Shown: in pieces, positions 1-64,000 of the stretch | Layout: each line of letters starts with the position of its first letter | How positions within the stretch are numbered: position 1 is the stretch's first letter | Assembly: GCA_003116975.1 (NCBI GenBank) | Contig: BGKB01000053.1 | Coordinates: 124,001 to 188,000, forward strand | Length of the DNA: 64,000 nt | Direction of reading: 5' to 3' | Source of the DNA: Aurantiochytrium sp. KH105 | Taxonomy: Eukaryota; Sar; Bigyra; Thraustochytrida; Thraustochytriidae | Notes under the pieces: model-generated | The model's database searches: none | What the model saw: only the letters and a program-made list of their open reading frames with translations | What the model was told of the DNA's origin: nothing | Position numbers and translations under genes: made by a program

Positions 1-1384
1 AAACGTGTGAGATAGCTGCTTCAGGTACTCTTGCATTCGCACATTACCATGAGAAACGCCAATACTACAATTGATGAGCTTGAGCATGCCCCGGTCACCT
101 GCCTCGGTGGCGATTCGTCGCGCCATCTCAAAGTACTCTGCAGCTTCATCGTAGTGTCCTGCGCGATTCGCAAGCTGGCCCAATTGCTGGCATGCGAGCG
201 TCTCCGCTTCGGGGTTGCGAAGGTCTCGCACAAGACTCAAATGCTTGTCCATGCAAGCCTTGGCTGTGTCAAAGTCGCCCATCTCTGCGCTGCACAGGGC
301 AAGATTGCCGACTGCAAGGCTTTGGCCGTGCGGGCTGCGAAGATCAATTGCCAATCGCAGGGCGCGCTGATGCGCATCAACTGCACGCTCAAATTCCCCA
401 AGGCGCGAATACACGAGACCAATATTGCAAAGTGCGACAAACTGACCCGCTTCATCTGCAGACTCGAGGTGACTCTGATGATAAGCCAGTGAAGACTCCA
501 GTAATCGCGAGCGCTCAGACTGCTTGGGCTCAGATTGATCGTCATTCTTCTCAGCGGCTACCTTTTGCTCGTCTTGATACACCGCGCCACTCTGCTCATC
601 GTTGGCCTCGTTGAGGCCGACAGCCTTGCTCGTGGCTTCTGCACCGCCAACTGCAGAATGAAAATAAGCAACTCCAAGGCAGTTGTAGGCCACGACGGCC
701 CCCTCTGCATCCTGCAGTCGCTCACACAAATCGAGGTAGTGCTTGTAGCTAGAGATTGCCTTGGTCCAGCGCTCGAGGTTGTCGAAAAGCACGGCACGCG
801 AGTACACTGCGTTGGCTTCCTGCGCCAGCTTGCCTGCCCTTCGACTCGACTTTGCAAGCATTTCGAGGTCCCGCAGACGTGAGACCGCAGTGTTGTTGTT
901 TTGCTGCACAGCTTTGCGCGCGGAGGCCCCCATTTTGGACTTGCGCCCGCCCTTGCCGCTAGGCGATCCGCGCTGCTCTTCCACGGCGCTCGCGCCAAAT
1001 ACCTGCAAGATTCGAGCATCGCGACTCGACATGGATTCGCGTTGCGGCGCGTTCGTGTGTGAGGGATGGCCAACACGCTGAGGAAGGTCAAGCTGCGGCA
1101 AGGCTCCCTTGGAAAGGTTGGCATCTGGCTCCAGCAGCGCGACCAGCGACGGTGTGCCGAGACCAAAGCCAAAGTCACCAAGTTTGCTCTCCTGCGACGA
1201 CGCATGAAGCTTGGGCGAAAGATTGCTGCCACCGCTCACCGCTGCGACATGCTGAGGTACATGCGTCTGCGTGGCCGCCACGACTGCCTCGCCGCAAGCC
1301 GTATCATCCTTTTCCTCAAGAGCGGGCTCCATGATTTCGTCCGCGGCGGGGCGAAAGGTTTTGCCGCGCAGCAGATCCGCGTCG
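1..1384 (-). CDS. TPR-repeat protein, 3' end cut off by the window edge
   Basis: The minus strand is open from about 1392 down to base 1 with no stop, so the C-terminus lies outside the window. The first 200 or so residues are low complexity, Ser/Ala/Gln rich. From about 800 downwards the translation becomes classic tetratricopeptide repeats: units containing AVVAYNCLGVAYF, FVALCNIGLVYSRLGEFERA, LAVGNLALCSAEMGDFDTA and LACQQLGQLANRAGHYDEAA show the W/LG/Y/A/P-type TPR spacing. The tandem resembles GPSM2/rapsyn-style TPRs, which act as protein-binding scaffolds; I cannot assign an orthologue. An in-frame TAG at 1395-1393 lies directly upstream. Translation therefore either starts at the in-frame ATG at 1332-1330 (good purine context) or enters by splicing from an upstream exon (see 2017-2054). 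The end given here, 1384, assumes the spliced model. Confidence 0.82.
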
Positions 1385-2016
1385 CTCTGCAACTAAGGAA
1401 GACGGAAGTGAGTGCAAACCTCCGCGGCGATGCGATGCGATGCAATGCAATGCAATGCAATGCAATGCAATGCAATGCAATGCAATGCAATGCAATGCAA
1501 TGCAATGCAATGCAATGCAATGCAATGCAATGCAATGCAATGCAATGCGATGCAATGCAATGCAATGCGATGCAATGCAATGCAATGCGATGCGATGCGT
1601 TGCGATGCGTTTCGTTACGATGCTATGCTCTTTGATCAATTCAATTCTCTCTCACGTAGTCAATCAATTGATCCATTTGCTCATAGCAACTCTCAGCTCA
1701 GACTCCTTTCTTGCTTACCGCGTGCCTCTGGCTTCAGCGCTCTCTCAGAGAAGAGTTCTTTGCTTCGAGGTACACACCCAGTCCGCGCCGCGCCGATGCT
1801 CTGGTACAAGTACTACTAGTAAAATAGCATTCAACGGGTCTAACGGGTCGAAGGAGAAATTTAAGCCTCTTTTTAGACATCCGCCAGCCGGTGGGATGGG
1901 GACCATGCCTTTTGGGGAGGGGGGGGGGGGGCAGCAAGCATCACGAGGTTTGGGATCGAGCGCAAGAACGATCAATCGATTGAGCGAACGAACGAAAACT
2001 TTTGTTTTCAACTTAC
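1385..2016 (-). other. Putative intron of the TPR gene, containing a pentanucleotide array
   Basis: This stretch has no credible coding sequence. It lies between the candidate donor at 2016-2011 and the pyrimidine-rich acceptor near 1393-1385 on the minus strand. It holds the TGCAA array (1431-1610) and a G-run of 13 (1919-1931). If the gene instead starts at 1332, this is 5' untranslated or promoter sequence. Confidence 0.4.
1431..1610. repeat. TGCAA/TGCGA pentanucleotide microsatellite, about 36 units
   Basis: Thirty-six consecutive 5-base units are visible. The core is pure TGCAA; the flanks and scattered internal units are TGCGA, and one TGCGT occurs. A second short patch of the same TGCGA unit lies at 2063-2077. 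Five is not a multiple of three, so the array shifts frame continually; the long Met-Gln-Cys-Asn and Ile-Ala-Leu-His reading frames across it are artefacts. Confidence 0.97.
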
Positions 2017-2054
2017 ATACCTCTTCGCAGGCCGATGAGGATCGCGTGCACCAT
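2017..2054 (-). CDS. Candidate first coding exon of the TPR gene
   Basis: On the minus strand an ATG at 2054 opens MVHAILIGLRRG and meets GTATGTAAGT at 2020-2011, a textbook 5' splice donor. Using GTAAGT (2016-2011) as donor and the AG at 1386-1385 as acceptor keeps the frame into the TPR exon and removes the in-frame stop at 1395-1393. The other nearby donor (GTATGT) with the more usual TTAG or TTGCAG acceptors does not keep frame. This is an inference from splice consensus and phase only; the ATG at 1332 is the alternative start. Confidence 0.35.
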
Positions 2055-2775
2055 GTTTGATGTGATGCGATGCGATGATGCTGCAGCCGCAGCCAAAGCA
2101 CGCGTAGCAAAGAGCAAGCGACAGCTACCTGACTGTGAATACCACCCAACTTTCAAGTTGATCAAGTAAATCAAGTTGTGTTGATCTCGACCTCGAGCAC
2201 CTTGCAGGCGGACAATCCGTGCCGAAAAGAGAGGGGCGCCTCGTCAAGGGATGAGGCGACTGCCCCTTCTTACTATGGGTTCGTGCTCTGATCACCGACG
2301 ACCCAGCAGAGCAGGAGCGGGCAAAACAAGACAGAGACAGACCTCGTTGCGCGAGCCCTCTCGCAGCCGCGCGGAGGGAGCGGAGCTGCGCGGCGCAGGG
2401 CGAGGGCGGCGCGGAGGAGGAGAAGGAGGAGGGGCGGCGGCCACGCCAAGCGCAGCCCTGCAGCGGCTCGAAGCGCGGCGCATCAAGGGCGAAAGGAGGC
2501 GAAACGAGATCGGGACGAAACGGGGAGCTCGAGCCCGACGCGAGCCCGAGGTCCTCGAGCGAGCGACACCTCGGGAGCGAGCAAGCTAGAGGACGAAGGC
2601 GAACGCGCGAAGGCAAAGAACTGGCGAAGATCGACGTAGACGGCCTGCGGAAACTGCTCGAAAACCTCGCGGAGATCCGCAAGACGCAGAAGATTTAAAC
2701 GAGCCGAGCAGATACCGGACGCCTTGCAGCAACGACGACGTTGTAACACGAGAAAAAGTAAAAAGGACAAGGACG
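2055..2775. promoter_or_regulatory. Head-to-head intergenic region between TPR and FHA genes
   Basis: About 720 bases separate the candidate start of the minus-strand TPR gene from the plus-strand FHA gene. The middle (about 2290-2600) is very GC-rich with CGAG/GCG runs. Reading frames on both strands there (for example 2125-2682 minus) are Ser/Arg/Pro-rich and look like composition artefacts. A shared bidirectional promoter is inferred from layout; I see no TATA box I would defend. Confidence 0.45.
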
Positions 2776-3684
2776 ATGATCTGGGCAAGAGTGGAGAGCC
2801 GGGGAAACCCAGACTGGGTCCTGCAATTTGACACGGGGCGAAGGTCTAGCTTTACGTTAGGTAGGCACCCGTCGTGCTCGCTGGTGCTCTCCGATATGCA
2901 CATTTCATCAAAGCACTTGTCCATCACACAGCGCGTCTCACCAGAGGGACTGCGCGAGGTCGTTGTTGAAGACTCGTCTTCAAACGGAACGTGGATCGAC
3001 GCAGAACGCCTCGAGCGAGGAGTGCCCGTGCGACTCCTCAACGGGAGCGAAATCGTCTTTCCGTGCGAGGATGTCGAGCGCGACAACTACTGTTTTATAT
3101 TCAAGGTCCTTGCAGACCCCAACCAGACGAGTGCCGCAGACGTAGAGCAGCAGGCGAGCGAGGCGTCCTCAAGCGTGTCGCCGCTCAGCTCCGAAGAGGC
3201 CTCGTATGCGCAGCAAGAGCAAAACAAAAGCGCGGAGCAGTGGCAAGCCCTGGAAAAGGTTCAGGACGAACTCACTGCAGAAGCCTCGCGTCTGGCTGCA
3301 AGCATTTACATGAACGATAGCGCCGTGGAAAACTTGCGCCGGCTTGCCAAGGAGGGAGCCCCTCAGGAAGAGGATGAGGATGCCGGCACAACCATTTTTA
3401 AGTCACCAGAAGACGCAATCATCGAATTGAAGACTGCAAACGAAAACCTCACGTCCGTCATTGAGGCCATGGTTGGCGCAATGCAGGCAGCCCGCTCCGT
3501 CCTCGAGGATTCGCTCTCGATCTCGGAAGCTGATCGGGATACCGCGCTGGAAGCCCTGCATTTGGACAAGTTCGAGGAGGCACTCGAGCACTTGGTTGCT
3601 TCACAAACTACTGACGAGAGCCTCCTTGACTCGATGCCGTCTGAAGCTGGCTCCCCGTTACCCGAGGAAAGCGAGATGCTATGA
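2776..3684 (+). CDS. FHA-domain protein, 302 aa
   Basis: An N-terminal forkhead-associated domain occupies about residues 20-115. The hallmark pieces are present in order: FTLGRHPSCSLVLSD (the GR of strand 3), HISSKHLSI (the S..H phosphothreonine-contacting loop) and the later DSSSNGTWID (the NGT turn). FHA domains bind phosphothreonine peptides and are common in DNA-damage and signalling proteins. The rest (about 120-302) is acidic, Ser/Gln-rich and probably partly helical, with no second domain I recognise. The ATG at 2776 sits after a purine-rich leader. No kinase, BRCT or RING segment is attached, so the partner pathway cannot be named. It is divergent from the TPR gene and convergent with the small gene at 4001-4435. 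Confidence 0.88.
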   Translation: MIWARVESRGNPDWVLQFDTGRRSSFTLGRHPSCSLVLSDMHISSKHLSITQRVSPEGLREVVVEDSSSNGTWIDAERLERGVPVRLLNGSEIVFPCEDVERDNYCFIFKVLADPNQTSAADVEQQASEASSSVSPLSSEEASYAQQEQNKSAEQWQALEKVQDELTAEASRLAASIYMNDSAVENLRRLAKEGAPQEEDEDAGTTIFKSPEDAIIELKTANENLTSVIEAMVGAMQAARSVLEDSLSISEADRDTALEALHLDKFEEALEHLVASQTTDESLLDSMPSEAGSPLPEESEML

Positions 3685-4000
3685 GCCTGAGCCAGACAGT
3701 GGCCCCAAAACAGGACAGAGCAACAAGGAAGAAAGGAGGAGAAGAAGAAGAAGAAGAAGAAGCGAATACGATAAAAAAAAAAAAAAAAAGAAAGAAAGAA
3801 AGCAACAACCATCATTCAAGCACAACGTCATTTATCACGAAGCTCGCTACAATCAATCGCCTGCAGGCAAACTTTTGCTGACCAAAACAAGTGAGCGGGC
3901 GAATTTCGACTTTACGATCTCATTCTGCACACACATAACGAATCTGCACAACCTTAATTTCCCATGGTGCCGTGCTACCTATGCATTGGCTATACTTAGC
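3685..4000. other. Tail-to-tail intergenic region with GAA and A-runs
   Basis: This is the 3' region of the FHA gene. It contains a GAA repeat (about 3740-3762), an A-run of 17 (3773-3789) and an AAAG repeat. No gene is apparent. Reading frames here encode only Glu, Lys and Arg runs. Confidence 0.7.
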
Positions 4001-4435
4001 TCATACGAGAGACCACGACGAAGTATCGCAATCAGATGTAACACTGGCTGTCTCCAAATCCGGCGACAGATCTGCTTCTGAATCGGTGTTGCATGTGTCC
4101 AGGCGGTCAACCTCTTCCCATGTCATTTCAGACGCTTCTTGTGCCCCATTCACCGGTTCAGTGATGCTTGCGGTCGTCTTGGTAATCGTGGTCTTGAAAG
4201 GCCTCAACTTCTTCAGCTTTTTCTTGTGCTTCTTCTTATTCTTTTTCTGTTTCGGTTTCTTGGCAAGCTTTTCTCGACTCGTTGTCTTTGGCTCGATACC
4301 ATCTTCTACGAAACCATTGTCAGATGTGACGACATGAGTCCAGTCTTCGAGAAGCGATGGCTTGGCGCAACCTTGCATGCACGTCGAATCGTTTGGTTCA
4401 AGCGTATCGAGCGGCTTCACCTTTTTACCCGGCAT
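4001..4435 (-). CDS. Small lysine-rich hypothetical protein, 144 aa (tentative)
   Basis: An ATG at 4435, with G at -3, opens 144 residues. The chain begins MPGKKVKPLDTLEPNDS, has a strongly basic patch near residues 56-82 (KKPKQKKNKKKHKKKLKK, a plausible nuclear localisation signal) and ends in an acidic Ser/Thr/Asp tail. I recognise no domain. In favour: low-bias amino acid use outside the patch, a position that keeps the alternating strand pattern, and an in-frame stop about 20 codons upstream. Against: it is short and lacks homology I can see. It could be the last exon of a longer gene, since a TTAG acceptor-like site lies just upstream. Confidence 0.42.
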   Translation of the reverse strand: MPGKKVKPLDTLEPNDSTCMQGCAKPSLLEDWTHVVTSDNGFVEDGIEPKTTSREKLAKKPKQKKNKKKHKKKLKKLRPFKTTITKTTASITEPVNGAQEASEMTWEEVDRLDTCNTDSEADLSPDLETASVTSDCDTSSWSLV

Positions 4436-5443
4436 GGCGAGATCGCAGCGCGCCGAGATAGGTCCAGGTTGGGCGATGCCCTAACCCAACGCTACACGAT
4501 AAAGTCCATCCAGTTCATGAGTATCGTTACAAGTTTGAGCGCATGCGAGCAAGCTGTAGGACCACGCAATCTTAATCGTGCCTGGAACGAGCTTCGACAC
4601 GTGCCTGGAACGAAATTGGTTTCTTTCTTCAAAGTTAGCACAAGCACGCGAACTGTTCTCCGCGTGTTCCGACAGAAAAAGGAAGAGAAATGGAAAAGTC
4701 ATAATCTCAGCACACTGCTCCGTACCGACCTCAATTTCTTGGCAGCAAGAATCTAACCGGTTTGTAAAACAGAGTGTCCTGCTTTGATTCTGTTGTACTT
4801 TGAAAAACACGGCCGCCGTCTTCGGAAGACCTCCCGAGTCTTTCGCCTTCCTCCTCCAGCGTCCCACCTGATCTCTCTTCCAGGCAGCCGCATTCCAGGC
4901 CACAGGCAAGATCAAGCCTCTCGCCAACAGCGCTCTTCACTTCTCCATCGACCGAATATGTAACAGCGGCCTCCTCTCCTCTCCGCTCGCCCAAAGGTGG
5001 CCCGGCCAGCCAGGATTTATGACGTCAACCTCGTTGGCGTAAACCAAGTTGTGAGGATATGGAAAGAGGCCCAAGGGCGCGCGCGGCGACGCGAGCGCGC
5101 GCGATAGGGCGGTTTCCGGCGTTAGCTCCAGATCCAATGCAGAGCGCGAAGAAGACGCGCAGCGCCGCACGCTGCCGCGCCCGCACGCGCGCAGACGCAC
5201 AGCCGCCCTCCGCACGCGGCCCCGCCCGCCTCGCCCGCGGCCCGCACGCGGCCCCGCCCGCCCGCCCGCCCGCCTGCGCGCGAACGCGGCTTCCGTCCGC
5301 GGCGAGGGAAGGAGGGCACGGCGGCGCGCGAGGCGGTCGCGCTCGTTCTCGTGCTCGTGCAGCACAACGCGGGCATAGCGCGCGAAGAGGAGGGGGAGGA
5401 GAAGCAGGAGTGAAAAGAGAAGAAGAAGAAGAAGAAGAAGAAG
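4436..5443. promoter_or_regulatory. Intergenic region and 5' leader upstream of SPT5
   Basis: The left half is of average composition with no convincing gene; minus-strand frames at 4481-4927 and 4731-4994 look random. The right half (about 5060-5400) is extremely GC-rich and CpG-rich, with CCCGCC repeats. It ends in a GAAGAA tract (about 5418-5443) immediately before the SPT5 ATG. It probably contains the SPT5 promoter and, if the small minus-strand gene is real, serves both. Confidence 0.5.
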
Positions 5444-8407
5444 ATGAGCTCGGACTCGGAGCAAGAGTCGTCCGAGGGCGAGGAGGAGGAGGAGCGCCGC
5501 GAGTCGAAGCGCGCCGTGAACTCCGACAGCGAGTCCGAATCCGATGAGGACGACGACGACGAGGAGGAGGATGACGACGAGGACGACGAGGAGGAGGAGG
5601 AAGAGGACGAACGCCCAGCGGGAAAAAGGAAAAAGGCGCAGGGAAGACGGAAGGGGGGCGCAAAGCGACGCATGATGACCTCCATGTTCGAAGAAGAGGC
5701 CGTTGACGACGACGACGACGAAGACGAGGACGACATGGCCGAGGAAAGGGGATACGGGAACGAAGGAGACGACGACGACGATGACGATGTCAAAGAACGT
5801 CTCGAAAGGCGCCAACGCGAGCGCGAGGCCTTTGAAAACAGGACCGCAGAAGAAGTCGCGGCCGAGCTCCAGCGCCGCCACCGGCAGGAGAGTACCCGAA
5901 ATCACATGGACGGCGACGGCGACGACGTGGCCCTGAATCGCAACGCCTTCTTGCCAGAGGCGACGGACCCCAAGCTCTTTTGCGTAAAGTGCAAAAAGGG
6001 TGATGAACAGCTCCTTTGCGTCCAGCTCATGAACAAGTACATGTTCTCCGCCAACAAGGATGCACAAAGGGGGACCAAGACGGCACCCAAAATCTATTCC
6101 GTGCTCACTGCCGGGACCCCCGAGTTCCTCTACATTGAAGCACGGACAAAGGAACACGCTCTCGACGCGCTCAATGGTCTCCGGGGCGTGTATCGCACCA
6201 AATGGACCATGGTGCCGCAAAACGAGATGCCAACCGTGCTGCGGATTGTGTCAAAGAAACGCGTCATCAAGGCTGGCGACTTTGTGCGTCTGCGCAGATT
6301 ACCCTACAAAGGAGATTTGGCGCGCATTGTTCACGTGGGCGAGACGGACAAGGTGATCATTAAATGCATGCCTCGTATCGATATAGGCGCATCGCTCCTG
6401 GAGGGCGACGAGCTCAAAGCGCATCGTGCTAAAAAGATCATTCCGCCCAAGCGTTTTTTCAATGCGGATCAGCTCGCCGCGGCAGGCGAGTACCCGGCGC
6501 GCGACCGCTACGAACCCTTGGGCCGCATCATGGATCGCCTCGGAAAGGATTACTACGAGGACGGTTACCTTATCAAGGAGATTAACGAAAAGGCCATTCA
6601 GACCAAAAATGTGAAGCCGACCCTGGAAGAGTTGCAAATCTTCCGCCATGGAAAGGCTCTCGACGCCGACGATGAGGAAGATGCTGAGGAGGCCTTTGAG
6701 GATGGTGACCTTCTCGAGACCATTGGTTACACTGAGGGAAACAAGGAGGAAAACGTAGCGGGACCCAAGTTCCAAAAGGGTGACATTGTCATGGTGCGCG
6801 AAGGCGAATTGCACCACCTCAAGGGTGAGGTCACTGCTGTGAATGGCACCACCGGGGAGATCACGATGAATCCCATCGACGAAGCGGTTCGCGGAAGCTT
6901 CCTCGAGTTCCCGGCCGGGGATCTCATGAAGGTCTTTCAGGTGGGTGACCACGTCAAGGTTCTCAATGGCCGCTACGCAGGTGAAACGGGTACCGTTGTC
7001 AAGGTCATAGAGGATACAGACAAGGCCAAGGCGATTGTCTTTACCGACTCTGCTTCGAAAGAAATTGTCGTCTTTGTCGATGATTTGCACGTTTCCGCCG
7101 AGGTTGCGCAAATTACAGAAAAGCTCGCCGGCTTTGAGCTTATGGACCTCATTTCTCTTGGCACCCAGGTTGGCGTCGTCGTCAAAATCGGCAGCGAATC
7201 CGTCGACGTGCTTTTGCAAACGGGTTCTGTGCGGACGTGCGGTGTGCACGAGATTCGCGGAAAGCTCAATCACAAAAGCAGATCTACCACTGCTATGGAC
7301 AAGGAACGCAACTCGATTGCACAGAACAGCGCCGTCAAAATTGTGTCGGGTGAGAATGCTGGTCTCGAGGCCACCGTCAAGCACGTTCACCGCAGTTTCC
7401 TCTTTTTGCATTCGCGAATGCGCCTCGCCAACTCTGGTGTTTTCGTCGAGCGTGCTCGCAATGTACAGCTTGCAGGTGTGAAGCTCCGCAACGAAGCTGG
7501 TTTCGGGGTCTCCTCGTTTGGACGAGGTCGCCCCATGGGCAGCGGGTTCACCGCGGGCCGAGGTAGAGGCCGCGGTAGAGGTGGCCTTTCTCGAAATGAT
7601 GACGGCCTCGTGGGCAAGAGTGTGCAGATCAAGCGTGGTCGCCACAAGGGTTACATCGGAATCGTCGTCAGTGCCACCGAGGCCAAAGCCAAGGTGGAGA
7701 TTCACTCGAAGAAACTAACGATTGAGATTCCTCGTGAGCACGTTCATGTCGTGGGCGATGAAAATGGAGCTCGTGCTCCCGCAATGAACAACATGGGTGG
7801 CATGGGCGGGGCCTTTGTCCCCGAAGTGGGCGGCGCCTATGGTTCGACACCTCTGCACCCCAGCGAAAGCCACGACGGCCCAGCTGCTTGGAATCCCGCA
7901 GCCACGATCGACGAGGGCAACGGCGGTACACCCGGTCCTGGTACGCCTGGCCCAGGCACGCCTGGTGGGCCAGGAACGCCCGGTGCCGATGGCGCCGAGG
8001 ACGCATGGAATCCGAACCGGGACAATGGTCCTGCAGTTCCTGCGCCAAGCTACAATCCGCCCAAGACGCCCGCGGCAGGCTTCGAGGCGTACGCAAATCC
8101 GAACTCTACCTACGGAAGCATTGCAACGCCTGCTGCCACCGTTCCTCAGACGCCTGCTACGCCAGCAGTTCCCAAAACTCCTGCCGCCTCTGGGTACGGT
8201 GGTCACGACGATGATGACCGCCGTCCCATTGGTCCTCCAAATCTCGGACTTTCCAAGGGTGACCGCGTTCGCATCAAGGACAACAATGAGATTGCCATTA
8301 TCGAAGAGTACGACACGGGCGAGTGGATTCTCAAGGTCGCTGAAGGCACCTATGCTGGATCCGTCCGCGTGCTCGATGACCACGCCCAGTTCGAAAAGCT
8401 TTTTTAG
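5444..8407 (+). CDS. SPT5: Transcription elongation factor SPT5, 987 aa
   Basis: SPT5, with SPT4, forms DSIF, which clamps RNA polymerase II and couples elongation to RNA processing. The order is canonical. An acidic Ser/Glu/Asp N-terminus covers residues 1-120. The NGN domain (about 165-265) opens with KLFCVKCKKGDEQ and includes FLYIEARTKEHALDAL and GVYRTKW. KOW motifs start near residues 270, 443, 498, 624, 722 and 935. An RGG-type patch (GRGRGRGRGG) sits between the fourth and fifth KOW. A Thr-Pro-rich C-terminal repeat region (about 820-920, with TPGPGTPGPGTPGGPGTPG) precedes the last KOW, as in human SUPT5H, where it is a CDK9 substrate. Length is close to the family norm of about 1,000. 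The ATG directly follows a GAA tract. No intron is evident. Confidence 0.97.
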   Translation: MSSDSEQESSEGEEEEERRESKRAVNSDSESESDEDDDDEEEDDDEDDEEEEEEDERPAGKRKKAQGRRKGGAKRRMMTSMFEEEAVDDDDDEDEDDMAEERGYGNEGDDDDDDDVKERLERRQREREAFENRTAEEVAAELQRRHRQESTRNHMDGDGDDVALNRNAFLPEATDPKLFCVKCKKGDEQLLCVQLMNKYMFSANKDAQRGTKTAPKIYSVLTAGTPEFLYIEARTKEHALDALNGLRGVYRTKWTMVPQNEMPTVLRIVSKKRVIKAGDFVRLRRLPYKGDLARIVHVGETDKVIIKCMPRIDIGASLLEGDELKAHRAKKIIPPKRFFNADQLAAAGEYPARDRYEPLGRIMDRLGKDYYEDGYLIKEINEKAIQTKNVKPTLEELQIFRHGKALDADDEEDAEEAFEDGDLLETIGYTEGNKEENVAGPKFQKGDIVMVREGELHHLKGEVTAVNGTTGEITMNPIDEAVRGSFLEFPAGDLMKVFQVGDHVKVLNGRYAGETGTVVKVIEDTDKAKAIVFTDSASKEIVVFVDDLHVSAEVAQITEKLAGFELMDLISLGTQVGVVVKIGSESVDVLLQTGSVRTCGVHEIRGKLNHKSRSTTAMDKERNSIAQNSAVKIVSGENAGLEATVKHVHRSFLFLHSRMRLANSGVFVERARNVQLAGVKLRNEAGFGVSSFGRGRPMGSGFTAGRGRGRGRGGLSRNDDGLVGKSVQIKRGRHKGYIGIVVSATEAKAKVEIHSKKLTIEIPREHVHVVGDENGARAPAMNNMGGMGGAFVPEVGGAYGSTPLHPSESHDGPAAWNPAATIDEGNGGTPGPGTPGPGTPGGPGTPGADGAEDAWNPNRDNGPAVPAPSYNPPKTPAAGFEAYANPNSTYGSIATPAATVPQTPATPAVPKTPAASGYGGHDDDDRRPIGPPNLGLSKGDRVRIKDNNEIAIIEEYDTGEWILKVAEGTYAGSVRVLDDHAQFEKLF

Positions 8408-8523
8408 AATCGTCGCCGTAGACCCTCGGTCATGGAACGAACGAATAGCTAGCGATCTATCATTTTAAAACTCTCCCCGCAAAAGAAATCTTCACACACG
8501 ACGTGTCACTTCCACTTTCACGA

Positions 8524-8563
8524 ATGGAATGAAATGAAATGAATTGAAATGAAAGAAAATAAA
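8524..8563. repeat. GAAAT-type repeat ending in an AATAAA signal
   Basis: Imperfect GAAAT units run for about 35 bases and end in AATAAA at 8558-8563. This lies 150 bases past the SPT5 stop and is a plausible polyadenylation signal for SPT5. Confidence 0.55.
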
Positions 8564-8691
8564 AGGGCAGGAATTGCAAATCTTCTTTGTGATGGAGAAT
8601 TTGTAAATGTGCGCTTATCAGGGTTCTTCAAAGTATTAGATTCGCTTGCACACTTCATGATGTAGATTGCAATTGCGCGCGCGCGTTTAGG

Positions 8692-11600
8692 TCAACAAAC
8701 GCCCAAAGCCTCTGCGAGCGGCGCAGCATCCGTTGCCCCCAAAACTTGACGCAAACGAGCCTCGAGATCTACAATTTCCATTGCAAGTGGCGAAGGTCGG
8801 TTGCCCATGGCTGTGACGGTGCGCGGAGAGACGCTCATAAAGAAGCTATACAAAGCAAAAAAGGGTCCCGGAGCACCCTCTCGAGCAGCGGCGTTTCGAA
8901 GTGCACAATCGAAAAGGTCCGATGCCGTGACGAGAGTTACACCATCCGGAAGCGCCGAGGATCCATGCTGCGTCTCCCCAAGCAAGTACTGTGGGTGATG
9001 GTGAATCACCTGAAGCGCCGCGACCAGCTGGTCGCGATCAAGGAGGGCGCGAATGATCAAATCGTGATGGCCCAACCGATGCATCATGTCTAGCGCGAGC
9101 TCCCAAAAAGCAGGGTATGTTGCACTTGCCTCCAAAAGAGCCCGAGAGAGCCGTCTCGAATCGGTGGGGACGTGATGTTGCAAAAGCTGACGAAGAACAT
9201 GCTCGCGCCGCCCCACCACTAGCAGCCAAGAGAGAAGCTCATGAATGTACTTTTCCGTGGGGATCTCGTATGCCTGCAAGCTCTGAATATATGCGAGAAG
9301 ATACGTTGAGATGCGCGCACATGCCGCAGCCCCTTCCGTTGTATCCGCTGTATCAGGCATGAGCGGCATAAACACCCACGTGAACACATCGATTTGCAGC
9401 ACGACTGCAGAGCGGTTGTAGCAGCGAATGTCCTTGAGAGCGATACGCCCGGCCGCACGAAAGTCTGACATGAGCTGCATCAAGACGCGTTGCGATTTGT
9501 CCCCTGCAAAGCTCGACGCGCTCGTCATAAACGTGGACTTGCGTTTCAGGAGTTCTCGTTTGGACACCACGATTTGTGCTTTTGCGTCACCATCGCAAGC
9601 GGCCCCGTCTCCTGGTTCACCCCGCTCCGTCGCGTCCCTTGTACGTCCCGTCTCCACGTGCAGCGAAGCACCCGTGGCAGAGGTCACAGCAGCACCAGCA
9701 CTTGCACTAGCATTAGCATCAGCATTTGCAACAGCAGCAATGGCCCCTGAGGCGCCTCCTCTCAGCTTGCTCTGCGGATGAGGGGACTGCAAAATTGTGC
9801 GGCCTTCCTCAAGCTCGTCGCGCGCACTCTTGGTCTGAATAGAGGTTGCCTCCGGAGATGACACGATCGCGCCGCTGCCCCCAGCAAAACGCGACATACT
9901 CTCCAGGATGGCGCTTCGGCGCTTCGAACCGATGCTCGAAGTGAAGCGCGTCCTCACAGACGTGGAGCCAGCAGTCAAAAGGCTCGAGGCGCGAGGAAGG
10001 CTGAACGAACGATCGTTTCCTTCGCCTCCTCCGTTCCCATCACCCTGGTCAGCGCCGGTCTTGGCGACATCTCCACCCCCAACGCCAGCAGAGGAATCTG
10101 AAAGGGCCGTCCCTACAAGGATAGTCGGGTCTGCTCCCGGTCCCGCTTGAACTTGTTGCGGTTGCGACTCATTTCGCCCCGTAATGGCCGGCGAGCTTTG
10201 CGCACTGGGACGAGCGCTGGGCGCCGATGGGAAGCTTCCACGGAACTTGAAGCTGGACGTTGACCCGCCACTGCCATGATGCGCCGGTGGTGGCGCTTGC
10301 GCGGCCATGGATGCTCTTTCGCGAAGCGCACGGAGATAGACTACATTCATTTGGTTGAACATCATGAGCAGGACATCCGGCGACGAATATTTCGACGCCA
10401 TCAATGCGCGGAGGCAGTGCAAAAGTATGGCTTTGCAATAAGCGCTTGCGTCGCGCTTGGTCGCGCCAAACGCAAACTCGGAAACGGAGCTTACCGGGGG
10501 CCTGCACGCACGTCTTAGCAAGAAACGAACGAGCCTGCGTGGGTCGCGCAGCACAAACGATGGCTCCTCCATCTCGGCGTCTGTAGCCAACGCCTGTTCG
10601 CGTGCTACGCAGAGAGCTTCTCCAGGTACAGAATCGAGGTTGATCTCCAGCCTCCAAAGGTGGCCCATTTTGGAATCTAGAATCCAATGCGGCGCGAGAA
10701 ATACCCAGCTCGTGCTGTACAAGAGGTCCTCATCGCGAATTGCCCTTGCAGCGACCTCGTCCGCATTATCGCCGAGTTCGGTATCGTGGCCGTGGGAAGA
10801 CGAGGGTGCGCTGGAGAGCGAAATGCGCACGGGTCGATCCGCCTCATCGATCCGATCGACAACGTCGTCGAATGGAACCTCGGACAGCGATTCACCGTCA
10901 ATCTCCGTGAGCACCAGTCCAACAAGAGAATCTGTTGCGCTTGTATCTGAAAGTGCCATCTGCGTGAGCTTGGCTGCGCACAAGGCCCCGGGTTCCAGAG
11001 CTTGTGCGTCGCTGACCGCGCCCTCGACAGGCTCAAGTCCAATGGAGTCACCTTCATGAAGGACAAGTTCCTCGACGCTGACTGTGTTATCACCTCCACT
11101 TCCACCGGGCGAGCCGTCTGTGCCTGCATCGGATGACTTGGCCGTGCCAGAGGAAGGCGTAGTGGAGATTCGTCCGTCGGGTCGGCTCCAAGCACGATGA
11201 ATTGCTTTCGGGGCGACGCACGGCAGGCTAGTTTCTGCAAGGATATCGTAAATCGACGTGAATCTTGCTTCCATGTTGTGCACGCAAATGAGATTGTCGA
11301 CGATGCTCAGGTATACACTTCCCGAAGAGCTCAACTCGAGCTCGCGGACGCGAGAGGACGACTCGCGGCCGAGACGGAAAACATTGAGACGGCGCGACGC
11401 GTTCAGCGTTTCAATGGCATAAATGGACCCGTAGAGCTTTGTCAGCAAAAGATTTCGTGCAGCGGGAAGCTTTGGTAAGAAGAACTTGGCGAGCTTGATG
11501 GGCAAATGACCGCTTTGAAATTGGTATGGGCGCATCTCCGTACCATTTCCTGTGGCCAGAACGAGAAGTTGCTGTTCTGGAAGGTGCCAAAAGCAGTGGA

Positions 11601-12129
11601 TGGTGTGTTTGATGGTGCCAAGAAGCTTACACGAGTCTTCGCCACGCTCCGTGTTTGGAAGGCGATGCACCTCAAGGCCCGAGCGCGCCACAATGCATAG
11701 GCACGGCAAATCTTCAGCTTCTGCATCGAGACGCGTTGACTTGGAGACCTGGGCTTCGCGCTGGAGCCAGAGAACTCCGCCTCGAAGGACGAGATTCCCG
11801 CGTTTGGGCCGGCACGTGAGACGCGTCTCTGTGGCCAAGACGAGATCTACAACTTCGATGGTGGTGTCGTTCCGCTGGATCGCCAGGAAGCGCTTACAGG
11901 GAGAGAATTTGACGTCCAGGACGGGCCCGGCGTGCACAAAGTTGAGAGGCGGGGAGACCTTGGCGCCAAATTGGAGAGCCAACGTGTAGTATACATTTTT
12001 TTTCATGAGCACCAGCTGCTCGTTCGCGCTATCGTACCAGACCTTGTGGCCTGAGAAGTCCACGTCGATGGCTGTCTTGGATATTTCGAGCCATCCTCGC
12101 GTGGCCGCTCTTCCCGCGGTCGCCGCCAT
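8692..12129 (-). CDS. RMC1: RMC1 (C18orf8/Mic1) family, regulator of the MON1-CCZ1 complex, 1145 aa
   Basis: RMC1 is the third subunit of the metazoan MON1-CCZ1 complex, the exchange factor for RAB7 on late endosomes. The N-terminus shows a beta-propeller start (VDFSGHKVWYDSANEQLVLM, then VLDVKFSPCKRFLAIQRNDT). The C-terminal 300 residues match the Mic1 helical domain: MQLMSDFRAAGRIALKDIRC, YIHELLSWLLVVGRREHVLRQL, a segment around WELALDMMHRLGHHDLI and LVAALQVIHH. Human RMC1 is about 657 residues. This one carries two long insertions: a PDZ-like segment at about residues 350-440 (ending LTEIDGESLSEVPFDDVVDR then RPVRISL) and a Ser/Gly/Ala-rich disordered stretch at about 600-850. The ATG at 12129 is the first in frame. 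The gene is divergent from the giant gene and convergent with SPT5, 284 bases away. Confidence 0.85.
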   Translation of the reverse strand: MAATAGRAATRGWLEISKTAIDVDFSGHKVWYDSANEQLVLMKKNVYYTLALQFGAKVSPPLNFVHAGPVLDVKFSPCKRFLAIQRNDTTIEVVDLVLATETRLTCRPKRGNLVLRGGVLWLQREAQVSKSTRLDAEAEDLPCLCIVARSGLEVHRLPNTERGEDSCKLLGTIKHTIHCFWHLPEQQLLVLATGNGTEMRPYQFQSGHLPIKLAKFFLPKLPAARNLLLTKLYGSIYAIETLNASRRLNVFRLGRESSSRVRELELSSSGSVYLSIVDNLICVHNMEARFTSIYDILAETSLPCVAPKAIHRAWSRPDGRISTTPSSGTAKSSDAGTDGSPGGSGGDNTVSVEELVLHEGDSIGLEPVEGAVSDAQALEPGALCAAKLTQMALSDTSATDSLVGLVLTEIDGESLSEVPFDDVVDRIDEADRPVRISLSSAPSSSHGHDTELGDNADEVAARAIRDEDLLYSTSWVFLAPHWILDSKMGHLWRLEINLDSVPGEALCVAREQALATDAEMEEPSFVLRDPRRLVRFLLRRACRPPVSSVSEFAFGATKRDASAYCKAILLHCLRALMASKYSSPDVLLMMFNQMNVVYLRALRERASMAAQAPPPAHHGSGGSTSSFKFRGSFPSAPSARPSAQSSPAITGRNESQPQQVQAGPGADPTILVGTALSDSSAGVGGGDVAKTGADQGDGNGGGEGNDRSFSLPRASSLLTAGSTSVRTRFTSSIGSKRRSAILESMSRFAGGSGAIVSSPEATSIQTKSARDELEEGRTILQSPHPQSKLRGGASGAIAAVANADANASASAGAAVTSATGASLHVETGRTRDATERGEPGDGAACDGDAKAQIVVSKRELLKRKSTFMTSASSFAGDKSQRVLMQLMSDFRAAGRIALKDIRCYNRSAVVLQIDVFTWVFMPLMPDTADTTEGAAACARISTYLLAYIQSLQAYEIPTEKYIHELLSWLLVVGRREHVLRQLLQHHVPTDSRRLSRALLEASATYPAFWELALDMMHRLGHHDLIIRALLDRDQLVAALQVIHHHPQYLLGETQHGSSALPDGVTLVTASDLFDCALRNAAAREGAPGPFFALYSFFMSVSPRTVTAMGNRPSPLAMEIVDLEARLRQVLGATDAAPLAEALGVC

Positions 12130-12880
12130 CGTCTTTTTCGTCGTCTTCGACTCGGCCGTTGCCCGCCCGCCGTGATCTTGTTCTCCTCTGCTCTGCTCCG
12201 TGCTTCCCTAAGTTGCAGTCTTCGACAGAAAGAACTCGTGGCCTCTACGTTTCCGAGTAGGGCCAAAACCGTCGCGGCGCGAAAAAGCGCAGCTGCGGCG
12301 CCGGGTTCTGGCTAGGCCTGCCTATCACGAGTGCCCGCGGACGGACGCTGGGACCGCCGCTGCCGCCTCGCGCCGGAACCCCGCCCGCCTGACCCCGACG
12401 AGGCTTGCCCGCCGCGCGGGCATCCAGCGATGAAGGAATGCTCGAGTGAGCGCGGGAGACTCCACCCGCATCCTCGCTCGGCCCGCGCTCGAGGCCCGTC
12501 GAGACAGCAGGTTCTGAAGTGCTAAAACTAGTTCTCGATACCGTGAAACTAGTTTGGATCTAGTCAGGTCTCCACACAGTGAAACGAGTATGGATCTAGT
12601 TCGTTAGGTTCCCACACCGTAAAACTAGTTTGGATCTAGTTAGCGGACTGCGCGGTGTGCACGGAGCCTTCCGTTGAGCCGCGTTGTCGCAGCAAAGGAA
12701 GCGAACAAACGAAACAAACCATCAGTCAGGCCCCGAGACCGAGACCGCGAGAGGAGAGTCCCTTCGCGCGGGCTCGCGTTGGCGGGAGGCCGGCGGGCGA
12801 GCGCGCGTGGTCGAGGCTGCGCAGGGCCAGGCCAGGCCTGCGAGGGAAGAGACGGTCGTTGGAAGGCGAAGTTGGACCCG
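12130..12880. promoter_or_regulatory. Head-to-head intergenic region between RMC1 and the giant gene
   Basis: The left part is GC-rich. An imperfect repeat cluster lies at 12524-12645 and a purine-rich leader reaches the giant gene ATG. The giant reading frame is open upstream to 12674 but has no ATG before 12881, so the extra frame is taken as 5' untranslated sequence. Confidence 0.55.
12524..12645. repeat. Imperfect direct repeats built on AAACTAGTTTGGATCTAG
   Basis: Three near-identical 19-20 base blocks start at 12545, 12581 and 12621, spaced 36 and 40 bases. A partial copy lies at 12524. Linkers share CCACAC(C/A)GT. The blocks combine ACTAGT (or a one-base variant) with GGATCTAG. They sit about 235-360 bases before the giant gene ATG, so they are candidate transcription factor sites; this role is inferred from position only. 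Confidence 0.8.
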
Positions 12881-15800
12881 ATGGAGAGGATGACGATGCC
12901 CTCGAACGGTAGCTCGTGCGAGTGCGGCGAGGACACGCGAGGGGCAGGGGCGACCAAACGCGACCACGCCCTGGCGACGCACAAGATGAACGTCGCGAAG
13001 CGAGAGGACAGGGAAAGGAGCATCTTTACCAATGCGCTCGAAAAGCAAGCGGCCCCGAGGCTGCGTCCCCAGGGCGTGGGACGGGGAAAACTGGGACACT
13101 TTGGAGGGTGGCGGGCCGGGACCCTGCTGCTGATGCTGGCGTTTGCGCTTGGATGCGAGGGCGCAGGGAGCCTCGATAACGGCCTGCTGTGGAGCGTGGA
13201 GCCCACGAGCAGCGCGTTTCTGGGCCAAGATGCCGCACCTGAGTGGCAGGCCGTTGAGAACACCACGGTGAGCTTTTTGTTGGACAAAGAATATACCGTG
13301 CGCGTCACGTACACGGCCAGTGTCATTGCAGACAAGGCCTACGAGCCAGGTGCAGACGCGCTCGGGTGGTCCGAGGACGATGACGTGCTCGGCATGCGCA
13401 TCGTCATTGATGGCGTTCCCTTTAGACAATCCGGATCACATGCAAATCCGCTCTCCTCGTTCGAGCAGAATCGCGCGAGCCTCATGGGCCACGCCGTGGC
13501 AGATTTGGGCCCAGGCGAACACACAGCGACGCTCGAGTGGCGCCGCTGGGGGTCGCGAGTACGCACGTGGAGCATTCGACCCACGCTCCTTCGCGGCCAA
13601 GGCGGATCGCGTTCCGTCACCGTCAAGGCTCGTCACAAATACTTTTATACGGCACAGCCTCTCACTGGGGCGCGCATTAGCAGCGCCTCCGACGATTGGG
13701 TCGACGTTCCCGACTGTACCATAAGCTTTACGCTTCCACGGGAATGGACGATGCACCTCTTGTACGCGATTCAGGTGAGGCCGCAATCTGCGCCAAATGC
13801 CGATGTGCTCCAGGAAGCCGATTTGCTCGGAACACGTCTGCTCATTGATGGTGTTGCATACCGAGAATCTGGCGCCATGTTCCGCACAATCTCAAGGACA
13901 TATCGATCCGCCGTTCTTAACGGGGATATTCTCGTTCCCCTTCCCGCGGGGCAACATGTGGTCAAGCTGCAGTGGCGCAAATGGGGTAACACCGTGCCTC
14001 TATGGCTTTCGCAGCCTTCCATGTTTGGTGGCTTTGTTTCGGGCCGTAGTCTCATTATTGAAGGCGAACACACGGCCGCAGTTCTCACGCGGTCACTCGA
14101 CAAGGCAACCCTCAGCAAGACGAAGATCGCCCTTCGCGACGCCTCCGCGGATGTGGACGGATGGTTCGACATTCCAGGAGCAAGCAACACCCTTGAGCTT
14201 GTTGGCGAAACGAGCACGGTCCATGTCAGCTTCTCGCTCACGACCTCACAACTTGGGAGACCCGATATGGACTATTGGACCTGGGAGCGATGGAGCGCGC
14301 TCTCTCTTCGTCTTGTCGTCAACGGCATGGTTGTACACGGCAAAGGCGCTTCTCAAGACGCCTTGGTGCGGATCACAGATACTATGCGCGGAAGCGCTTT
14401 GCTCAACATGCCTGCCGGCACACACGTCATCAAGCTTCAGTGGCGACAAGAGGGTGGTGACGCGGCAATATCTTGGCAAACGGCGCAAGAACTTCTCGAT
14501 GGCTTCGGAGGGGGCGCTGCGTTGGTTTCCGTATACCATGCCTTCAATCAGGCCCCAGAGGTCCACTATGAGCCACCAGACCAGGAAACGCAAGTGCAGC
14601 TCATTCAGCAGGGCGAAAATATTACTCTTGAATTGCTCGAAGATGGTTCGCGGCGTATTGCTGGCTTTCGTGTGTCTGACAAGGACGCGGCTTTGAGCCC
14701 AGACTCTGTCTTCGCAGTCACTATTGAGGCCAACAATGGTGTCATTACGCTTGACAATGCGCAAATCAAAGACGTATCGTTTGCGACTGGAACTGGTGAT
14801 CGCGATCAGGTCGTCGTCTTCACGGGCGGACTGGACGAGGTGAACCTTGCCTTAGCAAGCTTCGTGTACCAAGGTCATCTCGACTGGCATGGCGAGGACA
14901 CAATCACGGTGTCAGTTAGTGATCAGGGAAACGCCGGACTCGGCCTTGGCGGCGCGCAGACGGCATCGCGTTCGATTCGTCTTTCTGTCGAAGCCGTCAA
15001 TGACGCGCCTTCCTTGTCCATCCCGAGCGACCAGACCACCGATGAGGATGAGACCATCGCAATCTATGGCATTACCGTTCATGATGTGGACATGGACTAC
15101 TACTGGGCGTTTGAGAATTCTGGCGGTGCCGAACCCATTTTTCAGGTTTCTCTTTCGGTTGCTGGGGGTACCATCTCCTTGGCGACAACGCAAGGACTGA
15201 ATTTTGTTTTGGGAAGCGGCGTCGGTGATAGGTCCATGACAGTCACTGGCACCTTGCAGGCCCTGAACGCGGCACTGCACGAAATTAGATATCGTGGAGA
15301 TCCAGACTCGAATTCTCAAGTATTGCAGGAAAGTCTCGTGATTCTCGTGAGCGATCTCGGCGTGGGTTCCCCAGAAAACGCAATCAGCGAGCTCACGGAT
15401 GAGGTTATCATTCCCATTGATGTGCTTTCCGTCAACGACCCGCCCACCGTGGTCATTCCTGCTGCTACAGCATTGCGTCTCGACGGATACGCGATTTCAG
15501 ACATGGATGTTTCAAGTCACACCGCTGACGGTATTCGCGAGTACACGGTCAACATTTTCGTCACGAGCGGCATTGCTACTGTGACACTTGGCAGTGCCGC
15601 GGGTCTCGCTTTCGCCAAGGGTTCTGGAGCAAACGATATCGAGATGGAGTTTTCCGGCACTTTGCAAGACATCAACGCCGGCCTTGGAAGCCTCGTCTAC
15701 GCAAGGCCATCGGGCGTCAATGGAGGCGACGATGTACGACTTACGATCGACTCGGGCGCTCAGGGAGAGCGCCCTTCTATTCGTTTCATTGACGTTATGA

Positions 15801-18800
15801 TGGACCTTGACGCGGGCGCAACGCCTTCTCTCGAGCAGGTGTCCCCGGAGCGTGCTTGCGTCGATCCCGTGCAGAACAACTCGGTGACCCTTTCTGCGCC
15901 TGTCCTTCTCGACCAACTTTTGCTGGCTGCGAGCGATAACGCCACGGGGTGGTGGTGCCAATTTGGAGGCCCTGAAGCGCGCACCCCGGTTGTACTGTCG
16001 CGTGAAACTCAGCAACTACTCTGCGAGGCCATGTCAAGTAACGCCTCTTCTTCGGAAGGTGGCGCGACGTTTGTGCGTCTGACGAATGGGGTCGATCGGT
16101 GGTCTAACGCTGTTCCCTTTGTGTTCTTCGCTGCGCCGCAAATTGCTACCGTCTTTCCTTCAACAATTGGACTTGCCGGCGCGGACGCAGTTCATGTTCA
16201 CGGTGCAAACTTTGGGTTCGAGGATGGAAGCCTCGAGTGCGCCTTTTCGATTGACAGCTCAACTGCATATGCTCCGGCCAACGTCATCTCAAGCTCTCAC
16301 GCTTGGTGTGTCGTTCCGCCCGGGGCGATTTCCGGGCCAGGCGAGGTCGATCTATCTCTCGTCGTCAATCGGCAGCAAGTGTTCTTCTGGGAAGACGGGG
16401 TGCTCGATGTCGTCGAGGCGGCCGTCATTCACGACTCCGAGACGCAGCTTTGGGGTACGCGTCGGGGGGGATACGAGGTTTCGTTTCGAGGTGCAAACCT
16501 TGAGACTTTTGCAGATGGCCTTGAGTGTGTCTTTGGTGCAGAGGCTGAGCGCAGCACAGTCTATGTGGCTTCTCCAATCCAAGCATCGTGCTTGGTGCCT
16601 TCTATGCTGGAAGCCAAAACGATGCCCTTGCGAATTCTTCTTCACAACAGGACATTGGCGAGCCTCAATTTCACGTCTTTTGAGCCTCTCGCGATTTCTG
16701 GTCTCGTCCCACGCCAGGGTCCGCTCGGCCAAGAGACCAACGTCCGCGTATCTGTCAGCAAAGGATCATTCTTGGCGTTCTCACAGTCTGAGCTCGCAGC
16801 GATCGGCGATACAGGGGAGTGCACCTTTCACTTCGACCGGGAATCGATCACAGTGGAGGGCCTCGTTGTCAAAGAGAGCAGCAGCACGATTTATCTCGAT
16901 TGCACTGCGCCTAGCCGGTCCGAAGAAGGCTTGGCAAGTGTCAGTGCAAAGCTCAACGGGGCGGAAATTATCGAAGGCACTGAGGCAAGTCGGTACTTTT
17001 TTCGCGCAGACCCCATCCTCCTGTATGCTTTGCCACGAGTCGTCATAGCCTCTCAAAGCAATGCAAGTACGCAGTCTCTCATGATCTACGGAAGTGGTTT
17101 GCATCGTTCGATCGGATTCGAGGACGACTCTTATCGAACAGGCTGCCTGTTTGCGCATGGCAGCCGCGAGACGCGTACACAGGCCACGTGGATCTCGGAA
17201 GCTGCCGTTCGCTGCATCATGCCCGCGTCTTGGGTCTTCAGCAGCGCTCTTGTGCAGACTGAGACTGTGTCCGTTGGCCTCGTTGGAAAATTTGTAAATG
17301 TGGACCCAATTTCTATCGAATTGTATCGGCAGCCCAGCGTAGATTCCGTGAGTCCGACAACGGTTCTTCCAGGCACTTCGATTGTCAATCTTACCGGTGT
17401 GGGCTTGGGCGATATTCCGGGTCTTTTCTGCGCGTTTGGGACTGCCGGAAGTCTTGTCTACGAATCGTGTTCGCCGCTGACAAGCGACGTTGTTTCCTGT
17501 CCCGTCCCCATTGCAGCCGACCCCAGCGATCTCAGTCTTTCCATTTCTGTCGATCTCGTCAAGTGGATTGCCACACCATTTGTGTTGGACGCTGGATCAA
17601 CCACACCAATTTTTCTGGACATATCTCCAGGGCATGGCGCCATCGGCGACAATGAGACAAGCGAGATCCGAATTCAAGCTGCTGCGGGAGCGGCGCAGAA
17701 TTGGTCGTCTGCACAGTGTCGCTATGGCCAGGATGATGCGTTGCCGGCGCTTGGATTCGACGCATCGACGAGCGAACTTCGTTGCCCTTTTCCAGCTGCT
17801 ATGAAGAGCCCTGGGCTTTACCCCGTCTATATCCTAGGTTTAGTTGATTCAAGTCCTTCCATCGACACGGGTCTTGTGTTTGCGCTGCACAGGCCGCTGC
17901 GCGTACTCAAGGTGTTTCCGCGTGTCATTCCTGTAGGAGGCGGCCGCCCCGTACAACTCGTCGTTGCCAACGCTGTCGCTTCCTTATTCTTCTCGTGCGT
18001 CTTTCGCGAACCCATTTCTGGCATAGTGCACGTGGTAAATGCGCAGCTTGTGGAGTCAAACCTTGCCGAGTGTCTGTCGCCAGCGATTTTGGCAAGCACA
18101 TCCGGCGTAGAGGTCTTTGTCTCGCATCGGAACGAGCTCGCTTCCCTACCTGTAGGCCAATGCATTGACGAGAACGCGTGCACGATTGACTTTGTCACGG
18201 AGCCAACGATTGAGACGCTTCTCCCAGCATATATTGTAGCTGGAGCTGGCACAGAGGCGGTCATTGACGCGCGTCTTCAGCATCCAGTCCTGGACGTTGA
18301 GAGTCCTTCGACAGTCCTGTGCAGACTTTCGATTGGCAACGTGACTGCAACTACGCAAGCAGAAATCAGCGGTGTCGATGCATTGAGATGCCATATACCA
18401 GTTTCTCTACGGTCCGCGTTAAGTCTTTGGCCTGGCCACGCAATCAGCCTTAGCCTTTCGGTGGATGATGGGGAAACCTATGGAGGGCCCGTAGCCGGTC
18501 CCGTCCTGTTGCAACCTCTTCAGGTGGAAGAATTGGTGCCAGACCGCTGGTTTTCCCCTGTGGGAGAGCTCTCGTCAATTCTTGTCTCTGGTGCAAACGC
18601 GAGCAGTCTCCCACCTGCTGTCGTGAGCTTCCTCCGCTGTGTTTTCATGGACATATCGGGCGCTGATGTAGAAGAGACCGCCGCTTGGCCTTCTCTTGCG
18701 TCAACCGGGGTCGTGTGTGAAGTGCCATATGAGCTCGCATCAGGCTCTTCCGGTCAGATTGATCTACGCTATGTCCTGGAGAGTGGCGAGTCGCGCTCTG

Positions 18801-21800
18801 TGCTTGCCGCAACGCCGCCGTTTTTCCGGGTCACCCCGATGCCTGTCGTAACCCACACAGAACCTTCGGAAGGCAGCCCAGCGGGTGGAACGGCAGTGCT
18901 TGTTCATGGATTTGGCATGGCTTCGTTGAGCGAGCCAACAGATTTGCAATGCCGTTTTGGAAGCACCATTGTCCCGGGACGTCTTCTGAGTGCCCATCTT
19001 GTGGAGTGCATTGCGCCCCCAGGCCCGGCCGGCGAGGAGGTGGGATTGACTCTATCTGTCAATGGTGGCGCCCAGTTCTTTTGCTCAAATCTCGAGCAGG
19101 CTTGCTCCTTCGCCTATTTGGAGCAAGCACTTGCGATTGAATCAATTGAACCGCGCCTCGGATGGCCTGGAACGTCCGTGGTGGTGCGCGGGCATGGTCT
19201 TCATCTTGGGACTGTTGACTCGTGCCTCTTTCGTGTTCCCGGACAGTCGTGGGCTTCGCACATTGCGTCGCGAGCGGTGGTTCTCGAAGATGGCTCACGC
19301 GTCTCGTGTACGATTCCCACAAGTGGACCTCTTCTTCCACTTTTGCGTGATTCGACGGAAGCACACTTGCGACTGGAAGTTGCACTTTGGACAAAGGCTG
19401 GGGAACGAGCGGAGTCAGACTTGATGATGGATTTGATCGAGATACCTCGGCTAAGTCTCGCTTCTCCTGCGTTCGGTCCCTCCGCGGGTCGCACGTCGAT
19501 CCACGTGCACGTTTCGGCCAATTTGAGTGCCCTCACCATCCCAGATCTTGTCTGCGAAGTGGGTGGCATTCAAGCGCCCTTTCAGATTGTCAACGAATCG
19601 ACGCTCACGTGCATCTCCCCTGCTCTCGATCTTGTGGAGGCTTCTGAACTTTCGTTCGATGCAGGCGAAGCCTCCGTCGCCGTACGCGTTGCATTGAACA
19701 GCGTGAATTATGTCGTGGCTCAGGGCCGCTTCCACTTCATTCCTACCATCGTTCTCGAGTCTGCAGCGCCGACTGAAGTCGTGGTGGGTCTTACTGAAGC
19801 CATACACGTCGCGTCGTCGTCATCTCTTCATGGGCTCTGGCGCGTTCTCGCGCAAGTGGGCTTTGACGCTGTCGTCTGTCAGTTTACGTCCGAGGGCGGC
19901 GGCAGTATGGTCCGCGCACCGATCTTCGTGCAAAGTGGAATGAGCGCTATTGGTTGCCAAATTCCGTCGACGTGGAATCATTCGGACATTTTTGACGAAG
20001 AGGAATGGTGGACGTTGCACTTTGAAAATGGCGAGACTGGGGAGGCGCTTTCCACAAGGTTGGCAATTCAGATGATCGCCACGTATCCAAGTCAGCTGAC
20101 AGTCACACCCGGGGCTGTTTCTGAAGGTGGAAGCATCACCGTCTCGGGTAGCAGCCTTCGGCACACGGCTTCGATGCAGTGTGGATTCGGAGACCCTCTT
20201 TTGGCTGTGAGCGAAGCTTCTTTCGATGCCGAGTCTGGTACGCTGCGTTGCCTCGTCCCAGCGCGCATCGCCAATCAAATTGCTCGAGGCTCAGTCACGG
20301 CGCAAGAGACGCCAGTGCGGGTGTCGCTCAATGGCCACGACTTCTCCGCTTTGAAAGAATCTCCGATTGTTCAAGTTGTCAAATCGCGAGGCGACAGCCA
20401 AACATCGACAGACGCAGCCGAGATTCGTCTCGACAGCCTTGAACCTAGGGTCGGAGATCTAGCCGGAGGCACCACTATCAGCGTGCATGGCAAGGGCTTT
20501 CTGCTCTTTGAGACATCTCTGCGCGATCTCGATCCGCGTTGTATCTTTTTCAGCGACGATGCGCGTGCAAACTTTGCCGAGGTCTCAAAACGCGCGATCA
20601 TTGTTGACGATAGTCAGATGACATGTACAACTCCAAATCATGGCGTGGCTGGTGATGTAAATGTTCGTGTTGCATTCTGGGAAAACGACATGGGCCATTA
20701 CGGTGTCGTAAGCTACACCTTTGCGCCGCGGCCCGAGGTCTTTCGAGTCCAGCCATCCTCCGTCGAAGAGGGAACCGCATCTGTGAGCTTTCGCGTGTTT
20801 GCGCATGGATTAATTGGCTCCCCGAGTTTGCGCTGTCACGTTGGAGACGACGTGATCGTGCCGGGCTACCTCTCATCAGATGGTCACTCTGTCTTGTGTT
20901 CTGCTGTGCAAATGCCACAACTCCCGTGGGGTGCCAGTGCGAGCTCTCTTGTCGTAAGTTTGAGCAACAGCGCGAATGAGATCACTCAAGACCCGCTTCC
21001 TGCGCAAACAATCTTCCTTCATGCACCGTTCACGCTGTCTGGTTTGGCGCCATCCCACCTTACGTCAGGCATCGGTGAGGTGCTGGAGATTCGTGGTGAA
21101 AATTTCGTTCCGGCCTCCGATATTGCCTGCCTTTTTGGAGAGACCAATTTTCACGTTCAGGCTCAATACGTCTCTTCGGAGACGCTTACATGTGAGCTGC
21201 CCCCTCACCTTCTTTTGCCGGGTGTTTATGAGGTTTATCTTTCCATGAATGGCGGCTCAAGCACTTTGCGAGCTGGCTCTGGCATCGAGATGGATGTCAC
21301 CGTGCTCGAGCCCGCCTCATCGATGTCTCTTCAAGCTTCCGACCCCTCATCCGGTCCTGCGTCGGGTGGAACATTGCTTCACGTTCCCCTTGACACAAGC
21401 ACCCTTTTAGGCGTCCCAGTGGCCTGTTCATTTCGTCTTCCTGAAGATCCTGGCATGGCAGTGACTGTCGATGCAGAGACAATTCATGCAAATGAGGAAG
21501 TAACATGTATCACACCTGACGGAACGCTTGCGTGGATAACCGAGCAGTTCCCACAGCACGCGGAAGTTGAGGTTCAGGTGGTGGCCACTGGTCAGGTCTT
21601 GGCCACGACAGCTTTCACATTTGTCGCGGATGTCGTCATTCTTGACATTCGTGGGCCGTCAGCCATCTCAACGCGAGGTGGTGCATCTGTTGTTGTCCGC
21701 GGGACGGGCTTCGATCAGGCTGGAGTAGTTCCTGTCTGCAGTTTTGCTGTGGATGGCGTTGAGGATTGGAACGCCTCCGTTACGCAGGGCACGCTGGTGC

Positions 21801-24800
21801 CTGGATCCCTTGACGAGAACTTCCATCTCGTCTGTCCCGTCCCCCCCGCTCCGGACTCGGCACTTGGAGCGACTCCGCTCCTGAGCATAAGCATGAACGG
21901 AGGCGCAGATTTTTCGTCTCCTCTGCCAGCAGGATTTCTTCTTGCGGAGCCTGCTGTGACGCACAGCGTGCACCCAGAAGCGATTATTCTCGATGCACTG
22001 AATCAGGTACTTTGGCCTAATGCGCTTATCGTCAACGGTGAGAACTTTACGGAAACGAGTGCACAGGTCTGCTACTTTGAAGGCGCTTCACCAGCTTTTG
22101 TTGAGGCTTTTGCAGTCAACAGCACACAGGTCATTTGTGAGATGCCTCTTTCCTGGCAGCCTACCTTTGATACTATCGAGGGTAGCTCGGTGAGCGTGCT
22201 CGCGAACGACGGGGAAAGCATCGACGCTTCCACTGGCGTTCCGCTTCAGATTTGGCCATTTCCTCATCTCTCTGGGATTAGCCCTCGTGTGGTTTCACCC
22301 GAAGGCGGGACGCAAATTTCCTTGCAACTTCCGTCACCAGATCAATATGACGGGGAACTTTGGAGCTGCGTTTTTCGTTGTGGACCGGAAGATACCTTTG
22401 TGGGATACACGCAGGCTCTTTCGAATTGGACTTGTGCTATGCCATCGTTGCCTGACCTGCAGCGCGGTCTTGGAGTGGCCTCCCCGTGCTCGCTTGGCCT
22501 TGCAAGCGTTCAAGAAGACGAGTCCACCTTAGCCTTCGAATCAAACCGTGAGCGCATTCCATTGTGGGCGGTGGATGTACCTCAGCTTGACGCTGGCCTT
22601 CGATTGAGGCGAAAGTTTGTGGACTTGTCCTTTAATCACTCGCGGTTCATTGCGGTTTCGTTGGAGACAGATCCTGGGCTGCTTCACTTTGGCGCGCACG
22701 TCGAAGTTCACTGCCGATTCACGCTCTCCTCGGATGCAACTGCGTCGTATTCCGTTATCGGGACAATCGGCGCGGACTGGGATGCGCTGCAGTGTCCGCT
22801 TCCAGGGCTCGACTTTGTCAAGGAGCAGCTCAGTCTTGGAGTCTGGGATTTTGCACAAGACGGGCTGCATCTTGACGTGTCTTTCAATGGTGTCGAGTAC
22901 TCCTCGAGTTCGCTCAACATCACCTTCCTCCCTTCGAGTTCACTTTCCTTTTCGTCTTCTACCGAGGAGGCCATCTCGACCCGCACATTATGGGGAGCCC
23001 GAGGTGCAAGAACCGAGGTGGTGCTCGCACTTGACGCGACGACGCGTGACCTTGCAGCAACGTTGCTCTCCCCGCTCGAGGATTACTTCTCTCTGAGCTG
23101 CCGATTCGGAGGAAAGGAGGCTGTTGCAGCTTCTTTTGACATGGACATCGGCGCTCTTGTGTGTCCTGTGCCATCATCGCTCTTTGCGACACGCCAAGAA
23201 CCCAACTCCAATTTAAGCGTGGAGGTCTCCTTGCTGACAGATCCAGGAAGCTTTGTGGACACCGGTCTTACTGTGCGTGCACCAAGTAACCCCTTTCGCA
23301 TCGTCGATCTTCGGCCTATCGCCGGCCCCCTCGAAGGTGGGACGACAATCACTTTGAGGATGGAGGGTGCGGGCTTGGCGGAGGCCCAAGCTACCTTGTT
23401 GAACACGTTTCTTGTTTGCGTGTTCACTTTGCCAGATGGCTTCGAAGTAGAGTCGAACGCGACGGCAAGCATGAAAGAAGAGGAAGTGACGTCTGTTGTG
23501 TGCGACACCCCAGAGGTATCAATGCCGCAGGACGCCTTTGTAAGCGTCCGCCTTCTCCATACTGAAACTCAGCGCGATGTTCTTGTTCAGGAGCCCTCGG
23601 CAGGCATTGCCGTCTTCCGGTACGCTGCACTGCCCCAAGTTTTTGCTGTTGAGCCGTCGCTCTTACAAATTCAGTCGACTGAGGTCGCCACTTCTCGCGT
23701 CCTGACGGTTCAGGGCGCTGACTTCGTCTCTGATGGATCCAACCAGACCCGCTGCGCGTGGTTTAAGGCATCAATGGAAGGGGAACTGGGAATAGAAGGT
23801 GCGCTTTTGACACCTGCGACAGTATTGTCCAGCACCGTTTTGCAGTGCGCCGTGCCTGCAGAGCTTCCCATGTACGAGCAGAGCTATTCCTTTAGGCTTC
23901 ACGTTTCCGGGAATGGGGTCGACCTTTCTGCCTCATCAGCTATTCTCTCTGTGGTTCCAGAAATGTCAGCAGCTGCTCTTCGTCCGTCAATGGGCTCTCA
24001 AACTGGCGGAACGGTGATTAGTGTTCTGGGTCGTAACTTTCTCGCAAACCTTCCTTACATTTGCGACTTTTATGCGGAAGATGGCTCGAGCTTTGTGGCC
24101 CGAGAGGCTGCTGTCTTCGAGTCTTCGTCGACACTTCGCTGCCGCACCCCGCATTTCGCTTCGCCAGGGACGATAGCGGTCCGTTTGCACGCGTATTTGC
24201 CCGATGGAAGCCTTTCATGGGTCGCACAAGACGTTCCGCTTCTTTTCGAGGCCTTGCCACATCTCGTGGCGAGCGCAGCAACGCCTGCTTGGGCGAGTCC
24301 GGACGAGGCCTTTGTTCTGCGTCTCGAACTGTCGTCTGGCACGGCTGACTCGCTGCGCTCCCGCCTGGGTGCGGAAACATCGGGAACACAATTCATTGTT
24401 CGCGCCCAGGTTGGAGATGTTTATGGAACCTGTCAGGCTTCACTCCTTCGCGATGCAAACATCTTGCTCCACTGCGAGGTTCCTGCCTGTACACAAGGGA
24501 AATGCGCCAAGCCTTCAGCTCAAGTTTCGCTGCAGTTGTCCGACGACGAAGACCTAGAACCCGTCTTTTTACAGCATGCTGGCAGCGTACATGTTTTGCG
24601 AACACCACAAGCTGCGCTTCATCGGGGTAAAGATATCCAAATCGTCTCAGCGCTCTCTTCAACCAATGTAGATGTTCGAGGAGCCGGGTTTGCAGATGTT
24701 GAGACCCTCGGGTGTGCACTTTGCGATGAGAACCTGGAGAGATGTGTGACATCGCTCCAAGTCTTGCGACGCTCAACTTCAGTGGTTTCATGTGAAATTC

Positions 24801-27800
24801 CTCAATGGGCATCTGCTCGAGAAGACCTTGCGGGTCTATCCACAGCGGCTCGTCTTTACGTACGCAACGACATGCGAGCTTTGCAAAGTTCGGATCTTTC
24901 TCAATCGCTTGTCGGTGCTAATTTCGTCACAGTCAAGATTATTGGCCCTGTGTCACTGCTCGAAATGGACCCTTTGCAACCCACGCCAGGTCAGCTTCTC
25001 CGTATCACCGTGTCGAAAGTGCCATCTGACGTACCTGTCAGCTGCGACTTTGGTGGCGTACAAAGTGCGGCAATGATACTATCCGAGCATCTTATTTCCT
25101 GTGTCGTTCCAATGCGGCTTGGAGAAGCTGCTGTCGCGCAGGAAGACTTGTCGGTGAGGCTGCTATTTGGGGCAGCAGGAGAGGCCCGTCGTGTTGCTTC
25201 GGAGGGCTCGGTGATTCGCCTGCGTGGACCGCGGTCGCTGCTCTCCAGCGAGACCGACATTGCACATGCGACACTCGAGCCGCCCTCGGGTCCCACCGGC
25301 GGCGGGACGCGCATCACCTTTGAAATCGGAGACTTGGAGTTTGAGGAGCCTGTAAAAGGTGTTCAATGCCAATTCACCAGAGAAAGTGGTGCGATGAACG
25401 CAACACTCGTAGAAGCCGAAGTGGATCTGCTCGCTTCTGTCATTTCCTGTGTTACTCCTTCCGTGGGTGAAGCTGGTATTGCGCGCGTCGCTGTGCTTGC
25501 GCGGGGAAGTGGACTCGCACTTGCCTCTGGCTCCTTCGTCTTTCGCCCCATCCCTTTCATCGCACGTGCTCTGACTAAAATTGTCGCAAGTCCCGCGCTC
25601 CCGGGATCCACGGTTGACTTGCTCGGCTCTGGTTTCTCGTCGGGTCCGTTGCACTGTGTCTACTCTTCCCACCCATGTACTATGGGAACCGAAGCTGCCA
25701 CCCACGTTGCTGCAGACGGTGAAGTCTACAGCGCGACTCGGGCATCCTGCGGTGTTCCTCAAGATTTGCACGATCGGCTTGGAGTTGAACGTCCCGTTTT
25801 CATTTGCGTCTCAATCGACCACGGGCGCACTCTGGCTGCTTCGCAAGCAGAAATTGATCTTGCTCCGCTTTGGGACATCGACCACGTTGAACCGAACGCG
25901 GTCTTTCGGGGCACTGCCGAGAAGCCAACCTTTTTTCGCGTTAAGGGGCGTAACTTTCCCGCCCAAACCCAGCTTTATTGCATTTTTGATGACGAGAATG
26001 CAATTGTCGAGCCTGCTTCTTATGTGAACCAGAGTCTCGTGCTATGTCGTTTGCCGCGCGAACTTTTGCAGGACGCACGAGAAACTTCCCAGTACGTGCT
26101 GGGAATTTCAAGCCGCGACAACCAGTACGAGTCGCTTAGCCGTACACAAGTGTTACAAGTGCATGATCTTCCCCAGATCGACTTTGTTGGGCTCGGCAAA
26201 TGCAGTGAGCCGCCGATGCTCTGCGGTTTGTTTTCAGTCGTCACCTCTGAGCGAGTCGTGCTTAACAAGCTTCGTTGCCAGACTACGCAAGGCTCGACGT
26301 TGTACTCAGAAGTACGCAACGAAACGGAGGGATACTTTGCATGCGCTCTTCCTGTCAAGGAGACAACGACGGGGCTTCGAGTATCACTAAATGACAGTGT
26401 GCAATGGTTTGCAGTCCATATTCCTTTGGAAGCATGGCAGCCAGCACCCACTGTGGATAGCATGTCTCCGTTGTTGCTTCCAAAAGAGGACGCATCTCTT
26501 GTCACATTTCATGGAGATGGGTTTTCCATGGATAAATCCTACTCATGCGCCTTTCAAGGCCGGGCAGGAGAGGCAGCGGCAATCGTGGAGTCGGCAACAA
26601 GCGTTCGCTGTGTTGTTCCTGAGGCGTCCGATGAGACTGAGGCGGCGCACGCGCTTGTCGAGGTTAAACTACATCAGAAGACCCCTTTCCGCGAGCTTTA
26701 TTCAGGGCAAGCTGCGATGTTCCACCAGCCGCGCATTGGTAGCACGGAGCCATGGGAGGTCCCTCTCGGTAAGGCTTGGGCTCCGATTGTGATTGCCGGC
26801 TCTGGCTTCTTCCCTTCGGCGGATCTGGCTTGCCGCGTTGAGAGTCCTTTCCGCGGAGCGCGTGTGCTACCTGCTACATATTTGAACGCGTCCGCTGTTC
26901 GTTGTACGCTTCCTGTGATTCCCGAAACCCGCATGGGCGAGTTCCTTCGGGTGGGAATTGCCGAAAATGGCGAGTCCTTTGTCCACGCGAGTTCTTCAAT
27001 CAAAATTGTCCCCGGAGTGCAAGGGGTTTCTATCTCCTCGACCGAGATTTTGGTGCAACGAGCCACTGGAGAACTGAGCTTTGAGCTCCATGTGCCCTCT
27101 TCTGACTCCTTCCGATTCGATGCAGCATCGGATGATCCCTATTGCGCTTTGACCACGTTCGACGATGATGGACAAGAGCTTCTGCACGAGCTCAACACGG
27201 AGATATTATCTTCTCTGCGTGTGAGGTGCTTTGGAATTTGGTCGCACTCGCACTTAAGCGACCAGTCATCTCTTCAAGCTTCAGTGGAATTTGCGCCCCG
27301 TTTTCCTGCACAAAGTGTACAACGTGTCCTGAACGAGATCAACGTTCTTTTGGCGCCCGTTTTGACCACCTCTTTGACTTCGCGTCGCATTCAAGTCGGA
27401 GATGAGTCAGCGCGCTTCCGCTTCACAGGACGCGGCTTTCGGGAAAACACGACCTACGTGTGCTTACTTTCGCGACAAGACGTGGAGGTGCACTCCTCTT
27501 GGTCTTTCACCGAGCAGGCTGTCGTGCACGGGAAGAATGAAGTCTCTTGCTCCCTTCAAGCTCTTGAAGAGCCTGGAAGCTACAGGATCGCGCTTGCCCA
27601 TGAACAAGATGGGAAGCCTATTTACACCCTTGATGGCTCTTTCCACGCAACCATCAAGGCTGGTCCAGCGATGCGTCTTCATGCCATCGAGCCATCCTTT
27701 GCCATGGACAAAAGTGATGAAGCTGTCAAGATCCACGGAAGTGGATTTGAAGGCAGCGCGAGTACGTTTTGCGATTGGTCGTCGGAGGACGGAAGGTTTC

Positions 27801-30800
27801 GCGTGTCCACGCGTGCAGCGGTGCTTTCCTCTCTTCTCTTGGAGTGCGCAAGCCCAAATTGGGATCCAGCCTTGCCACCTGGTGCTGCTCGAGATATCAA
27901 ACTTCGCGTTCGGAGTGACGCAGGGGATACTCGAGAGGCCACCAGCTTCACCCTTCTTGCAGCACCGGTCGTGACACGTATCGAGCCCCATGCTGGGCCA
28001 ATGTCCGGCGGGACACCTGTTCGAATCTGGGGCAGCTTTTATGCTCCTGGAGACTCGATTACTCGGCCAGATGTCTTTTGCGTCTTCGAGGGTCACGAGG
28101 ATCCCATTCCAGCGACACTGTTATCCCTACGAGAGGTCATTTGTGTGGCGCCTGCGCACGTTCAAGGCGACGCCAGTGATGTCGTTCGTGTGTCAGTGAC
28201 GTATGGTCCAGGACAAAGTCACGGACCCGCGAGTTCCGCCATGTACACCTTCGTGGAGGACTTGACTATTGACTCGATGTATCCACTGATGGGAACTGTA
28301 CATGGGGCTACATCGCTACGCATTCGGGGTCATCACTTTCAAACGCACGATTTGCTATCGTGCGCGTTCACATTTCCTGACGGAGACCGCTATGTCACTA
28401 TGGGAGCCTACGAGTCGGAGACACAGATTCGCTGTGTTACGCCTCGGGTCGCAAACGGAGGAAATGCGCGCGTCAGTGTCTCTCAGAACGGCGTCGATTT
28501 TGTAGCGCTTGAGAGCGACTACTTTTCCTTTCACGCACCAGTGACAATCTTGGAGGTATTTCCTTCGCAAGGTCCAGCATCAGGAGAAACGCTCGTGCAG
28601 ATCACGGGCACTAACTTTCCGCGTTCGCCAACCATGGTATGTGGCTTCAACTACGCACGCGTATCCGCGACATGGATAAACGCTAATCTCGTTGAATGTA
28701 CTTCGCCCACTGTCACAAGCACTGGGCGGGTGAGCTTGAGACTATACACGAATGGAGTCGATGAGATTCCGGTGGGGCACTTTGTTTTTACTCCACCTGT
28801 AACTGTTGAGCGCGTGAGTCCTCGCGTAGGGCCAGCGCAGGGCGGAACGGAGATAGCTTTTGTTCTTTCCGATACGCGCACAGGGCAGACTGATGCACAA
28901 GAACCAGTCGAGCTCGATGATTTGCATTGCGAATTCGTCACATCCCTATACACGGCACATGTGCCTGCAAATGAAAACGGAGACCGTACATGGAGCTGCA
29001 AGGTCCCGCCCAAGCGTCAGTTGGGAAATGAAATAACCGTAGAAACCCGTCTTGTCGCTCGCGAGGACCAGGTTCTTCACACCTTCGCCTACGAGTATCA
29101 CCCCGAAATGTTTGTTCGCAAGGTTTGGCCCCAGGCAGGTAATCGCCGTGCAGGTCAAACGACTCTGCAAGTTATTGGCGAGGGTTTTGTCAAGGCTCTT
29201 GACGATGAAACGTACACTTGCGAATTTGAAAACAATGGAGAGCTGCACGCAACGTCGGCGCGCTGGCTTGGAACTTCGCTCCTGGCCTGCACAGTTCCAC
29301 GCGAACTCGGCCCAGGCACTCACAGTATTCGCGTTTCGATGCATGATGGTCAAATTCCAGAACGTGTTGCCAACGATCAAGAACTTTCCTTCCAGGTTCT
29401 GGATGGGCTCGATATCGATCGCTTTGCGCCGCATTCCGGCCCATTCTCGGGTGGAACGATTGTCTCAATTCATGGGCAGAACTTTGGCCAGGTCGCCACT
29501 GGCGAAGCAATGTGCCGTTTTGGCGACCTCGGCGACGCAAAGGCTTCTGTGGTAGGGAACCAGGAAATCCGCTGCGCAGTACCTCCTGCTGGATGGGATG
29601 TTGAGGACAATGAAGTTGCCGTTCGGCTCAGCATTTCTGTAGACCGCGAGCATTTTCAGCATGTTGGCGAGTTCTGGTATCGGCACGTGCCTCAGCTTGT
29701 GCATCTAGACCCCGAAGAAGGTCCCTCAATTGGCGGCACGGCTGTTGCAATCAGCGGAGCGCACCTGAGTGGCCAAGGCGCAAATTTAACCTGCAAATTC
29801 GGTGACCAACTCGTTCAAGGAGAAGTGCTCTCGTCCGGGGAGGTTCGATGCGTATCGCCTCCTGCGGAAGATCTTACAGAGGGCCGCGTGCTGGTCCGCC
29901 TGTCATCGAACGGAGGCGCGGATCTTTCGTCGAATGCACTTGTGTTCACGTACACGTCACCTCCACAGATCCTTGGGATGGACCCACATATCGGCCCGAT
30001 CCAAGGAGGCACTCGACTTCGAGTCCAGGGTCATGCGTTCCGGCAGGACTACCCGCTTGAGTGCGTCTTTTCAATGGGCAATGCTTCAAGTGCGAGTGAA
30101 GTACACCAGATACATGCAGCTGCTCAGTTCGTCTCGTCGTCCGAGATTAGCTGCCTCGTTCCGCAGATCCAAGGAGCGGCAACGTCCGTTTCGCTTGGAG
30201 TGCGTGCGCGTGGTCAGCCGCTGCCCAGAGTTTGCTCCGCACATGAGCTCGTATTCATACCTTATGAAATGAACAGCGATGGACCGCTCTCTCCAACACG
30301 TGGATCTGCGTATGGCGGAACGCAAATCCTCGTGCCGCTCGTGACGAGTATTGATGAAGCCCAGCCGCAGGTGCGATGCAGGTTTGGATCAACACGTTCT
30401 TCGCCTGGGCGCATCATCCACATGTCGCTTCGCTCTTTCGGCTATCGCAGGATGCAGATTGCGTGTATCTCGCCTCTGTGGTCTTTAAGCGAAGGAGAGA
30501 GCGAACGCGAGGTGCCGTTGTTTGTTTCCTTGAATGCAGGCGTCGATTTTCATCATTTTGTTGGGCACGAGTTTACCTTTGTCAGTCCTAGCGCAGATGT
30601 AGAAATGTGGCCTTTGCTTGGACCTGCCTCTGGTGGTACGCGTCTCAAGTTTTACAATGTGGGAGCGAAGGCGGGAGTCGCGCTCGCTTGCCGTTTCCGC
30701 AGTCTCGGTGACCCCGCGGGTCCGGTTAAGGAGGCTGGTGTCGAAACGGTAGAGGTGAGCGAGACGAGTGGGACTCGTGCGTCTCTTGTGCAAGAGTGCA

Positions 30801-33800
30801 TAACGCCGCCTGCTTCGCAAGATACGGTGGCCATCGTCGAGCTTGTTGAGGAAAACTCGCTGCTGCTGCTTCACAGGGGACGATTTGTGTACCAGTCCGC
30901 TTTGCACTTAACGCCTGACGGAATCTCACCTTCAAGCATTGCGCGATTCTCGGACAGAACCGTCTTTCGCTTCCGCGGAGAGGGTTTCCACGTCATGAAC
31001 ACCCTGATTTGTTCTTTTTTTGATCCAATTACCCTGCAAGAGGTGGCGCGGTCAGCTGCACATCTTGAAACTGAAAACTCCGCAAGCTGCGCTCTTATTC
31101 CTCCGGCTACAACGCCCTGGGACCGTCTCGAAGCCTTGGACGTATGCATCTCGGGGAATGGCGGTGCGGATAAAGTTTGCGAGCGCATCCAACTTGTGGA
31201 GCCTCTCGAAGTTCTTGATGTCTCGCCAGAACACGGACGCGTTAGTGGAGGCTCCGTTGTCAACGTAAACTTTGTGTGGGGCGGCTCTTCTCGGTCCTTT
31301 GCGCAAGGATTCGCATTCGTCTGTCGCTTTGGCCAAGTAGTGGTGGAAGCTGCCGTGGTGAACTCGACACCGGCCGGGTCCATTCAGCAGCTGGCCTGTG
31401 TTGCACCAGCTGTTCTGGCTGCAGAGACCGTTGATTTTGCGATTTCGTATGATGGGGTGACCTTTTCTCAGCATGCAGAAAAGCAAAGCTTTCGTTACTT
31501 TGACGATCTTGAAGGTAGCAAGGTTTTTCGGGTCACGCCAGAAACGGGGCGCTCTTCCGGGAACGAAGAGATTCGTCTCAGCGGCATCGACCACCCATCC
31601 CAAGTGACTACATGTGGTTTTGTGGCCTTCCCCGACGGGGCGAGACCGCTTGCTCAAGTCGCGCCTCATGCTTTCGACGAAGACGCCGTGTACTGCATGA
31701 CCCCAGCGATTGAACCCGAGGTGGACACAGAGCAACAGCCGACACGGTTGGTTGTGTCTTATGATATGGGGCGGCAGTGGTCCTCCTCATCGCGCGGACC
31801 CATGTTTACCGTTTACGCTGTTCCCACAGTACAAGCTGTGAAGCCAGAAAGTGTCTTTGCGGAGACCAACTCTTGGGTTGACGTTTACGGGAGTGGATTC
31901 GCTGAAATGTCACGTGCAGACCGGCGTCTTACGTGCCTCTTTGAGGATCCATTGCAAGCTGGCTCACAGGCAACGCTTTCTTCCGTTGCATCCATCATTT
32001 CGCGCCATCATGTAAGATGCCAAACCCCAACAAGCCTTGCTGCCGGAAAAGTCTACCTCGTTCGTATCACAAACACGAACCAAGGACAAGATCTATTTGG
32101 ATTTGCGGAGCTCAAGGTGCTCCCTCAGCTTGAGCTTTGGAGTGTGAGCCCTGCGTTGGTGGCATCTCATTTTGCTCAGCCTCATTTTGTACGTCTTTCC
32201 ATGGTTCACACGAACCAGCTTGCGGACTCGCCTCATCGCTATGCTCTTTCGTGCGAGTTTGAAAGTACAAACGGCTGGCGTTCCGAGGTTCCTGCTGCAG
32301 TCGAGGAAGAAATGGACAGTGTGACGTGTCGTCTGCCTTTTGTGCCCCAGGCAGAGGACGAAGTCTGGCCACGTGCGCTGCGGGTGAAGCTGCGCTCGTC
32401 TCTCGTGCCAGGTGCGTCCATTTCGATTCCGCACGAAGGGCTCTTTTTGGAGGTCTTTGAGCCCCTAGACATCTCTTCCATTGAGCCGAGCATTGGTCAG
32501 CTTCGCGGAGGCACTGAGGTCCGACTCTCGCTCGACGCACCTCTTCACCCCCGACTGGATGGTCAAATCTATTGCAGCTTTGACTGGATCGGCGGGGACA
32601 ATCCTTTGGAGCACATGAATGTCGCACAGCGTGCGATGACTTCGCGTGCAACTTTTGACGAGAGTCTTACCGTTGCAACATGCTTGACGCCCGACTTTGC
32701 AGCTGACGATGACGATCTTGGTCGCTCATTGGCGAATAGAACCGTTTGGGTAGGTCTAAGCATGCGCGAAGGTAGTGCGGGTTACGTCCAGCAGCAGTGG
32801 AGTTTGAACAGGAAAGTGTTCTTGGCAACACAGCAGGCCTTTCTCCGCTCGCTTCACCCCTCGCGCGGCAACGTCTACGGTGGAACCTTGGTGACGTTAC
32901 GAGGCCAGGGTTTGCCAGGATCTGGACAGCTGGTCTGTAAGTTTGGAGATACACACCAAGTACTTGCGCGACGGCGAAGTGCATCGGTCGTCGAGTGTGT
33001 TTCTCCAAGCTTCGCGGATGAGGGTCCGCAGACTGTGCGTGTAGGTCTGTTTCTGGATGGGGACACGGCTGAGACTTTTGTGGAGTACGACACCTTGCTG
33101 CGGCCGCTCGAGTTTCACTTTGAAGATCTTCCAAGAGTGCAGAGCGTATCGCCACAGCGAGTCTCTGTGCTAGGCGGAGATCTTATCTCTCTCGTGGGTG
33201 TCAACTTCCCATTTGATAGCTCTCGTGCGCTGCAGGTGTGGTGTCGCTTTGGGGGAGTTCTGAGAGTACCGGCAACGGTTTTGGGCACAACAGAAGCAAC
33301 GTGCCGGACGCCATCGAATGTTGCTTCTCTCGGGAACTTCTCGACACCATTTTTGGTGTCTGTCGAGCTCAGTAGCGGCAATGGGCACGAATTTGCCTCC
33401 ATTGGCGAAGATGGACCAGTACTTGTCGAAGTGGTGGATTCGGTCACGATTGAGTCCATTTCTCCGCGGTTCGGTAGCGTCTATGGAGGAACCGCGCTGC
33501 AGGTTGTCGGCACCAACTTTTACGGCGAGAAAGTATGCACCTTTCAGCTCAATGGCGAAGAAAACGAAGTGCTGCAAGTTGCGGCGGTCGTGAGAAGTTC
33601 CTCCTTATTGGAGTGTATCGTGCCTCCAAGGACTTTTGATCGCGTGAAATATGCACTGGTTACGTTGGATAGCGTAGCCTCACAGGAGACGTTGCGATTC
33701 GACTATGTTCGCGAACCAGCCTTACACGACGTGAGTCCTGGCGCATTTCATGTTCTGGGTGGTGCTACGCTTCGCATCGAAGGCAGCGACTTCCGGCAAG

Positions 33801-36800
33801 AGGCCGAGACGCTGCGTTGTGAATTCACGGATGTGCCAACGAGTGCCACCGCCTCTGATGCCGCTCTGTCGGGCAGTGCAATGACCGAGATTGTGCAGGC
33901 CACTTTTGTTAGCAGTGAGCGTGTTGAGTGCGAGGTTCCTGCGTCTCACGTTTCTGTCACGACAACGCTTGTACGGGTTACCAATAATGGGCAGGAGTTT
34001 TCGAATGCTCTTTCGCTGCACCGTTGGTGGCGCGCGACCTTTGATCAAGGGCCGCATCCTGCAGGTGGAAGCGTCGAGGGTGGCACGCAGACGCGTCTGG
34101 TACTCTCAGAGCGAACCGCGAGAAGTCTTCAGAGCGGACATGTCGTGTGCATGATCGGTGACATTATCACACGCGCAATTGTGAACGTAGCATCGCGTGT
34201 CGTTTCCTGCGAGATTCCTCCAAGCGCGGGCCAGACCGACCAGGTTGTGCCCATATCCATTTCGTTCGACGCAGGGCACCATTTTTCTGCTACTGGATTC
34301 GCGTATGCATACCTTTTGGCGCCCGAGATCGTGCAGATTTATCCCGAGAATGGAGACTTTGTTGGCGGGTCTGAAGTGGAGATCGATCTCGCGTCTGTCG
34401 ATCCTCTCTTTACGCGTTTCCGGCTTCTCAACCCCGCAGGAGAAAGCGGGGACCTTTGCAAGGTGACCTCTACCGTTGGAAACACGCGGCACATTGTGTG
34501 CTCTCTTGCTGCAGCAGAGGATGACAGTGTAACAGCTCAGCTGTACCACTTGCAGGCTGAAGGCGAGACAGGGGAGGTGTTACGCGCGCCAATTTACCGT
34601 CTTCGACACGCCCCGCGTCCAATTGCAACGCGCTTGGAGCCTTCGGCAGCCTACACGCAAGGAGAGGTGGAAATTACGGTGATCGGGCATGATTTCGTGA
34701 ACTCTGACGCGCTCGCCTGCAAGTTTGGCACTGACAGTGACCTGGTTCCCGGCTACTATGTCAACAGCGAGCTTGTGCGATGCACTGCACCTGCGCATGC
34801 GGTGGGTTCGGTGATCGTTGAGGTGACCAACAATGGTGTTGACTTTTCCGACAGCGCCCTCGTTCTTAACTACATTAATGCGCCGCAAATCTTCTCGCTG
34901 CGTCCTGCCCACGGCCCGATGGATGGCGGGACATGGGTCGAGATTACGGGTATTGACATGCACCTGTTCTCGTCCACAAGTGCTATCTGCAAGTTTGGAG
35001 ATGCAGAATCCTTTACAATGGAGGTTGTGAATTCAACGCTGGTCCGCTGCCTCTCGCCTCCGGGGCCCGCTCGTGCGCTCTCAGCATCAGTTCCTCTGGA
35101 GCTCAGTTTTGTCGACGGTCACGGGCTCGGGGCATTTTCTACGTTCGGTGAGCGATTCACCTATCTTCAGCGGCCAACTGTCAAAGGGGTTTTTCCAGCG
35201 CAAGGTCCCACCGATGGTGGCACCGAAGTTCGTATTGCTGTTCGTCACTTGCACATTGCGGCTGCTCGAGACGCGAATTCATTCTGGTGCAAATTTGGAA
35301 ATGCTGAGAGCACACCGGCACGCCTCGTTGCGAGCCATGAAACGCGTGGCGACTGGGGTCAGGACGCAGATATCTCTGTTCTTGCGTGCTCTTCTCCTCC
35401 GCGACACGATGATTTGGCATCGAATGCGCAAGTCTTGCTACAAATCTCTCAGAATGGAGGAGTCGACTTTACCTCGTCAAGCACTGTTCTCTTTGCGTAC
35501 ACTGGTGGCGCGCGAGCAAGTATCACGAGCATACTTCCTCGTAGCGGCCCAGCCCAAGCAGGCGGCACAGTGCTGGTGCTAAGGGGCACTGGCTTTCAGG
35601 ATGTGAGTTCTCTTGCTTGCAGGGCAGGAGACTCGGGTCTCGTGGCTGCCCGCTTTGTGAGTGATACAGAGATTCATTGTCGTATGCCACCAGCAAGGCG
35701 GGCGTCTGATCTCTCGGAAGGTGTTGTGGTGTCCGTGACGAACAATGGCGTTGATTTTGTCTCTTCCGGTGAAGAATTTGTGTACTACTCGGACCCGAGC
35801 GTGCACGACGTCGTTCCTCGCCGCGTTCTGAGCGAAGGCAGGGTCCCGCTTATGGTGAGAGGTCACAATTTTGTGAATTCTACGTCACTTTCGTGCTTGT
35901 TTGGAGAGGACTTTAAGGTTCCTGCGACCTTTATTTCCTCTCGTCTTTTGAGCTGCGAGATGCCGACACTCAGACCGCAGGATCCAGACCAGCTTCTCGT
36001 TCGTGTTTCCAATAATGGGCATGATTTGACAACCTCGCAGATCTTCCTTAGCGTGCAGCGTGGCGCTCTGCCCGGATCATATAGCCAGCAGGGCAGCCTT
36101 CTTTCGGCGCCAAACGGAACGATTGTCGAGCGACCGGGCGAGTCCAACTTTACGCTGTGCTCTCCAGGTAGCTTTCAGCCGCGGAGCGGCCAGACGAGCT
36201 GCCTTGAATGCCCGATTGGATATTTTTGCCCCGATTTCGGCTTGAGCAAGCCAATTGCCTGTCTGGAAGGCTTCGTCTGCGACAGGCTTGGCCTGCGTGC
36301 TCCGTATGACGCTTGCCCGGCCGGCCACTTTTGCGCGCGAGGAACCAAGACGACATCTCTTTCGGCATTTCAGACCTCTGCAAAAGCGCACGGTCAAACA
36401 CCTGTTCGTCCATACTTTGAAGGGCTCACAGAGGACATGTGGACTCGTAGCGCAATTTCGGGCCGTTTGCAACTGATTTGGGCCTCTCTCCTTCCAGAAT
36501 GGTCGATCTCACGACGCGCTGCGGCGGCCACAGGATTCAGCTCGCTGGGCCACGGCGCAGGCCCTGGCTACGTCTTGAACGGAAATGTGGCCAGTGATGT
36601 CGACGTGGTATTTCGCGATGCACCTGTATCCGAATCGCCGCAAGTGTGCCCTGCTGGTACCTTTTGCAGGTCAGGCGTTGCGAGTGCTTCGCCGCAAACA
36701 CTTAACTTTTCAACTCCGCAGCAATGCCACGATGGTTTCTTTTGCCCTCCCGGATCGAGTGTTCCGTCGGGGTCCGGAGCATGCCCGTCCGGACACTATT

Positions 36801-39800
36801 GTCCGACGAGTGATGGAGCGTTGGAAGCAATCCCGTGCCCTTCTGGCGCGCACTGCCCAGGCGTGGGCAATCTAAAGCCTGTGGACTGTTTTCCAGGAAC
36901 GTTCAATCGCTTTGAAGGACAGTCGAACTGCACTGTGTGCCCTGTTGGGCATGTCTGCCCGGGCTGGGGCCGCACAGAGCCAGAGATTTGCCCTGCAGGT
37001 TTCGTGTGCTATACTGAGGGTCTCTCGACGCCGATCATTCAGTGTCCAGCAGGATACTTTTGCGAGGAAGGCACGCTGACGCTAATTCGTCCGGACCACG
37101 TCGACGCTGCAGATGTGGCGTGCATGCCTGAACCTGCCGACGCCGATGGAGCAGCACTCAGTCCGCAGGTTGACACACCTTGCTTGGAGCACAATCTCAC
37201 ACTCGTCCGCGCCGAGCTGCTCGACATGCTAGCAAGTACTTTGTCGCCGACCTACCTGCAAGTGGAGATGGCTGCATTGCGACCCTTGCCATGCGCTCCG
37301 GGCACCTTTTGCTTGGGGGGTGTTGCGCACAACACCACAATTGATTGGGTACCAGACACACCAGAAGGCGCAGAGGCGCCACAAACCTGCACAGAAGGCG
37401 CGTATTGCGAATGGGCGAGCTCTACCCCGGGCGGCACAGGGGCGTGCCATCGCGGACATTACTGTCCCCCAGGCTCTGACTACCCAACGCAAGCACCGAT
37501 CGGTACGATGTCCACCGACACTGGTTCGATTGCTCCGACGCTATGCTTTCCTGGAACGTATGCGCCTCAGAATTCAAGTACAGTCTGCCGCGTATGTCCT
37601 GCTGGCTTCGCTTGCCAGGGGTACGGCACGTACGAGCCTACTATTTGTTCTGCAGGTACCTACCGATCGCTTGCGGATGATATCACTTGCAAGCTGTGTC
37701 CTATGGGTACATGGAATCAGATGCGCGGGGCTACAGACATTTCGCTTTGCGAGCCGTGTCCAAGTTCCCGAGTGTGCGGTGTAGAGGCCATGTCGAATCT
37801 GACGCAAAGCACGGCTTGTCCTTCGGGCCACGTGTGCCCTCTTGGAACGGATTCTTCGGCCCAATTCGAACATCAGGTCCCAGCGGGATACTATACAAAC
37901 GAGGCCACCATTCCGGAGGACGTCTTTTCCAACATTTGTCCGAGTGGGAACATTTGCGAGCGCGGGACTAAAGGCTATCTGCGGGAGCGAAACAAGTGCT
38001 CGGCAGGCTACTTTTGCCCGCCGGGTACAGCCTCATCCGAAAGTATGAGGACTCGGTGCCCTCGAGGTACAACAACGATCTCTGGCTCTGCAAATCTCAC
38101 GTCCTGCGAGATTGCTGGCGTTTCTGTCTGCGACAAGGAACTAGGCACACGGTCTCACGGAACTTGGGGCTGGTACACGCAGAACAAGATCTACGTTCCC
38201 CAGTTCACGTACACTACAATAAGTGGGACGGAGGAGACCTTTGACTCCACCGTGGGGTCATCTTTGCTGGGTAACATTGAAGCTGAGGTGGAGGTCGTGC
38301 AGCGAGTGCTCATTGTTGACGAGAGTGCATCTTCTCCACTGTGGCGAAACGATAGCGTCCACGTGGAGCGCATCTGTCCTGTTCAAGCTCCGGCCGTGGG
38401 TGGCACAATGCTCACGGTAATTGGTCGCAACTTTTTTGACGTTGCCACATTGGTGTGCAAGTTTTCCGTGGTTGATCACGAAAGCGCTGCTTTTGTCCTC
38501 GAGAATGGTCTTCCTGGCATCGACCCGCCCTTGCGGGGTGAGAACGTGCTGCACGTTCCCGGTGTATATGAGAGCTCAACGCGGGTACGATGCCGTTTGC
38601 CGAGTCGCGCGACTTTCGGCGGCGAGGCTACGGCGGCGTACATTAGCGTCTCGGTCTCCAATGATGGAGTCTTTTATGGCGAAACGAGTGCCTCACTTGC
38701 ATTTGCCGAAGGCACCACGGACCTTTCATCGGGCGAGACAACAACCTTGGACCTGAACCGCGTAGAAGCCGAGCACCTGGACTGCATTGGAGATGCCGTT
38801 GACCTGAGCCCGCTTAATAAAGAGTTCTCGACGAGCTATCCGCAAACCTCGAGACGTCTTTTGGTGGTCGATGGTGTCAAGCAGAGCATTCCAACATCGC
38901 GTGCGGAGTACGAGGAGATTAAGGAAGAGATGACGAGCTCCTGGTGGACATCGAGGGAGGACGAACTGGTCAGCTGGGACGATTTTGCAACTCGGATCGA
39001 GAGATTCCAGCTCGAGGAGGGCGTACGCGATGCAGAGCGATCGTGGTTCATGCTTCCCATCCTCAACAAGGCAACAATTACCTTTGACTTTGCTCATCTT
39101 CCCGATGATCTTGTGTACGGAGAGCACTATCGACTCGCCATCTTCGTAGCAAATTCAACATGCGAGGAGGAGCGATGTGACTCGGATCGCGTGCGCTACA
39201 CGGTCTCAACTCAAGCAGAGTGCGCCGAGGACCCAAATTGCGCCATTGGCCAGGAGCTCGAAGTATACCCGTGCCACCGTCCGATCGATCTAAGCCCGTG
39301 GTTTTTGAGTGACGAGGTCGACAAGGCTTCCGAATTTGCCATTACACTCGTTGCTCTAGAAGACGTCTTATTCCGGGTGGAAGTGCACATCCTTCACGGA
39401 ATGTACAGCTCGTTGACTCCGCAGTTCGAAGACACGGCAGTGGTTCAGGTCTATGGCCCAGAACGCAGCAACTCGACGCGGCACATTGAGTCGGCGTCGT
39501 ATGAACGTCGCCGGCTGAGCCCTGTGGTAAGCGCTGCAGAGTCGGAGGTTTCTCAAGAGTACATCTTTGGTGCAATTTTTCGGCGCGATACGTTGACAAG
39601 CGTCTCCCCACCGCTGAATATGCCACCCCGCTACGAGACTACGACCAAAGGACGTGTTCTTGTTGGCTTCAATAATACTGTTGGGGACCAGACGCACGTT
39701 CTTGAGGGCTACGACACGCTTTCGACAGATCAGCAATGGTGGAATCCACCTGACGTCGACGTGAGCACGACGCGCGACATGATTCTCAAGTATCGCGAAA

Positions 39801-42800
39801 TTTTCCATGAGATGGACACCACAGCAGCAGACGAGGACCTAAAGTTCACGTTTCAAAAGGTGGTGCTTCCGTATCTCCCATTTTTCTCGAGCTGTCGGGG
39901 TTTCGATTCGTACATGACGATCTGGGACTTGCTCGAGTCCTCTGAGTGTGAGCTTCCGCTCTTTGACGAGGACGGAAATCGACTTCCTACAGACTGGGAA
40001 CGCTATAGCTACGCCCCGCTCCCGGACTACGACAACATTCGTGTCGTCAATCCGTACTCATTCTTGGAAAGCGAGCCCATTGCAGACTATTGCACGAGAG
40101 CAATCACGTGCGAATATGAGGAAGATTTGACCTCGCGCGACCTCACACCTCGCTGGTTCGAGGTGGCGTCGGGTACAACACTATTGGAGTTCATCTGGGA
40201 GCCTCTGACTGTGGAGCAATTTCTTCTCGGTGGTCGATTCGTTGACCAGTTTGTGGAAGAGGGCTCTACGGATTGGCTCATTCCTCTCGAGGTCAATCGC
40301 GACGCGGCAGATCTCATGTCGACAGAGTGTGGCCGGCAGTGCTTTCCGCGCTCTGCGACTTTGCAAATGCACTACTACCAAGTGAACAAGGATTTGAAGA
40401 GACTCATCTACATTGCTCTGGTGCTCGACGACTTTGATTATGACGAGACGAGGACCGATTTTCAACTCAATGTGGAGTTTCGGGCATTGGGATACTACGA
40501 TCTGATTGTCAACTTTGCTTTCCAGCGCGAGGTGTTTATCAACCTCTTTGTCTTTATTGGCATTTTCACCGTTCTGATTGCCGGCATGTTCTGGGCGATC
40601 AATCGTGTGACAACGCATCTAGAGCGCCCCCCTCGCTTCCGCTTCTTTTCATACATGGCACTGACAACGCCAGGGCCTCTCGTCGGCGTAGGCCTGACGG
40701 TGCTGCCCCTCTCGTGCGTGCTCGGTTTGTGCTGGCTGGTGCTCGAGGGAGGCGAAACCATTCGAGAACTGAGTCTGATGATGTTTCCTCTGACGATCGA
40801 GAATGCCGCCAATCTGACGGCTGTGCAGCTGGCCGAGGCGGAAGCCGAGGCCAAAGAGGAATATCTTGCCGAGGCCTTCTTTTTGGAAACGTGGCCAAAG
40901 CACTATATGGAGTCGGACGTATTGCCTGAAGAGGTCGATGTGACGCGTTCGGGACGCATGGGCCTGGCGTTTGTGATGGTGGCACTCTACATTCTACTTT
41001 TGAGTGTACGCGCATTCGTCCCGCGTCGGGTTTCGATCGAGGAGCAACTTTACGAAGATACACGAGACCACCACACACGGGAGCGAAGCATTTGGAAACC
41101 GACAATGTGGAAGCGGAGTAACATGGTTGCGACATCGCTGATGCTGACGGTATTTCTCATCTTTTTGATCGAATTTTCCTACTGGGATCAATATGGCTCG
41201 ATCATTTGGTACTTTATCCTCGTCATGAAGATCGTGTCGATCATCTACGACATTTGGGTGGAGGGTCAGCTGAAAGAATCGCTTTTGATTTGCCCGCACA
41301 ACGTTGCATTTGGCCTTGTGCAGGGGCTTGTGACGTTTGGCGCCAACAACTTTCTGGACATGGTGGTAGCGTACGTCATCAACAATGGGCTGATGATTCT
41401 CTCTCGTGTCTTTTGGGATCCTGGCAAGGACCACTTTTTCTTTGTGGTGCGGCAACGCGTTCTTGAGACCAAAGACTTTGTTCGTCGACAGTTTCACTTG
41501 GGTCGAACGCTAGACCAACAGCTTGCTGAGCTGGACGAATTGGCTGCCAAGAAGAAGCTTGCAGAGGATATGGAGAAGGCCGTGAACAAGGGGCTGCCGC
41601 CTCCGCCGACGAACGTCAAGGGCAAGAGAGAGGTTGAGCAGCAGTTTGAGTCATCCGAAACAGTGGAACCCATCCTGAACGCGTACATGTCTTTCTCCAC
41701 CGAGGTGCTTGCTTTATACTTTCAACCGTTCCTCATTGTCATTCTTATGGTCTTTCGCGACCAGATTGGCCTGCCCAATCTGTACGGCATTCGTAACCAG
41801 GATATGGAGTACTACCTCTGGTTTTCTATAATTCTTATTGGGTTCCAGACCATGGCCGACATCTTCATCCTGCAGTCGCAAGAGCTCTTTCACGGGTGGA
41901 AGATCTACGACTACCTTACGTATACGCGGTATCGCTTCATTCAGCGAGAGCATCGCTGGAAGGGATTCGAGGATACGCTTGATGAGTGCATTGAGGAAAC
42001 CCTGCGAACCGTGGACCAGTTGTGCTTTAGCAGCCAATACTATATGATTTGCTGCACGTATGCAGCCGGCATCATCATTATGGTACTTGGCATCGAGATT
42101 ATGTTGCGCACGGATTACAATGCTTTTGGTGACCCTGCGCTGCTGATCATTGTGCCATACGCAGTTCTCTCTTGCATGTTTGTACGGCGATGCGCCGTAC
42201 GTGCAGCGGATAAGATTCGTCTGTGGAGCTTGCGACACGAGAATACGGCATGGCACACCGCTTTGGACGAAGATGACATGGGCGCTCCGCGCTGGGACGA
42301 GCTCGACAAGATAAAGGGTGCATCTCACGAGGCGTACTTGATGAACCAAAAAATCACGAGTGAAACCTTTCGACACAAGTTTCTCGACTACAACCGCCCG
42401 TGGCTGGTGGCGCAGCTGCCGAACATCCTTACGCCGCGCACGCTGCGACGCTCGCGGCCGTACTTGACTGCGCAGCTGACCAAAATTTTAGGCAGCGTTA
42501 ATCCTGATGTCTCTTCGGACGACGAGGACGACGACGGCCGGCCCAAGTTCGGCCCCGTCACGCTTACGAATGCGTCGCGGAACATTATCAGACTTTGGCT
42601 TGCGCAAGCACGGCGGCGGCGCACCCTTCGCGCTGCGGTCCAAGCGCTCATTAATCGGGCGCGTAAATCGGAGTGCGAGCAGTGTCTCAGCCGCAAGCAG
42701 CTTCAGGTCGAGCTTTTGACGCCCATTGAGAAACTCGGAGATGCTTTTGAAGCCCAGTACCCGAGCGAGGAGTTCGATCAGGTCGCGTGGAAGAATTTCT

Positions 42801-43318
42801 TCCAAAAGCACGCCAAGCTGCGCACCTTGTGCTTGCCCTGTGTCCAGCGGCATCGCGACGAGCTCAAGCTTGGTGGCGGCGACTTTGGCTTGGGAGGAGG
42901 TCGTGCACGAGGAGGGCCCGGGGGCGTCGGGCCTGCGGGACCTGGTGATTTTCCGGGAGACGCGCCGGCCAAGCCAGCAATCTTCGGACCTGTTGTTCTC
43001 TCGGCAGCATCACGCGCGATCATGATGCACTGGCTTCACAAAGCTCAGGCGTCTGCACGGAAACGAGGCGTCTCGCTGGGCATCCGCGAAGCTGAGATTA
43101 GTGATGATGACGAGGACGACGACAAGCTTGCCAACGCGACGGCCTTTGCAGGTCGGCGCATGCAACTGAGCCCCGCATCGGTGGCGATTATGCGTCGCTG
43201 GCTCAAGATGGGCCGCGAACGAATGGCCGCGGAGGGCCGTTTGCCAAGCGGTGGTGGACTCGTGCGCAAGAGGAAAAAGAACAAAAAGAAGGCCAAGGGT
43301 GGCATCTTTGGGTTTTAG
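12881..43318 (+). CDS. Giant IPT/TIG-repeat polytopic membrane protein, about 10,145 aa, single exon
   Basis: One frame of about 30.4 kb with no stop. The ATG at 12881 is the first in frame and is followed by a hydrophobic signal/anchor at residues 74-94. Architecture in order: three Trp-rich lectin-like repeats (105-555); three cadherin-like repeats ending in VNDAP/VNDPP-type linkers (590-985); about 66 IPT/TIG units (985-7725), each with a P-x-x-G-x-x-x-GGT-like turn, a C-x-F-G strand and a C-x-x-P strand; Cys-rich GCC2/GCC3 repeats (7727-8410); one further TIG (about 8490-8615); a pre-membrane domain; about ten membrane segments (9217-9770); and a charged tail with three copies of a short motif. 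TIG units are Ig-like folds common in surface receptors such as plexins and fibrocystin. The topology suggests a huge ectodomain on a multipass anchor, plausibly for adhesion or sensing. The exact function is unknown and I name no orthologue. Confidence 0.95.
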   Translation: MERMTMPSNGSSCECGEDTRGAGATKRDHALATHKMNVAKREDRERSIFTNALEKQAAPRLRPQGVGRGKLGHFGGWRAGTLLLMLAFALGCEGAGSLDNGLLWSVEPTSSAFLGQDAAPEWQAVENTTVSFLLDKEYTVRVTYTASVIADKAYEPGADALGWSEDDDVLGMRIVIDGVPFRQSGSHANPLSSFEQNRASLMGHAVADLGPGEHTATLEWRRWGSRVRTWSIRPTLLRGQGGSRSVTVKARHKYFYTAQPLTGARISSASDDWVDVPDCTISFTLPREWTMHLLYAIQVRPQSAPNADVLQEADLLGTRLLIDGVAYRESGAMFRTISRTYRSAVLNGDILVPLPAGQHVVKLQWRKWGNTVPLWLSQPSMFGGFVSGRSLIIEGEHTAAVLTRSLDKATLSKTKIALRDASADVDGWFDIPGASNTLELVGETSTVHVSFSLTTSQLGRPDMDYWTWERWSALSLRLVVNGMVVHGKGASQDALVRITDTMRGSALLNMPAGTHVIKLQWRQEGGDAAISWQTAQELLDGFGGGAALVSVYHAFNQAPEVHYEPPDQETQVQLIQQGENITLELLEDGSRRIAGFRVSDKDAALSPDSVFAVTIEANNGVITLDNAQIKDVSFATGTGDRDQVVVFTGGLDEVNLALASFVYQGHLDWHGEDTITVSVSDQGNAGLGLGGAQTASRSIRLSVEAVNDAPSLSIPSDQTTDEDETIAIYGITVHDVDMDYYWAFENSGGAEPIFQVSLSVAGGTISLATTQGLNFVLGSGVGDRSMTVTGTLQALNAALHEIRYRGDPDSNSQVLQESLVILVSDLGVGSPENAISELTDEVIIPIDVLSVNDPPTVVIPAATALRLDGYAISDMDVSSHTADGIREYTVNIFVTSGIATVTLGSAAGLAFAKGSGANDIEMEFSGTLQDINAGLGSLVYARPSGVNGGDDVRLTIDSGAQGERPSIRFIDVMMDLDAGATPSLEQVSPERACVDPVQNNSVTLSAPVLLDQLLLAASDNATGWWCQFGGPEARTPVVLSRETQQLLCEAMSSNASSSEGGATFVRLTNGVDRWSNAVPFVFFAAPQIATVFPSTIGLAGADAVHVHGANFGFEDGSLECAFSIDSSTAYAPANVISSSHAWCVVPPGAISGPGEVDLSLVVNRQQVFFWEDGVLDVVEAAVIHDSETQLWGTRRGGYEVSFRGANLETFADGLECVFGAEAERSTVYVASPIQASCLVPSMLEAKTMPLRILLHNRTLASLNFTSFEPLAISGLVPRQGPLGQETNVRVSVSKGSFLAFSQSELAAIGDTGECTFHFDRESITVEGLVVKESSSTIYLDCTAPSRSEEGLASVSAKLNGAEIIEGTEASRYFFRADPILLYALPRVVIASQSNASTQSLMIYGSGLHRSIGFEDDSYRTGCLFAHGSRETRTQATWISEAAVRCIMPASWVFSSALVQTETVSVGLVGKFVNVDPISIELYRQPSVDSVSPTTVLPGTSIVNLTGVGLGDIPGLFCAFGTAGSLVYESCSPLTSDVVSCPVPIAADPSDLSLSISVDLVKWIATPFVLDAGSTTPIFLDISPGHGAIGDNETSEIRIQAAAGAAQNWSSAQCRYGQDDALPALGFDASTSELRCPFPAAMKSPGLYPVYILGLVDSSPSIDTGLVFALHRPLRVLKVFPRVIPVGGGRPVQLVVANAVASLFFSCVFREPISGIVHVVNAQLVESNLAECLSPAILASTSGVEVFVSHRNELASLPVGQCIDENACTIDFVTEPTIETLLPAYIVAGAGTEAVIDARLQHPVLDVESPSTVLCRLSIGNVTATTQAEISGVDALRCHIPVSLRSALSLWPGHAISLSLSVDDGETYGGPVAGPVLLQPLQVEELVPDRWFSPVGELSSILVSGANASSLPPAVVSFLRCVFMDISGADVEETAAWPSLASTGVVCEVPYELASGSSGQIDLRYVLESGESRSVLAATPPFFRVTPMPVVTHTEPSEGSPAGGTAVLVHGFGMASLSEPTDLQCRFGSTIVPGRLLSAHLVECIAPPGPAGEEVGLTLSVNGGAQFFCSNLEQACSFAYLEQALAIESIEPRLGWPGTSVVVRGHGLHLGTVDSCLFRVPGQSWASHIASRAVVLEDGSRVSCTIPTSGPLLPLLRDSTEAHLRLEVALWTKAGERAESDLMMDLIEIPRLSLASPAFGPSAGRTSIHVHVSANLSALTIPDLVCEVGGIQAPFQIVNESTLTCISPALDLVEASELSFDAGEASVAVRVALNSVNYVVAQGRFHFIPTIVLESAAPTEVVVGLTEAIHVASSSSLHGLWRVLAQVGFDAVVCQFTSEGGGSMVRAPIFVQSGMSAIGCQIPSTWNHSDIFDEEEWWTLHFENGETGEALSTRLAIQMIATYPSQLTVTPGAVSEGGSITVSGSSLRHTASMQCGFGDPLLAVSEASFDAESGTLRCLVPARIANQIARGSVTAQETPVRVSLNGHDFSALKESPIVQVVKSRGDSQTSTDAAEIRLDSLEPRVGDLAGGTTISVHGKGFLLFETSLRDLDPRCIFFSDDARANFAEVSKRAIIVDDSQMTCTTPNHGVAGDVNVRVAFWENDMGHYGVVSYTFAPRPEVFRVQPSSVEEGTASVSFRVFAHGLIGSPSLRCHVGDDVIVPGYLSSDGHSVLCSAVQMPQLPWGASASSLVVSLSNSANEITQDPLPAQTIFLHAPFTLSGLAPSHLTSGIGEVLEIRGENFVPASDIACLFGETNFHVQAQYVSSETLTCELPPHLLLPGVYEVYLSMNGGSSTLRAGSGIEMDVTVLEPASSMSLQASDPSSGPASGGTLLHVPLDTSTLLGVPVACSFRLPEDPGMAVTVDAETIHANEEVTCITPDGTLAWITEQFPQHAEVEVQVVATGQVLATTAFTFVADVVILDIRGPSAISTRGGASVVVRGTGFDQAGVVPVCSFAVDGVEDWNASVTQGTLVPGSLDENFHLVCPVPPAPDSALGATPLLSISMNGGADFSSPLPAGFLLAEPAVTHSVHPEAIILDALNQVLWPNALIVNGENFTETSAQVCYFEGASPAFVEAFAVNSTQVICEMPLSWQPTFDTIEGSSVSVLANDGESIDASTGVPLQIWPFPHLSGISPRVVSPEGGTQISLQLPSPDQYDGELWSCVFRCGPEDTFVGYTQALSNWTCAMPSLPDLQRGLGVASPCSLGLASVQEDESTLAFESNRERIPLWAVDVPQLDAGLRLRRKFVDLSFNHSRFIAVSLETDPGLLHFGAHVEVHCRFTLSSDATASYSVIGTIGADWDALQCPLPGLDFVKEQLSLGVWDFAQDGLHLDVSFNGVEYSSSSLNITFLPSSSLSFSSSTEEAISTRTLWGARGARTEVVLALDATTRDLAATLLSPLEDYFSLSCRFGGKEAVAASFDMDIGALVCPVPSSLFATRQEPNSNLSVEVSLLTDPGSFVDTGLTVRAPSNPFRIVDLRPIAGPLEGGTTITLRMEGAGLAEAQATLLNTFLVCVFTLPDGFEVESNATASMKEEEVTSVVCDTPEVSMPQDAFVSVRLLHTETQRDVLVQEPSAGIAVFRYAALPQVFAVEPSLLQIQSTEVATSRVLTVQGADFVSDGSNQTRCAWFKASMEGELGIEGALLTPATVLSSTVLQCAVPAELPMYEQSYSFRLHVSGNGVDLSASSAILSVVPEMSAAALRPSMGSQTGGTVISVLGRNFLANLPYICDFYAEDGSSFVAREAAVFESSSTLRCRTPHFASPGTIAVRLHAYLPDGSLSWVAQDVPLLFEALPHLVASAATPAWASPDEAFVLRLELSSGTADSLRSRLGAETSGTQFIVRAQVGDVYGTCQASLLRDANILLHCEVPACTQGKCAKPSAQVSLQLSDDEDLEPVFLQHAGSVHVLRTPQAALHRGKDIQIVSALSSTNVDVRGAGFADVETLGCALCDENLERCVTSLQVLRRSTSVVSCEIPQWASAREDLAGLSTAARLYVRNDMRALQSSDLSQSLVGANFVTVKIIGPVSLLEMDPLQPTPGQLLRITVSKVPSDVPVSCDFGGVQSAAMILSEHLISCVVPMRLGEAAVAQEDLSVRLLFGAAGEARRVASEGSVIRLRGPRSLLSSETDIAHATLEPPSGPTGGGTRITFEIGDLEFEEPVKGVQCQFTRESGAMNATLVEAEVDLLASVISCVTPSVGEAGIARVAVLARGSGLALASGSFVFRPIPFIARALTKIVASPALPGSTVDLLGSGFSSGPLHCVYSSHPCTMGTEAATHVAADGEVYSATRASCGVPQDLHDRLGVERPVFICVSIDHGRTLAASQAEIDLAPLWDIDHVEPNAVFRGTAEKPTFFRVKGRNFPAQTQLYCIFDDENAIVEPASYVNQSLVLCRLPRELLQDARETSQYVLGISSRDNQYESLSRTQVLQVHDLPQIDFVGLGKCSEPPMLCGLFSVVTSERVVLNKLRCQTTQGSTLYSEVRNETEGYFACALPVKETTTGLRVSLNDSVQWFAVHIPLEAWQPAPTVDSMSPLLLPKEDASLVTFHGDGFSMDKSYSCAFQGRAGEAAAIVESATSVRCVVPEASDETEAAHALVEVKLHQKTPFRELYSGQAAMFHQPRIGSTEPWEVPLGKAWAPIVIAGSGFFPSADLACRVESPFRGARVLPATYLNASAVRCTLPVIPETRMGEFLRVGIAENGESFVHASSSIKIVPGVQGVSISSTEILVQRATGELSFELHVPSSDSFRFDAASDDPYCALTTFDDDGQELLHELNTEILSSLRVRCFGIWSHSHLSDQSSLQASVEFAPRFPAQSVQRVLNEINVLLAPVLTTSLTSRRIQVGDESARFRFTGRGFRENTTYVCLLSRQDVEVHSSWSFTEQAVVHGKNEVSCSLQALEEPGSYRIALAHEQDGKPIYTLDGSFHATIKAGPAMRLHAIEPSFAMDKSDEAVKIHGSGFEGSASTFCDWSSEDGRFRVSTRAAVLSSLLLECASPNWDPALPPGAARDIKLRVRSDAGDTREATSFTLLAAPVVTRIEPHAGPMSGGTPVRIWGSFYAPGDSITRPDVFCVFEGHEDPIPATLLSLREVICVAPAHVQGDASDVVRVSVTYGPGQSHGPASSAMYTFVEDLTIDSMYPLMGTVHGATSLRIRGHHFQTHDLLSCAFTFPDGDRYVTMGAYESETQIRCVTPRVANGGNARVSVSQNGVDFVALESDYFSFHAPVTILEVFPSQGPASGETLVQITGTNFPRSPTMVCGFNYARVSATWINANLVECTSPTVTSTGRVSLRLYTNGVDEIPVGHFVFTPPVTVERVSPRVGPAQGGTEIAFVLSDTRTGQTDAQEPVELDDLHCEFVTSLYTAHVPANENGDRTWSCKVPPKRQLGNEITVETRLVAREDQVLHTFAYEYHPEMFVRKVWPQAGNRRAGQTTLQVIGEGFVKALDDETYTCEFENNGELHATSARWLGTSLLACTVPRELGPGTHSIRVSMHDGQIPERVANDQELSFQVLDGLDIDRFAPHSGPFSGGTIVSIHGQNFGQVATGEAMCRFGDLGDAKASVVGNQEIRCAVPPAGWDVEDNEVAVRLSISVDREHFQHVGEFWYRHVPQLVHLDPEEGPSIGGTAVAISGAHLSGQGANLTCKFGDQLVQGEVLSSGEVRCVSPPAEDLTEGRVLVRLSSNGGADLSSNALVFTYTSPPQILGMDPHIGPIQGGTRLRVQGHAFRQDYPLECVFSMGNASSASEVHQIHAAAQFVSSSEISCLVPQIQGAATSVSLGVRARGQPLPRVCSAHELVFIPYEMNSDGPLSPTRGSAYGGTQILVPLVTSIDEAQPQVRCRFGSTRSSPGRIIHMSLRSFGYRRMQIACISPLWSLSEGESEREVPLFVSLNAGVDFHHFVGHEFTFVSPSADVEMWPLLGPASGGTRLKFYNVGAKAGVALACRFRSLGDPAGPVKEAGVETVEVSETSGTRASLVQECITPPASQDTVAIVELVEENSLLLLHRGRFVYQSALHLTPDGISPSSIARFSDRTVFRFRGEGFHVMNTLICSFFDPITLQEVARSAAHLETENSASCALIPPATTPWDRLEALDVCISGNGGADKVCERIQLVEPLEVLDVSPEHGRVSGGSVVNVNFVWGGSSRSFAQGFAFVCRFGQVVVEAAVVNSTPAGSIQQLACVAPAVLAAETVDFAISYDGVTFSQHAEKQSFRYFDDLEGSKVFRVTPETGRSSGNEEIRLSGIDHPSQVTTCGFVAFPDGARPLAQVAPHAFDEDAVYCMTPAIEPEVDTEQQPTRLVVSYDMGRQWSSSSRGPMFTVYAVPTVQAVKPESVFAETNSWVDVYGSGFAEMSRADRRLTCLFEDPLQAGSQATLSSVASIISRHHVRCQTPTSLAAGKVYLVRITNTNQGQDLFGFAELKVLPQLELWSVSPALVASHFAQPHFVRLSMVHTNQLADSPHRYALSCEFESTNGWRSEVPAAVEEEMDSVTCRLPFVPQAEDEVWPRALRVKLRSSLVPGASISIPHEGLFLEVFEPLDISSIEPSIGQLRGGTEVRLSLDAPLHPRLDGQIYCSFDWIGGDNPLEHMNVAQRAMTSRATFDESLTVATCLTPDFAADDDDLGRSLANRTVWVGLSMREGSAGYVQQQWSLNRKVFLATQQAFLRSLHPSRGNVYGGTLVTLRGQGLPGSGQLVCKFGDTHQVLARRRSASVVECVSPSFADEGPQTVRVGLFLDGDTAETFVEYDTLLRPLEFHFEDLPRVQSVSPQRVSVLGGDLISLVGVNFPFDSSRALQVWCRFGGVLRVPATVLGTTEATCRTPSNVASLGNFSTPFLVSVELSSGNGHEFASIGEDGPVLVEVVDSVTIESISPRFGSVYGGTALQVVGTNFYGEKVCTFQLNGEENEVLQVAAVVRSSSLLECIVPPRTFDRVKYALVTLDSVASQETLRFDYVREPALHDVSPGAFHVLGGATLRIEGSDFRQEAETLRCEFTDVPTSATASDAALSGSAMTEIVQATFVSSERVECEVPASHVSVTTTLVRVTNNGQEFSNALSLHRWWRATFDQGPHPAGGSVEGGTQTRLVLSERTARSLQSGHVVCMIGDIITRAIVNVASRVVSCEIPPSAGQTDQVVPISISFDAGHHFSATGFAYAYLLAPEIVQIYPENGDFVGGSEVEIDLASVDPLFTRFRLLNPAGESGDLCKVTSTVGNTRHIVCSLAAAEDDSVTAQLYHLQAEGETGEVLRAPIYRLRHAPRPIATRLEPSAAYTQGEVEITVIGHDFVNSDALACKFGTDSDLVPGYYVNSELVRCTAPAHAVGSVIVEVTNNGVDFSDSALVLNYINAPQIFSLRPAHGPMDGGTWVEITGIDMHLFSSTSAICKFGDAESFTMEVVNSTLVRCLSPPGPARALSASVPLELSFVDGHGLGAFSTFGERFTYLQRPTVKGVFPAQGPTDGGTEVRIAVRHLHIAAARDANSFWCKFGNAESTPARLVASHETRGDWGQDADISVLACSSPPRHDDLASNAQVLLQISQNGGVDFTSSSTVLFAYTGGARASITSILPRSGPAQAGGTVLVLRGTGFQDVSSLACRAGDSGLVAARFVSDTEIHCRMPPARRASDLSEGVVVSVTNNGVDFVSSGEEFVYYSDPSVHDVVPRRVLSEGRVPLMVRGHNFVNSTSLSCLFGEDFKVPATFISSRLLSCEMPTLRPQDPDQLLVRVSNNGHDLTTSQIFLSVQRGALPGSYSQQGSLLSAPNGTIVERPGESNFTLCSPGSFQPRSGQTSCLECPIGYFCPDFGLSKPIACLEGFVCDRLGLRAPYDACPAGHFCARGTKTTSLSAFQTSAKAHGQTPVRPYFEGLTEDMWTRSAISGRLQLIWASLLPEWSISRRAAAATGFSSLGHGAGPGYVLNGNVASDVDVVFRDAPVSESPQVCPAGTFCRSGVASASPQTLNFSTPQQCHDGFFCPPGSSVPSGSGACPSGHYCPTSDGALEAIPCPSGAHCPGVGNLKPVDCFPGTFNRFEGQSNCTVCPVGHVCPGWGRTEPEICPAGFVCYTEGLSTPIIQCPAGYFCEEGTLTLIRPDHVDAADVACMPEPADADGAALSPQVDTPCLEHNLTLVRAELLDMLASTLSPTYLQVEMAALRPLPCAPGTFCLGGVAHNTTIDWVPDTPEGAEAPQTCTEGAYCEWASSTPGGTGACHRGHYCPPGSDYPTQAPIGTMSTDTGSIAPTLCFPGTYAPQNSSTVCRVCPAGFACQGYGTYEPTICSAGTYRSLADDITCKLCPMGTWNQMRGATDISLCEPCPSSRVCGVEAMSNLTQSTACPSGHVCPLGTDSSAQFEHQVPAGYYTNEATIPEDVFSNICPSGNICERGTKGYLRERNKCSAGYFCPPGTASSESMRTRCPRGTTTISGSANLTSCEIAGVSVCDKELGTRSHGTWGWYTQNKIYVPQFTYTTISGTEETFDSTVGSSLLGNIEAEVEVVQRVLIVDESASSPLWRNDSVHVERICPVQAPAVGGTMLTVIGRNFFDVATLVCKFSVVDHESAAFVLENGLPGIDPPLRGENVLHVPGVYESSTRVRCRLPSRATFGGEATAAYISVSVSNDGVFYGETSASLAFAEGTTDLSSGETTTLDLNRVEAEHLDCIGDAVDLSPLNKEFSTSYPQTSRRLLVVDGVKQSIPTSRAEYEEIKEEMTSSWWTSREDELVSWDDFATRIERFQLEEGVRDAERSWFMLPILNKATITFDFAHLPDDLVYGEHYRLAIFVANSTCEEERCDSDRVRYTVSTQAECAEDPNCAIGQELEVYPCHRPIDLSPWFLSDEVDKASEFAITLVALEDVLFRVEVHILHGMYSSLTPQFEDTAVVQVYGPERSNSTRHIESASYERRRLSPVVSAAESEVSQEYIFGAIFRRDTLTSVSPPLNMPPRYETTTKGRVLVGFNNTVGDQTHVLEGYDTLSTDQQWWNPPDVDVSTTRDMILKYREIFHEMDTTAADEDLKFTFQKVVLPYLPFFSSCRGFDSYMTIWDLLESSECELPLFDEDGNRLPTDWERYSYAPLPDYDNIRVVNPYSFLESEPIADYCTRAITCEYEEDLTSRDLTPRWFEVASGTTLLEFIWEPLTVEQFLLGGRFVDQFVEEGSTDWLIPLEVNRDAADLMSTECGRQCFPRSATLQMHYYQVNKDLKRLIYIALVLDDFDYDETRTDFQLNVEFRALGYYDLIVNFAFQREVFINLFVFIGIFTVLIAGMFWAINRVTTHLERPPRFRFFSYMALTTPGPLVGVGLTVLPLSCVLGLCWLVLEGGETIRELSLMMFPLTIENAANLTAVQLAEAEAEAKEEYLAEAFFLETWPKHYMESDVLPEEVDVTRSGRMGLAFVMVALYILLLSVRAFVPRRVSIEEQLYEDTRDHHTRERSIWKPTMWKRSNMVATSLMLTVFLIFLIEFSYWDQYGSIIWYFILVMKIVSIIYDIWVEGQLKESLLICPHNVAFGLVQGLVTFGANNFLDMVVAYVINNGLMILSRVFWDPGKDHFFFVVRQRVLETKDFVRRQFHLGRTLDQQLAELDELAAKKKLAEDMEKAVNKGLPPPPTNVKGKREVEQQFESSETVEPILNAYMSFSTEVLALYFQPFLIVILMVFRDQIGLPNLYGIRNQDMEYYLWFSIILIGFQTMADIFILQSQELFHGWKIYDYLTYTRYRFIQREHRWKGFEDTLDECIEETLRTVDQLCFSSQYYMICCTYAAGIIIMVLGIEIMLRTDYNAFGDPALLIIVPYAVLSCMFVRRCAVRAADKIRLWSLRHENTAWHTALDEDDMGAPRWDELDKIKGASHEAYLMNQKITSETFRHKFLDYNRPWLVAQLPNILTPRTLRRSRPYLTAQLTKILGSVNPDVSSDDEDDDGRPKFGPVTLTNASRNIIRLWLAQARRRRTLRAAVQALINRARKSECEQCLSRKQLQVELLTPIEKLGDAFEAQYPSEEFDQVAWKNFFQKHAKLRTLCLPCVQRHRDELKLGGGDFGLGGGRARGGPGGVGPAGPGDFPGDAPAKPAIFGPVVLSAASRAIMMHWLHKAQASARKRGVSLGIREAEISDDDEDDDKLANATAFAGRRMQLSPASVAIMRRWLKMGRERMAAEGRLPSGGGLVRKRKKNKKKAKGGIFGF
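13192..14540 (+). repeat. Three lectin-like repeats of about 145 residues in the giant protein
   Basis: Copies at about 13192-13610, 13633-14050 and 14062-14530 share the same skeleton. Each has an SFxL strand, a segment reading RIVIDGVPFRQSG, RLLIDGVAYRESG or RLVVNGMVVHGKG, then a G-x-H turn followed by LEWRRWG, LQWRKWG or LQWRQEG. The pattern suggests beta-sandwich carbohydrate-binding or PA14-like modules; this is a structural guess from strand pattern. Confidence 0.75.
14640..15825 (+). repeat. Three cadherin-like repeats in the giant protein
   Basis: Units contain the signature G-x-GDR or GANDxxM, then an F/V-x-G-x-L-x-x-x-N-A-A-L-like helix, then Y-x-G/P, and linkers VNDAPSLSI and VNDPPTVVI. 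This pattern is typical of cadherin-like repeats in very large bacterial adhesins and some protist surface proteins. Asp residues at the unit boundaries could bind calcium. Confidence 0.75.
15826..36060 (+). repeat. Array of about 66 IPT/TIG units in the giant protein
   Basis: By eye I count 66 consecutive units averaging about 102 residues, plus one after the Cys-rich region. Early units are divergent. Units from about 28000 onward are closer to consensus, for example SPRFGSVYGGTALQVVGTNF and DPHIGPIQGGTRLRVQGHAF. Most have the paired Cys of a C-x-F(G) strand and an R/T-C-x-x-P strand, so each unit probably holds one disulfide. The count is approximate because some unit borders are weak. Confidence 0.9.
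36061..38110 (+). repeat. Cys-rich GCC2/GCC3 (ephrin-receptor-like) region in the giant protein
   Basis: Dense CP-x-G-x-x-C repeats occur, for example CPIGYFCPDFG, CPAGHFCARGT, CPSGHYCPT, CPVGHVCPGWG and CPAGYFCEEGT. Interruptions of up to about 80 residues occur at about 36350-36630 and 37090-37280. Such repeats form small disulfide-knotted modules, usually stalk-like, in receptor ectodomains. Confidence 0.88.
40531..42190 (+). other. Polytopic membrane region of the giant protein
   Basis: About ten to eleven hydrophobic segments can be read, starting near 40531 (INLFVFIGIFTVLIAGMFWA), 40676, 40960, 41122, 41199, 41278 (possibly two), 41705, 41813, 42041 and 42138. Acidic and basic loops separate them. 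A long loop between 41440 and 41690 is Lys/Glu-rich and probably cytoplasmic. I do not match it to a named channel or transporter family. Confidence 0.8.
42541..43216 (+). repeat. Triplicated short helical motif in the cytoplasmic tail of the giant protein
   Basis: Three copies read VTLTNASRNIIRLWLAQAR (about 42547-42606), VVLSAASRAIMMHWLHKAQ (about 42988-43047) and MQLSPASVAIMRRWLKMGRE (about 43160-43219). The shared pattern is L-(T/S)-x-A-S-x-x-I-(I/M)-x-x-W-L-x-x-(A/G)-(R/Q). Acidic runs (DDEDDD) come before the first and third copies. It is probably a docking helix; no known motif name fits. Confidence 0.8.
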
Positions 43319-43663
43319 AAGAGATCCAATAATCAATTTTTGATCAATTGAAAGGGAGAAAATTAGAGTTGAGGTTGAAGATGAGATGGGGGGTGGTTAT
43401 ACATCCCTGTCGTCGAACTTGGCAGAGCTTTTGCTAATCTTCGTTTTTTTTCTTAGGAATGGAATGCCGGAAGCTTGACTTGATCAGCAGAGCGATTTGG
43501 GTCGGCGGTGCATGTACCACGGTTAATGGCCAAACCTAACAATTCTGCGCCTTTGCCCCCGGCGCTCCATGACCAGCGATGAATACACAAATGGCAAAAA
43601 GGAAAAGGCAAAAGCGGTGCATCCTGAAGACGAGGTCTGGACAAAATTTGCGTCAATCTTCAT
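43319..43663. other. Tail-to-tail intergenic region between the giant gene and SNRPE
   Basis: This holds the two facing 3' untranslated regions, AT-richer than its surroundings, with T-runs near 43445. I see no gene. Confidence 0.7.
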
Positions 43664-43999
43664 TCAAGTGCTTGCAGGAGGGGCAGATGTGGAGCCTGCA
43701 GCTTCCGAGGCGGCTGCGCCCGCCGCAGCTTTTCCTTTACTAACACCCATGATGAGGGTAACGTTATCGCCTTTGAGCATGATACGTCCCAAGGTACGAC
43801 GCGTTTTTTGCTTGACATTGACCTCTTCTGCTTCATCGAGGACAAGGTTCATGAACTCGTCAAAGCCAACGATACGGCCTTCGATGCGCATGTTCGCCTG
43901 GCCGTAAAGCCACACCTGGACGCGTGCCTTGTTTTGCAAAAACCTGAAAATCAGGTTGATCGGCTGCGTCATGACCTTTTGCGCGCGAGCCCCCGCCAT
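43664..43999 (-). CDS. SNRPE: Small nuclear ribonucleoprotein E (SmE), 111 aa
   Basis: SmE is one of the seven Sm proteins that ring the U-rich site of spliceosomal snRNAs. The sequence from residue 9 is nearly diagnostic: [20 protein letters not shown], then [20 protein letters not shown] (Sm1 motif, with the [10 protein letters not shown] core) and [16 protein letters not shown] (Sm2 motif). Human SNRPE is 92 residues. This one adds a Ser/Ala/Pro-rich tail of about 20 residues after the Sm fold. The reading frame is open further upstream to about 44155, but that part is Arg/Gly-rich. The ATG at 43999 (MAGARAQK) fits the family start exactly. Single exon. Confidence 0.96.
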
Positions 44000-45213
44000 C
44001 TTGCTGGGTCGGAGAAGCCTACTTCGGGCCGCGCTCCTCTTCTCCCTTCCGCCTCGCTCTCTGCCGCAGCCCCCGCCCACGCACGCACGCACGCGCGCGT
44101 GCTGTCTGGCGTTGGTTGATAAATCGCGATGATTGATTTGTTGGAGCTCTGCCACCGGCGAATAATGTTGTCTTTATTGTATACATTATTCACATACCTG
44201 AATGTGTATCGCACAGCGGCCATGACAGAGAGAAATGGGCCATAGAAGCATGCCATGTATTGCACGCACTACGTAGTTCGCTCGAAGCACTATTGCCAAG
44301 CGGCGGCACTGTTTCCATGGCAGATGAAGCAAAGAAGCTAGTCTAGTTTGGGATTGCTTGCTTGCTTGCTTGCTTGAGTGATTGATTGATCGACGTCTAC
44401 ATGGCCGTCAAAAATTGTCAACTCATCATTTGATGCAGACAGACCTGGTGACGCATGGACAATCATCTCCTATCTTTGACTTGTATCGTGCTTATACGGT
44501 CAACATTTTCTCACTTAAAACTTAAAGTAAAAATGCAGGCCACCACGAAATGAGTGGCATCGCGCAAGCGACGATGGAAATGATTTTCGTGCACGAGCAC
44601 GTCATGCATTGTTTGAGCAAAAGCCATGATTTTCGGGGAGCATCCTGCAGCATAAGGCGTGTGACTTTTGGAGAGCAAAGTACTCCCACATGGTTTTTAA
44701 GACTCCCTCTCTGCAATCCAGCGAAAAGAGACACTAAGCATTTCCGAGCTCCGGGACGTTTGTGTAGATACCATGAGATATTGTGAACCCAGGAGGAGGT
44801 CCTGAAGCTGCACGAGAGCGACAGATCAAATTGCCAGCTGCAGCTGCCAAAGCCAGATCTCGGCGATGCAGACGATGCAATGGCGACTGTCAGCCTGCTG
44901 TCGCGCTTCTTTCCGCGTTGCAGGCGCATCCCGGCCTAAAAATTACGCCCCAGCTTCCTGCCGTCGACTCCAATAAGCCGCGCGCGGGGCTTCGCGGGAA
45001 TGAGCGAGGCAAAGCAAGGACCGTTCTCCGCGGACGGCAAGCTCTCGTGCAGAAGACGGACTCGCCTCGCCTGGACTCGGATGCCGCGGGTTGCGCGTGT
45101 TCTCTCTGCAAAAGGAGAGAGCGAGGTGGGTTCCGAGGCAGGCAGTGCAGCGCAGGACGCGACGCTGCTACGAACAAGCTCGAACGAGGAGCAGACCCCG
45201 AATACGGCGAGCG
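44000..45213. promoter_or_regulatory. Head-to-head intergenic region between SNRPE and the DCN1-like gene
   Basis: About 1.2 kb without a convincing gene. It contains a TTGC tetranucleotide repeat (44354-44375) followed by an ATTG repeat. Frames at 44522-44929 (minus) and 44783-45213 (plus) lack family features. Confidence 0.5.
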
Positions 45214-46305
45214 ATGGCGAGCGAGAGCAGCATCGCCGACCTGCGCGAGGCGCTGCGGAACCTGGGCCTGCAGACGCGGCCGACCGCGGGCCAGCTGCGA
45301 CGCCTGCTGGAGCGGTGCGGCGCGCAGCAGCCAGGGAGCATGGCTATGGAGGAGCTCTCCGCACTCGCGCGCAGCGTCGTGGCTGCGCAGGGGACCGGCG
45401 GCGGCGGCGGCGGCAGCGGCGGCGGCAGGAGCGGGTCGCGCTTCGCCCAGCCGGCCTTCGTCCCCACGAAGAGGAACCGCGCTGCAGCCGAGACCTCCGA
45501 CGCGCTGCAGGGCCTACAACCGCTTCAGGGGGTCCACGTTCACCAAGAGCAGCAACAGCAACAATTACAGCAACTGCAACAGCATTCGTTGCTGCAGGAA
45601 GCGCTTCCAGGCAGACCGAACGGCGCCGAGAACTTTGCGCCGCACGCGTTGGGAAGCAGAAAACGTCGACGTCAAAGCGGAGCACTCTGCAGCGCTGATG
45701 AGGCCAGGGAGGCCGCCTTTGCCGCCTTTGTAGATCCAGACACGGGCCGCATCGGACCTGAGGGCATGCTGCGGCTCTGTCATGAGCTCGGCGTACAGCC
45801 CGAAGATCCTGTTATGATCGTTTTATCTTGGGTCATGCGCGCCCAGGAGCTGGGTGTGTTTACACGAATAGAGTTCCTTTCGGGTCTCGAGGCCCTCCAA
45901 GTTAGGTCACTGGAGGAAATTCGCGTCACAGGCAAGCTCGAAGCGCTGCGCGCGATGCTTGATCCCCAGAACCCAGACTTTGTAGGAATCTATCGTTTCA
46001 CCTACGCCTGGGCTTGCGAGCCTGGCCAGCGCTGCTTGAGCAAGGACATGGCTCTCGCGCTGTGGCCCCTTGTCCTCGTACGCTTCCAGTCAGCCATACT
46101 TCCGGACTTCCTTCGCTATCTTGGGTCTGTCGACTCTCTTCGAGGTATACCGCGTGACCTCTGGATGCAGACTTTGCAGTTCGTGCAAATGTACAAGCAG
46201 CGAGGCCCTGCGTTTCTCGAGACGTTTGACCCAGACACTGGCGCTTGGCCGGTCGTAATCGACGACTTTGCGCTTGCGCGTCGTGGCGCGCACCACGGCT
46301 CCTAG
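45214..46305 (+). CDS. DCN1-like protein (DCUN1/PONY domain), 363 aa
   Basis: DCN1-like proteins are co-E3 factors that bind UBC12 and cullins and promote NEDD8 attachment. The C-terminal half (about residues 165-355) fits the PONY domain: AFAAFVDPDTGRIGPEGMLRL, VMIVLSWVMRAQELGVFTR, FVGIYRFTYAWA, then the paired signatures IPRDLWMQTLQFVQ and TGAWPVVIDDF. The N-terminus differs from the usual UBA; a short helical LREALRNLGLQTRP..QLRRLLERCG segment looks SAP-like. A Gly run and a Gln-rich linker (HQEQQQQQLQQLQQH) join the halves. The chosen ATG, MASESS at 45214, is the first after an upstream TTG-initiated Arg-rich frame. It stands head-to-tail with THOC1, 491 bases upstream of it. Confidence 0.9.
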   Translation: MASESSIADLREALRNLGLQTRPTAGQLRRLLERCGAQQPGSMAMEELSALARSVVAAQGTGGGGGGSGGGRSGSRFAQPAFVPTKRNRAAAETSDALQGLQPLQGVHVHQEQQQQQLQQLQQHSLLQEALPGRPNGAENFAPHALGSRKRRRQSGALCSADEAREAAFAAFVDPDTGRIGPEGMLRLCHELGVQPEDPVMIVLSWVMRAQELGVFTRIEFLSGLEALQVRSLEEIRVTGKLEALRAMLDPQNPDFVGIYRFTYAWACEPGQRCLSKDMALALWPLVLVRFQSAILPDFLRYLGSVDSLRGIPRDLWMQTLQFVQMYKQRGPAFLETFDPDTGAWPVVIDDFALARRGAHHGS

Positions 46306-46796
46306 ACCTCATCTGGAGAATAGCCATTATTGCTGCCTATTCTCGACTTCGCGATTGTGCATCGATTCTCGTGTTGGGAGCGTTGCCATCATCAGGGATG
46401 AGAGCCGTCGATAGTTGTCTTTGTAAACTTAGGTTTCTCTGTGTATACGTATAGTACAGCTCAAGTTGTCCTTTTTTCGTTGCCTAGGCCCAGGGCCTCC
46501 ACATTACTCGTGGCATCGGTGAAACTCTGATCTCTCCATCCACCATGGTCCGCATGTCTCTGGCGTGCCGACGCTGATCACCGCATCGATTCGCCCTTAT
46601 TGGCCCTCACCACGACTCACCACCACAACGTGGCAAAACCGAGAGCTGCTCGCCGCCCTTGCGCGCGGCTCGCGGACGCGACGAGACGAACCTCCGTTGA
46701 GGGAGTCTGCGCGGGGGGCGCGTAGGCAACGGAGTGTAGCGACGCGCGCAGACCTGCAGCAGCAACGTGAGCAGCAGCAGCAGCAGCAGCAGTAGC
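46306..46796. other. Intergenic region between the DCN1-like gene and THOC1
   Basis: This includes the 3' end of the DCN1-like gene and the THOC1 leader. The last 30 bases are a GCA repeat (46771-46792) that would translate as poly-Ser in the THOC1 frame but lies before its ATG. Confidence 0.6.
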
Positions 46797-49135
46797 ATGG
46801 ATTTTGACGATGGCGTAGCGGCGCTCGTGGCGGCGGTCGAAGCGAGCCGCGGCGGTCTGCAGCACGAGCTGCAGGAGGCGCGACAGGCCGAGGAAAAACT
46901 CGCTGCTCGACCGGAGGAGAACTCTGGTCAAGAGAATGAAGTCGGCGCAACACCACCCCAGGACAACGCTGCAGAAACTTTGCCCTCGGCGATCGCGCCT
47001 CTTGTCAAAGCCTGCGGCGCCTTGCGGGACGCGCTCGTACGAGATGCGGGCGTTTCGGAGCTCGAAGCGAACGAAGAGGTTGCAGCGGCAGTCAATGTGG
47101 CTCTCAGAAGGTACGTGAAAAGGAGGCGTGAAGAGTTGCAAGAGTGCCGTGCAACACAAAAGCAAAGATCTAACGGCGGGATCCATACCCTCCTCTTGGA
47201 CATTTCATTTGCCTGAACAGAGAACTCCAGGACCTCGGCCTCGAGGGTGCAGATTGCCTCGTGAGCGCAGCGATTCTCCTTTCTTTGGGCTCGGCCTACG
47301 CCAAACCAGAGTTGGCGCTTCTTCTCTTTGAGGATCTCTTTCAGAGTGTGACTGTGCAGACAATGGGCGCCGCGTGGGATCTGCTCGAGACGAGAATTCG
47401 TGTGCTCACGAGCAAACGTATCATGCCCTTTGGAAAGGTGACCAAAGCAAAGATGGCGATGCTACGCATCGCAAACTATCTTCTGCGCAGATTATCAGCC
47501 TCGCACCATACAGTGCTCTGCGGTCGCGTCATGATGTTCCTTGCCTACGCCTTTCCTCTATCGGAACGCAGTGGCGTGAACCTCCTTGGCTCATATAACG
47601 AAGACAACTTGACGGAGTTTGAAGACGAAACCTCATTTGATGAAAGCTCGCGTGCAGCGGACGCGGATCCAGTCGTAACCTCAAGCACCGACCGTCAGGC
47701 CGTGAATTATACGCTGTACAGTCGCTTCTGGGAACTGCAGCGCTTCTTCATGACGCGAATTGACCGCGCCGGTGGGTGTGCGCGAGATGTCAAGACATGG
47801 ACTTCCTTCGCCGAGGTCGCCAATGTGGTTCTCACGGCCTTTGAGTCGAATCCCTTTTCGCAGGCAGACCTCGATCGAGAAGCCTTGGCCGCACGTGCAA
47901 GCAAACGCAGAAGGATGAGCGCAGACGCACCGATGGAGACAGCGGCGGCTGATGGAGACAGCGCAGCGATGCAACTGGAAACAGAAGAGGGAAGCGAAGG
48001 CGTCATTGGCGAGGAGGGCAGCAGCGCCCGAGGGTTCTTTCCTACAAAGTACCTGAGTAGTAGCCGGCTACTGCGTCTCCAGCTCACCGACCCAACGCTC
48101 CGGCGAAACGTCCTTTGCCAATTCTCTGTGCTGCTCAATTCACTAGACCAAATACGCCAAGGTTCGGCAGCTGCAAGTGTTCCCGTCGCCTTGCAAAAGA
48201 AGCTCGAAGACAAGACGAGCGGGGTTGCCGCCTTGCGCGCGCGCGTCAAAGACCTTCTACGCAATACGCCTCCAGACGGAGATGGCTTCGTGGCCGATCT
48301 CTCGCACGTTTTGAGTCGCGAAAGAAATTGGATTAAATGGAAGCAGGCGAAGTGCCCCAATTTTGAGCGCTTCGCCACGAGTGAAACAACAAGTGCGCTC
48401 GACGAGCAGGAAGAGGCTCGCGAGCGTGCCAAGAAAGCGCGCGCCGCACGCGCCAAGTCCAAAGTCAAGGCCAACCGTCAGCTTTGGCGCTCAGGTCTCG
48501 CTGGCACGTGGGAAGAAAAGCTCTCAGAATCGAACCCCACGCCTGCTACCGACGATTTTATTCAAGATATGGAAGTCGCAATTGACCCTGACAACTGTAT
48601 TGAGGAGGACTATCACCCCAAGAATGATCCAACGTATTGCTGGCGTGGATTTCGACTCTTGGCGCGTTCGCGACTCGATGCGCTCGAAAAGATCGAAAAT
48701 GGTAAACTTGAAGAGCTCGTCACTCATCTCGTCAAGCGTAAAGAAGCTCTCGGACAAGGCGGTGATGGCGAAGACGTAGAGAATTCGCAAAGCGTTGACG
48801 GATCGGCCGAGAAGGATGACGAAAAAAGTGTCAGCGATCCCATGGAAGATACCAACAACGAAACGACCGCGGTCAAAAACGACGAGACGCAAGACTCTAA
48901 TCACGCGGATGAATCTGCACAGGAGCAGCAGCAGCAGCAGCAACAACAACAACAAGATGATGACGATAATGATGACAACGATGATGACGGCGATGACGAT
49001 GGTGAAGGAGATGAAGATGAAGATGAGGAGAAAGGGCAGGACGCAGAAGAAGATGCAGGACGCGACAGCGATGGCGCTGGCGCGTCAAAAGAAGACGCGG
49101 GTCCCGAGGCCATGGACGAGGATGACGAGGCTTGA
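46797..49135 (+). CDS. THOC1: THO complex subunit 1 (THOC1/Hpr1), 742 aa, two exons
   Basis: THO links transcription elongation to mRNA export. Exon 1 is 46797-47110; exon 2 is 47221-49135. The join is phase 2 and reads NVALRR then ELQDLGLEGADC. Family signatures in exon 2: LRIANYLLRRLSASHHTVLC, GRVMMFLAYAFPLSERSGVN, YTLYSRFWELQRFF, PTLRRNVLCQF and PPDGDGFVADLSHVLSRERN, followed by WIKWKQAKCPNF, then YCWRGFRLLARSR. All line up in order with human THOC1. The last 120 residues are acidic, with a Gln run (about 48925-48957) and Asp/Asn/Glu runs. I see no clear death domain, which the human protein has near its C-terminus. The ATG follows a GCA repeat. Confidence 0.95.
47111..47220 (+). other. 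Spliceosomal intron in THOC1 (110 bases)
   Basis: Donor AAG|GTACGT, acceptor GAACAG|AG. A CTAAC branch-site-like element lies at 47170-47174. Exon 1's frame hits a stop within the intron (47214-47216). Removing the intron restores a continuous THOC1 frame. Confidence 0.93.
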
Positions 49136-49509
49136 AACGAGTAATTTTGAGTTCATATAAAAGTAAAATGAGATTTCGGAGTGCAAGACGATTTCAGGGT
49201 GTGCAATGCGAGGCGTGCCGCTCGCTGCTCCCTGAGCACGCTCGTCATCTGCTTTCCCGTGTCTGCAAAATGGTGCGCCTTACGCCAGTGGTGTCCTTTG
49301 TGTAGCATGCTCTTGGTCTCGAAAAATCTTCACCTTCCAATTGCTGTCGCTTTTATGAAATTTGGTAAATTCCCTGTACTAGTGAGGGCCAGGTCACTTT
49401 TGAACAACGGCACGAGAAACAAAGGCAACCAAAGGGCAGTGGAAAACCAAGAAGAAGTTTGAGTGGGAAATAGAGTACATGTGGTTTTTGATTTTATAAA
49501 ATAGCTTCA
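49136..49509. other. Tail-to-tail intergenic region between THOC1 and the sulfatase
   Basis: Facing 3' untranslated regions. A TTTTATAAAA element lies near 49492-49500, close to the sulfatase stop. No gene is seen. Confidence 0.7.
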
Positions 49510-51717
49510 CTACAGAAGGTCCGCCATTGCGTAGAGCTCGAAACCCCGGCGCGACTGCTCTGCGCAGGCTCGAAAGAGAAAGCACTTGCGCCGCTGCGTC
49601 TGGTAACTAAAGTGCTCGCAGCGGTCGTCATCTGCGCACGCACGAAGACAATCGCCGCGTTCGGCTTTGAATCTGCGCAAGAGACCCCTGCGCAGCTTGC
49701 AGCGGCGCTTCGGAGACGCAAAGCCTGTGAGAACACTGTCAAAGTCGTACACCTCGATGCCGCTTGCGTCGACATCAGTTTCGCTGCACGTGTTTGCGAA
49801 CAGTCTGCATTCGTGCGTGCTCGGCGCGAAATCGAAGACTTTGCAGGCGTCCGCTTCCGCGCAGGCATCAAAGCAGTCCTTGGGCGTTTCTGCCTCGGTG
49901 ACTGCAGAAGGTGAGGCTGCACAGCGGCGGTTCTCAGCAGCATAATTTTCACGAATGCCATACGGGTCGCTGTTAGGCACTCGAATGAAAAGGAAAGTCG
50001 GCGCCGGAGTAGGATTGGGCGCCCTTGTGGGTGCCGTGGGATGTGGTGTCGGCGCCAAAGTGGGAGGAGGCGTTGGTTCTTGGCACTCGCGACTACTGTA
50101 CTTGCAGTAGTTGGTGCGAAACCTTCCATCGGAGAAAAATCCCAAAGTCGATGCGTATGTGTCTGGCTCGATCAGACGAAGATCGTCTTCCTCTTTGGGG
50201 TCCTGGCCCAAATCGAAGAGCTTGTAGGAGTACGCGTCGCGAACAAGCTTGAGCGTGCGATCACTGCTTCGCATGTCGAAAAAGGCGAAGTCGCAACCCT
50301 TGCTGCTGTCGACTCGGTTGCTCGTGCAGATTTCGGCGTGCATCCATGATCGCGAAGATGCATCACTCCCATCGAGCAAGCTGTTGTGGAACGAAGCCGC
50401 ACCAAGATTCTGAAAAGGCTCAAGCGCCACATCATCGTCTTCAAGACCGATGAGTCCCGCGAGCGTGAGAACGAGGTCGTAATGTACGTGGGGGACCTGC
50501 GAAACGCTGCCCTCGGCCAGATGTTTGGGCCAGCTGATGATCGTAGGGGCGCGAATTCCGCCTTCATAAATTTCACGTTTGTGGCCCTTGAGATTCATGG
50601 TGGACTTGAAGGTGTCCGTGCTGTAGGAAGAGTCCGTACCAAGGCTCACGTGCGGCCCATTATCGGAAGAAAAGACGAAAATCGTGTCGTCTCGAATGCC
50701 GTGACGCTCCAGGGCATCGAGCAAGACGCCCACGTTGGCGTCCATCTCGTGCGTGATGGCAGCGAGGTGCCCGACACGTCCTGTTGACATGCCCTGGTTT
50801 ACAAGGTCCGTGTATCTGCCATATGTGCTAACGGGGCTCGTCTGCAACCTTTTTGCACTTCCCGTAGGATTGTAGAACCCGTTATGCGTCGCGATGCAGG
50901 CGTAGTACAGAAAGAAGGGCTGGTCAGGGCGCATTTCCATGTGCGAGTCAATGTACTCCATTGCTTGGTGGCGAAAGAGCATGTTCGCGTTGTCGCATCT
51001 TTTGCTGTTTTGCAAAAGACCTGTGTAAGGATCAAGTTCGCAGTCGCTCGAGCCAAATTCGCAGGTGCACCTTGCCTCTGAGGCTTTCTCGTTCTGTGTG
51101 AATGCAACCTGTTCGTATTCACCATCGTCGGCCTTCCACAGGCTCGATGGGAAGACGCGATGGGCCTCGGCGTGAGTAAGAAAGCCGTAGAACTGGTCAA
51201 AGCCCTGTTTCCACGGTGCACCAACTGAATCCTCTGTACCAAGACCATACTTGCCAACGGCCATCGTCCAGTAGCCCTGTTCCTTGAGCATGCGCGGGAG
51301 CGTTGCCTGGTCCGCGGGGAGCGGGAATTCATTGCCTGGAATGAGATTGTTTCCACGCATTTCGCTCGTGCCCGTTGGTGTCCCGGTGAGCAGAGCGTAT
51401 CGTGCAGGCCCACAGACGGGGCTACTCGTGTAGCTGCGCGTCATGCGCACGCCCTCGCGCGCAAGACGTTCTAACTGGGGTGTGTGAATAATCTTGTCCT
51501 CCTCAATGGTGGTGTCAAAGTCCACATCGTCGTAGACTGCCCATTGTGGACTCTGCTGGTTCACCTCGCCGATGCCCAAATCATCCGCAAGGTAAAGAAT
51601 AATGTTTGGCTTGCCGGCGTGGCAAGCCTGCAGAGATGTGAGCATGACGGTGAGCGCGCCCGCGAGAGCCGCACGGCTCCGCCGAAGCCCAGGCCTACTT
51701 GCACGAAGGGGTTGCAT
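49510..51717 (-). CDS. Secreted or lysosomal arylsulfatase-type sulfatase with PAN/apple-like tail, 735 aa
   Basis: Hydrolyses sulfate esters, probably on polysaccharides or glycolipids. The N-terminus is a signal peptide (hydrophobic run to about ACHA at residue 34). Then come NIILYLADDLG (metal-binding Asp45-Asp46), SPVCGPARYALLTG (Cys102 of the C-x-P-x-R motif, the residue converted to formylglycine), VGKYGLG (active-site Lys) and FSSDNGPH (metal-binding Asp-Asn). After the catalytic domain (to about 545) a Thr-Pro linker (TPPPTLAPTPHPTAPTRAP) leads to two Cys-rich units (about 600-665 and 668-735) with PAN/apple-like spacing. Such tails usually bind carbohydrate or protein. All catalytic residues I can check are present. 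Substrate is not predictable from sequence alone. The ATG is at 51717. Confidence 0.93.
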   Translation of the reverse strand: MQPLRASRPGLRRSRAALAGALTVMLTSLQACHAGKPNIILYLADDLGIGEVNQQSPQWAVYDDVDFDTTIEEDKIIHTPQLERLAREGVRMTRSYTSSPVCGPARYALLTGTPTGTSEMRGNNLIPGNEFPLPADQATLPRMLKEQGYWTMAVGKYGLGTEDSVGAPWKQGFDQFYGFLTHAEAHRVFPSSLWKADDGEYEQVAFTQNEKASEARCTCEFGSSDCELDPYTGLLQNSKRCDNANMLFRHQAMEYIDSHMEMRPDQPFFLYYACIATHNGFYNPTGSAKRLQTSPVSTYGRYTDLVNQGMSTGRVGHLAAITHEMDANVGVLLDALERHGIRDDTIFVFSSDNGPHVSLGTDSSYSTDTFKSTMNLKGHKREIYEGGIRAPTIISWPKHLAEGSVSQVPHVHYDLVLTLAGLIGLEDDDVALEPFQNLGAASFHNSLLDGSDASSRSWMHAEICTSNRVDSSKGCDFAFFDMRSSDRTLKLVRDAYSYKLFDLGQDPKEEDDLRLIEPDTYASTLGFFSDGRFRTNYCKYSSRECQEPTPPPTLAPTPHPTAPTRAPNPTPAPTFLFIRVPNSDPYGIRENYAAENRRCAASPSAVTEAETPKDCFDACAEADACKVFDFAPSTHECRLFANTCSETDVDASGIEVYDFDSVLTGFASPKRRCKLRRGLLRRFKAERGDCLRACADDDRCEHFSYQTQRRKCFLFRACAEQSRRGFELYAMADLL

Positions 51718-53319
51718 CGTTCGTTGGTGTGTGTAAATGTGTGATGAAAAGATGTCGAGTCCTGCCCGATTGCGTTTTGCTTTCGCGCCCCCCCTCGCAA
51801 ACGAGTCTCTCTCTTCTTGTTTTCCGGCTCTAGTCCACTCCCGCTTGCAAACTCAGTGTCCGGCGGGGCTGCAGCTAGGCCGTGTCGTGTCCCCGGTGAC
51901 GAGACCCTCCTCTCTGGCTCGCGGCGCGGGCCGGCTCGCTCGCGAGAGCGCAGGAAGACGGTGCGCGGCGAAAGGGAAGACAAAGCCGCAGGCCTGCGCA
52001 GGCTCTTCCGCTCCGCGCTGACCGGCTGCGAGGGCTCCTTCCAAGTCCCCTTGAGACCGCATAGCCGGTAAACCGGGCTCAGCTTAGCTCAACATAGCCC
52101 CTGCAGTGCAGAGAAGGGCAGTGCACTGATGAGCGTGGCGCGCCACGCGTCCTGCACGTCTGCCCGCGTTGAGTCCCTGTGGCCACACGCGGCGTCAGTG
52201 CCGGCGCGTGGCATTCGGTCATGTCCCCAAGTGCGGATTCTTTCCGGCTTGCAGGCCGTCTTGCTCCCTGCCTGATCTCAACGCTACGCGACGCGACTCG
52301 ACTCAATGTGATGCCATCAACGCCAGCTAGCCAAAAGGTCGCCATCGCGCCAAAAAGTCCGCGCGATGGCGACTTCGTTACGGAGCTTTTTCTTTCAATT
52401 CTCCTGGGCCTAGCCTAAGGTCAGAGCAATGAGAAAGTAGTTTGAGAATACATGGACAGAGCAGAAATCCGTTTTTTCGCTTCCCGAACTTCTGTAAACG
52501 TCGAGCTTTTTTGTTTGTTTGTTTTTCTGCTATGAAGTTGTTGGTGTTGTATGGAGTCAACTTGACCCCGCTGTTCGTGCTCTTTCGCGCTATTCACTTT
52601 GACTCTCCCTCTTTTTGTAAAGTTCAGGTCCGCGGGGGCTCCGAAGCCTACGATGATGTTCGCGACGTATCGCACGAACCTTGTTCAGAAAGGAAGAAAA
52701 GGAACTCCGCGCCGCTTGTCGCACCTCTGGAGTCCCGCGCCGGGACGGTGCTGCTCGGAATGGCTGGCACGCGTTCTTTAGCGCCGCGCGGAGCGCGCTT
52801 GGTGAGAGGCGCTTGGCAGGAAATGCTTGGCGCGCTTGTTCTGGAGTCGGCGCGGGCAACTGCGGCCTGGCTGGCGCGACCCCCGGGACTTCCCGGGGCG
52901 ACAAGGATGTCCCGAGCGCGAGAGACCGGCCACGCGACCAGGAGCGTGGCGCGCCGGAGGCCTGGAGGTCCGGAGAGTGGCGGGTGACGGACGCCTCGTC
53001 AAGACAACTCGGTTTTCCTCGGCTCAGTCGGTTTGCATGAGGCGTGTGTTGTAGAAAAATGGTGGCCATGATGAGGGAAAAGGGACGTGGAAAGCGGGCA
53101 CGAGTAGTAAAGTATATGAAAAATAAACACATTTTTGGTTGAGCGGAATTGCCAGACAGCAAGTCTCTACTACATTCGTCGGCATGCCGCTTGCGGACGA
53201 TGATGGCGTGGAACAGGTGATTGATGTGGGCCATGGCTACCAGTATACTTGGTGGACTTGTGGGAGAATAAGGTGAGGGGAGGGGATGAAAGAAGCTTTC
53301 TCGCCCAAAAAACACAAAA
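51718..53319. other. 1.6 kb intergenic region upstream of the sulfatase
   Basis: No gene I can defend. The sulfatase promoter should lie at the left end. A 16-base perfect palindrome (GCGTGGCG/CGCCACGC) occurs at 52133-52148, and the related GCGTGGCGCGCC half recurs near 52944. A plus-strand frame at 52442-52987 has no recognisable features. Confidence 0.6.
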
Positions 53320-54639
53320 TCAAAGACGCATGTGCGAGACGGAAGGCGAGACGGCCTCCTCGTCGTCAGAGGAAAAGTCCATGTTGGTAGGCGCGCTCGG
53401 CAGCGATCGTCGACGCTTCTCGCCGGCAAGGCGAAAGACGAAAATAAAGACTGCAAAGGCGCAGACGAGATTGCCGATGAGAACAACGAGGTTAAGAGCG
53501 AGATACATGCGCGTTCGTACGGACCTGACAAAGGCCGCAGCCATCAGAAGCAGCACTGCAATTGGGCCGAGTACAAGGATGACTTTCGTGACGATAATAA
53601 TGGTCGCCAGAGCCTTGTTGAAGGTGGTCTGTTCAGCACCACTGGTAACGCCGCGCTCCTTGGCGAGGTTGCTCAGCGTCTTGAGCGTCATGAAGAGCTT
53701 GTACAGGATCCGCGCGAGAAAGAGCGCCGTGACAACAAAGTCGAGCACATAGATCGTCAGAAAGATGAGCAGGACAGAGTCTAACATGGTCTGGGCCTCG
53801 ACGCTGGTGTCGACCGCGTAAGGGTAGATGAGGAGCAGGACCACATTGATGATGCTGATGGCGGCAATGCGAGCGTACGTCGAGTACTGCACGAATTTTG
53901 GGCGGCGAATGAGGAGAGACTCGACGCCGAAGAGCTTGCCGTAGAGTCGCAGCGAGGGGAGCTGCTGGAACCAGATGAGAAAGAAGGCCCACAGTCCCGC
54001 AAAGATCGAGGTGGCCGAGAGACACATGCCAAAGTCCTGCGCGAAGAAGCTGTCGTAGCGGTAGTTACCGGCCAAGAAGGAGAGGTAGTACATGATGGCC
54101 CCAAAGGACCACGCGAGGAAGAGAAACATGCTGAGAAAGGTCCAGCGCTGGCGCTTGCGAATCTGCTTGGTGCGGCGCTTTGAGCGCAAGGACTCGTTGG
54201 GCGTTGGCATCCTTTCGAGCGACTCGAGGCGGGACTCGCGCGTGACGACGGGTGACGGGGGCGGGGAGTCAAAGGAGGAGAGGCTCGTCTTGGAGTTTGC
54301 CTTTTGCAGCTTGGGGTGCATGCTCGAGAGTCGCCGCAGCTGCTTGTCGGCGATGTTCCAGTGGCAGAGCAGGTAGATGATGCCAAAGGTCGAGGTGCAA
54401 AAGGTGATGACGGCGATGAAGACGGCGATGACCCAGACGGCGAGCTGCAGGTCCTCGTTAACGCGGCAGTCGTTGAAGAGCATCCAGTCGTCCTTGCCCG
54501 AGTACCCTTCCGGGCACGCGCAGATCCCGGTCGCCACGTTGCACACCCCGACGGCGCCGAACGGCATGCTCTCCTCGCACAGCGACTCCGCGCTCGTGCA
54601 CGGGACCCACACGTCCTCCCTCCCCAACACGGACACCAT
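53320..54639 (-). CDS. Seven-pass membrane protein with an N-terminal EGF-like segment, 439 aa
   Basis: The ATG at 54639 (MVSVLGREDVW) is the first in frame; the upstream frame is GC-biased and lacks ATG. Residues 12-60 are Cys-rich and extracellular in character, including CNVATGICACPEGYSG, an EGF-like C-x-C-x-x-G turn. Seven hydrophobic segments follow: AVWVIAVFIAVITFCTSTFG; FLSMFLFLAWSFGAIMYYL; FGMCLSATSIFAGLWAFFLI; AISIINVVLLLIYPYAV; LLIFLTIYVLDFVVTALFLA; IIIVTKVILVLGPIAVLLLM; and ALNLVVLIGNLVCAFAVFIF. A basic, Ser/Pro-rich loop (SPPPSPVVTRESRLE) lies between the first two. The C-terminus is Ser/Glu-rich. The layout (outside N-terminus, seven helices, inside tail) is receptor-like, but I see no DRY, NPxxY or other class signature, so it is not assigned to a GPCR class. 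Confidence 0.75.
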   Translation of the reverse strand: MVSVLGREDVWVPCTSAESLCEESMPFGAVGVCNVATGICACPEGYSGKDDWMLFNDCRVNEDLQLAVWVIAVFIAVITFCTSTFGIIYLLCHWNIADKQLRRLSSMHPKLQKANSKTSLSSFDSPPPSPVVTRESRLESLERMPTPNESLRSKRRTKQIRKRQRWTFLSMFLFLAWSFGAIMYYLSFLAGNYRYDSFFAQDFGMCLSATSIFAGLWAFFLIWFQQLPSLRLYGKLFGVESLLIRRPKFVQYSTYARIAAISIINVVLLLIYPYAVDTSVEAQTMLDSVLLIFLTIYVLDFVVTALFLARILYKLFMTLKTLSNLAKERGVTSGAEQTTFNKALATIIIVTKVILVLGPIAVLLLMAAAFVRSVRTRMYLALNLVVLIGNLVCAFAVFIFVFRLAGEKRRRSLPSAPTNMDFSSDDEEAVSPSVSHMRL

Positions 54640-56378
54640 CTTCAAGAGCGCAGCCGCAGCCCCAGCTCCAGCTCCAGCTCCAGCTCCGCCAGCCCCAGAC
54701 ACAGGCAGGCAGGCAGGCAGGCAGGCAGGAGACAGACAGCCCTCCGCGCAGCCTCCGCTCCGCTCGCCGGCCTCGAAGCGCGTCTGCCCTCGCTCGCCCT
54801 CGCCTTGCACGCCGCGCCGCGCCAAGGCAGCCAGCCAAGCCGCAGTTCCTGGCGCCCGAGACCCCTAAAGAGAGACGCCCCGCCCGCCGACTCTGACTCT
54901 GCCCGCTGCTCCGCTCGAGCTGGCCTGGCCTGCCCTGCTCCGCTCCGCTCCGCTCTGCGCGCGCCGGCCCGGGCCGCGCTCTCTCGCGCTCTCTCTGCGC
55001 GCGAGGACGCCGCGGCGAAGGAGGTCTGCGCGGAGGGCGGCGAGGGCGCGGCGCTGCGCGAGGAGATTGAGGAGATGCGGAGATGGATGGACCGACGCTG
55101 CACGCGCCGGGACGCGCCGCGGCGGGTGAAGTATGGCCGCTGGGAGGCCTGCCAGGACTCGCGAGCGGCCAATGATCGGCAGCAGCTAGCTGCAGACTGG
55201 GAGTGCAGGGGACGAGGCGCCGCTGAGCGAGGATCTTTGGGGTACGTACGAAGGCGAGCGGGAGGAGAGATGGACGCGTCCCAGAAAGGCCGAACAGAGG
55301 CAGGAAGGACGCAGGGGGCGGCCGGCGGATGTGCGACCGTGCGAGCGAGTGGGCGTGAGGCAGCGGGCGGGCGGGCGGGCGGGCAGCGCGTTTTGTGCAG
55401 GCAGTCTGTGCAGTCTGTGCAGTCCGCGCGAGCGCCCGGTGTGCCGGCGCGCAAGGGCGCGGCGCTGGTGCGTGTCGCGGATCGCCTCCATTCAACGGTC
55501 TAAATCTTGGCCGGGCAAATCTCTTTTCGCACGCGTTGTGCACTTAGTGCCCCCGGTGTGCGCCGAGGATAAGCGCGGGGAGCACGAGAAAGGGGGGTGT
55601 GCGGGGCGTCTCGGCAGGAGGCGCAGCGCGTGCCGCCGAGACCTAAAGCCGCGCACTTCGAGTTGTCGCATCGCGGCGATGCTGCGCGCACATGATAACC
55701 ATAAAGACGTCGCGCAGACGCCTGCGGAGTTTCCGACGCTCTTTCCTCGGTGTGGTCCGCGTGCCGACTTGGCTGGACGCGCTGCGCTGCCAGCCTCAAC
55801 TGCGACGTTGGTTGCAGATCCAGCTTGCTATTCGCTTGTTTGGCGCAGAACTTGCTTTTTCCTAAAATGGCTCGCCCGCCAACTTGAACTGCGAGCGAAG
55901 CATGGCAAGCTGGCAGACAGAGCCTTGAGCCCATCCCCACCTGCCGCCGACCGTGTGCAACCTGCCACAGCCGCACCGCGAGCCGTGCCAGCTGCACGTC
56001 GTACTTGCTGCAGCTGCTGGCCGCGAATCAAGATGGTTGCACGCACGAGGAGGGAAGAACAGGAGGGCCGAAGGGTGCGTTAGGGCGCCAAACGTCAACG
56101 AGGACACAAGTGATGCAGGACAGGATGAGTATAGGCGAGAGCTACGCTGAGGCCGGACTCGAACCTAAGCTCAGCCATTTGCTTTTCATTCATTCTTTTA
56201 TTCATTCGTCGATTTATAATTGGCATCGGCCATCAAAGGCAGGCGCCGCTGCGCGGCAGACTCCACCGTTTTGGCGGCAGGGTGGGCGCGCCACTGACAC
56301 TGCAGAGACAGACACAAGCTTTGCGTCCTGGAGCCTGGGCCCTATCTCGATGATTCCTCACCACAGATTCTTTGGACG
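54640..56378. other. GC-rich intergenic region between the coiled-coil and seven-pass genes
   Basis: The left 900 bases are very GC-rich and full of short repeats: CCAGCT (about 54661-54687), GGCA (54702-54729), GGGC (about 55364-55385) and GCAGTCTGT (55398-55425). Long frames on both strands are Arg/Ala/Pro artefacts. The right end is the 3' region of the coiled-coil gene, with a minus-strand AATAAA at 56202-56197. Confidence 0.55.
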
Positions 56379-59300
56379 TCAACTCTCAGAGTTCATAGAC
56401 TGATGCTGGGAAAGCTCGACGTAGCGAGGAGCTCTTCGCGATGAAGAGGCAGCAGCAGCAGCAGAAGCCGGCGCCGTCACCACCCCTCGAGGCGCAGGCG
56501 CCGTCCGACTTACGAAACAGTCCTCCACCGTTCGACGAAGGCTGTCAGAAATCACGGTCCATGGCGAAGTCTCCTCAAGCGCCAGGTCGCAAATCTCGCG
56601 CGACTTGCCCTGAATGCGCGCGAGAGATGCATTAAGCACGGCAAGCTGCCGCTGGAGACGGTCCACGCGTGCCGCAGAGGCCTGCATGTTCGACTTGCGC
56701 TGCTCTTGCTGCTGCTGCGAAGCATCCTCGCTTGGCCGTCTTGCCCTGGCACCGCCCTCATCCTCCTCGTCCTCGTTCTTGCTGCCCATCGCCGCGCCAC
56801 CGTGACCGAAAACATTGACCTCTTCGTCATCGTTCTCATCGTCAGACCCCACATCAAGGCCATCGTTCGAAGAGTCCGTAGCGACAGAAGCGTGGCTAAA
56901 GGAGCTTATGCGGCCAGAGCTGCCAAAGCTCTGCACGCGACTCCGATGATCCTGCGCCTCATTCGCAGACAACGCCGCATCCAGGCGCCACTCAATGTCT
57001 CGCGCCGACGACGAGGCTTCCCGCATCCGGGGCAACAACACGCTGTCCACGCGACGAGTCATCATTTGCAATCGCTCTTGAAGATCCTCGACTTGCGATG
57101 CCAGAGATAGCGCCTCCTTCTTGGCCTGCTGTCGCAAACGCTTATGCGTGCGAACCTCCTCCGCTTTGGCATCGACGATGGACTGCATCTCCTGCTCCGT
57201 TAGTCGGATCGCTTCGGCCTCGCGCCGCGTTGCGGAGGCTGTCTCCACAAGCAAACCCTCGAGTTCCTTGATGCGCGCATCTTTTGCTTGCGCCAAGGAT
57301 GCCAACTCGCGCTGCGCCGACTCCAGCTCCTCGCGCAGGGCCTCCGACTCGGCAGCATGAGCTTTGGTTGCTGCCGCGACTTCTTTCTCCGCTTCGCTTC
57401 GTGCGGCTTGCACGGCGTCGCCTTGCTTTTTCATCAATGCATCGACATAAGCCTTGGCCTTGCGCTTCATCTCGCTCGCCTCGGCGCGCTCGCGCTTCAA
57501 ATCGTCTTCAAGACGTTCCACTAGGGACTCTTGCTCGATGCGCGCGGCCACAGCGAGAGCCTGACGTTCCTGCACGCTTTGTAGTGCTTCACGGTGTCCG
57601 GCCTCGGCCTTTTCTTGCGCGCGCTCAAAACGGTCGATTTCTTCGCGATGTCGAGCTTGCATCGCTACCTCCGCCTCCTCAAGTCGGGCAATACTTGCAT
57701 TCGCGCGCGCGAGCGCCTCCCGAAGCTCGTCCCTGTCTGATTCGCTCTCGCGAAGAACTTCTTTGAGGCTTACCAATTCACGTTCGCGAGACTCCACATC
57801 TTGGGCAGACCGTTCTTCGTACTCGCGAAGCTGTTCCACAGCATGGTCGCGCTCGGTGCGTATTGCTGCGACTTCTTCTCCTGCCTTGGCCGAAGCTGTA
57901 TTCGCTTCTGCGAGTGCAGTCTCGAGCTCACCCAGCGCGGTCTTGCGTGCGTTGACGGTCGCTTGGGCTTGGGAAAGCTGTGTTTCGAGGGACGCGACCG
58001 CGACCTCGCGATCCGTCAGCTTTTTCTGCAGCTGGGCGATGAGGGCGTGTTCTTGGGTATTGGATGCCGCGGCGGCGGCGAGATCGCTCTCTGTTTCCGC
58101 CAGCTTCCGTTCGAGCGCTTCAATCTTTTCTCGCGAGACCTCCCCTTCCTTGTCCAACGCTTCCGCGGCATTTGCTTGGGCTTCCTCCAAAGCACGCCGC
58201 GCCTCCGCAAGTTCATTTTGCGTTTGAGAGAGAGATTGTGCACGTTCATCAAGCGCTGACTGCTTCTCTGCAAGCGCGGCCTCGAGAGCAGCCTTGGCTT
58301 CGTTGGATTGGGCTGCCAACGTCTCGGCGCTGTTCCGCTTCGCTTCCGCCAGGTCCTCCTCAAGTGCTTGCACCCGGGACTTCAAGGCAAGGATACGCTC
58401 CTGATGAGCATTCTCCGCTTCGGCAAAGGTTTTTGCACTGGCTTCGCGTTCACTCTGCAGCCGTGCAACTGTCTCTTCCAGCTCGTCAACCTGCGCGCGC
58501 CACGCAGCGTCACCTTGATTTGCGACCTTGTCGTCGTCCTCCTCGTCGTCGTTGTCGTCACCATCTCCCTCGTTTCGACTGGGTGCGGCAGATAATTCTT
58601 CCTCTTCTTCTTCTTCTTCTTCTTCTTCCTCGATATCAAAATCACGGCGTGACTCGAGGCCCTTTTGCTCCAGCCCAGCTGACTTGTCTCGCGTGGCGAG
58701 TTTGTCTCGCAAGTCATTGACCTCCTCTTGCAAGTCTCGGCAAAGTCGTTCCCAGTCAGTCTCGTTTGTTTCGATAGCGTCCTTCGCAGGCGGACCAGGC
58801 TCAACTGCTGCAGAGGAAACTTCCATGTCTCCGAACCCTAGCAAGTCCTCCTCAGGTACTGCAGCGCTCGCACCTGTGCTTCTTGGGCTCGTAATCTCGG
58901 CGGTTTTGGCGTGAGCGATCTCCGCCTCAAGCGCTGCTATTCTCTCGCGTACTGTAGCATCCACATCGCGTGCACTGGCATCGCGTTCTGCTCTCGTATC
59001 GACAAGCTCCTTGCGCACTGCAGCAAGATCTGCGTTGGCTTCTTCGGCTTTGTTCGCGGCGTCGGCCAGGTCCGCCTCCAGGGCCGCAATACGTTCCTGC
59101 GCTTGCCTTTCCGCCGAGCTCGCTTCTTGACCGTTCTTTGCCTCAGAGACCTGCTCTTGAACCCTAGCAAGCTGCTCGTGGCTCTCCTCAAGTTGAGCTG
59201 CGAGGCGAGCAGAATCTTCCAGTGCCTTTGAACTGACATCTGCAAGATTTGCCTCCAAGTCGACGATGCGCGCTTGCGCTTCAGCTCGGTCGGCCTCAGC

Positions 59301-60035
59301 CTGGGCAAACTTATCTTTGGCCTTGGCAAACTCTTGCTCGAGATTTCGTGAGGCTTCGATCTGAGCCTTCGCAGCGGCAAGATTGGTCTCGAGTGCGGCG
59401 CGTTCTTGGGCCTGCATCTCCGCATCGTCGATGCGCTCTGCGAGCTGTTGTCGAACAGCAGCCAAGTCGGCTTCCAAAGAAAAGATGCGTTCTTGCGCTT
59501 GGGTTTCGGCGGCATTTCGACTCGCGAGCTCGCCTGTCTCAATTTGAGCGAGCTGTTCCCGCAGTTGCTCGGCCTCGTCTGCCTTGCCCTGGGTCTCGTT
59601 GAGTTTTACGTGCGCATCCTCAAGTTGTGTCTTCACTTGAGCCAGGTTTTCTTGGAGCTTGGTGACGGCTGATCGAGCTTTCGATTTGAGCGTCTGCTCA
59701 CGCTCCGCGGCAGCCTTGAGCTCTTCGTCGCGTTGTGCAATATCCGCGCGCAGCTTTTGCACAAACTCCTTTGTTTTGGTCTTGATCTCGCGCAGCGCGT
59801 GATCTCTGCTTTCCAGCGCCTTGCGGAGCTCGCGCACCTCGCGCTGCTGCGGCCCCACGTCCTGTTGCTGTTGTGGCTGCGATTGCTGCTCAAGCTGCTG
59901 CTGCTGCTGCTGCTGCTCGAGTGGCTCTTGCCCTTGCGCAAGCTGCTGCTGCTGCTCCTGCTGGAGATCTTGCTGCTCAAGTTCACCGCCAACCTCGCCC
60001 TCCGCGGGGCCTCCTTCGTTGTCGTCGCTCGCCAT
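56379..60035 (-). CDS. Large coiled-coil protein, about 1218 aa
   Basis: The ATG at 60035 (MASDDNEGG) is the first true ATG; four codons upstream is only a GTG. After an acidic start come poly-Gln and Leu/Gln runs (to about residue 55), then near-continuous heptads rich in Glu, Ala, Lys and Arg to about residue 1000. These are interrupted near residues 465-500 by a Glu run and an Asp/Glu-rich patch. The C-terminal 200 residues are Ser/Asp-rich with a short basic region and end NSES. The composition is golgin-, CASP- or filament-like: a long rod tether or scaffold. There is no motor, GRIP or other named end domain that I can see, so the organelle is unknown. The two Trp residues visible in the rod (WERL, WRAQ) are unusual for such a sequence. 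The gene is divergent from the IQ-motif gene. Confidence 0.8.
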   Translation of the reverse strand: MASDDNEGGPAEGEVGGELEQQDLQQEQQQQLAQGQEPLEQQQQQQQLEQQSQPQQQQDVGPQQREVRELRKALESRDHALREIKTKTKEFVQKLRADIAQRDEELKAAAEREQTLKSKARSAVTKLQENLAQVKTQLEDAHVKLNETQGKADEAEQLREQLAQIETGELASRNAAETQAQERIFSLEADLAAVRQQLAERIDDAEMQAQERAALETNLAAAKAQIEASRNLEQEFAKAKDKFAQAEADRAEAQARIVDLEANLADVSSKALEDSARLAAQLEESHEQLARVQEQVSEAKNGQEASSAERQAQERIAALEADLADAANKAEEANADLAAVRKELVDTRAERDASARDVDATVRERIAALEAEIAHAKTAEITSPRSTGASAAVPEEDLLGFGDMEVSSAAVEPGPPAKDAIETNETDWERLCRDLQEEVNDLRDKLATRDKSAGLEQKGLESRRDFDIEEEEEEEEEEEELSAAPSRNEGDGDDNDDEEDDDKVANQGDAAWRAQVDELEETVARLQSEREASAKTFAEAENAHQERILALKSRVQALEEDLAEAKRNSAETLAAQSNEAKAALEAALAEKQSALDERAQSLSQTQNELAEARRALEEAQANAAEALDKEGEVSREKIEALERKLAETESDLAAAAASNTQEHALIAQLQKKLTDREVAVASLETQLSQAQATVNARKTALGELETALAEANTASAKAGEEVAAIRTERDHAVEQLREYEERSAQDVESRERELVSLKEVLRESESDRDELREALARANASIARLEEAEVAMQARHREEIDRFERAQEKAEAGHREALQSVQERQALAVAARIEQESLVERLEDDLKRERAEASEMKRKAKAYVDALMKKQGDAVQAARSEAEKEVAAATKAHAAESEALREELESAQRELASLAQAKDARIKELEGLLVETASATRREAEAIRLTEQEMQSIVDAKAEEVRTHKRLRQQAKKEALSLASQVEDLQERLQMMTRRVDSVLLPRMREASSSARDIEWRLDAALSANEAQDHRSRVQSFGSSGRISSFSHASVATDSSNDGLDVGSDDENDDEEVNVFGHGGAAMGSKNEDEEDEGGARARRPSEDASQQQQEQRKSNMQASAARVDRLQRQLAVLNASLARIQGKSREICDLALEETSPWTVISDSLRRTVEDCFVSRTAPAPRGVVTAPASAAAAASSSRRAPRYVELSQHQSMNSES

Positions 60036-60758
60036 CTCCTCAGACACGAAAGGCGAAAGCGCGCAGACTGCGCAGCGCAGACGTCGCGAGCTCCTGGCAG
60101 CGGCGCCCGCGCTGCGCCCGCGCTGCGCCCGCGCTGCGCCCGCGCCGCCGGGCCGCGCAGCGAGCAGCGAAGTCGACTTGCTAGCTCTCGGCGCGCGAGT
60201 TCCGAAGCGGCCTATGATCGATAGACCCTTTTGCCCTGTTTGTATCTTTCGATCCGTTACGACGGACGCGTCAAGCCGGCGCCCCGGATCAAGTTGCGAT
60301 GCAGTCTAAGAGGCATCGGTATCCGCATCATGGGCGAGAAAGCCCACGGTCTCGCTGCCAGAGGGCTTGGGCTGAAAAAAGTGTTGCCCGAGAAGATTGC
60401 GGGTTTCTCTACTGTTGTAGCTCATCAGCATCCGGGACGCGAGACTCGGGTCGTGTTGTGATTGCAAAAGCCTTGCAAAAGTGCTTCTTTCCTCTTCTTC
60501 TTCTTCTTCTTCTTTTCTCTCTCTTTCCTCCTCCAGTCTCCCCACGAAGAATGACGATAAGAGTAGCCAGCCAGCCAACCAGCCAGCCAGCCAGCCAGCC
60601 AGCCAGCGGCTCTTAATGAATGCGAACAATGGAAAAGTATGCCAATGCATGTGCCACAGTGACTTTCGGACCACTTTGCCATCAGGGAAGAGGAAGAAAA
60701 GGCTAGGCGCGTAGAGTAGCAGTAGCAGGCCAAGCGTCGACCGACGGTAGCTCTCCGA
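60036..60758. promoter_or_regulatory. Head-to-head intergenic region between the coiled-coil and IQ-motif genes
   Basis: The left end repeats GCGCCCGCGCTGC near 60108-60150. Further right are a TTC repeat (about 60493-60514) and a CCAG repeat (60565-60606), then a leader of average composition. No gene is seen; a bidirectional promoter is inferred from layout. Confidence 0.5.
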
Positions 60759-60770
60759 ATGCAGTCCACC

Positions 60771-63700
60771 ATGGCACGCCAGCGACGAAAACGAAGAGCG
60801 CGTCTGCCTGCGTTGCGGACGCCGGTGACGGCCGAGGAAGCTGTCCATGACCGTGGCGAGTCCGGATGGCCCATTGCACCTAATGCGACGCCAGAGGCTA
60901 GCTGTTCGTCGTATGAGAGAAAGAAAAGAAAGCACGAGAGATCTCCGAAAAAATTGAGGCAAAATCCGCAAGAGCAAAATGCTGGCATGGGCGCCAAGCG
61001 CGCATTCGCAAAGCCTCCTCAAGAAAACCTTCGAGCAACCATGAGGGCGGCGGCTTATCGATTGGACGTTGACCACATAGATCAGCTGCGAGATAACGCG
61101 CGCTTTCGGCTTCGTCTCTCTGGTCTGCGCACGCTCAAGCCTGGGCAAAGACTCAAGGTTGTCAAGGACAGACCTCAGAGCACAGACCTCGAGCTTCGTG
61201 AGGCTCGCATCACAAAGGAAATCCTTCGGTCCGGCCCATTCGCACAATCAGAGACTGGTGATTTCGATGATTCATCAGCACGAAGTTGGAATCAGCAGCA
61301 GCACGAGGGCGAATTTGCAGCAACCAAAGTACAGTGCTGGTGGCGCGTCATTTTAGCTGTATATTGCGTCAGAGAGCGAAAAGCGGCACGCGAGGCAATG
61401 ATTTTTTCCAGCGCCTCTCGCATTCAAGCTATGCAGCGCCGCGCAGAGGCTCGTGCTCGCGTGGCCCGAATGAGGGAAGAAAAACGACGTCATGAGGCCT
61501 CGCTGACGATATCGAGAGTTTACCGTGGGCATCAGGGACGACTTCGGGCGCGCGCACGCCAAGAGGAAGTTGATCGAATTGCACTCGAACTCGCAAGCGC
61601 CGTCATTACACAGAGCTGCGCTCGTGGCTTTCTTGTCCGGCAACGTCTCAAGTTGCAAGCACAAGCGATTACCGTGATTGCATCCGCATGGAGGGCACTT
61701 CTTGCACGACGTTGTGCGGCACAACGCCGAGACGCTGCACAGCGTCTTGGGGAGTTTGGCCGAACTATCGTTTGCCGTCAGCGGTACATGGATCAAAAGA
61801 AAAGAGCATTGCAGATTCAATGTTTCCGACGCCAAATTATCGCACGACGTCGCGCAGCAGCAAGACGGCAAGAATTGCAGCAAGAAGCACTCGAGATGGC
61901 GCGATGTCGTTCTGCAAATGATCTCCAACGCCTTTTTCGGGGCATGCGAGGCCGCCAATACTTTGCAAAAGAGCGCTGCGCACAAGACAGACTTGAGGCA
62001 GCCTTGCAAACCCATGAGGGCGTCCAGCTAATCGTTTCTCATCTCGTTCATCAGAAAAATGTCGATCGACCCCGCTTTCTCAAGGACAAATACCGCGAGG
62101 CCATCATGCGCTTTCCAGAAAGTAGCGAGCTGCGTTATGGCCGAGCCTTACACTCTGCAGTTCTCGAAAAGGACGAGCTTGCGGCGCAAAAGTTCATTTT
62201 GGAAGGGAAAAAGCTCGATCATGATGATGATGGCTTCCTCATGCTGGAGCGTATCTTTGCCATGGCGACACGAGTCGGAGGACAGACACGCACGCGTGGA
62301 CATCTTCACCGTGCCTTGCTCAACATATGGTGCCACCCCGCTCGGGAGCAAATGGCCATTGAGCTCTTGGAAAGAGTTTCAGGAACCCTTTGTGACCCGG
62401 CAGCTGCAAAGCTGGCCGAGCGGATGTTGGCGCGCTTTGAGAAAGAGATCCAGGCCAAAAGCTTTCACCTTCGCTGCGGCAGTCAAGATGCGGTCGCATT
62501 TGTGCGCAAAGATTTTGCAGGAGAACTTCTTGCTTGGCGACGCGGTCACAACCATCTCTTTCGCGTCAGATATGCAGTTACAACCAATGAAGATCAGACT
62601 CGGATGGTCGCAGAGCTCGTCGTGACGACGCGGGAAACGCGCGAAGTCGTGTCCCAACTCGACCGAAGAGACCTATTACAAGCCGGCTGTGAGGACGATC
62701 TCGCGCACAAACTTACCGAGATGCTTGATGTTGTTCGAACAGCGGACGGCGTCGCACGAATCTTTCTCAAATTTACCCAAGAACCATTCCCAATGATGAC
62801 GGCCCTCATTCCCTCCACAGGCTCGCACCTCAACGTGATTGCCTTTCCTGCAAAACCTGATGCTGAACATGTACTGGACGTGATTCTGCATGCATCGGAT
62901 CTCGCACTAGGAGAAGACTACCGATTGGAGATATCGAATGATGAGATGAAGGCGCTCTTTGCAGATGAAGAGGGGCTATTGCTCGCTCGGACCCGGCCGG
63001 GATGGCGGCGAAAGTGTAAGCCACTCATTGCGAAACTTGTGAGCTTGCTCGATCTCGCTGATCTCGCGGTTCCAACCGTTGGAGACCTTGTCGTGTCGAT
63101 CGAGCCGCGATACCTCCGTTATATGAACTCGTCACTGCAATCTCAGGCCTCAACAAAACGGCCAAAGTGGTACCGACTCGGACGCGTAGTTGAAAGATCA
63201 GGTCTTCAGTTTCGTATAACGCCTCTTCGTGAAAAGAAACCGCAGGGTTCTCTTCTCTTTGAAGACCTAGAAGACGGCAAACCGACCTTGAAAGCGTCTT
63301 CTGCAAAAGGGGCAAAAGCGCAGGATTCCACCTACTGGCTTGGTCTCGAGGATGTCCGTCTCGCGAGGGTCCGCGAAGGCAAGCTGCCGTCGACGCTTGA
63401 GCTCGTCGGTCCGCGCGTCCGAATCAACGAACCACCCGATCTTGCACGTTCTTTTCGGCTTGAAAAGCAACGTCGCAAGCTCATTCTTTGCGGCGAGGCA
63501 CGCAAGACTGAAGCAGCGTCAAATGTTGCAGCCATTCAAGTGCAGCGTGTCTTTCGCGGAATGCAAGGTCGGCGTGAGGCTGATCGGGCGCTCGAAGATT
63601 TTGCTGCCAGCCAAATTGCAGAGGCTTGGCGCTTGCGTGTTGTTCTGATGCGCAAGGTGCGTGAACACGCGCTTGCCTACCGTCACCAAGAGGCGGCCAC

Positions 63701-64000
63701 TCGAATTTGCACATGCGCGCGAGGATATCTTGCCAGACTACGTTTCGAGGAACGACGAAGAGCCTGTTTTGGCGACACAGGCCTGCGCATAGCAATGAGG
63801 CACCTTGCTTACCAGCGAAACGGCGGAACATCGGATGCCGTGGACCGTTGTCTTGCCATGCTCACGTTTGATCTTGCCGAAAGCTATACCACCCAAACTT
63901 TGGAGATGGTGAGTTTGCATTTCGCTGATGCTTCGAAAGTGGAACCAAATCATCCCGACATAGTTGCAGGATCTGCAATCCTTGCACCTCAGCGAACGTG
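60771..64000 (+). CDS. IQ-motif (calmodulin-binding) protein, 3' end cut off by the window edge
   Basis: The plus strand is open from 60726 to the last base, giving at least 1076 residues from the ATG at 60771, whose context CCACCATGG is strong. A weaker in-frame ATG lies at 60759. The first 75 residues are basic (RKRRAR, KKRKHERSPKK), a likely nuclear or membrane-binding patch. At least five IQ-like motifs lie at about residues 182-410 (ATKVQCWWRVILA, ISRVYRGHQGRLRARA, ITQSCARGFLVRQRLK, VIASAWRALLARR, LQRLFRGMRGRQYF). A second cluster follows at about 917-1000 (AIQVQRVFRGMQGRREA, ATRICTCARGYLARLR). The 500 residues between are folded-looking but unrecognised. IQ motifs bind calmodulin or centrin; such proteins often sit at axonemes or the cortex. 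No myosin motor or kinase domain is seen in this part. Confidence 0.85.
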   Translation, partial: MARQRRKRRARLPALRTPVTAEEAVHDRGESGWPIAPNATPEASCSSYERKKRKHERSPKKLRQNPQEQNAGMGAKRAFAKPPQENLRATMRAAAYRLDVDHIDQLRDNARFRLRLSGLRTLKPGQRLKVVKDRPQSTDLELREARITKEILRSGPFAQSETGDFDDSSARSWNQQQHEGEFAATKVQCWWRVILAVYCVRERKAAREAMIFSSASRIQAMQRRAEARARVARMREEKRRHEASLTISRVYRGHQGRLRARARQEEVDRIALELASAVITQSCARGFLVRQRLKLQAQAITVIASAWRALLARRCAAQRRDAAQRLGEFGRTIVCRQRYMDQKKRALQIQCFRRQIIARRRAAARRQELQQEALEMARCRSANDLQRLFRGMRGRQYFAKERCAQDRLEAALQTHEGVQLIVSHLVHQKNVDRPRFLKDKYREAIMRFPESSELRYGRALHSAVLEKDELAAQKFILEGKKLDHDDDGFLMLERIFAMATRVGGQTRTRGHLHRALLNIWCHPAREQMAIELLERVSGTLCDPAAAKLAERMLARFEKEIQAKSFHLRCGSQDAVAFVRKDFAGELLAWRRGHNHLFRVRYAVTTNEDQTRMVAELVVTTRETREVVSQLDRRDLLQAGCEDDLAHKLTEMLDVVRTADGVARIFLKFTQEPFPMMTALIPSTGSHLNVIAFPAKPDAEHVLDVILHASDLALGEDYRLEISNDEMKALFADEEGLLLARTRPGWRRKCKPLIAKLVSLLDLADLAVPTVGDLVVSIEPRYLRYMNSSLQSQASTKRPKWYRLGRVVERSGLQFRITPLREKKPQGSLLFEDLEDGKPTLKASSAKGAKAQDSTYWLGLEDVRLARVREGKLPSTLELVGPRVRINEPPDLARSFRLEKQRRKLILCGEARKTEAASNVAAIQVQRVFRGMQGRREADRALEDFAASQIAEAWRLRVVLMRKVREHALAYRHQEAATRICTCARGYLARLRFEERRRACFGDTGLRIAMRHLAYQRNGGTSDAVDRCLAMLTFDLAESYTTQTLEMVSLHFADASKVEPNHPDIVAGSAILAPQRT

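Follow-up and report, generated by a model that had tools for sequence, protein, structure and literature searches.

An uninterrupted 30-kb coding frame in Aurantiochytrium sp. KH105 predicts a megadalton TIG-domain protein that is probably anchored at the cell surface

A 64,000-base stretch of the Aurantiochytrium sp. KH105 genome on contig BGKB01000053.1 (C53), referred to here as the window, contains a single-exon coding frame of about 30 kb which, on the comparisons given below, is one real coding unit, neither a chance frame, a merge of genes, nor a pseudogene. The giant protein that it encodes is a TIG-domain protein. Because its domain order runs from a head through an Ig-like stalk and a cysteine-rich collar to a multi-pass anchor and a tail with repeated motifs (Table 1), we consider it probable that the protein, of about 1.09 MDa, is anchored in the membrane at the cell surface, most likely as an adhesion or contact-sensing receptor.

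Table 1 Predicted features of the giant gene, in window coordinates
Feature	Position	Strand	Basis or remark
Whole coding frame, single exon	12881..43318	+	10,145 codons and a TAG stop; predicted mass about 1.09 MDa
Alternative start codon	12986..12988	+	would give 10,110 residues
Hydrophobic signal-peptide-like segment	13118..13165	+	translation, hydropathy
Three tandem beta-domains, tentatively C1q/TNF-like jelly rolls	13166..14554	+	BclA_C below cut-off, structure search
Cadherin-like/bacterial Ig-like region (weak)	14555..15931	+	Cadherin_4 24.1 bits, cut-off 25.1
Stalk: 58 TIG (IPT) Ig-like domains	15932..36040	+	Pfam, own model, PDB profile matches
Cysteine-rich stretch with Ephrin_rec_like modules	36074..38200 (borders approximate)	+	PF07699 6e-9; cysteine counts
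59th TIG domain	38360..38692	+	own model; Pfam TIG 21.4 bits, cut-off 20.9
Membrane-proximal region, common to C36 paralogue, no Pfam family	38693..40501	+	
C-terminal membrane module, nine hydrophobic segments, no Pfam family	40502..42184	+	dN/dS 0.03-0.05
Tail, putatively cytoplasmic	42185..43315	+	acidic serine clusters 42512-42535, 43100-43123
Tail motif copy 1 (L[ST]xASxxIxxxWL)	42554..42637	+	
Tail motif copy 2 (L[ST]xASxxIxxxWL)	42989..43072	+	
Tail motif copy 3 (L[ST]xASxxIxxxWL)	43157..43240	+	

The forward-strand frame is open between a TAG at 12641 and the TAG at 43316-43318, and translation from its first ATG, at 12881, gives 10,145 residues (1.094 MDa, pI 4.9). Each of the other five frames across 12881-43318 contains 175 to 355 stops, and a chance open frame of equal length, given the base composition, has a log10 P of about -169. 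Compared with six other long window frames, codon usage shows correlations of 0.89-0.98 in ten 3,000-base blocks and of 0.67 in the short last block; it is a weak discriminator of frame, the other two forward frames reaching 0.91, and in one of the 11 blocks, at 18881, another forward frame scores slightly above the giant frame (0.896 vs 0.891). Tandem Repeats Finder detected no DNA-level tandem array inside 12881-43318, and the repeats in the gene are therefore repeats at the protein level.

A partner frame of 10,212 residues was found on contig C179 of the 76.0 Mb, 367-contig genome. C53 and C179 align over the giant gene (12611-43473, 96.3% identity) and over its neighbours (3150-12599, 95.1%), and PCNA likewise occurs twice in the genome, so the two contigs are most simply read as two haplotypes. 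A 40-base repeat of 2.7 copies (window 12540-12641) lies directly ahead of the giant frame, at the break in this alignment of the haplotypes (12599/12611). Between the haplotypes, the 30,438 aligned bases of 12881-43318 contain 1,088 mismatches and 0 indels. In three noncoding stretches beside the gene, of 276, 737, and 153 aligned bases, the indel counts are 5, 4, and 2, respectively (11 in 1,166 overall, nine of them not multiples of three), and the neighbouring genes for SPT5 and RMC1 have 0 and 1 (of 12 bases) in 2,964 and 3,438 aligned bases. Third-position differences exceed those at first and at second positions in all 34 blocks of 300 codons, and dN/dS is 0.177 overall, ranging from 0.009 to 0.422 across 21 blocks of up to 500 codons. 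The lack of indels, together with a dN/dS below 0.43 in every block, argues for one continuous frame under selection along its whole length, and on this evidence hidden introns are improbable. Selection is uneven along the gene: the five blocks from 29381 to 36880 have values of 0.12-0.42 and the last five, from 36881, have values of 0.009, 0.056, 0.046, 0.028, and 0.046, the most constrained portion being the cysteine-rich stretch, the membrane module, and the tail.

Upstream of 12881 the frame is not conserved between haplotypes. From 12881 to 12985, 7 of 35 codons differ (5 non-synonymous, 2 synonymous) and one further codon is gapped; from 12986 to 13165 the count is 6 of 60 (4 non-synonymous, 2 synonymous), and in the 463 codons of the three N-terminal domains there are 8 non-synonymous and 23 synonymous differences. 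These differences do not choose between the two ATGs, and translation may begin 35 codons downstream of 12881. The signal-like segment exceeds the hydropathy threshold in the C179 copy and falls under it in the window copy.

The three domains that follow are tentatively read as C1q/TNF-like jelly rolls. A Foldseek search with the head model returned mixed results, the best being a streptococcal pilus domain (E 9.9e-4), with many viral haemagglutinins at TM-scores of about 0.3; a further structure search gave a TNF/C1q majority, which we take as a tentative hint. Five weak profile matches to tRNA methyltransferases in the PDB (best E 0.048) were dismissed as chance. At E up to 0.001, the only matches to these domains within the genome were the gene itself and the allele on C179, and window positions 12986-27880 had no match among PDB sequences at E up to 0.01.

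PF01833 (TIG) was found over its cut-off in five of the seven overlapping protein pieces (best 5.4e-62 among the first three and 7e-142 among the other four); one further piece matched below cut-off, and the last, with the membrane module and tail, had no match. PF17960 (TIG_plexin) exceeded its cut-off in three pieces (58.1, 35.1, and 84.3 bits). Our own TIG model identified 59 domains in the protein and none in 12 control sequences, and a profile built from 13 of the window domains retrieved plexin-A1 (2.9e-23) and the hepatocyte growth factor receptor (2.8e-10) from the PDB. Gaps are left between the modelled domains of the stalk, and more domains may hide there. The 59th domain is set apart from the array by the cysteine-rich stretch, within which the Ephrin_rec_like match lies at 37634-37750.

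No two TIG domains of the protein share more than 46% identity in local alignments of at least 60 residues (696 alignments); on this ground, and because Tandem Repeats Finder reported no array, recent tandem growth was rejected. Of the 59 domains, 26 find their best match elsewhere in the protein itself, and the 13 domain pairs that are reciprocal best matches between it and the paralogue described below are out of order, so that the array likely arose through older growth or shuffling.

Nine hydrophobic segments occupy residues 9208-9768 and eleven occur in the paralogue, as judged from hydropathy, and they align between both. Because the frame ends in about nine such segments and a charged tail, a purely secreted protein is unlikely, which bears on the question of secretion raised by the original prediction; the sequence points to what is probably a membrane-anchored surface stalk. 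The tail motif is present in three copies in each paralogue, one of those in the paralogue having altered spacing, and the pattern, which was composed after the motifs had been seen, gave a mean of 0.0 matches when the last 650 residues of each protein were shuffled 200 times. Beyond the two genes it has one match in the genome (E 0.046), with three internal stops. A Pfam search at E up to 5, covering the membrane-proximal part, the membrane module, the tail, and two pieces of the C36 paralogue, found no family over cut-off; EPV_E5 (0.17) and ARM_KNTC1_1st (0.057), far under cut-off, were dismissed. The C-terminal part had no match among PDB sequences at E up to 1, and a single-sequence structure model of the transmembrane core (pLDDT 41.2) was too poor for use.

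With the C-terminal part as query, two genes were matched in the genome at E up to 0.001, both of them present on two haplotypes. The paralogue, at C36:224580-261605 (+) and C17:695241-732251 (-), consists of single frames of 12,341 and 12,336 residues, so that the window gene is not the largest frame of the genome. Its haplotypes are 96.5% identical, with 815 of 1,248 mismatches at third positions; four small indels whose lengths are not divisible by three sit together within the first 180 bases, ahead of the first ATG, and the other four have lengths divisible by three. The paralogues are 22-30% identical to each other in BLAST segments and 31-39% in C-terminal pieces. Like the window gene, the C36 paralogue carries a TIG array (62 domains by the same model), the membrane module, and the tail motifs, and stalk, module, and tail are joined in a single frame on both haplotypes; its head, in contrast to the three jelly-roll-like domains, is a Laminin_G_3 domain (1.4e-25).

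Relatives of the C-terminal part were also sought in viral contigs, where a first pattern gave no match and a second gave 64, none confirmed, in prokaryote genome contigs, where 9 and 103 pattern matches were obtained with none confirmed, and in a phage collection, which yielded none. In these searches the putative family has so far been seen only in this genome. As the collections cover viruses, prokaryotes, and phages, this does not show the family to be confined to it, and relatives may well exist in other protists. Further long single-frame TIG proteins of about 4,400-4,700 residues are encoded on C71/C25, C90/C49/C128/C134, and C47/C33, and smaller ones occur too; those on C71 and C90 have several hydrophobic segments each, and the C47 protein seems, by eye, to open with what we take to be Kelch-like repeats.

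Long single frames appear to be common in this genome. Eight further window frames, chosen for length or position, were compared with Pfam, and six of these matched (SPT5, RMC1, THOC1, a sulfatase, a Cullin-binding protein, and an FHA protein); for the first four, the matches span most of one long frame each. A search of the genome listed 87 matches to Ephrin_rec_like; all of those listed are free of internal stops, and their open frames extend from 633 to 10,224 residues. It is thus the size of the giant gene that is remarkable and not its single exon: the original prediction had called an uninterrupted coding exon of this size exceptional, which stands for the size and not for the single-exon state. 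Its frame of about 30.4 kb was borne out by the stops, the haplotype comparison, and the paralogue; its view that repeats run through the frame, excluding a chance frame or merge, agrees with the selection, the lack of indels, and the TIG array; and a protein above 1 MDa is indeed what the sequence predicts. The length of about 10,145 residues holds if translation starts at ATG 12881 and becomes 10,110 if it starts at ATG 12986. The text of the KH105 genome paper gives a diploid genome of 54.4% GC with 76.7 Mb of scaffolds (86.0 in its table) and, at one modelling stage, 4.7 exons per gene, which is at odds with an intron-poor genome (PMC5924542).

Several other observations were made in the window and the genome. 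A sulfatase with C-terminal PAN domains is encoded in one frame at window 49510-51717 (-), a long array of 5-base units occupies 1427-1628, and the two long frames without a Pfam match at E up to 0.01 lie at 56379-60047 (-; 1,222 residues) and 60759-63998 (+; 1,080 residues), the latter running past the window end. Elsewhere, a PUFA-synthase-like gene reaches 930 bits against omega_3_PfaA (model positions 6-1035, cut-off 1,010), with a neighbouring match on the opposite strand, an arrangement reminiscent of thraustochytrids; this model also picks up weaker matches in 11 of the 14 control genomes. A giant single-frame polyketide synthase is apparently encoded on two haplotypes, at C27 ~303609-314666 and C56 ~295285-306354, where open frames of 5,708 and 5,831 residues match the ketosynthase region several times.

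Plexins and the MET/HGF receptor share TIG domains with the giant protein, including the TIG_plexin matches; plexins carry just a few such domains and plexins and MET have one transmembrane helix, whereas the window protein has 59 TIG domains and several hydrophobic segments. Plexins are defined by Sema and PSI domains and a cytoplasmic RasGAP domain, and no Pfam match to Sema, PSI, RasGAP, or kinase was found in the whole protein at E up to 0.01. Fibrocystin and fibrocystin-L (PKHD1, PKHD1L1) are large surface proteins with a TIG array, about half as long as the window protein, and are defined by G8, PA14, and beta-helix domains beside their TIG domains; none of these three gave a match in the whole protein at E up to 0.01, and the window protein differs in its multi-pass C-terminus. 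Polycystin-1 combines a stalk of Ig-like repeats with many transmembrane segments, and polycystins are defined by the PKD_channel or polycystin domain and PLAT; PKD, PKD_channel, REJ, and PLAT had no match in the whole protein at E up to 0.01, and no polycystin or channel family matched the membrane-proximal part, the module, or the tail at E up to 5. Judged on these Pfam features, the protein is neither a plexin nor a fibrocystin nor a polycystin. The PKZILLA proteins of another protist are far larger. PKZILLA-1 and -2 of Prymnesium parvum are described as likewise giant genes (PMC12300183); they encode polyketide synthases, whereas the window gene encodes a putative surface protein. Among the papers listed on TIG domains, giant protist genes, thraustochytrid genomes, longest proteins, longest exons, fibrocystin, and PKZILLA, titles and abstract openings contained no description of this protein.

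If the protein acts as a surface receptor, its N-terminal domains would form a binding head outside the cell. Taking an Ig-like domain as about 4 nm long, the 59 TIG domains would make a stalk of about 200 to 250 nm, holding the head off the membrane or forming a bridge to another cell or a substrate. The transmembrane module would anchor this stalk and may relay force or ligand signals to the cell interior, and the motif repeated in the tail could dock cytoskeletal or signalling partners. A fast-evolving stalk beside a constrained collar, module, and tail would fit a stalk tolerant of change and an inner part with fixed partners, and two paralogues that share this inner part and differ in their heads would fit a pair of receptors that use one machinery for different ligands. 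The use would most likely be adhesion or contact sensing, perhaps in settlement on surfaces. Thraustochytrids are described as having flagellated zoospores and as building an ectoplasmic network when they settle on a surface, in a study whose main text does not mention TIG, ephrin, or cadherin (PMC12221091).

Other arrangements of the same parts deserve weighing. Adhesion GPCRs and polycystin-1 are precedents for cleavage into two parts, and the giant protein might be made as one chain and then cleaved, the TIG stalk being released from what becomes a multi-pass membrane protein of its own, so that the mature megadalton form would be transient. The cysteine-rich and membrane-proximal region does sit between stalk and module, at a point where constraint shifts sharply; but RX[KR]R sites are limited to positions 3241 and 9911 of the protein, H[LFI][ST] sites are absent past residue 7700, and the paralogue retains both halves in one frame, so that we regard this as unlikely. 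An equally low probability is given to a mechanosensitive or ligand-gated channel or a transporter of polycystin-like design, with the stalk as gating tether: the large ectodomain, and the nine or so hydrophobic segments that come after it in a strongly constrained part of the gene, would suit it, whereas the lack of PKD_channel, PLAT, and REJ matches at E up to 0.01 and, for the module, of any Pfam family above its cut-off in a search at E up to 5 speaks against it. Fibrocystin-L, which is found on stereocilia and belongs to proteins with TIG arrays, is the model for a role on the zoospore, where the protein would coat or anchor the hairs of the flagella or other structures on the ciliary surface. 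The flagella of thraustochytrid zoospores (PMC12221091) would give such a protein a place, but no PA14, G8, or beta-helix match was found at E up to 0.01, and this seems to us slightly less likely still.

The remaining alternatives concern the frame itself. Use of the open frame in pieces, through internal promoters or through introns of 3n length inside it, is very improbable: third-position excess in 34 of 34 blocks and the absence of indels leave little noncoding room, an argument that bears on introns and spares internal promoters. An assembly artefact or a pseudogene is the least credible, given that a second contig carries this frame at 96.3% identity, that the flanking genes are conserved there, and that the gene is under purifying selection.

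Beyond the surface-receptor reading of the single gene, a wider proposal is possible, which we put forward only tentatively. The window gene and its paralogue may belong to a small family of intron-free megadalton receptors, with a conserved membrane-tail module, stalks of about sixty TIG domains, and exchangeable heads, that serves as the contact or attachment machinery of this lineage. If so, the membrane module, as a type, and the motif repeated in the tail would both be new.

Coding exons of this size and continuity are rare. One of 30 kb, with a sister of 37 kb, offers a natural test of the limits on the length of an unspliced mRNA and of a polypeptide in a small cell, and the giant chain is a test case for the folding of a megadalton multi-domain protein and its threading into the ER. 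If it is a surface receptor, the protein would be a concrete candidate for how thraustochytrids recognise and hold surfaces.
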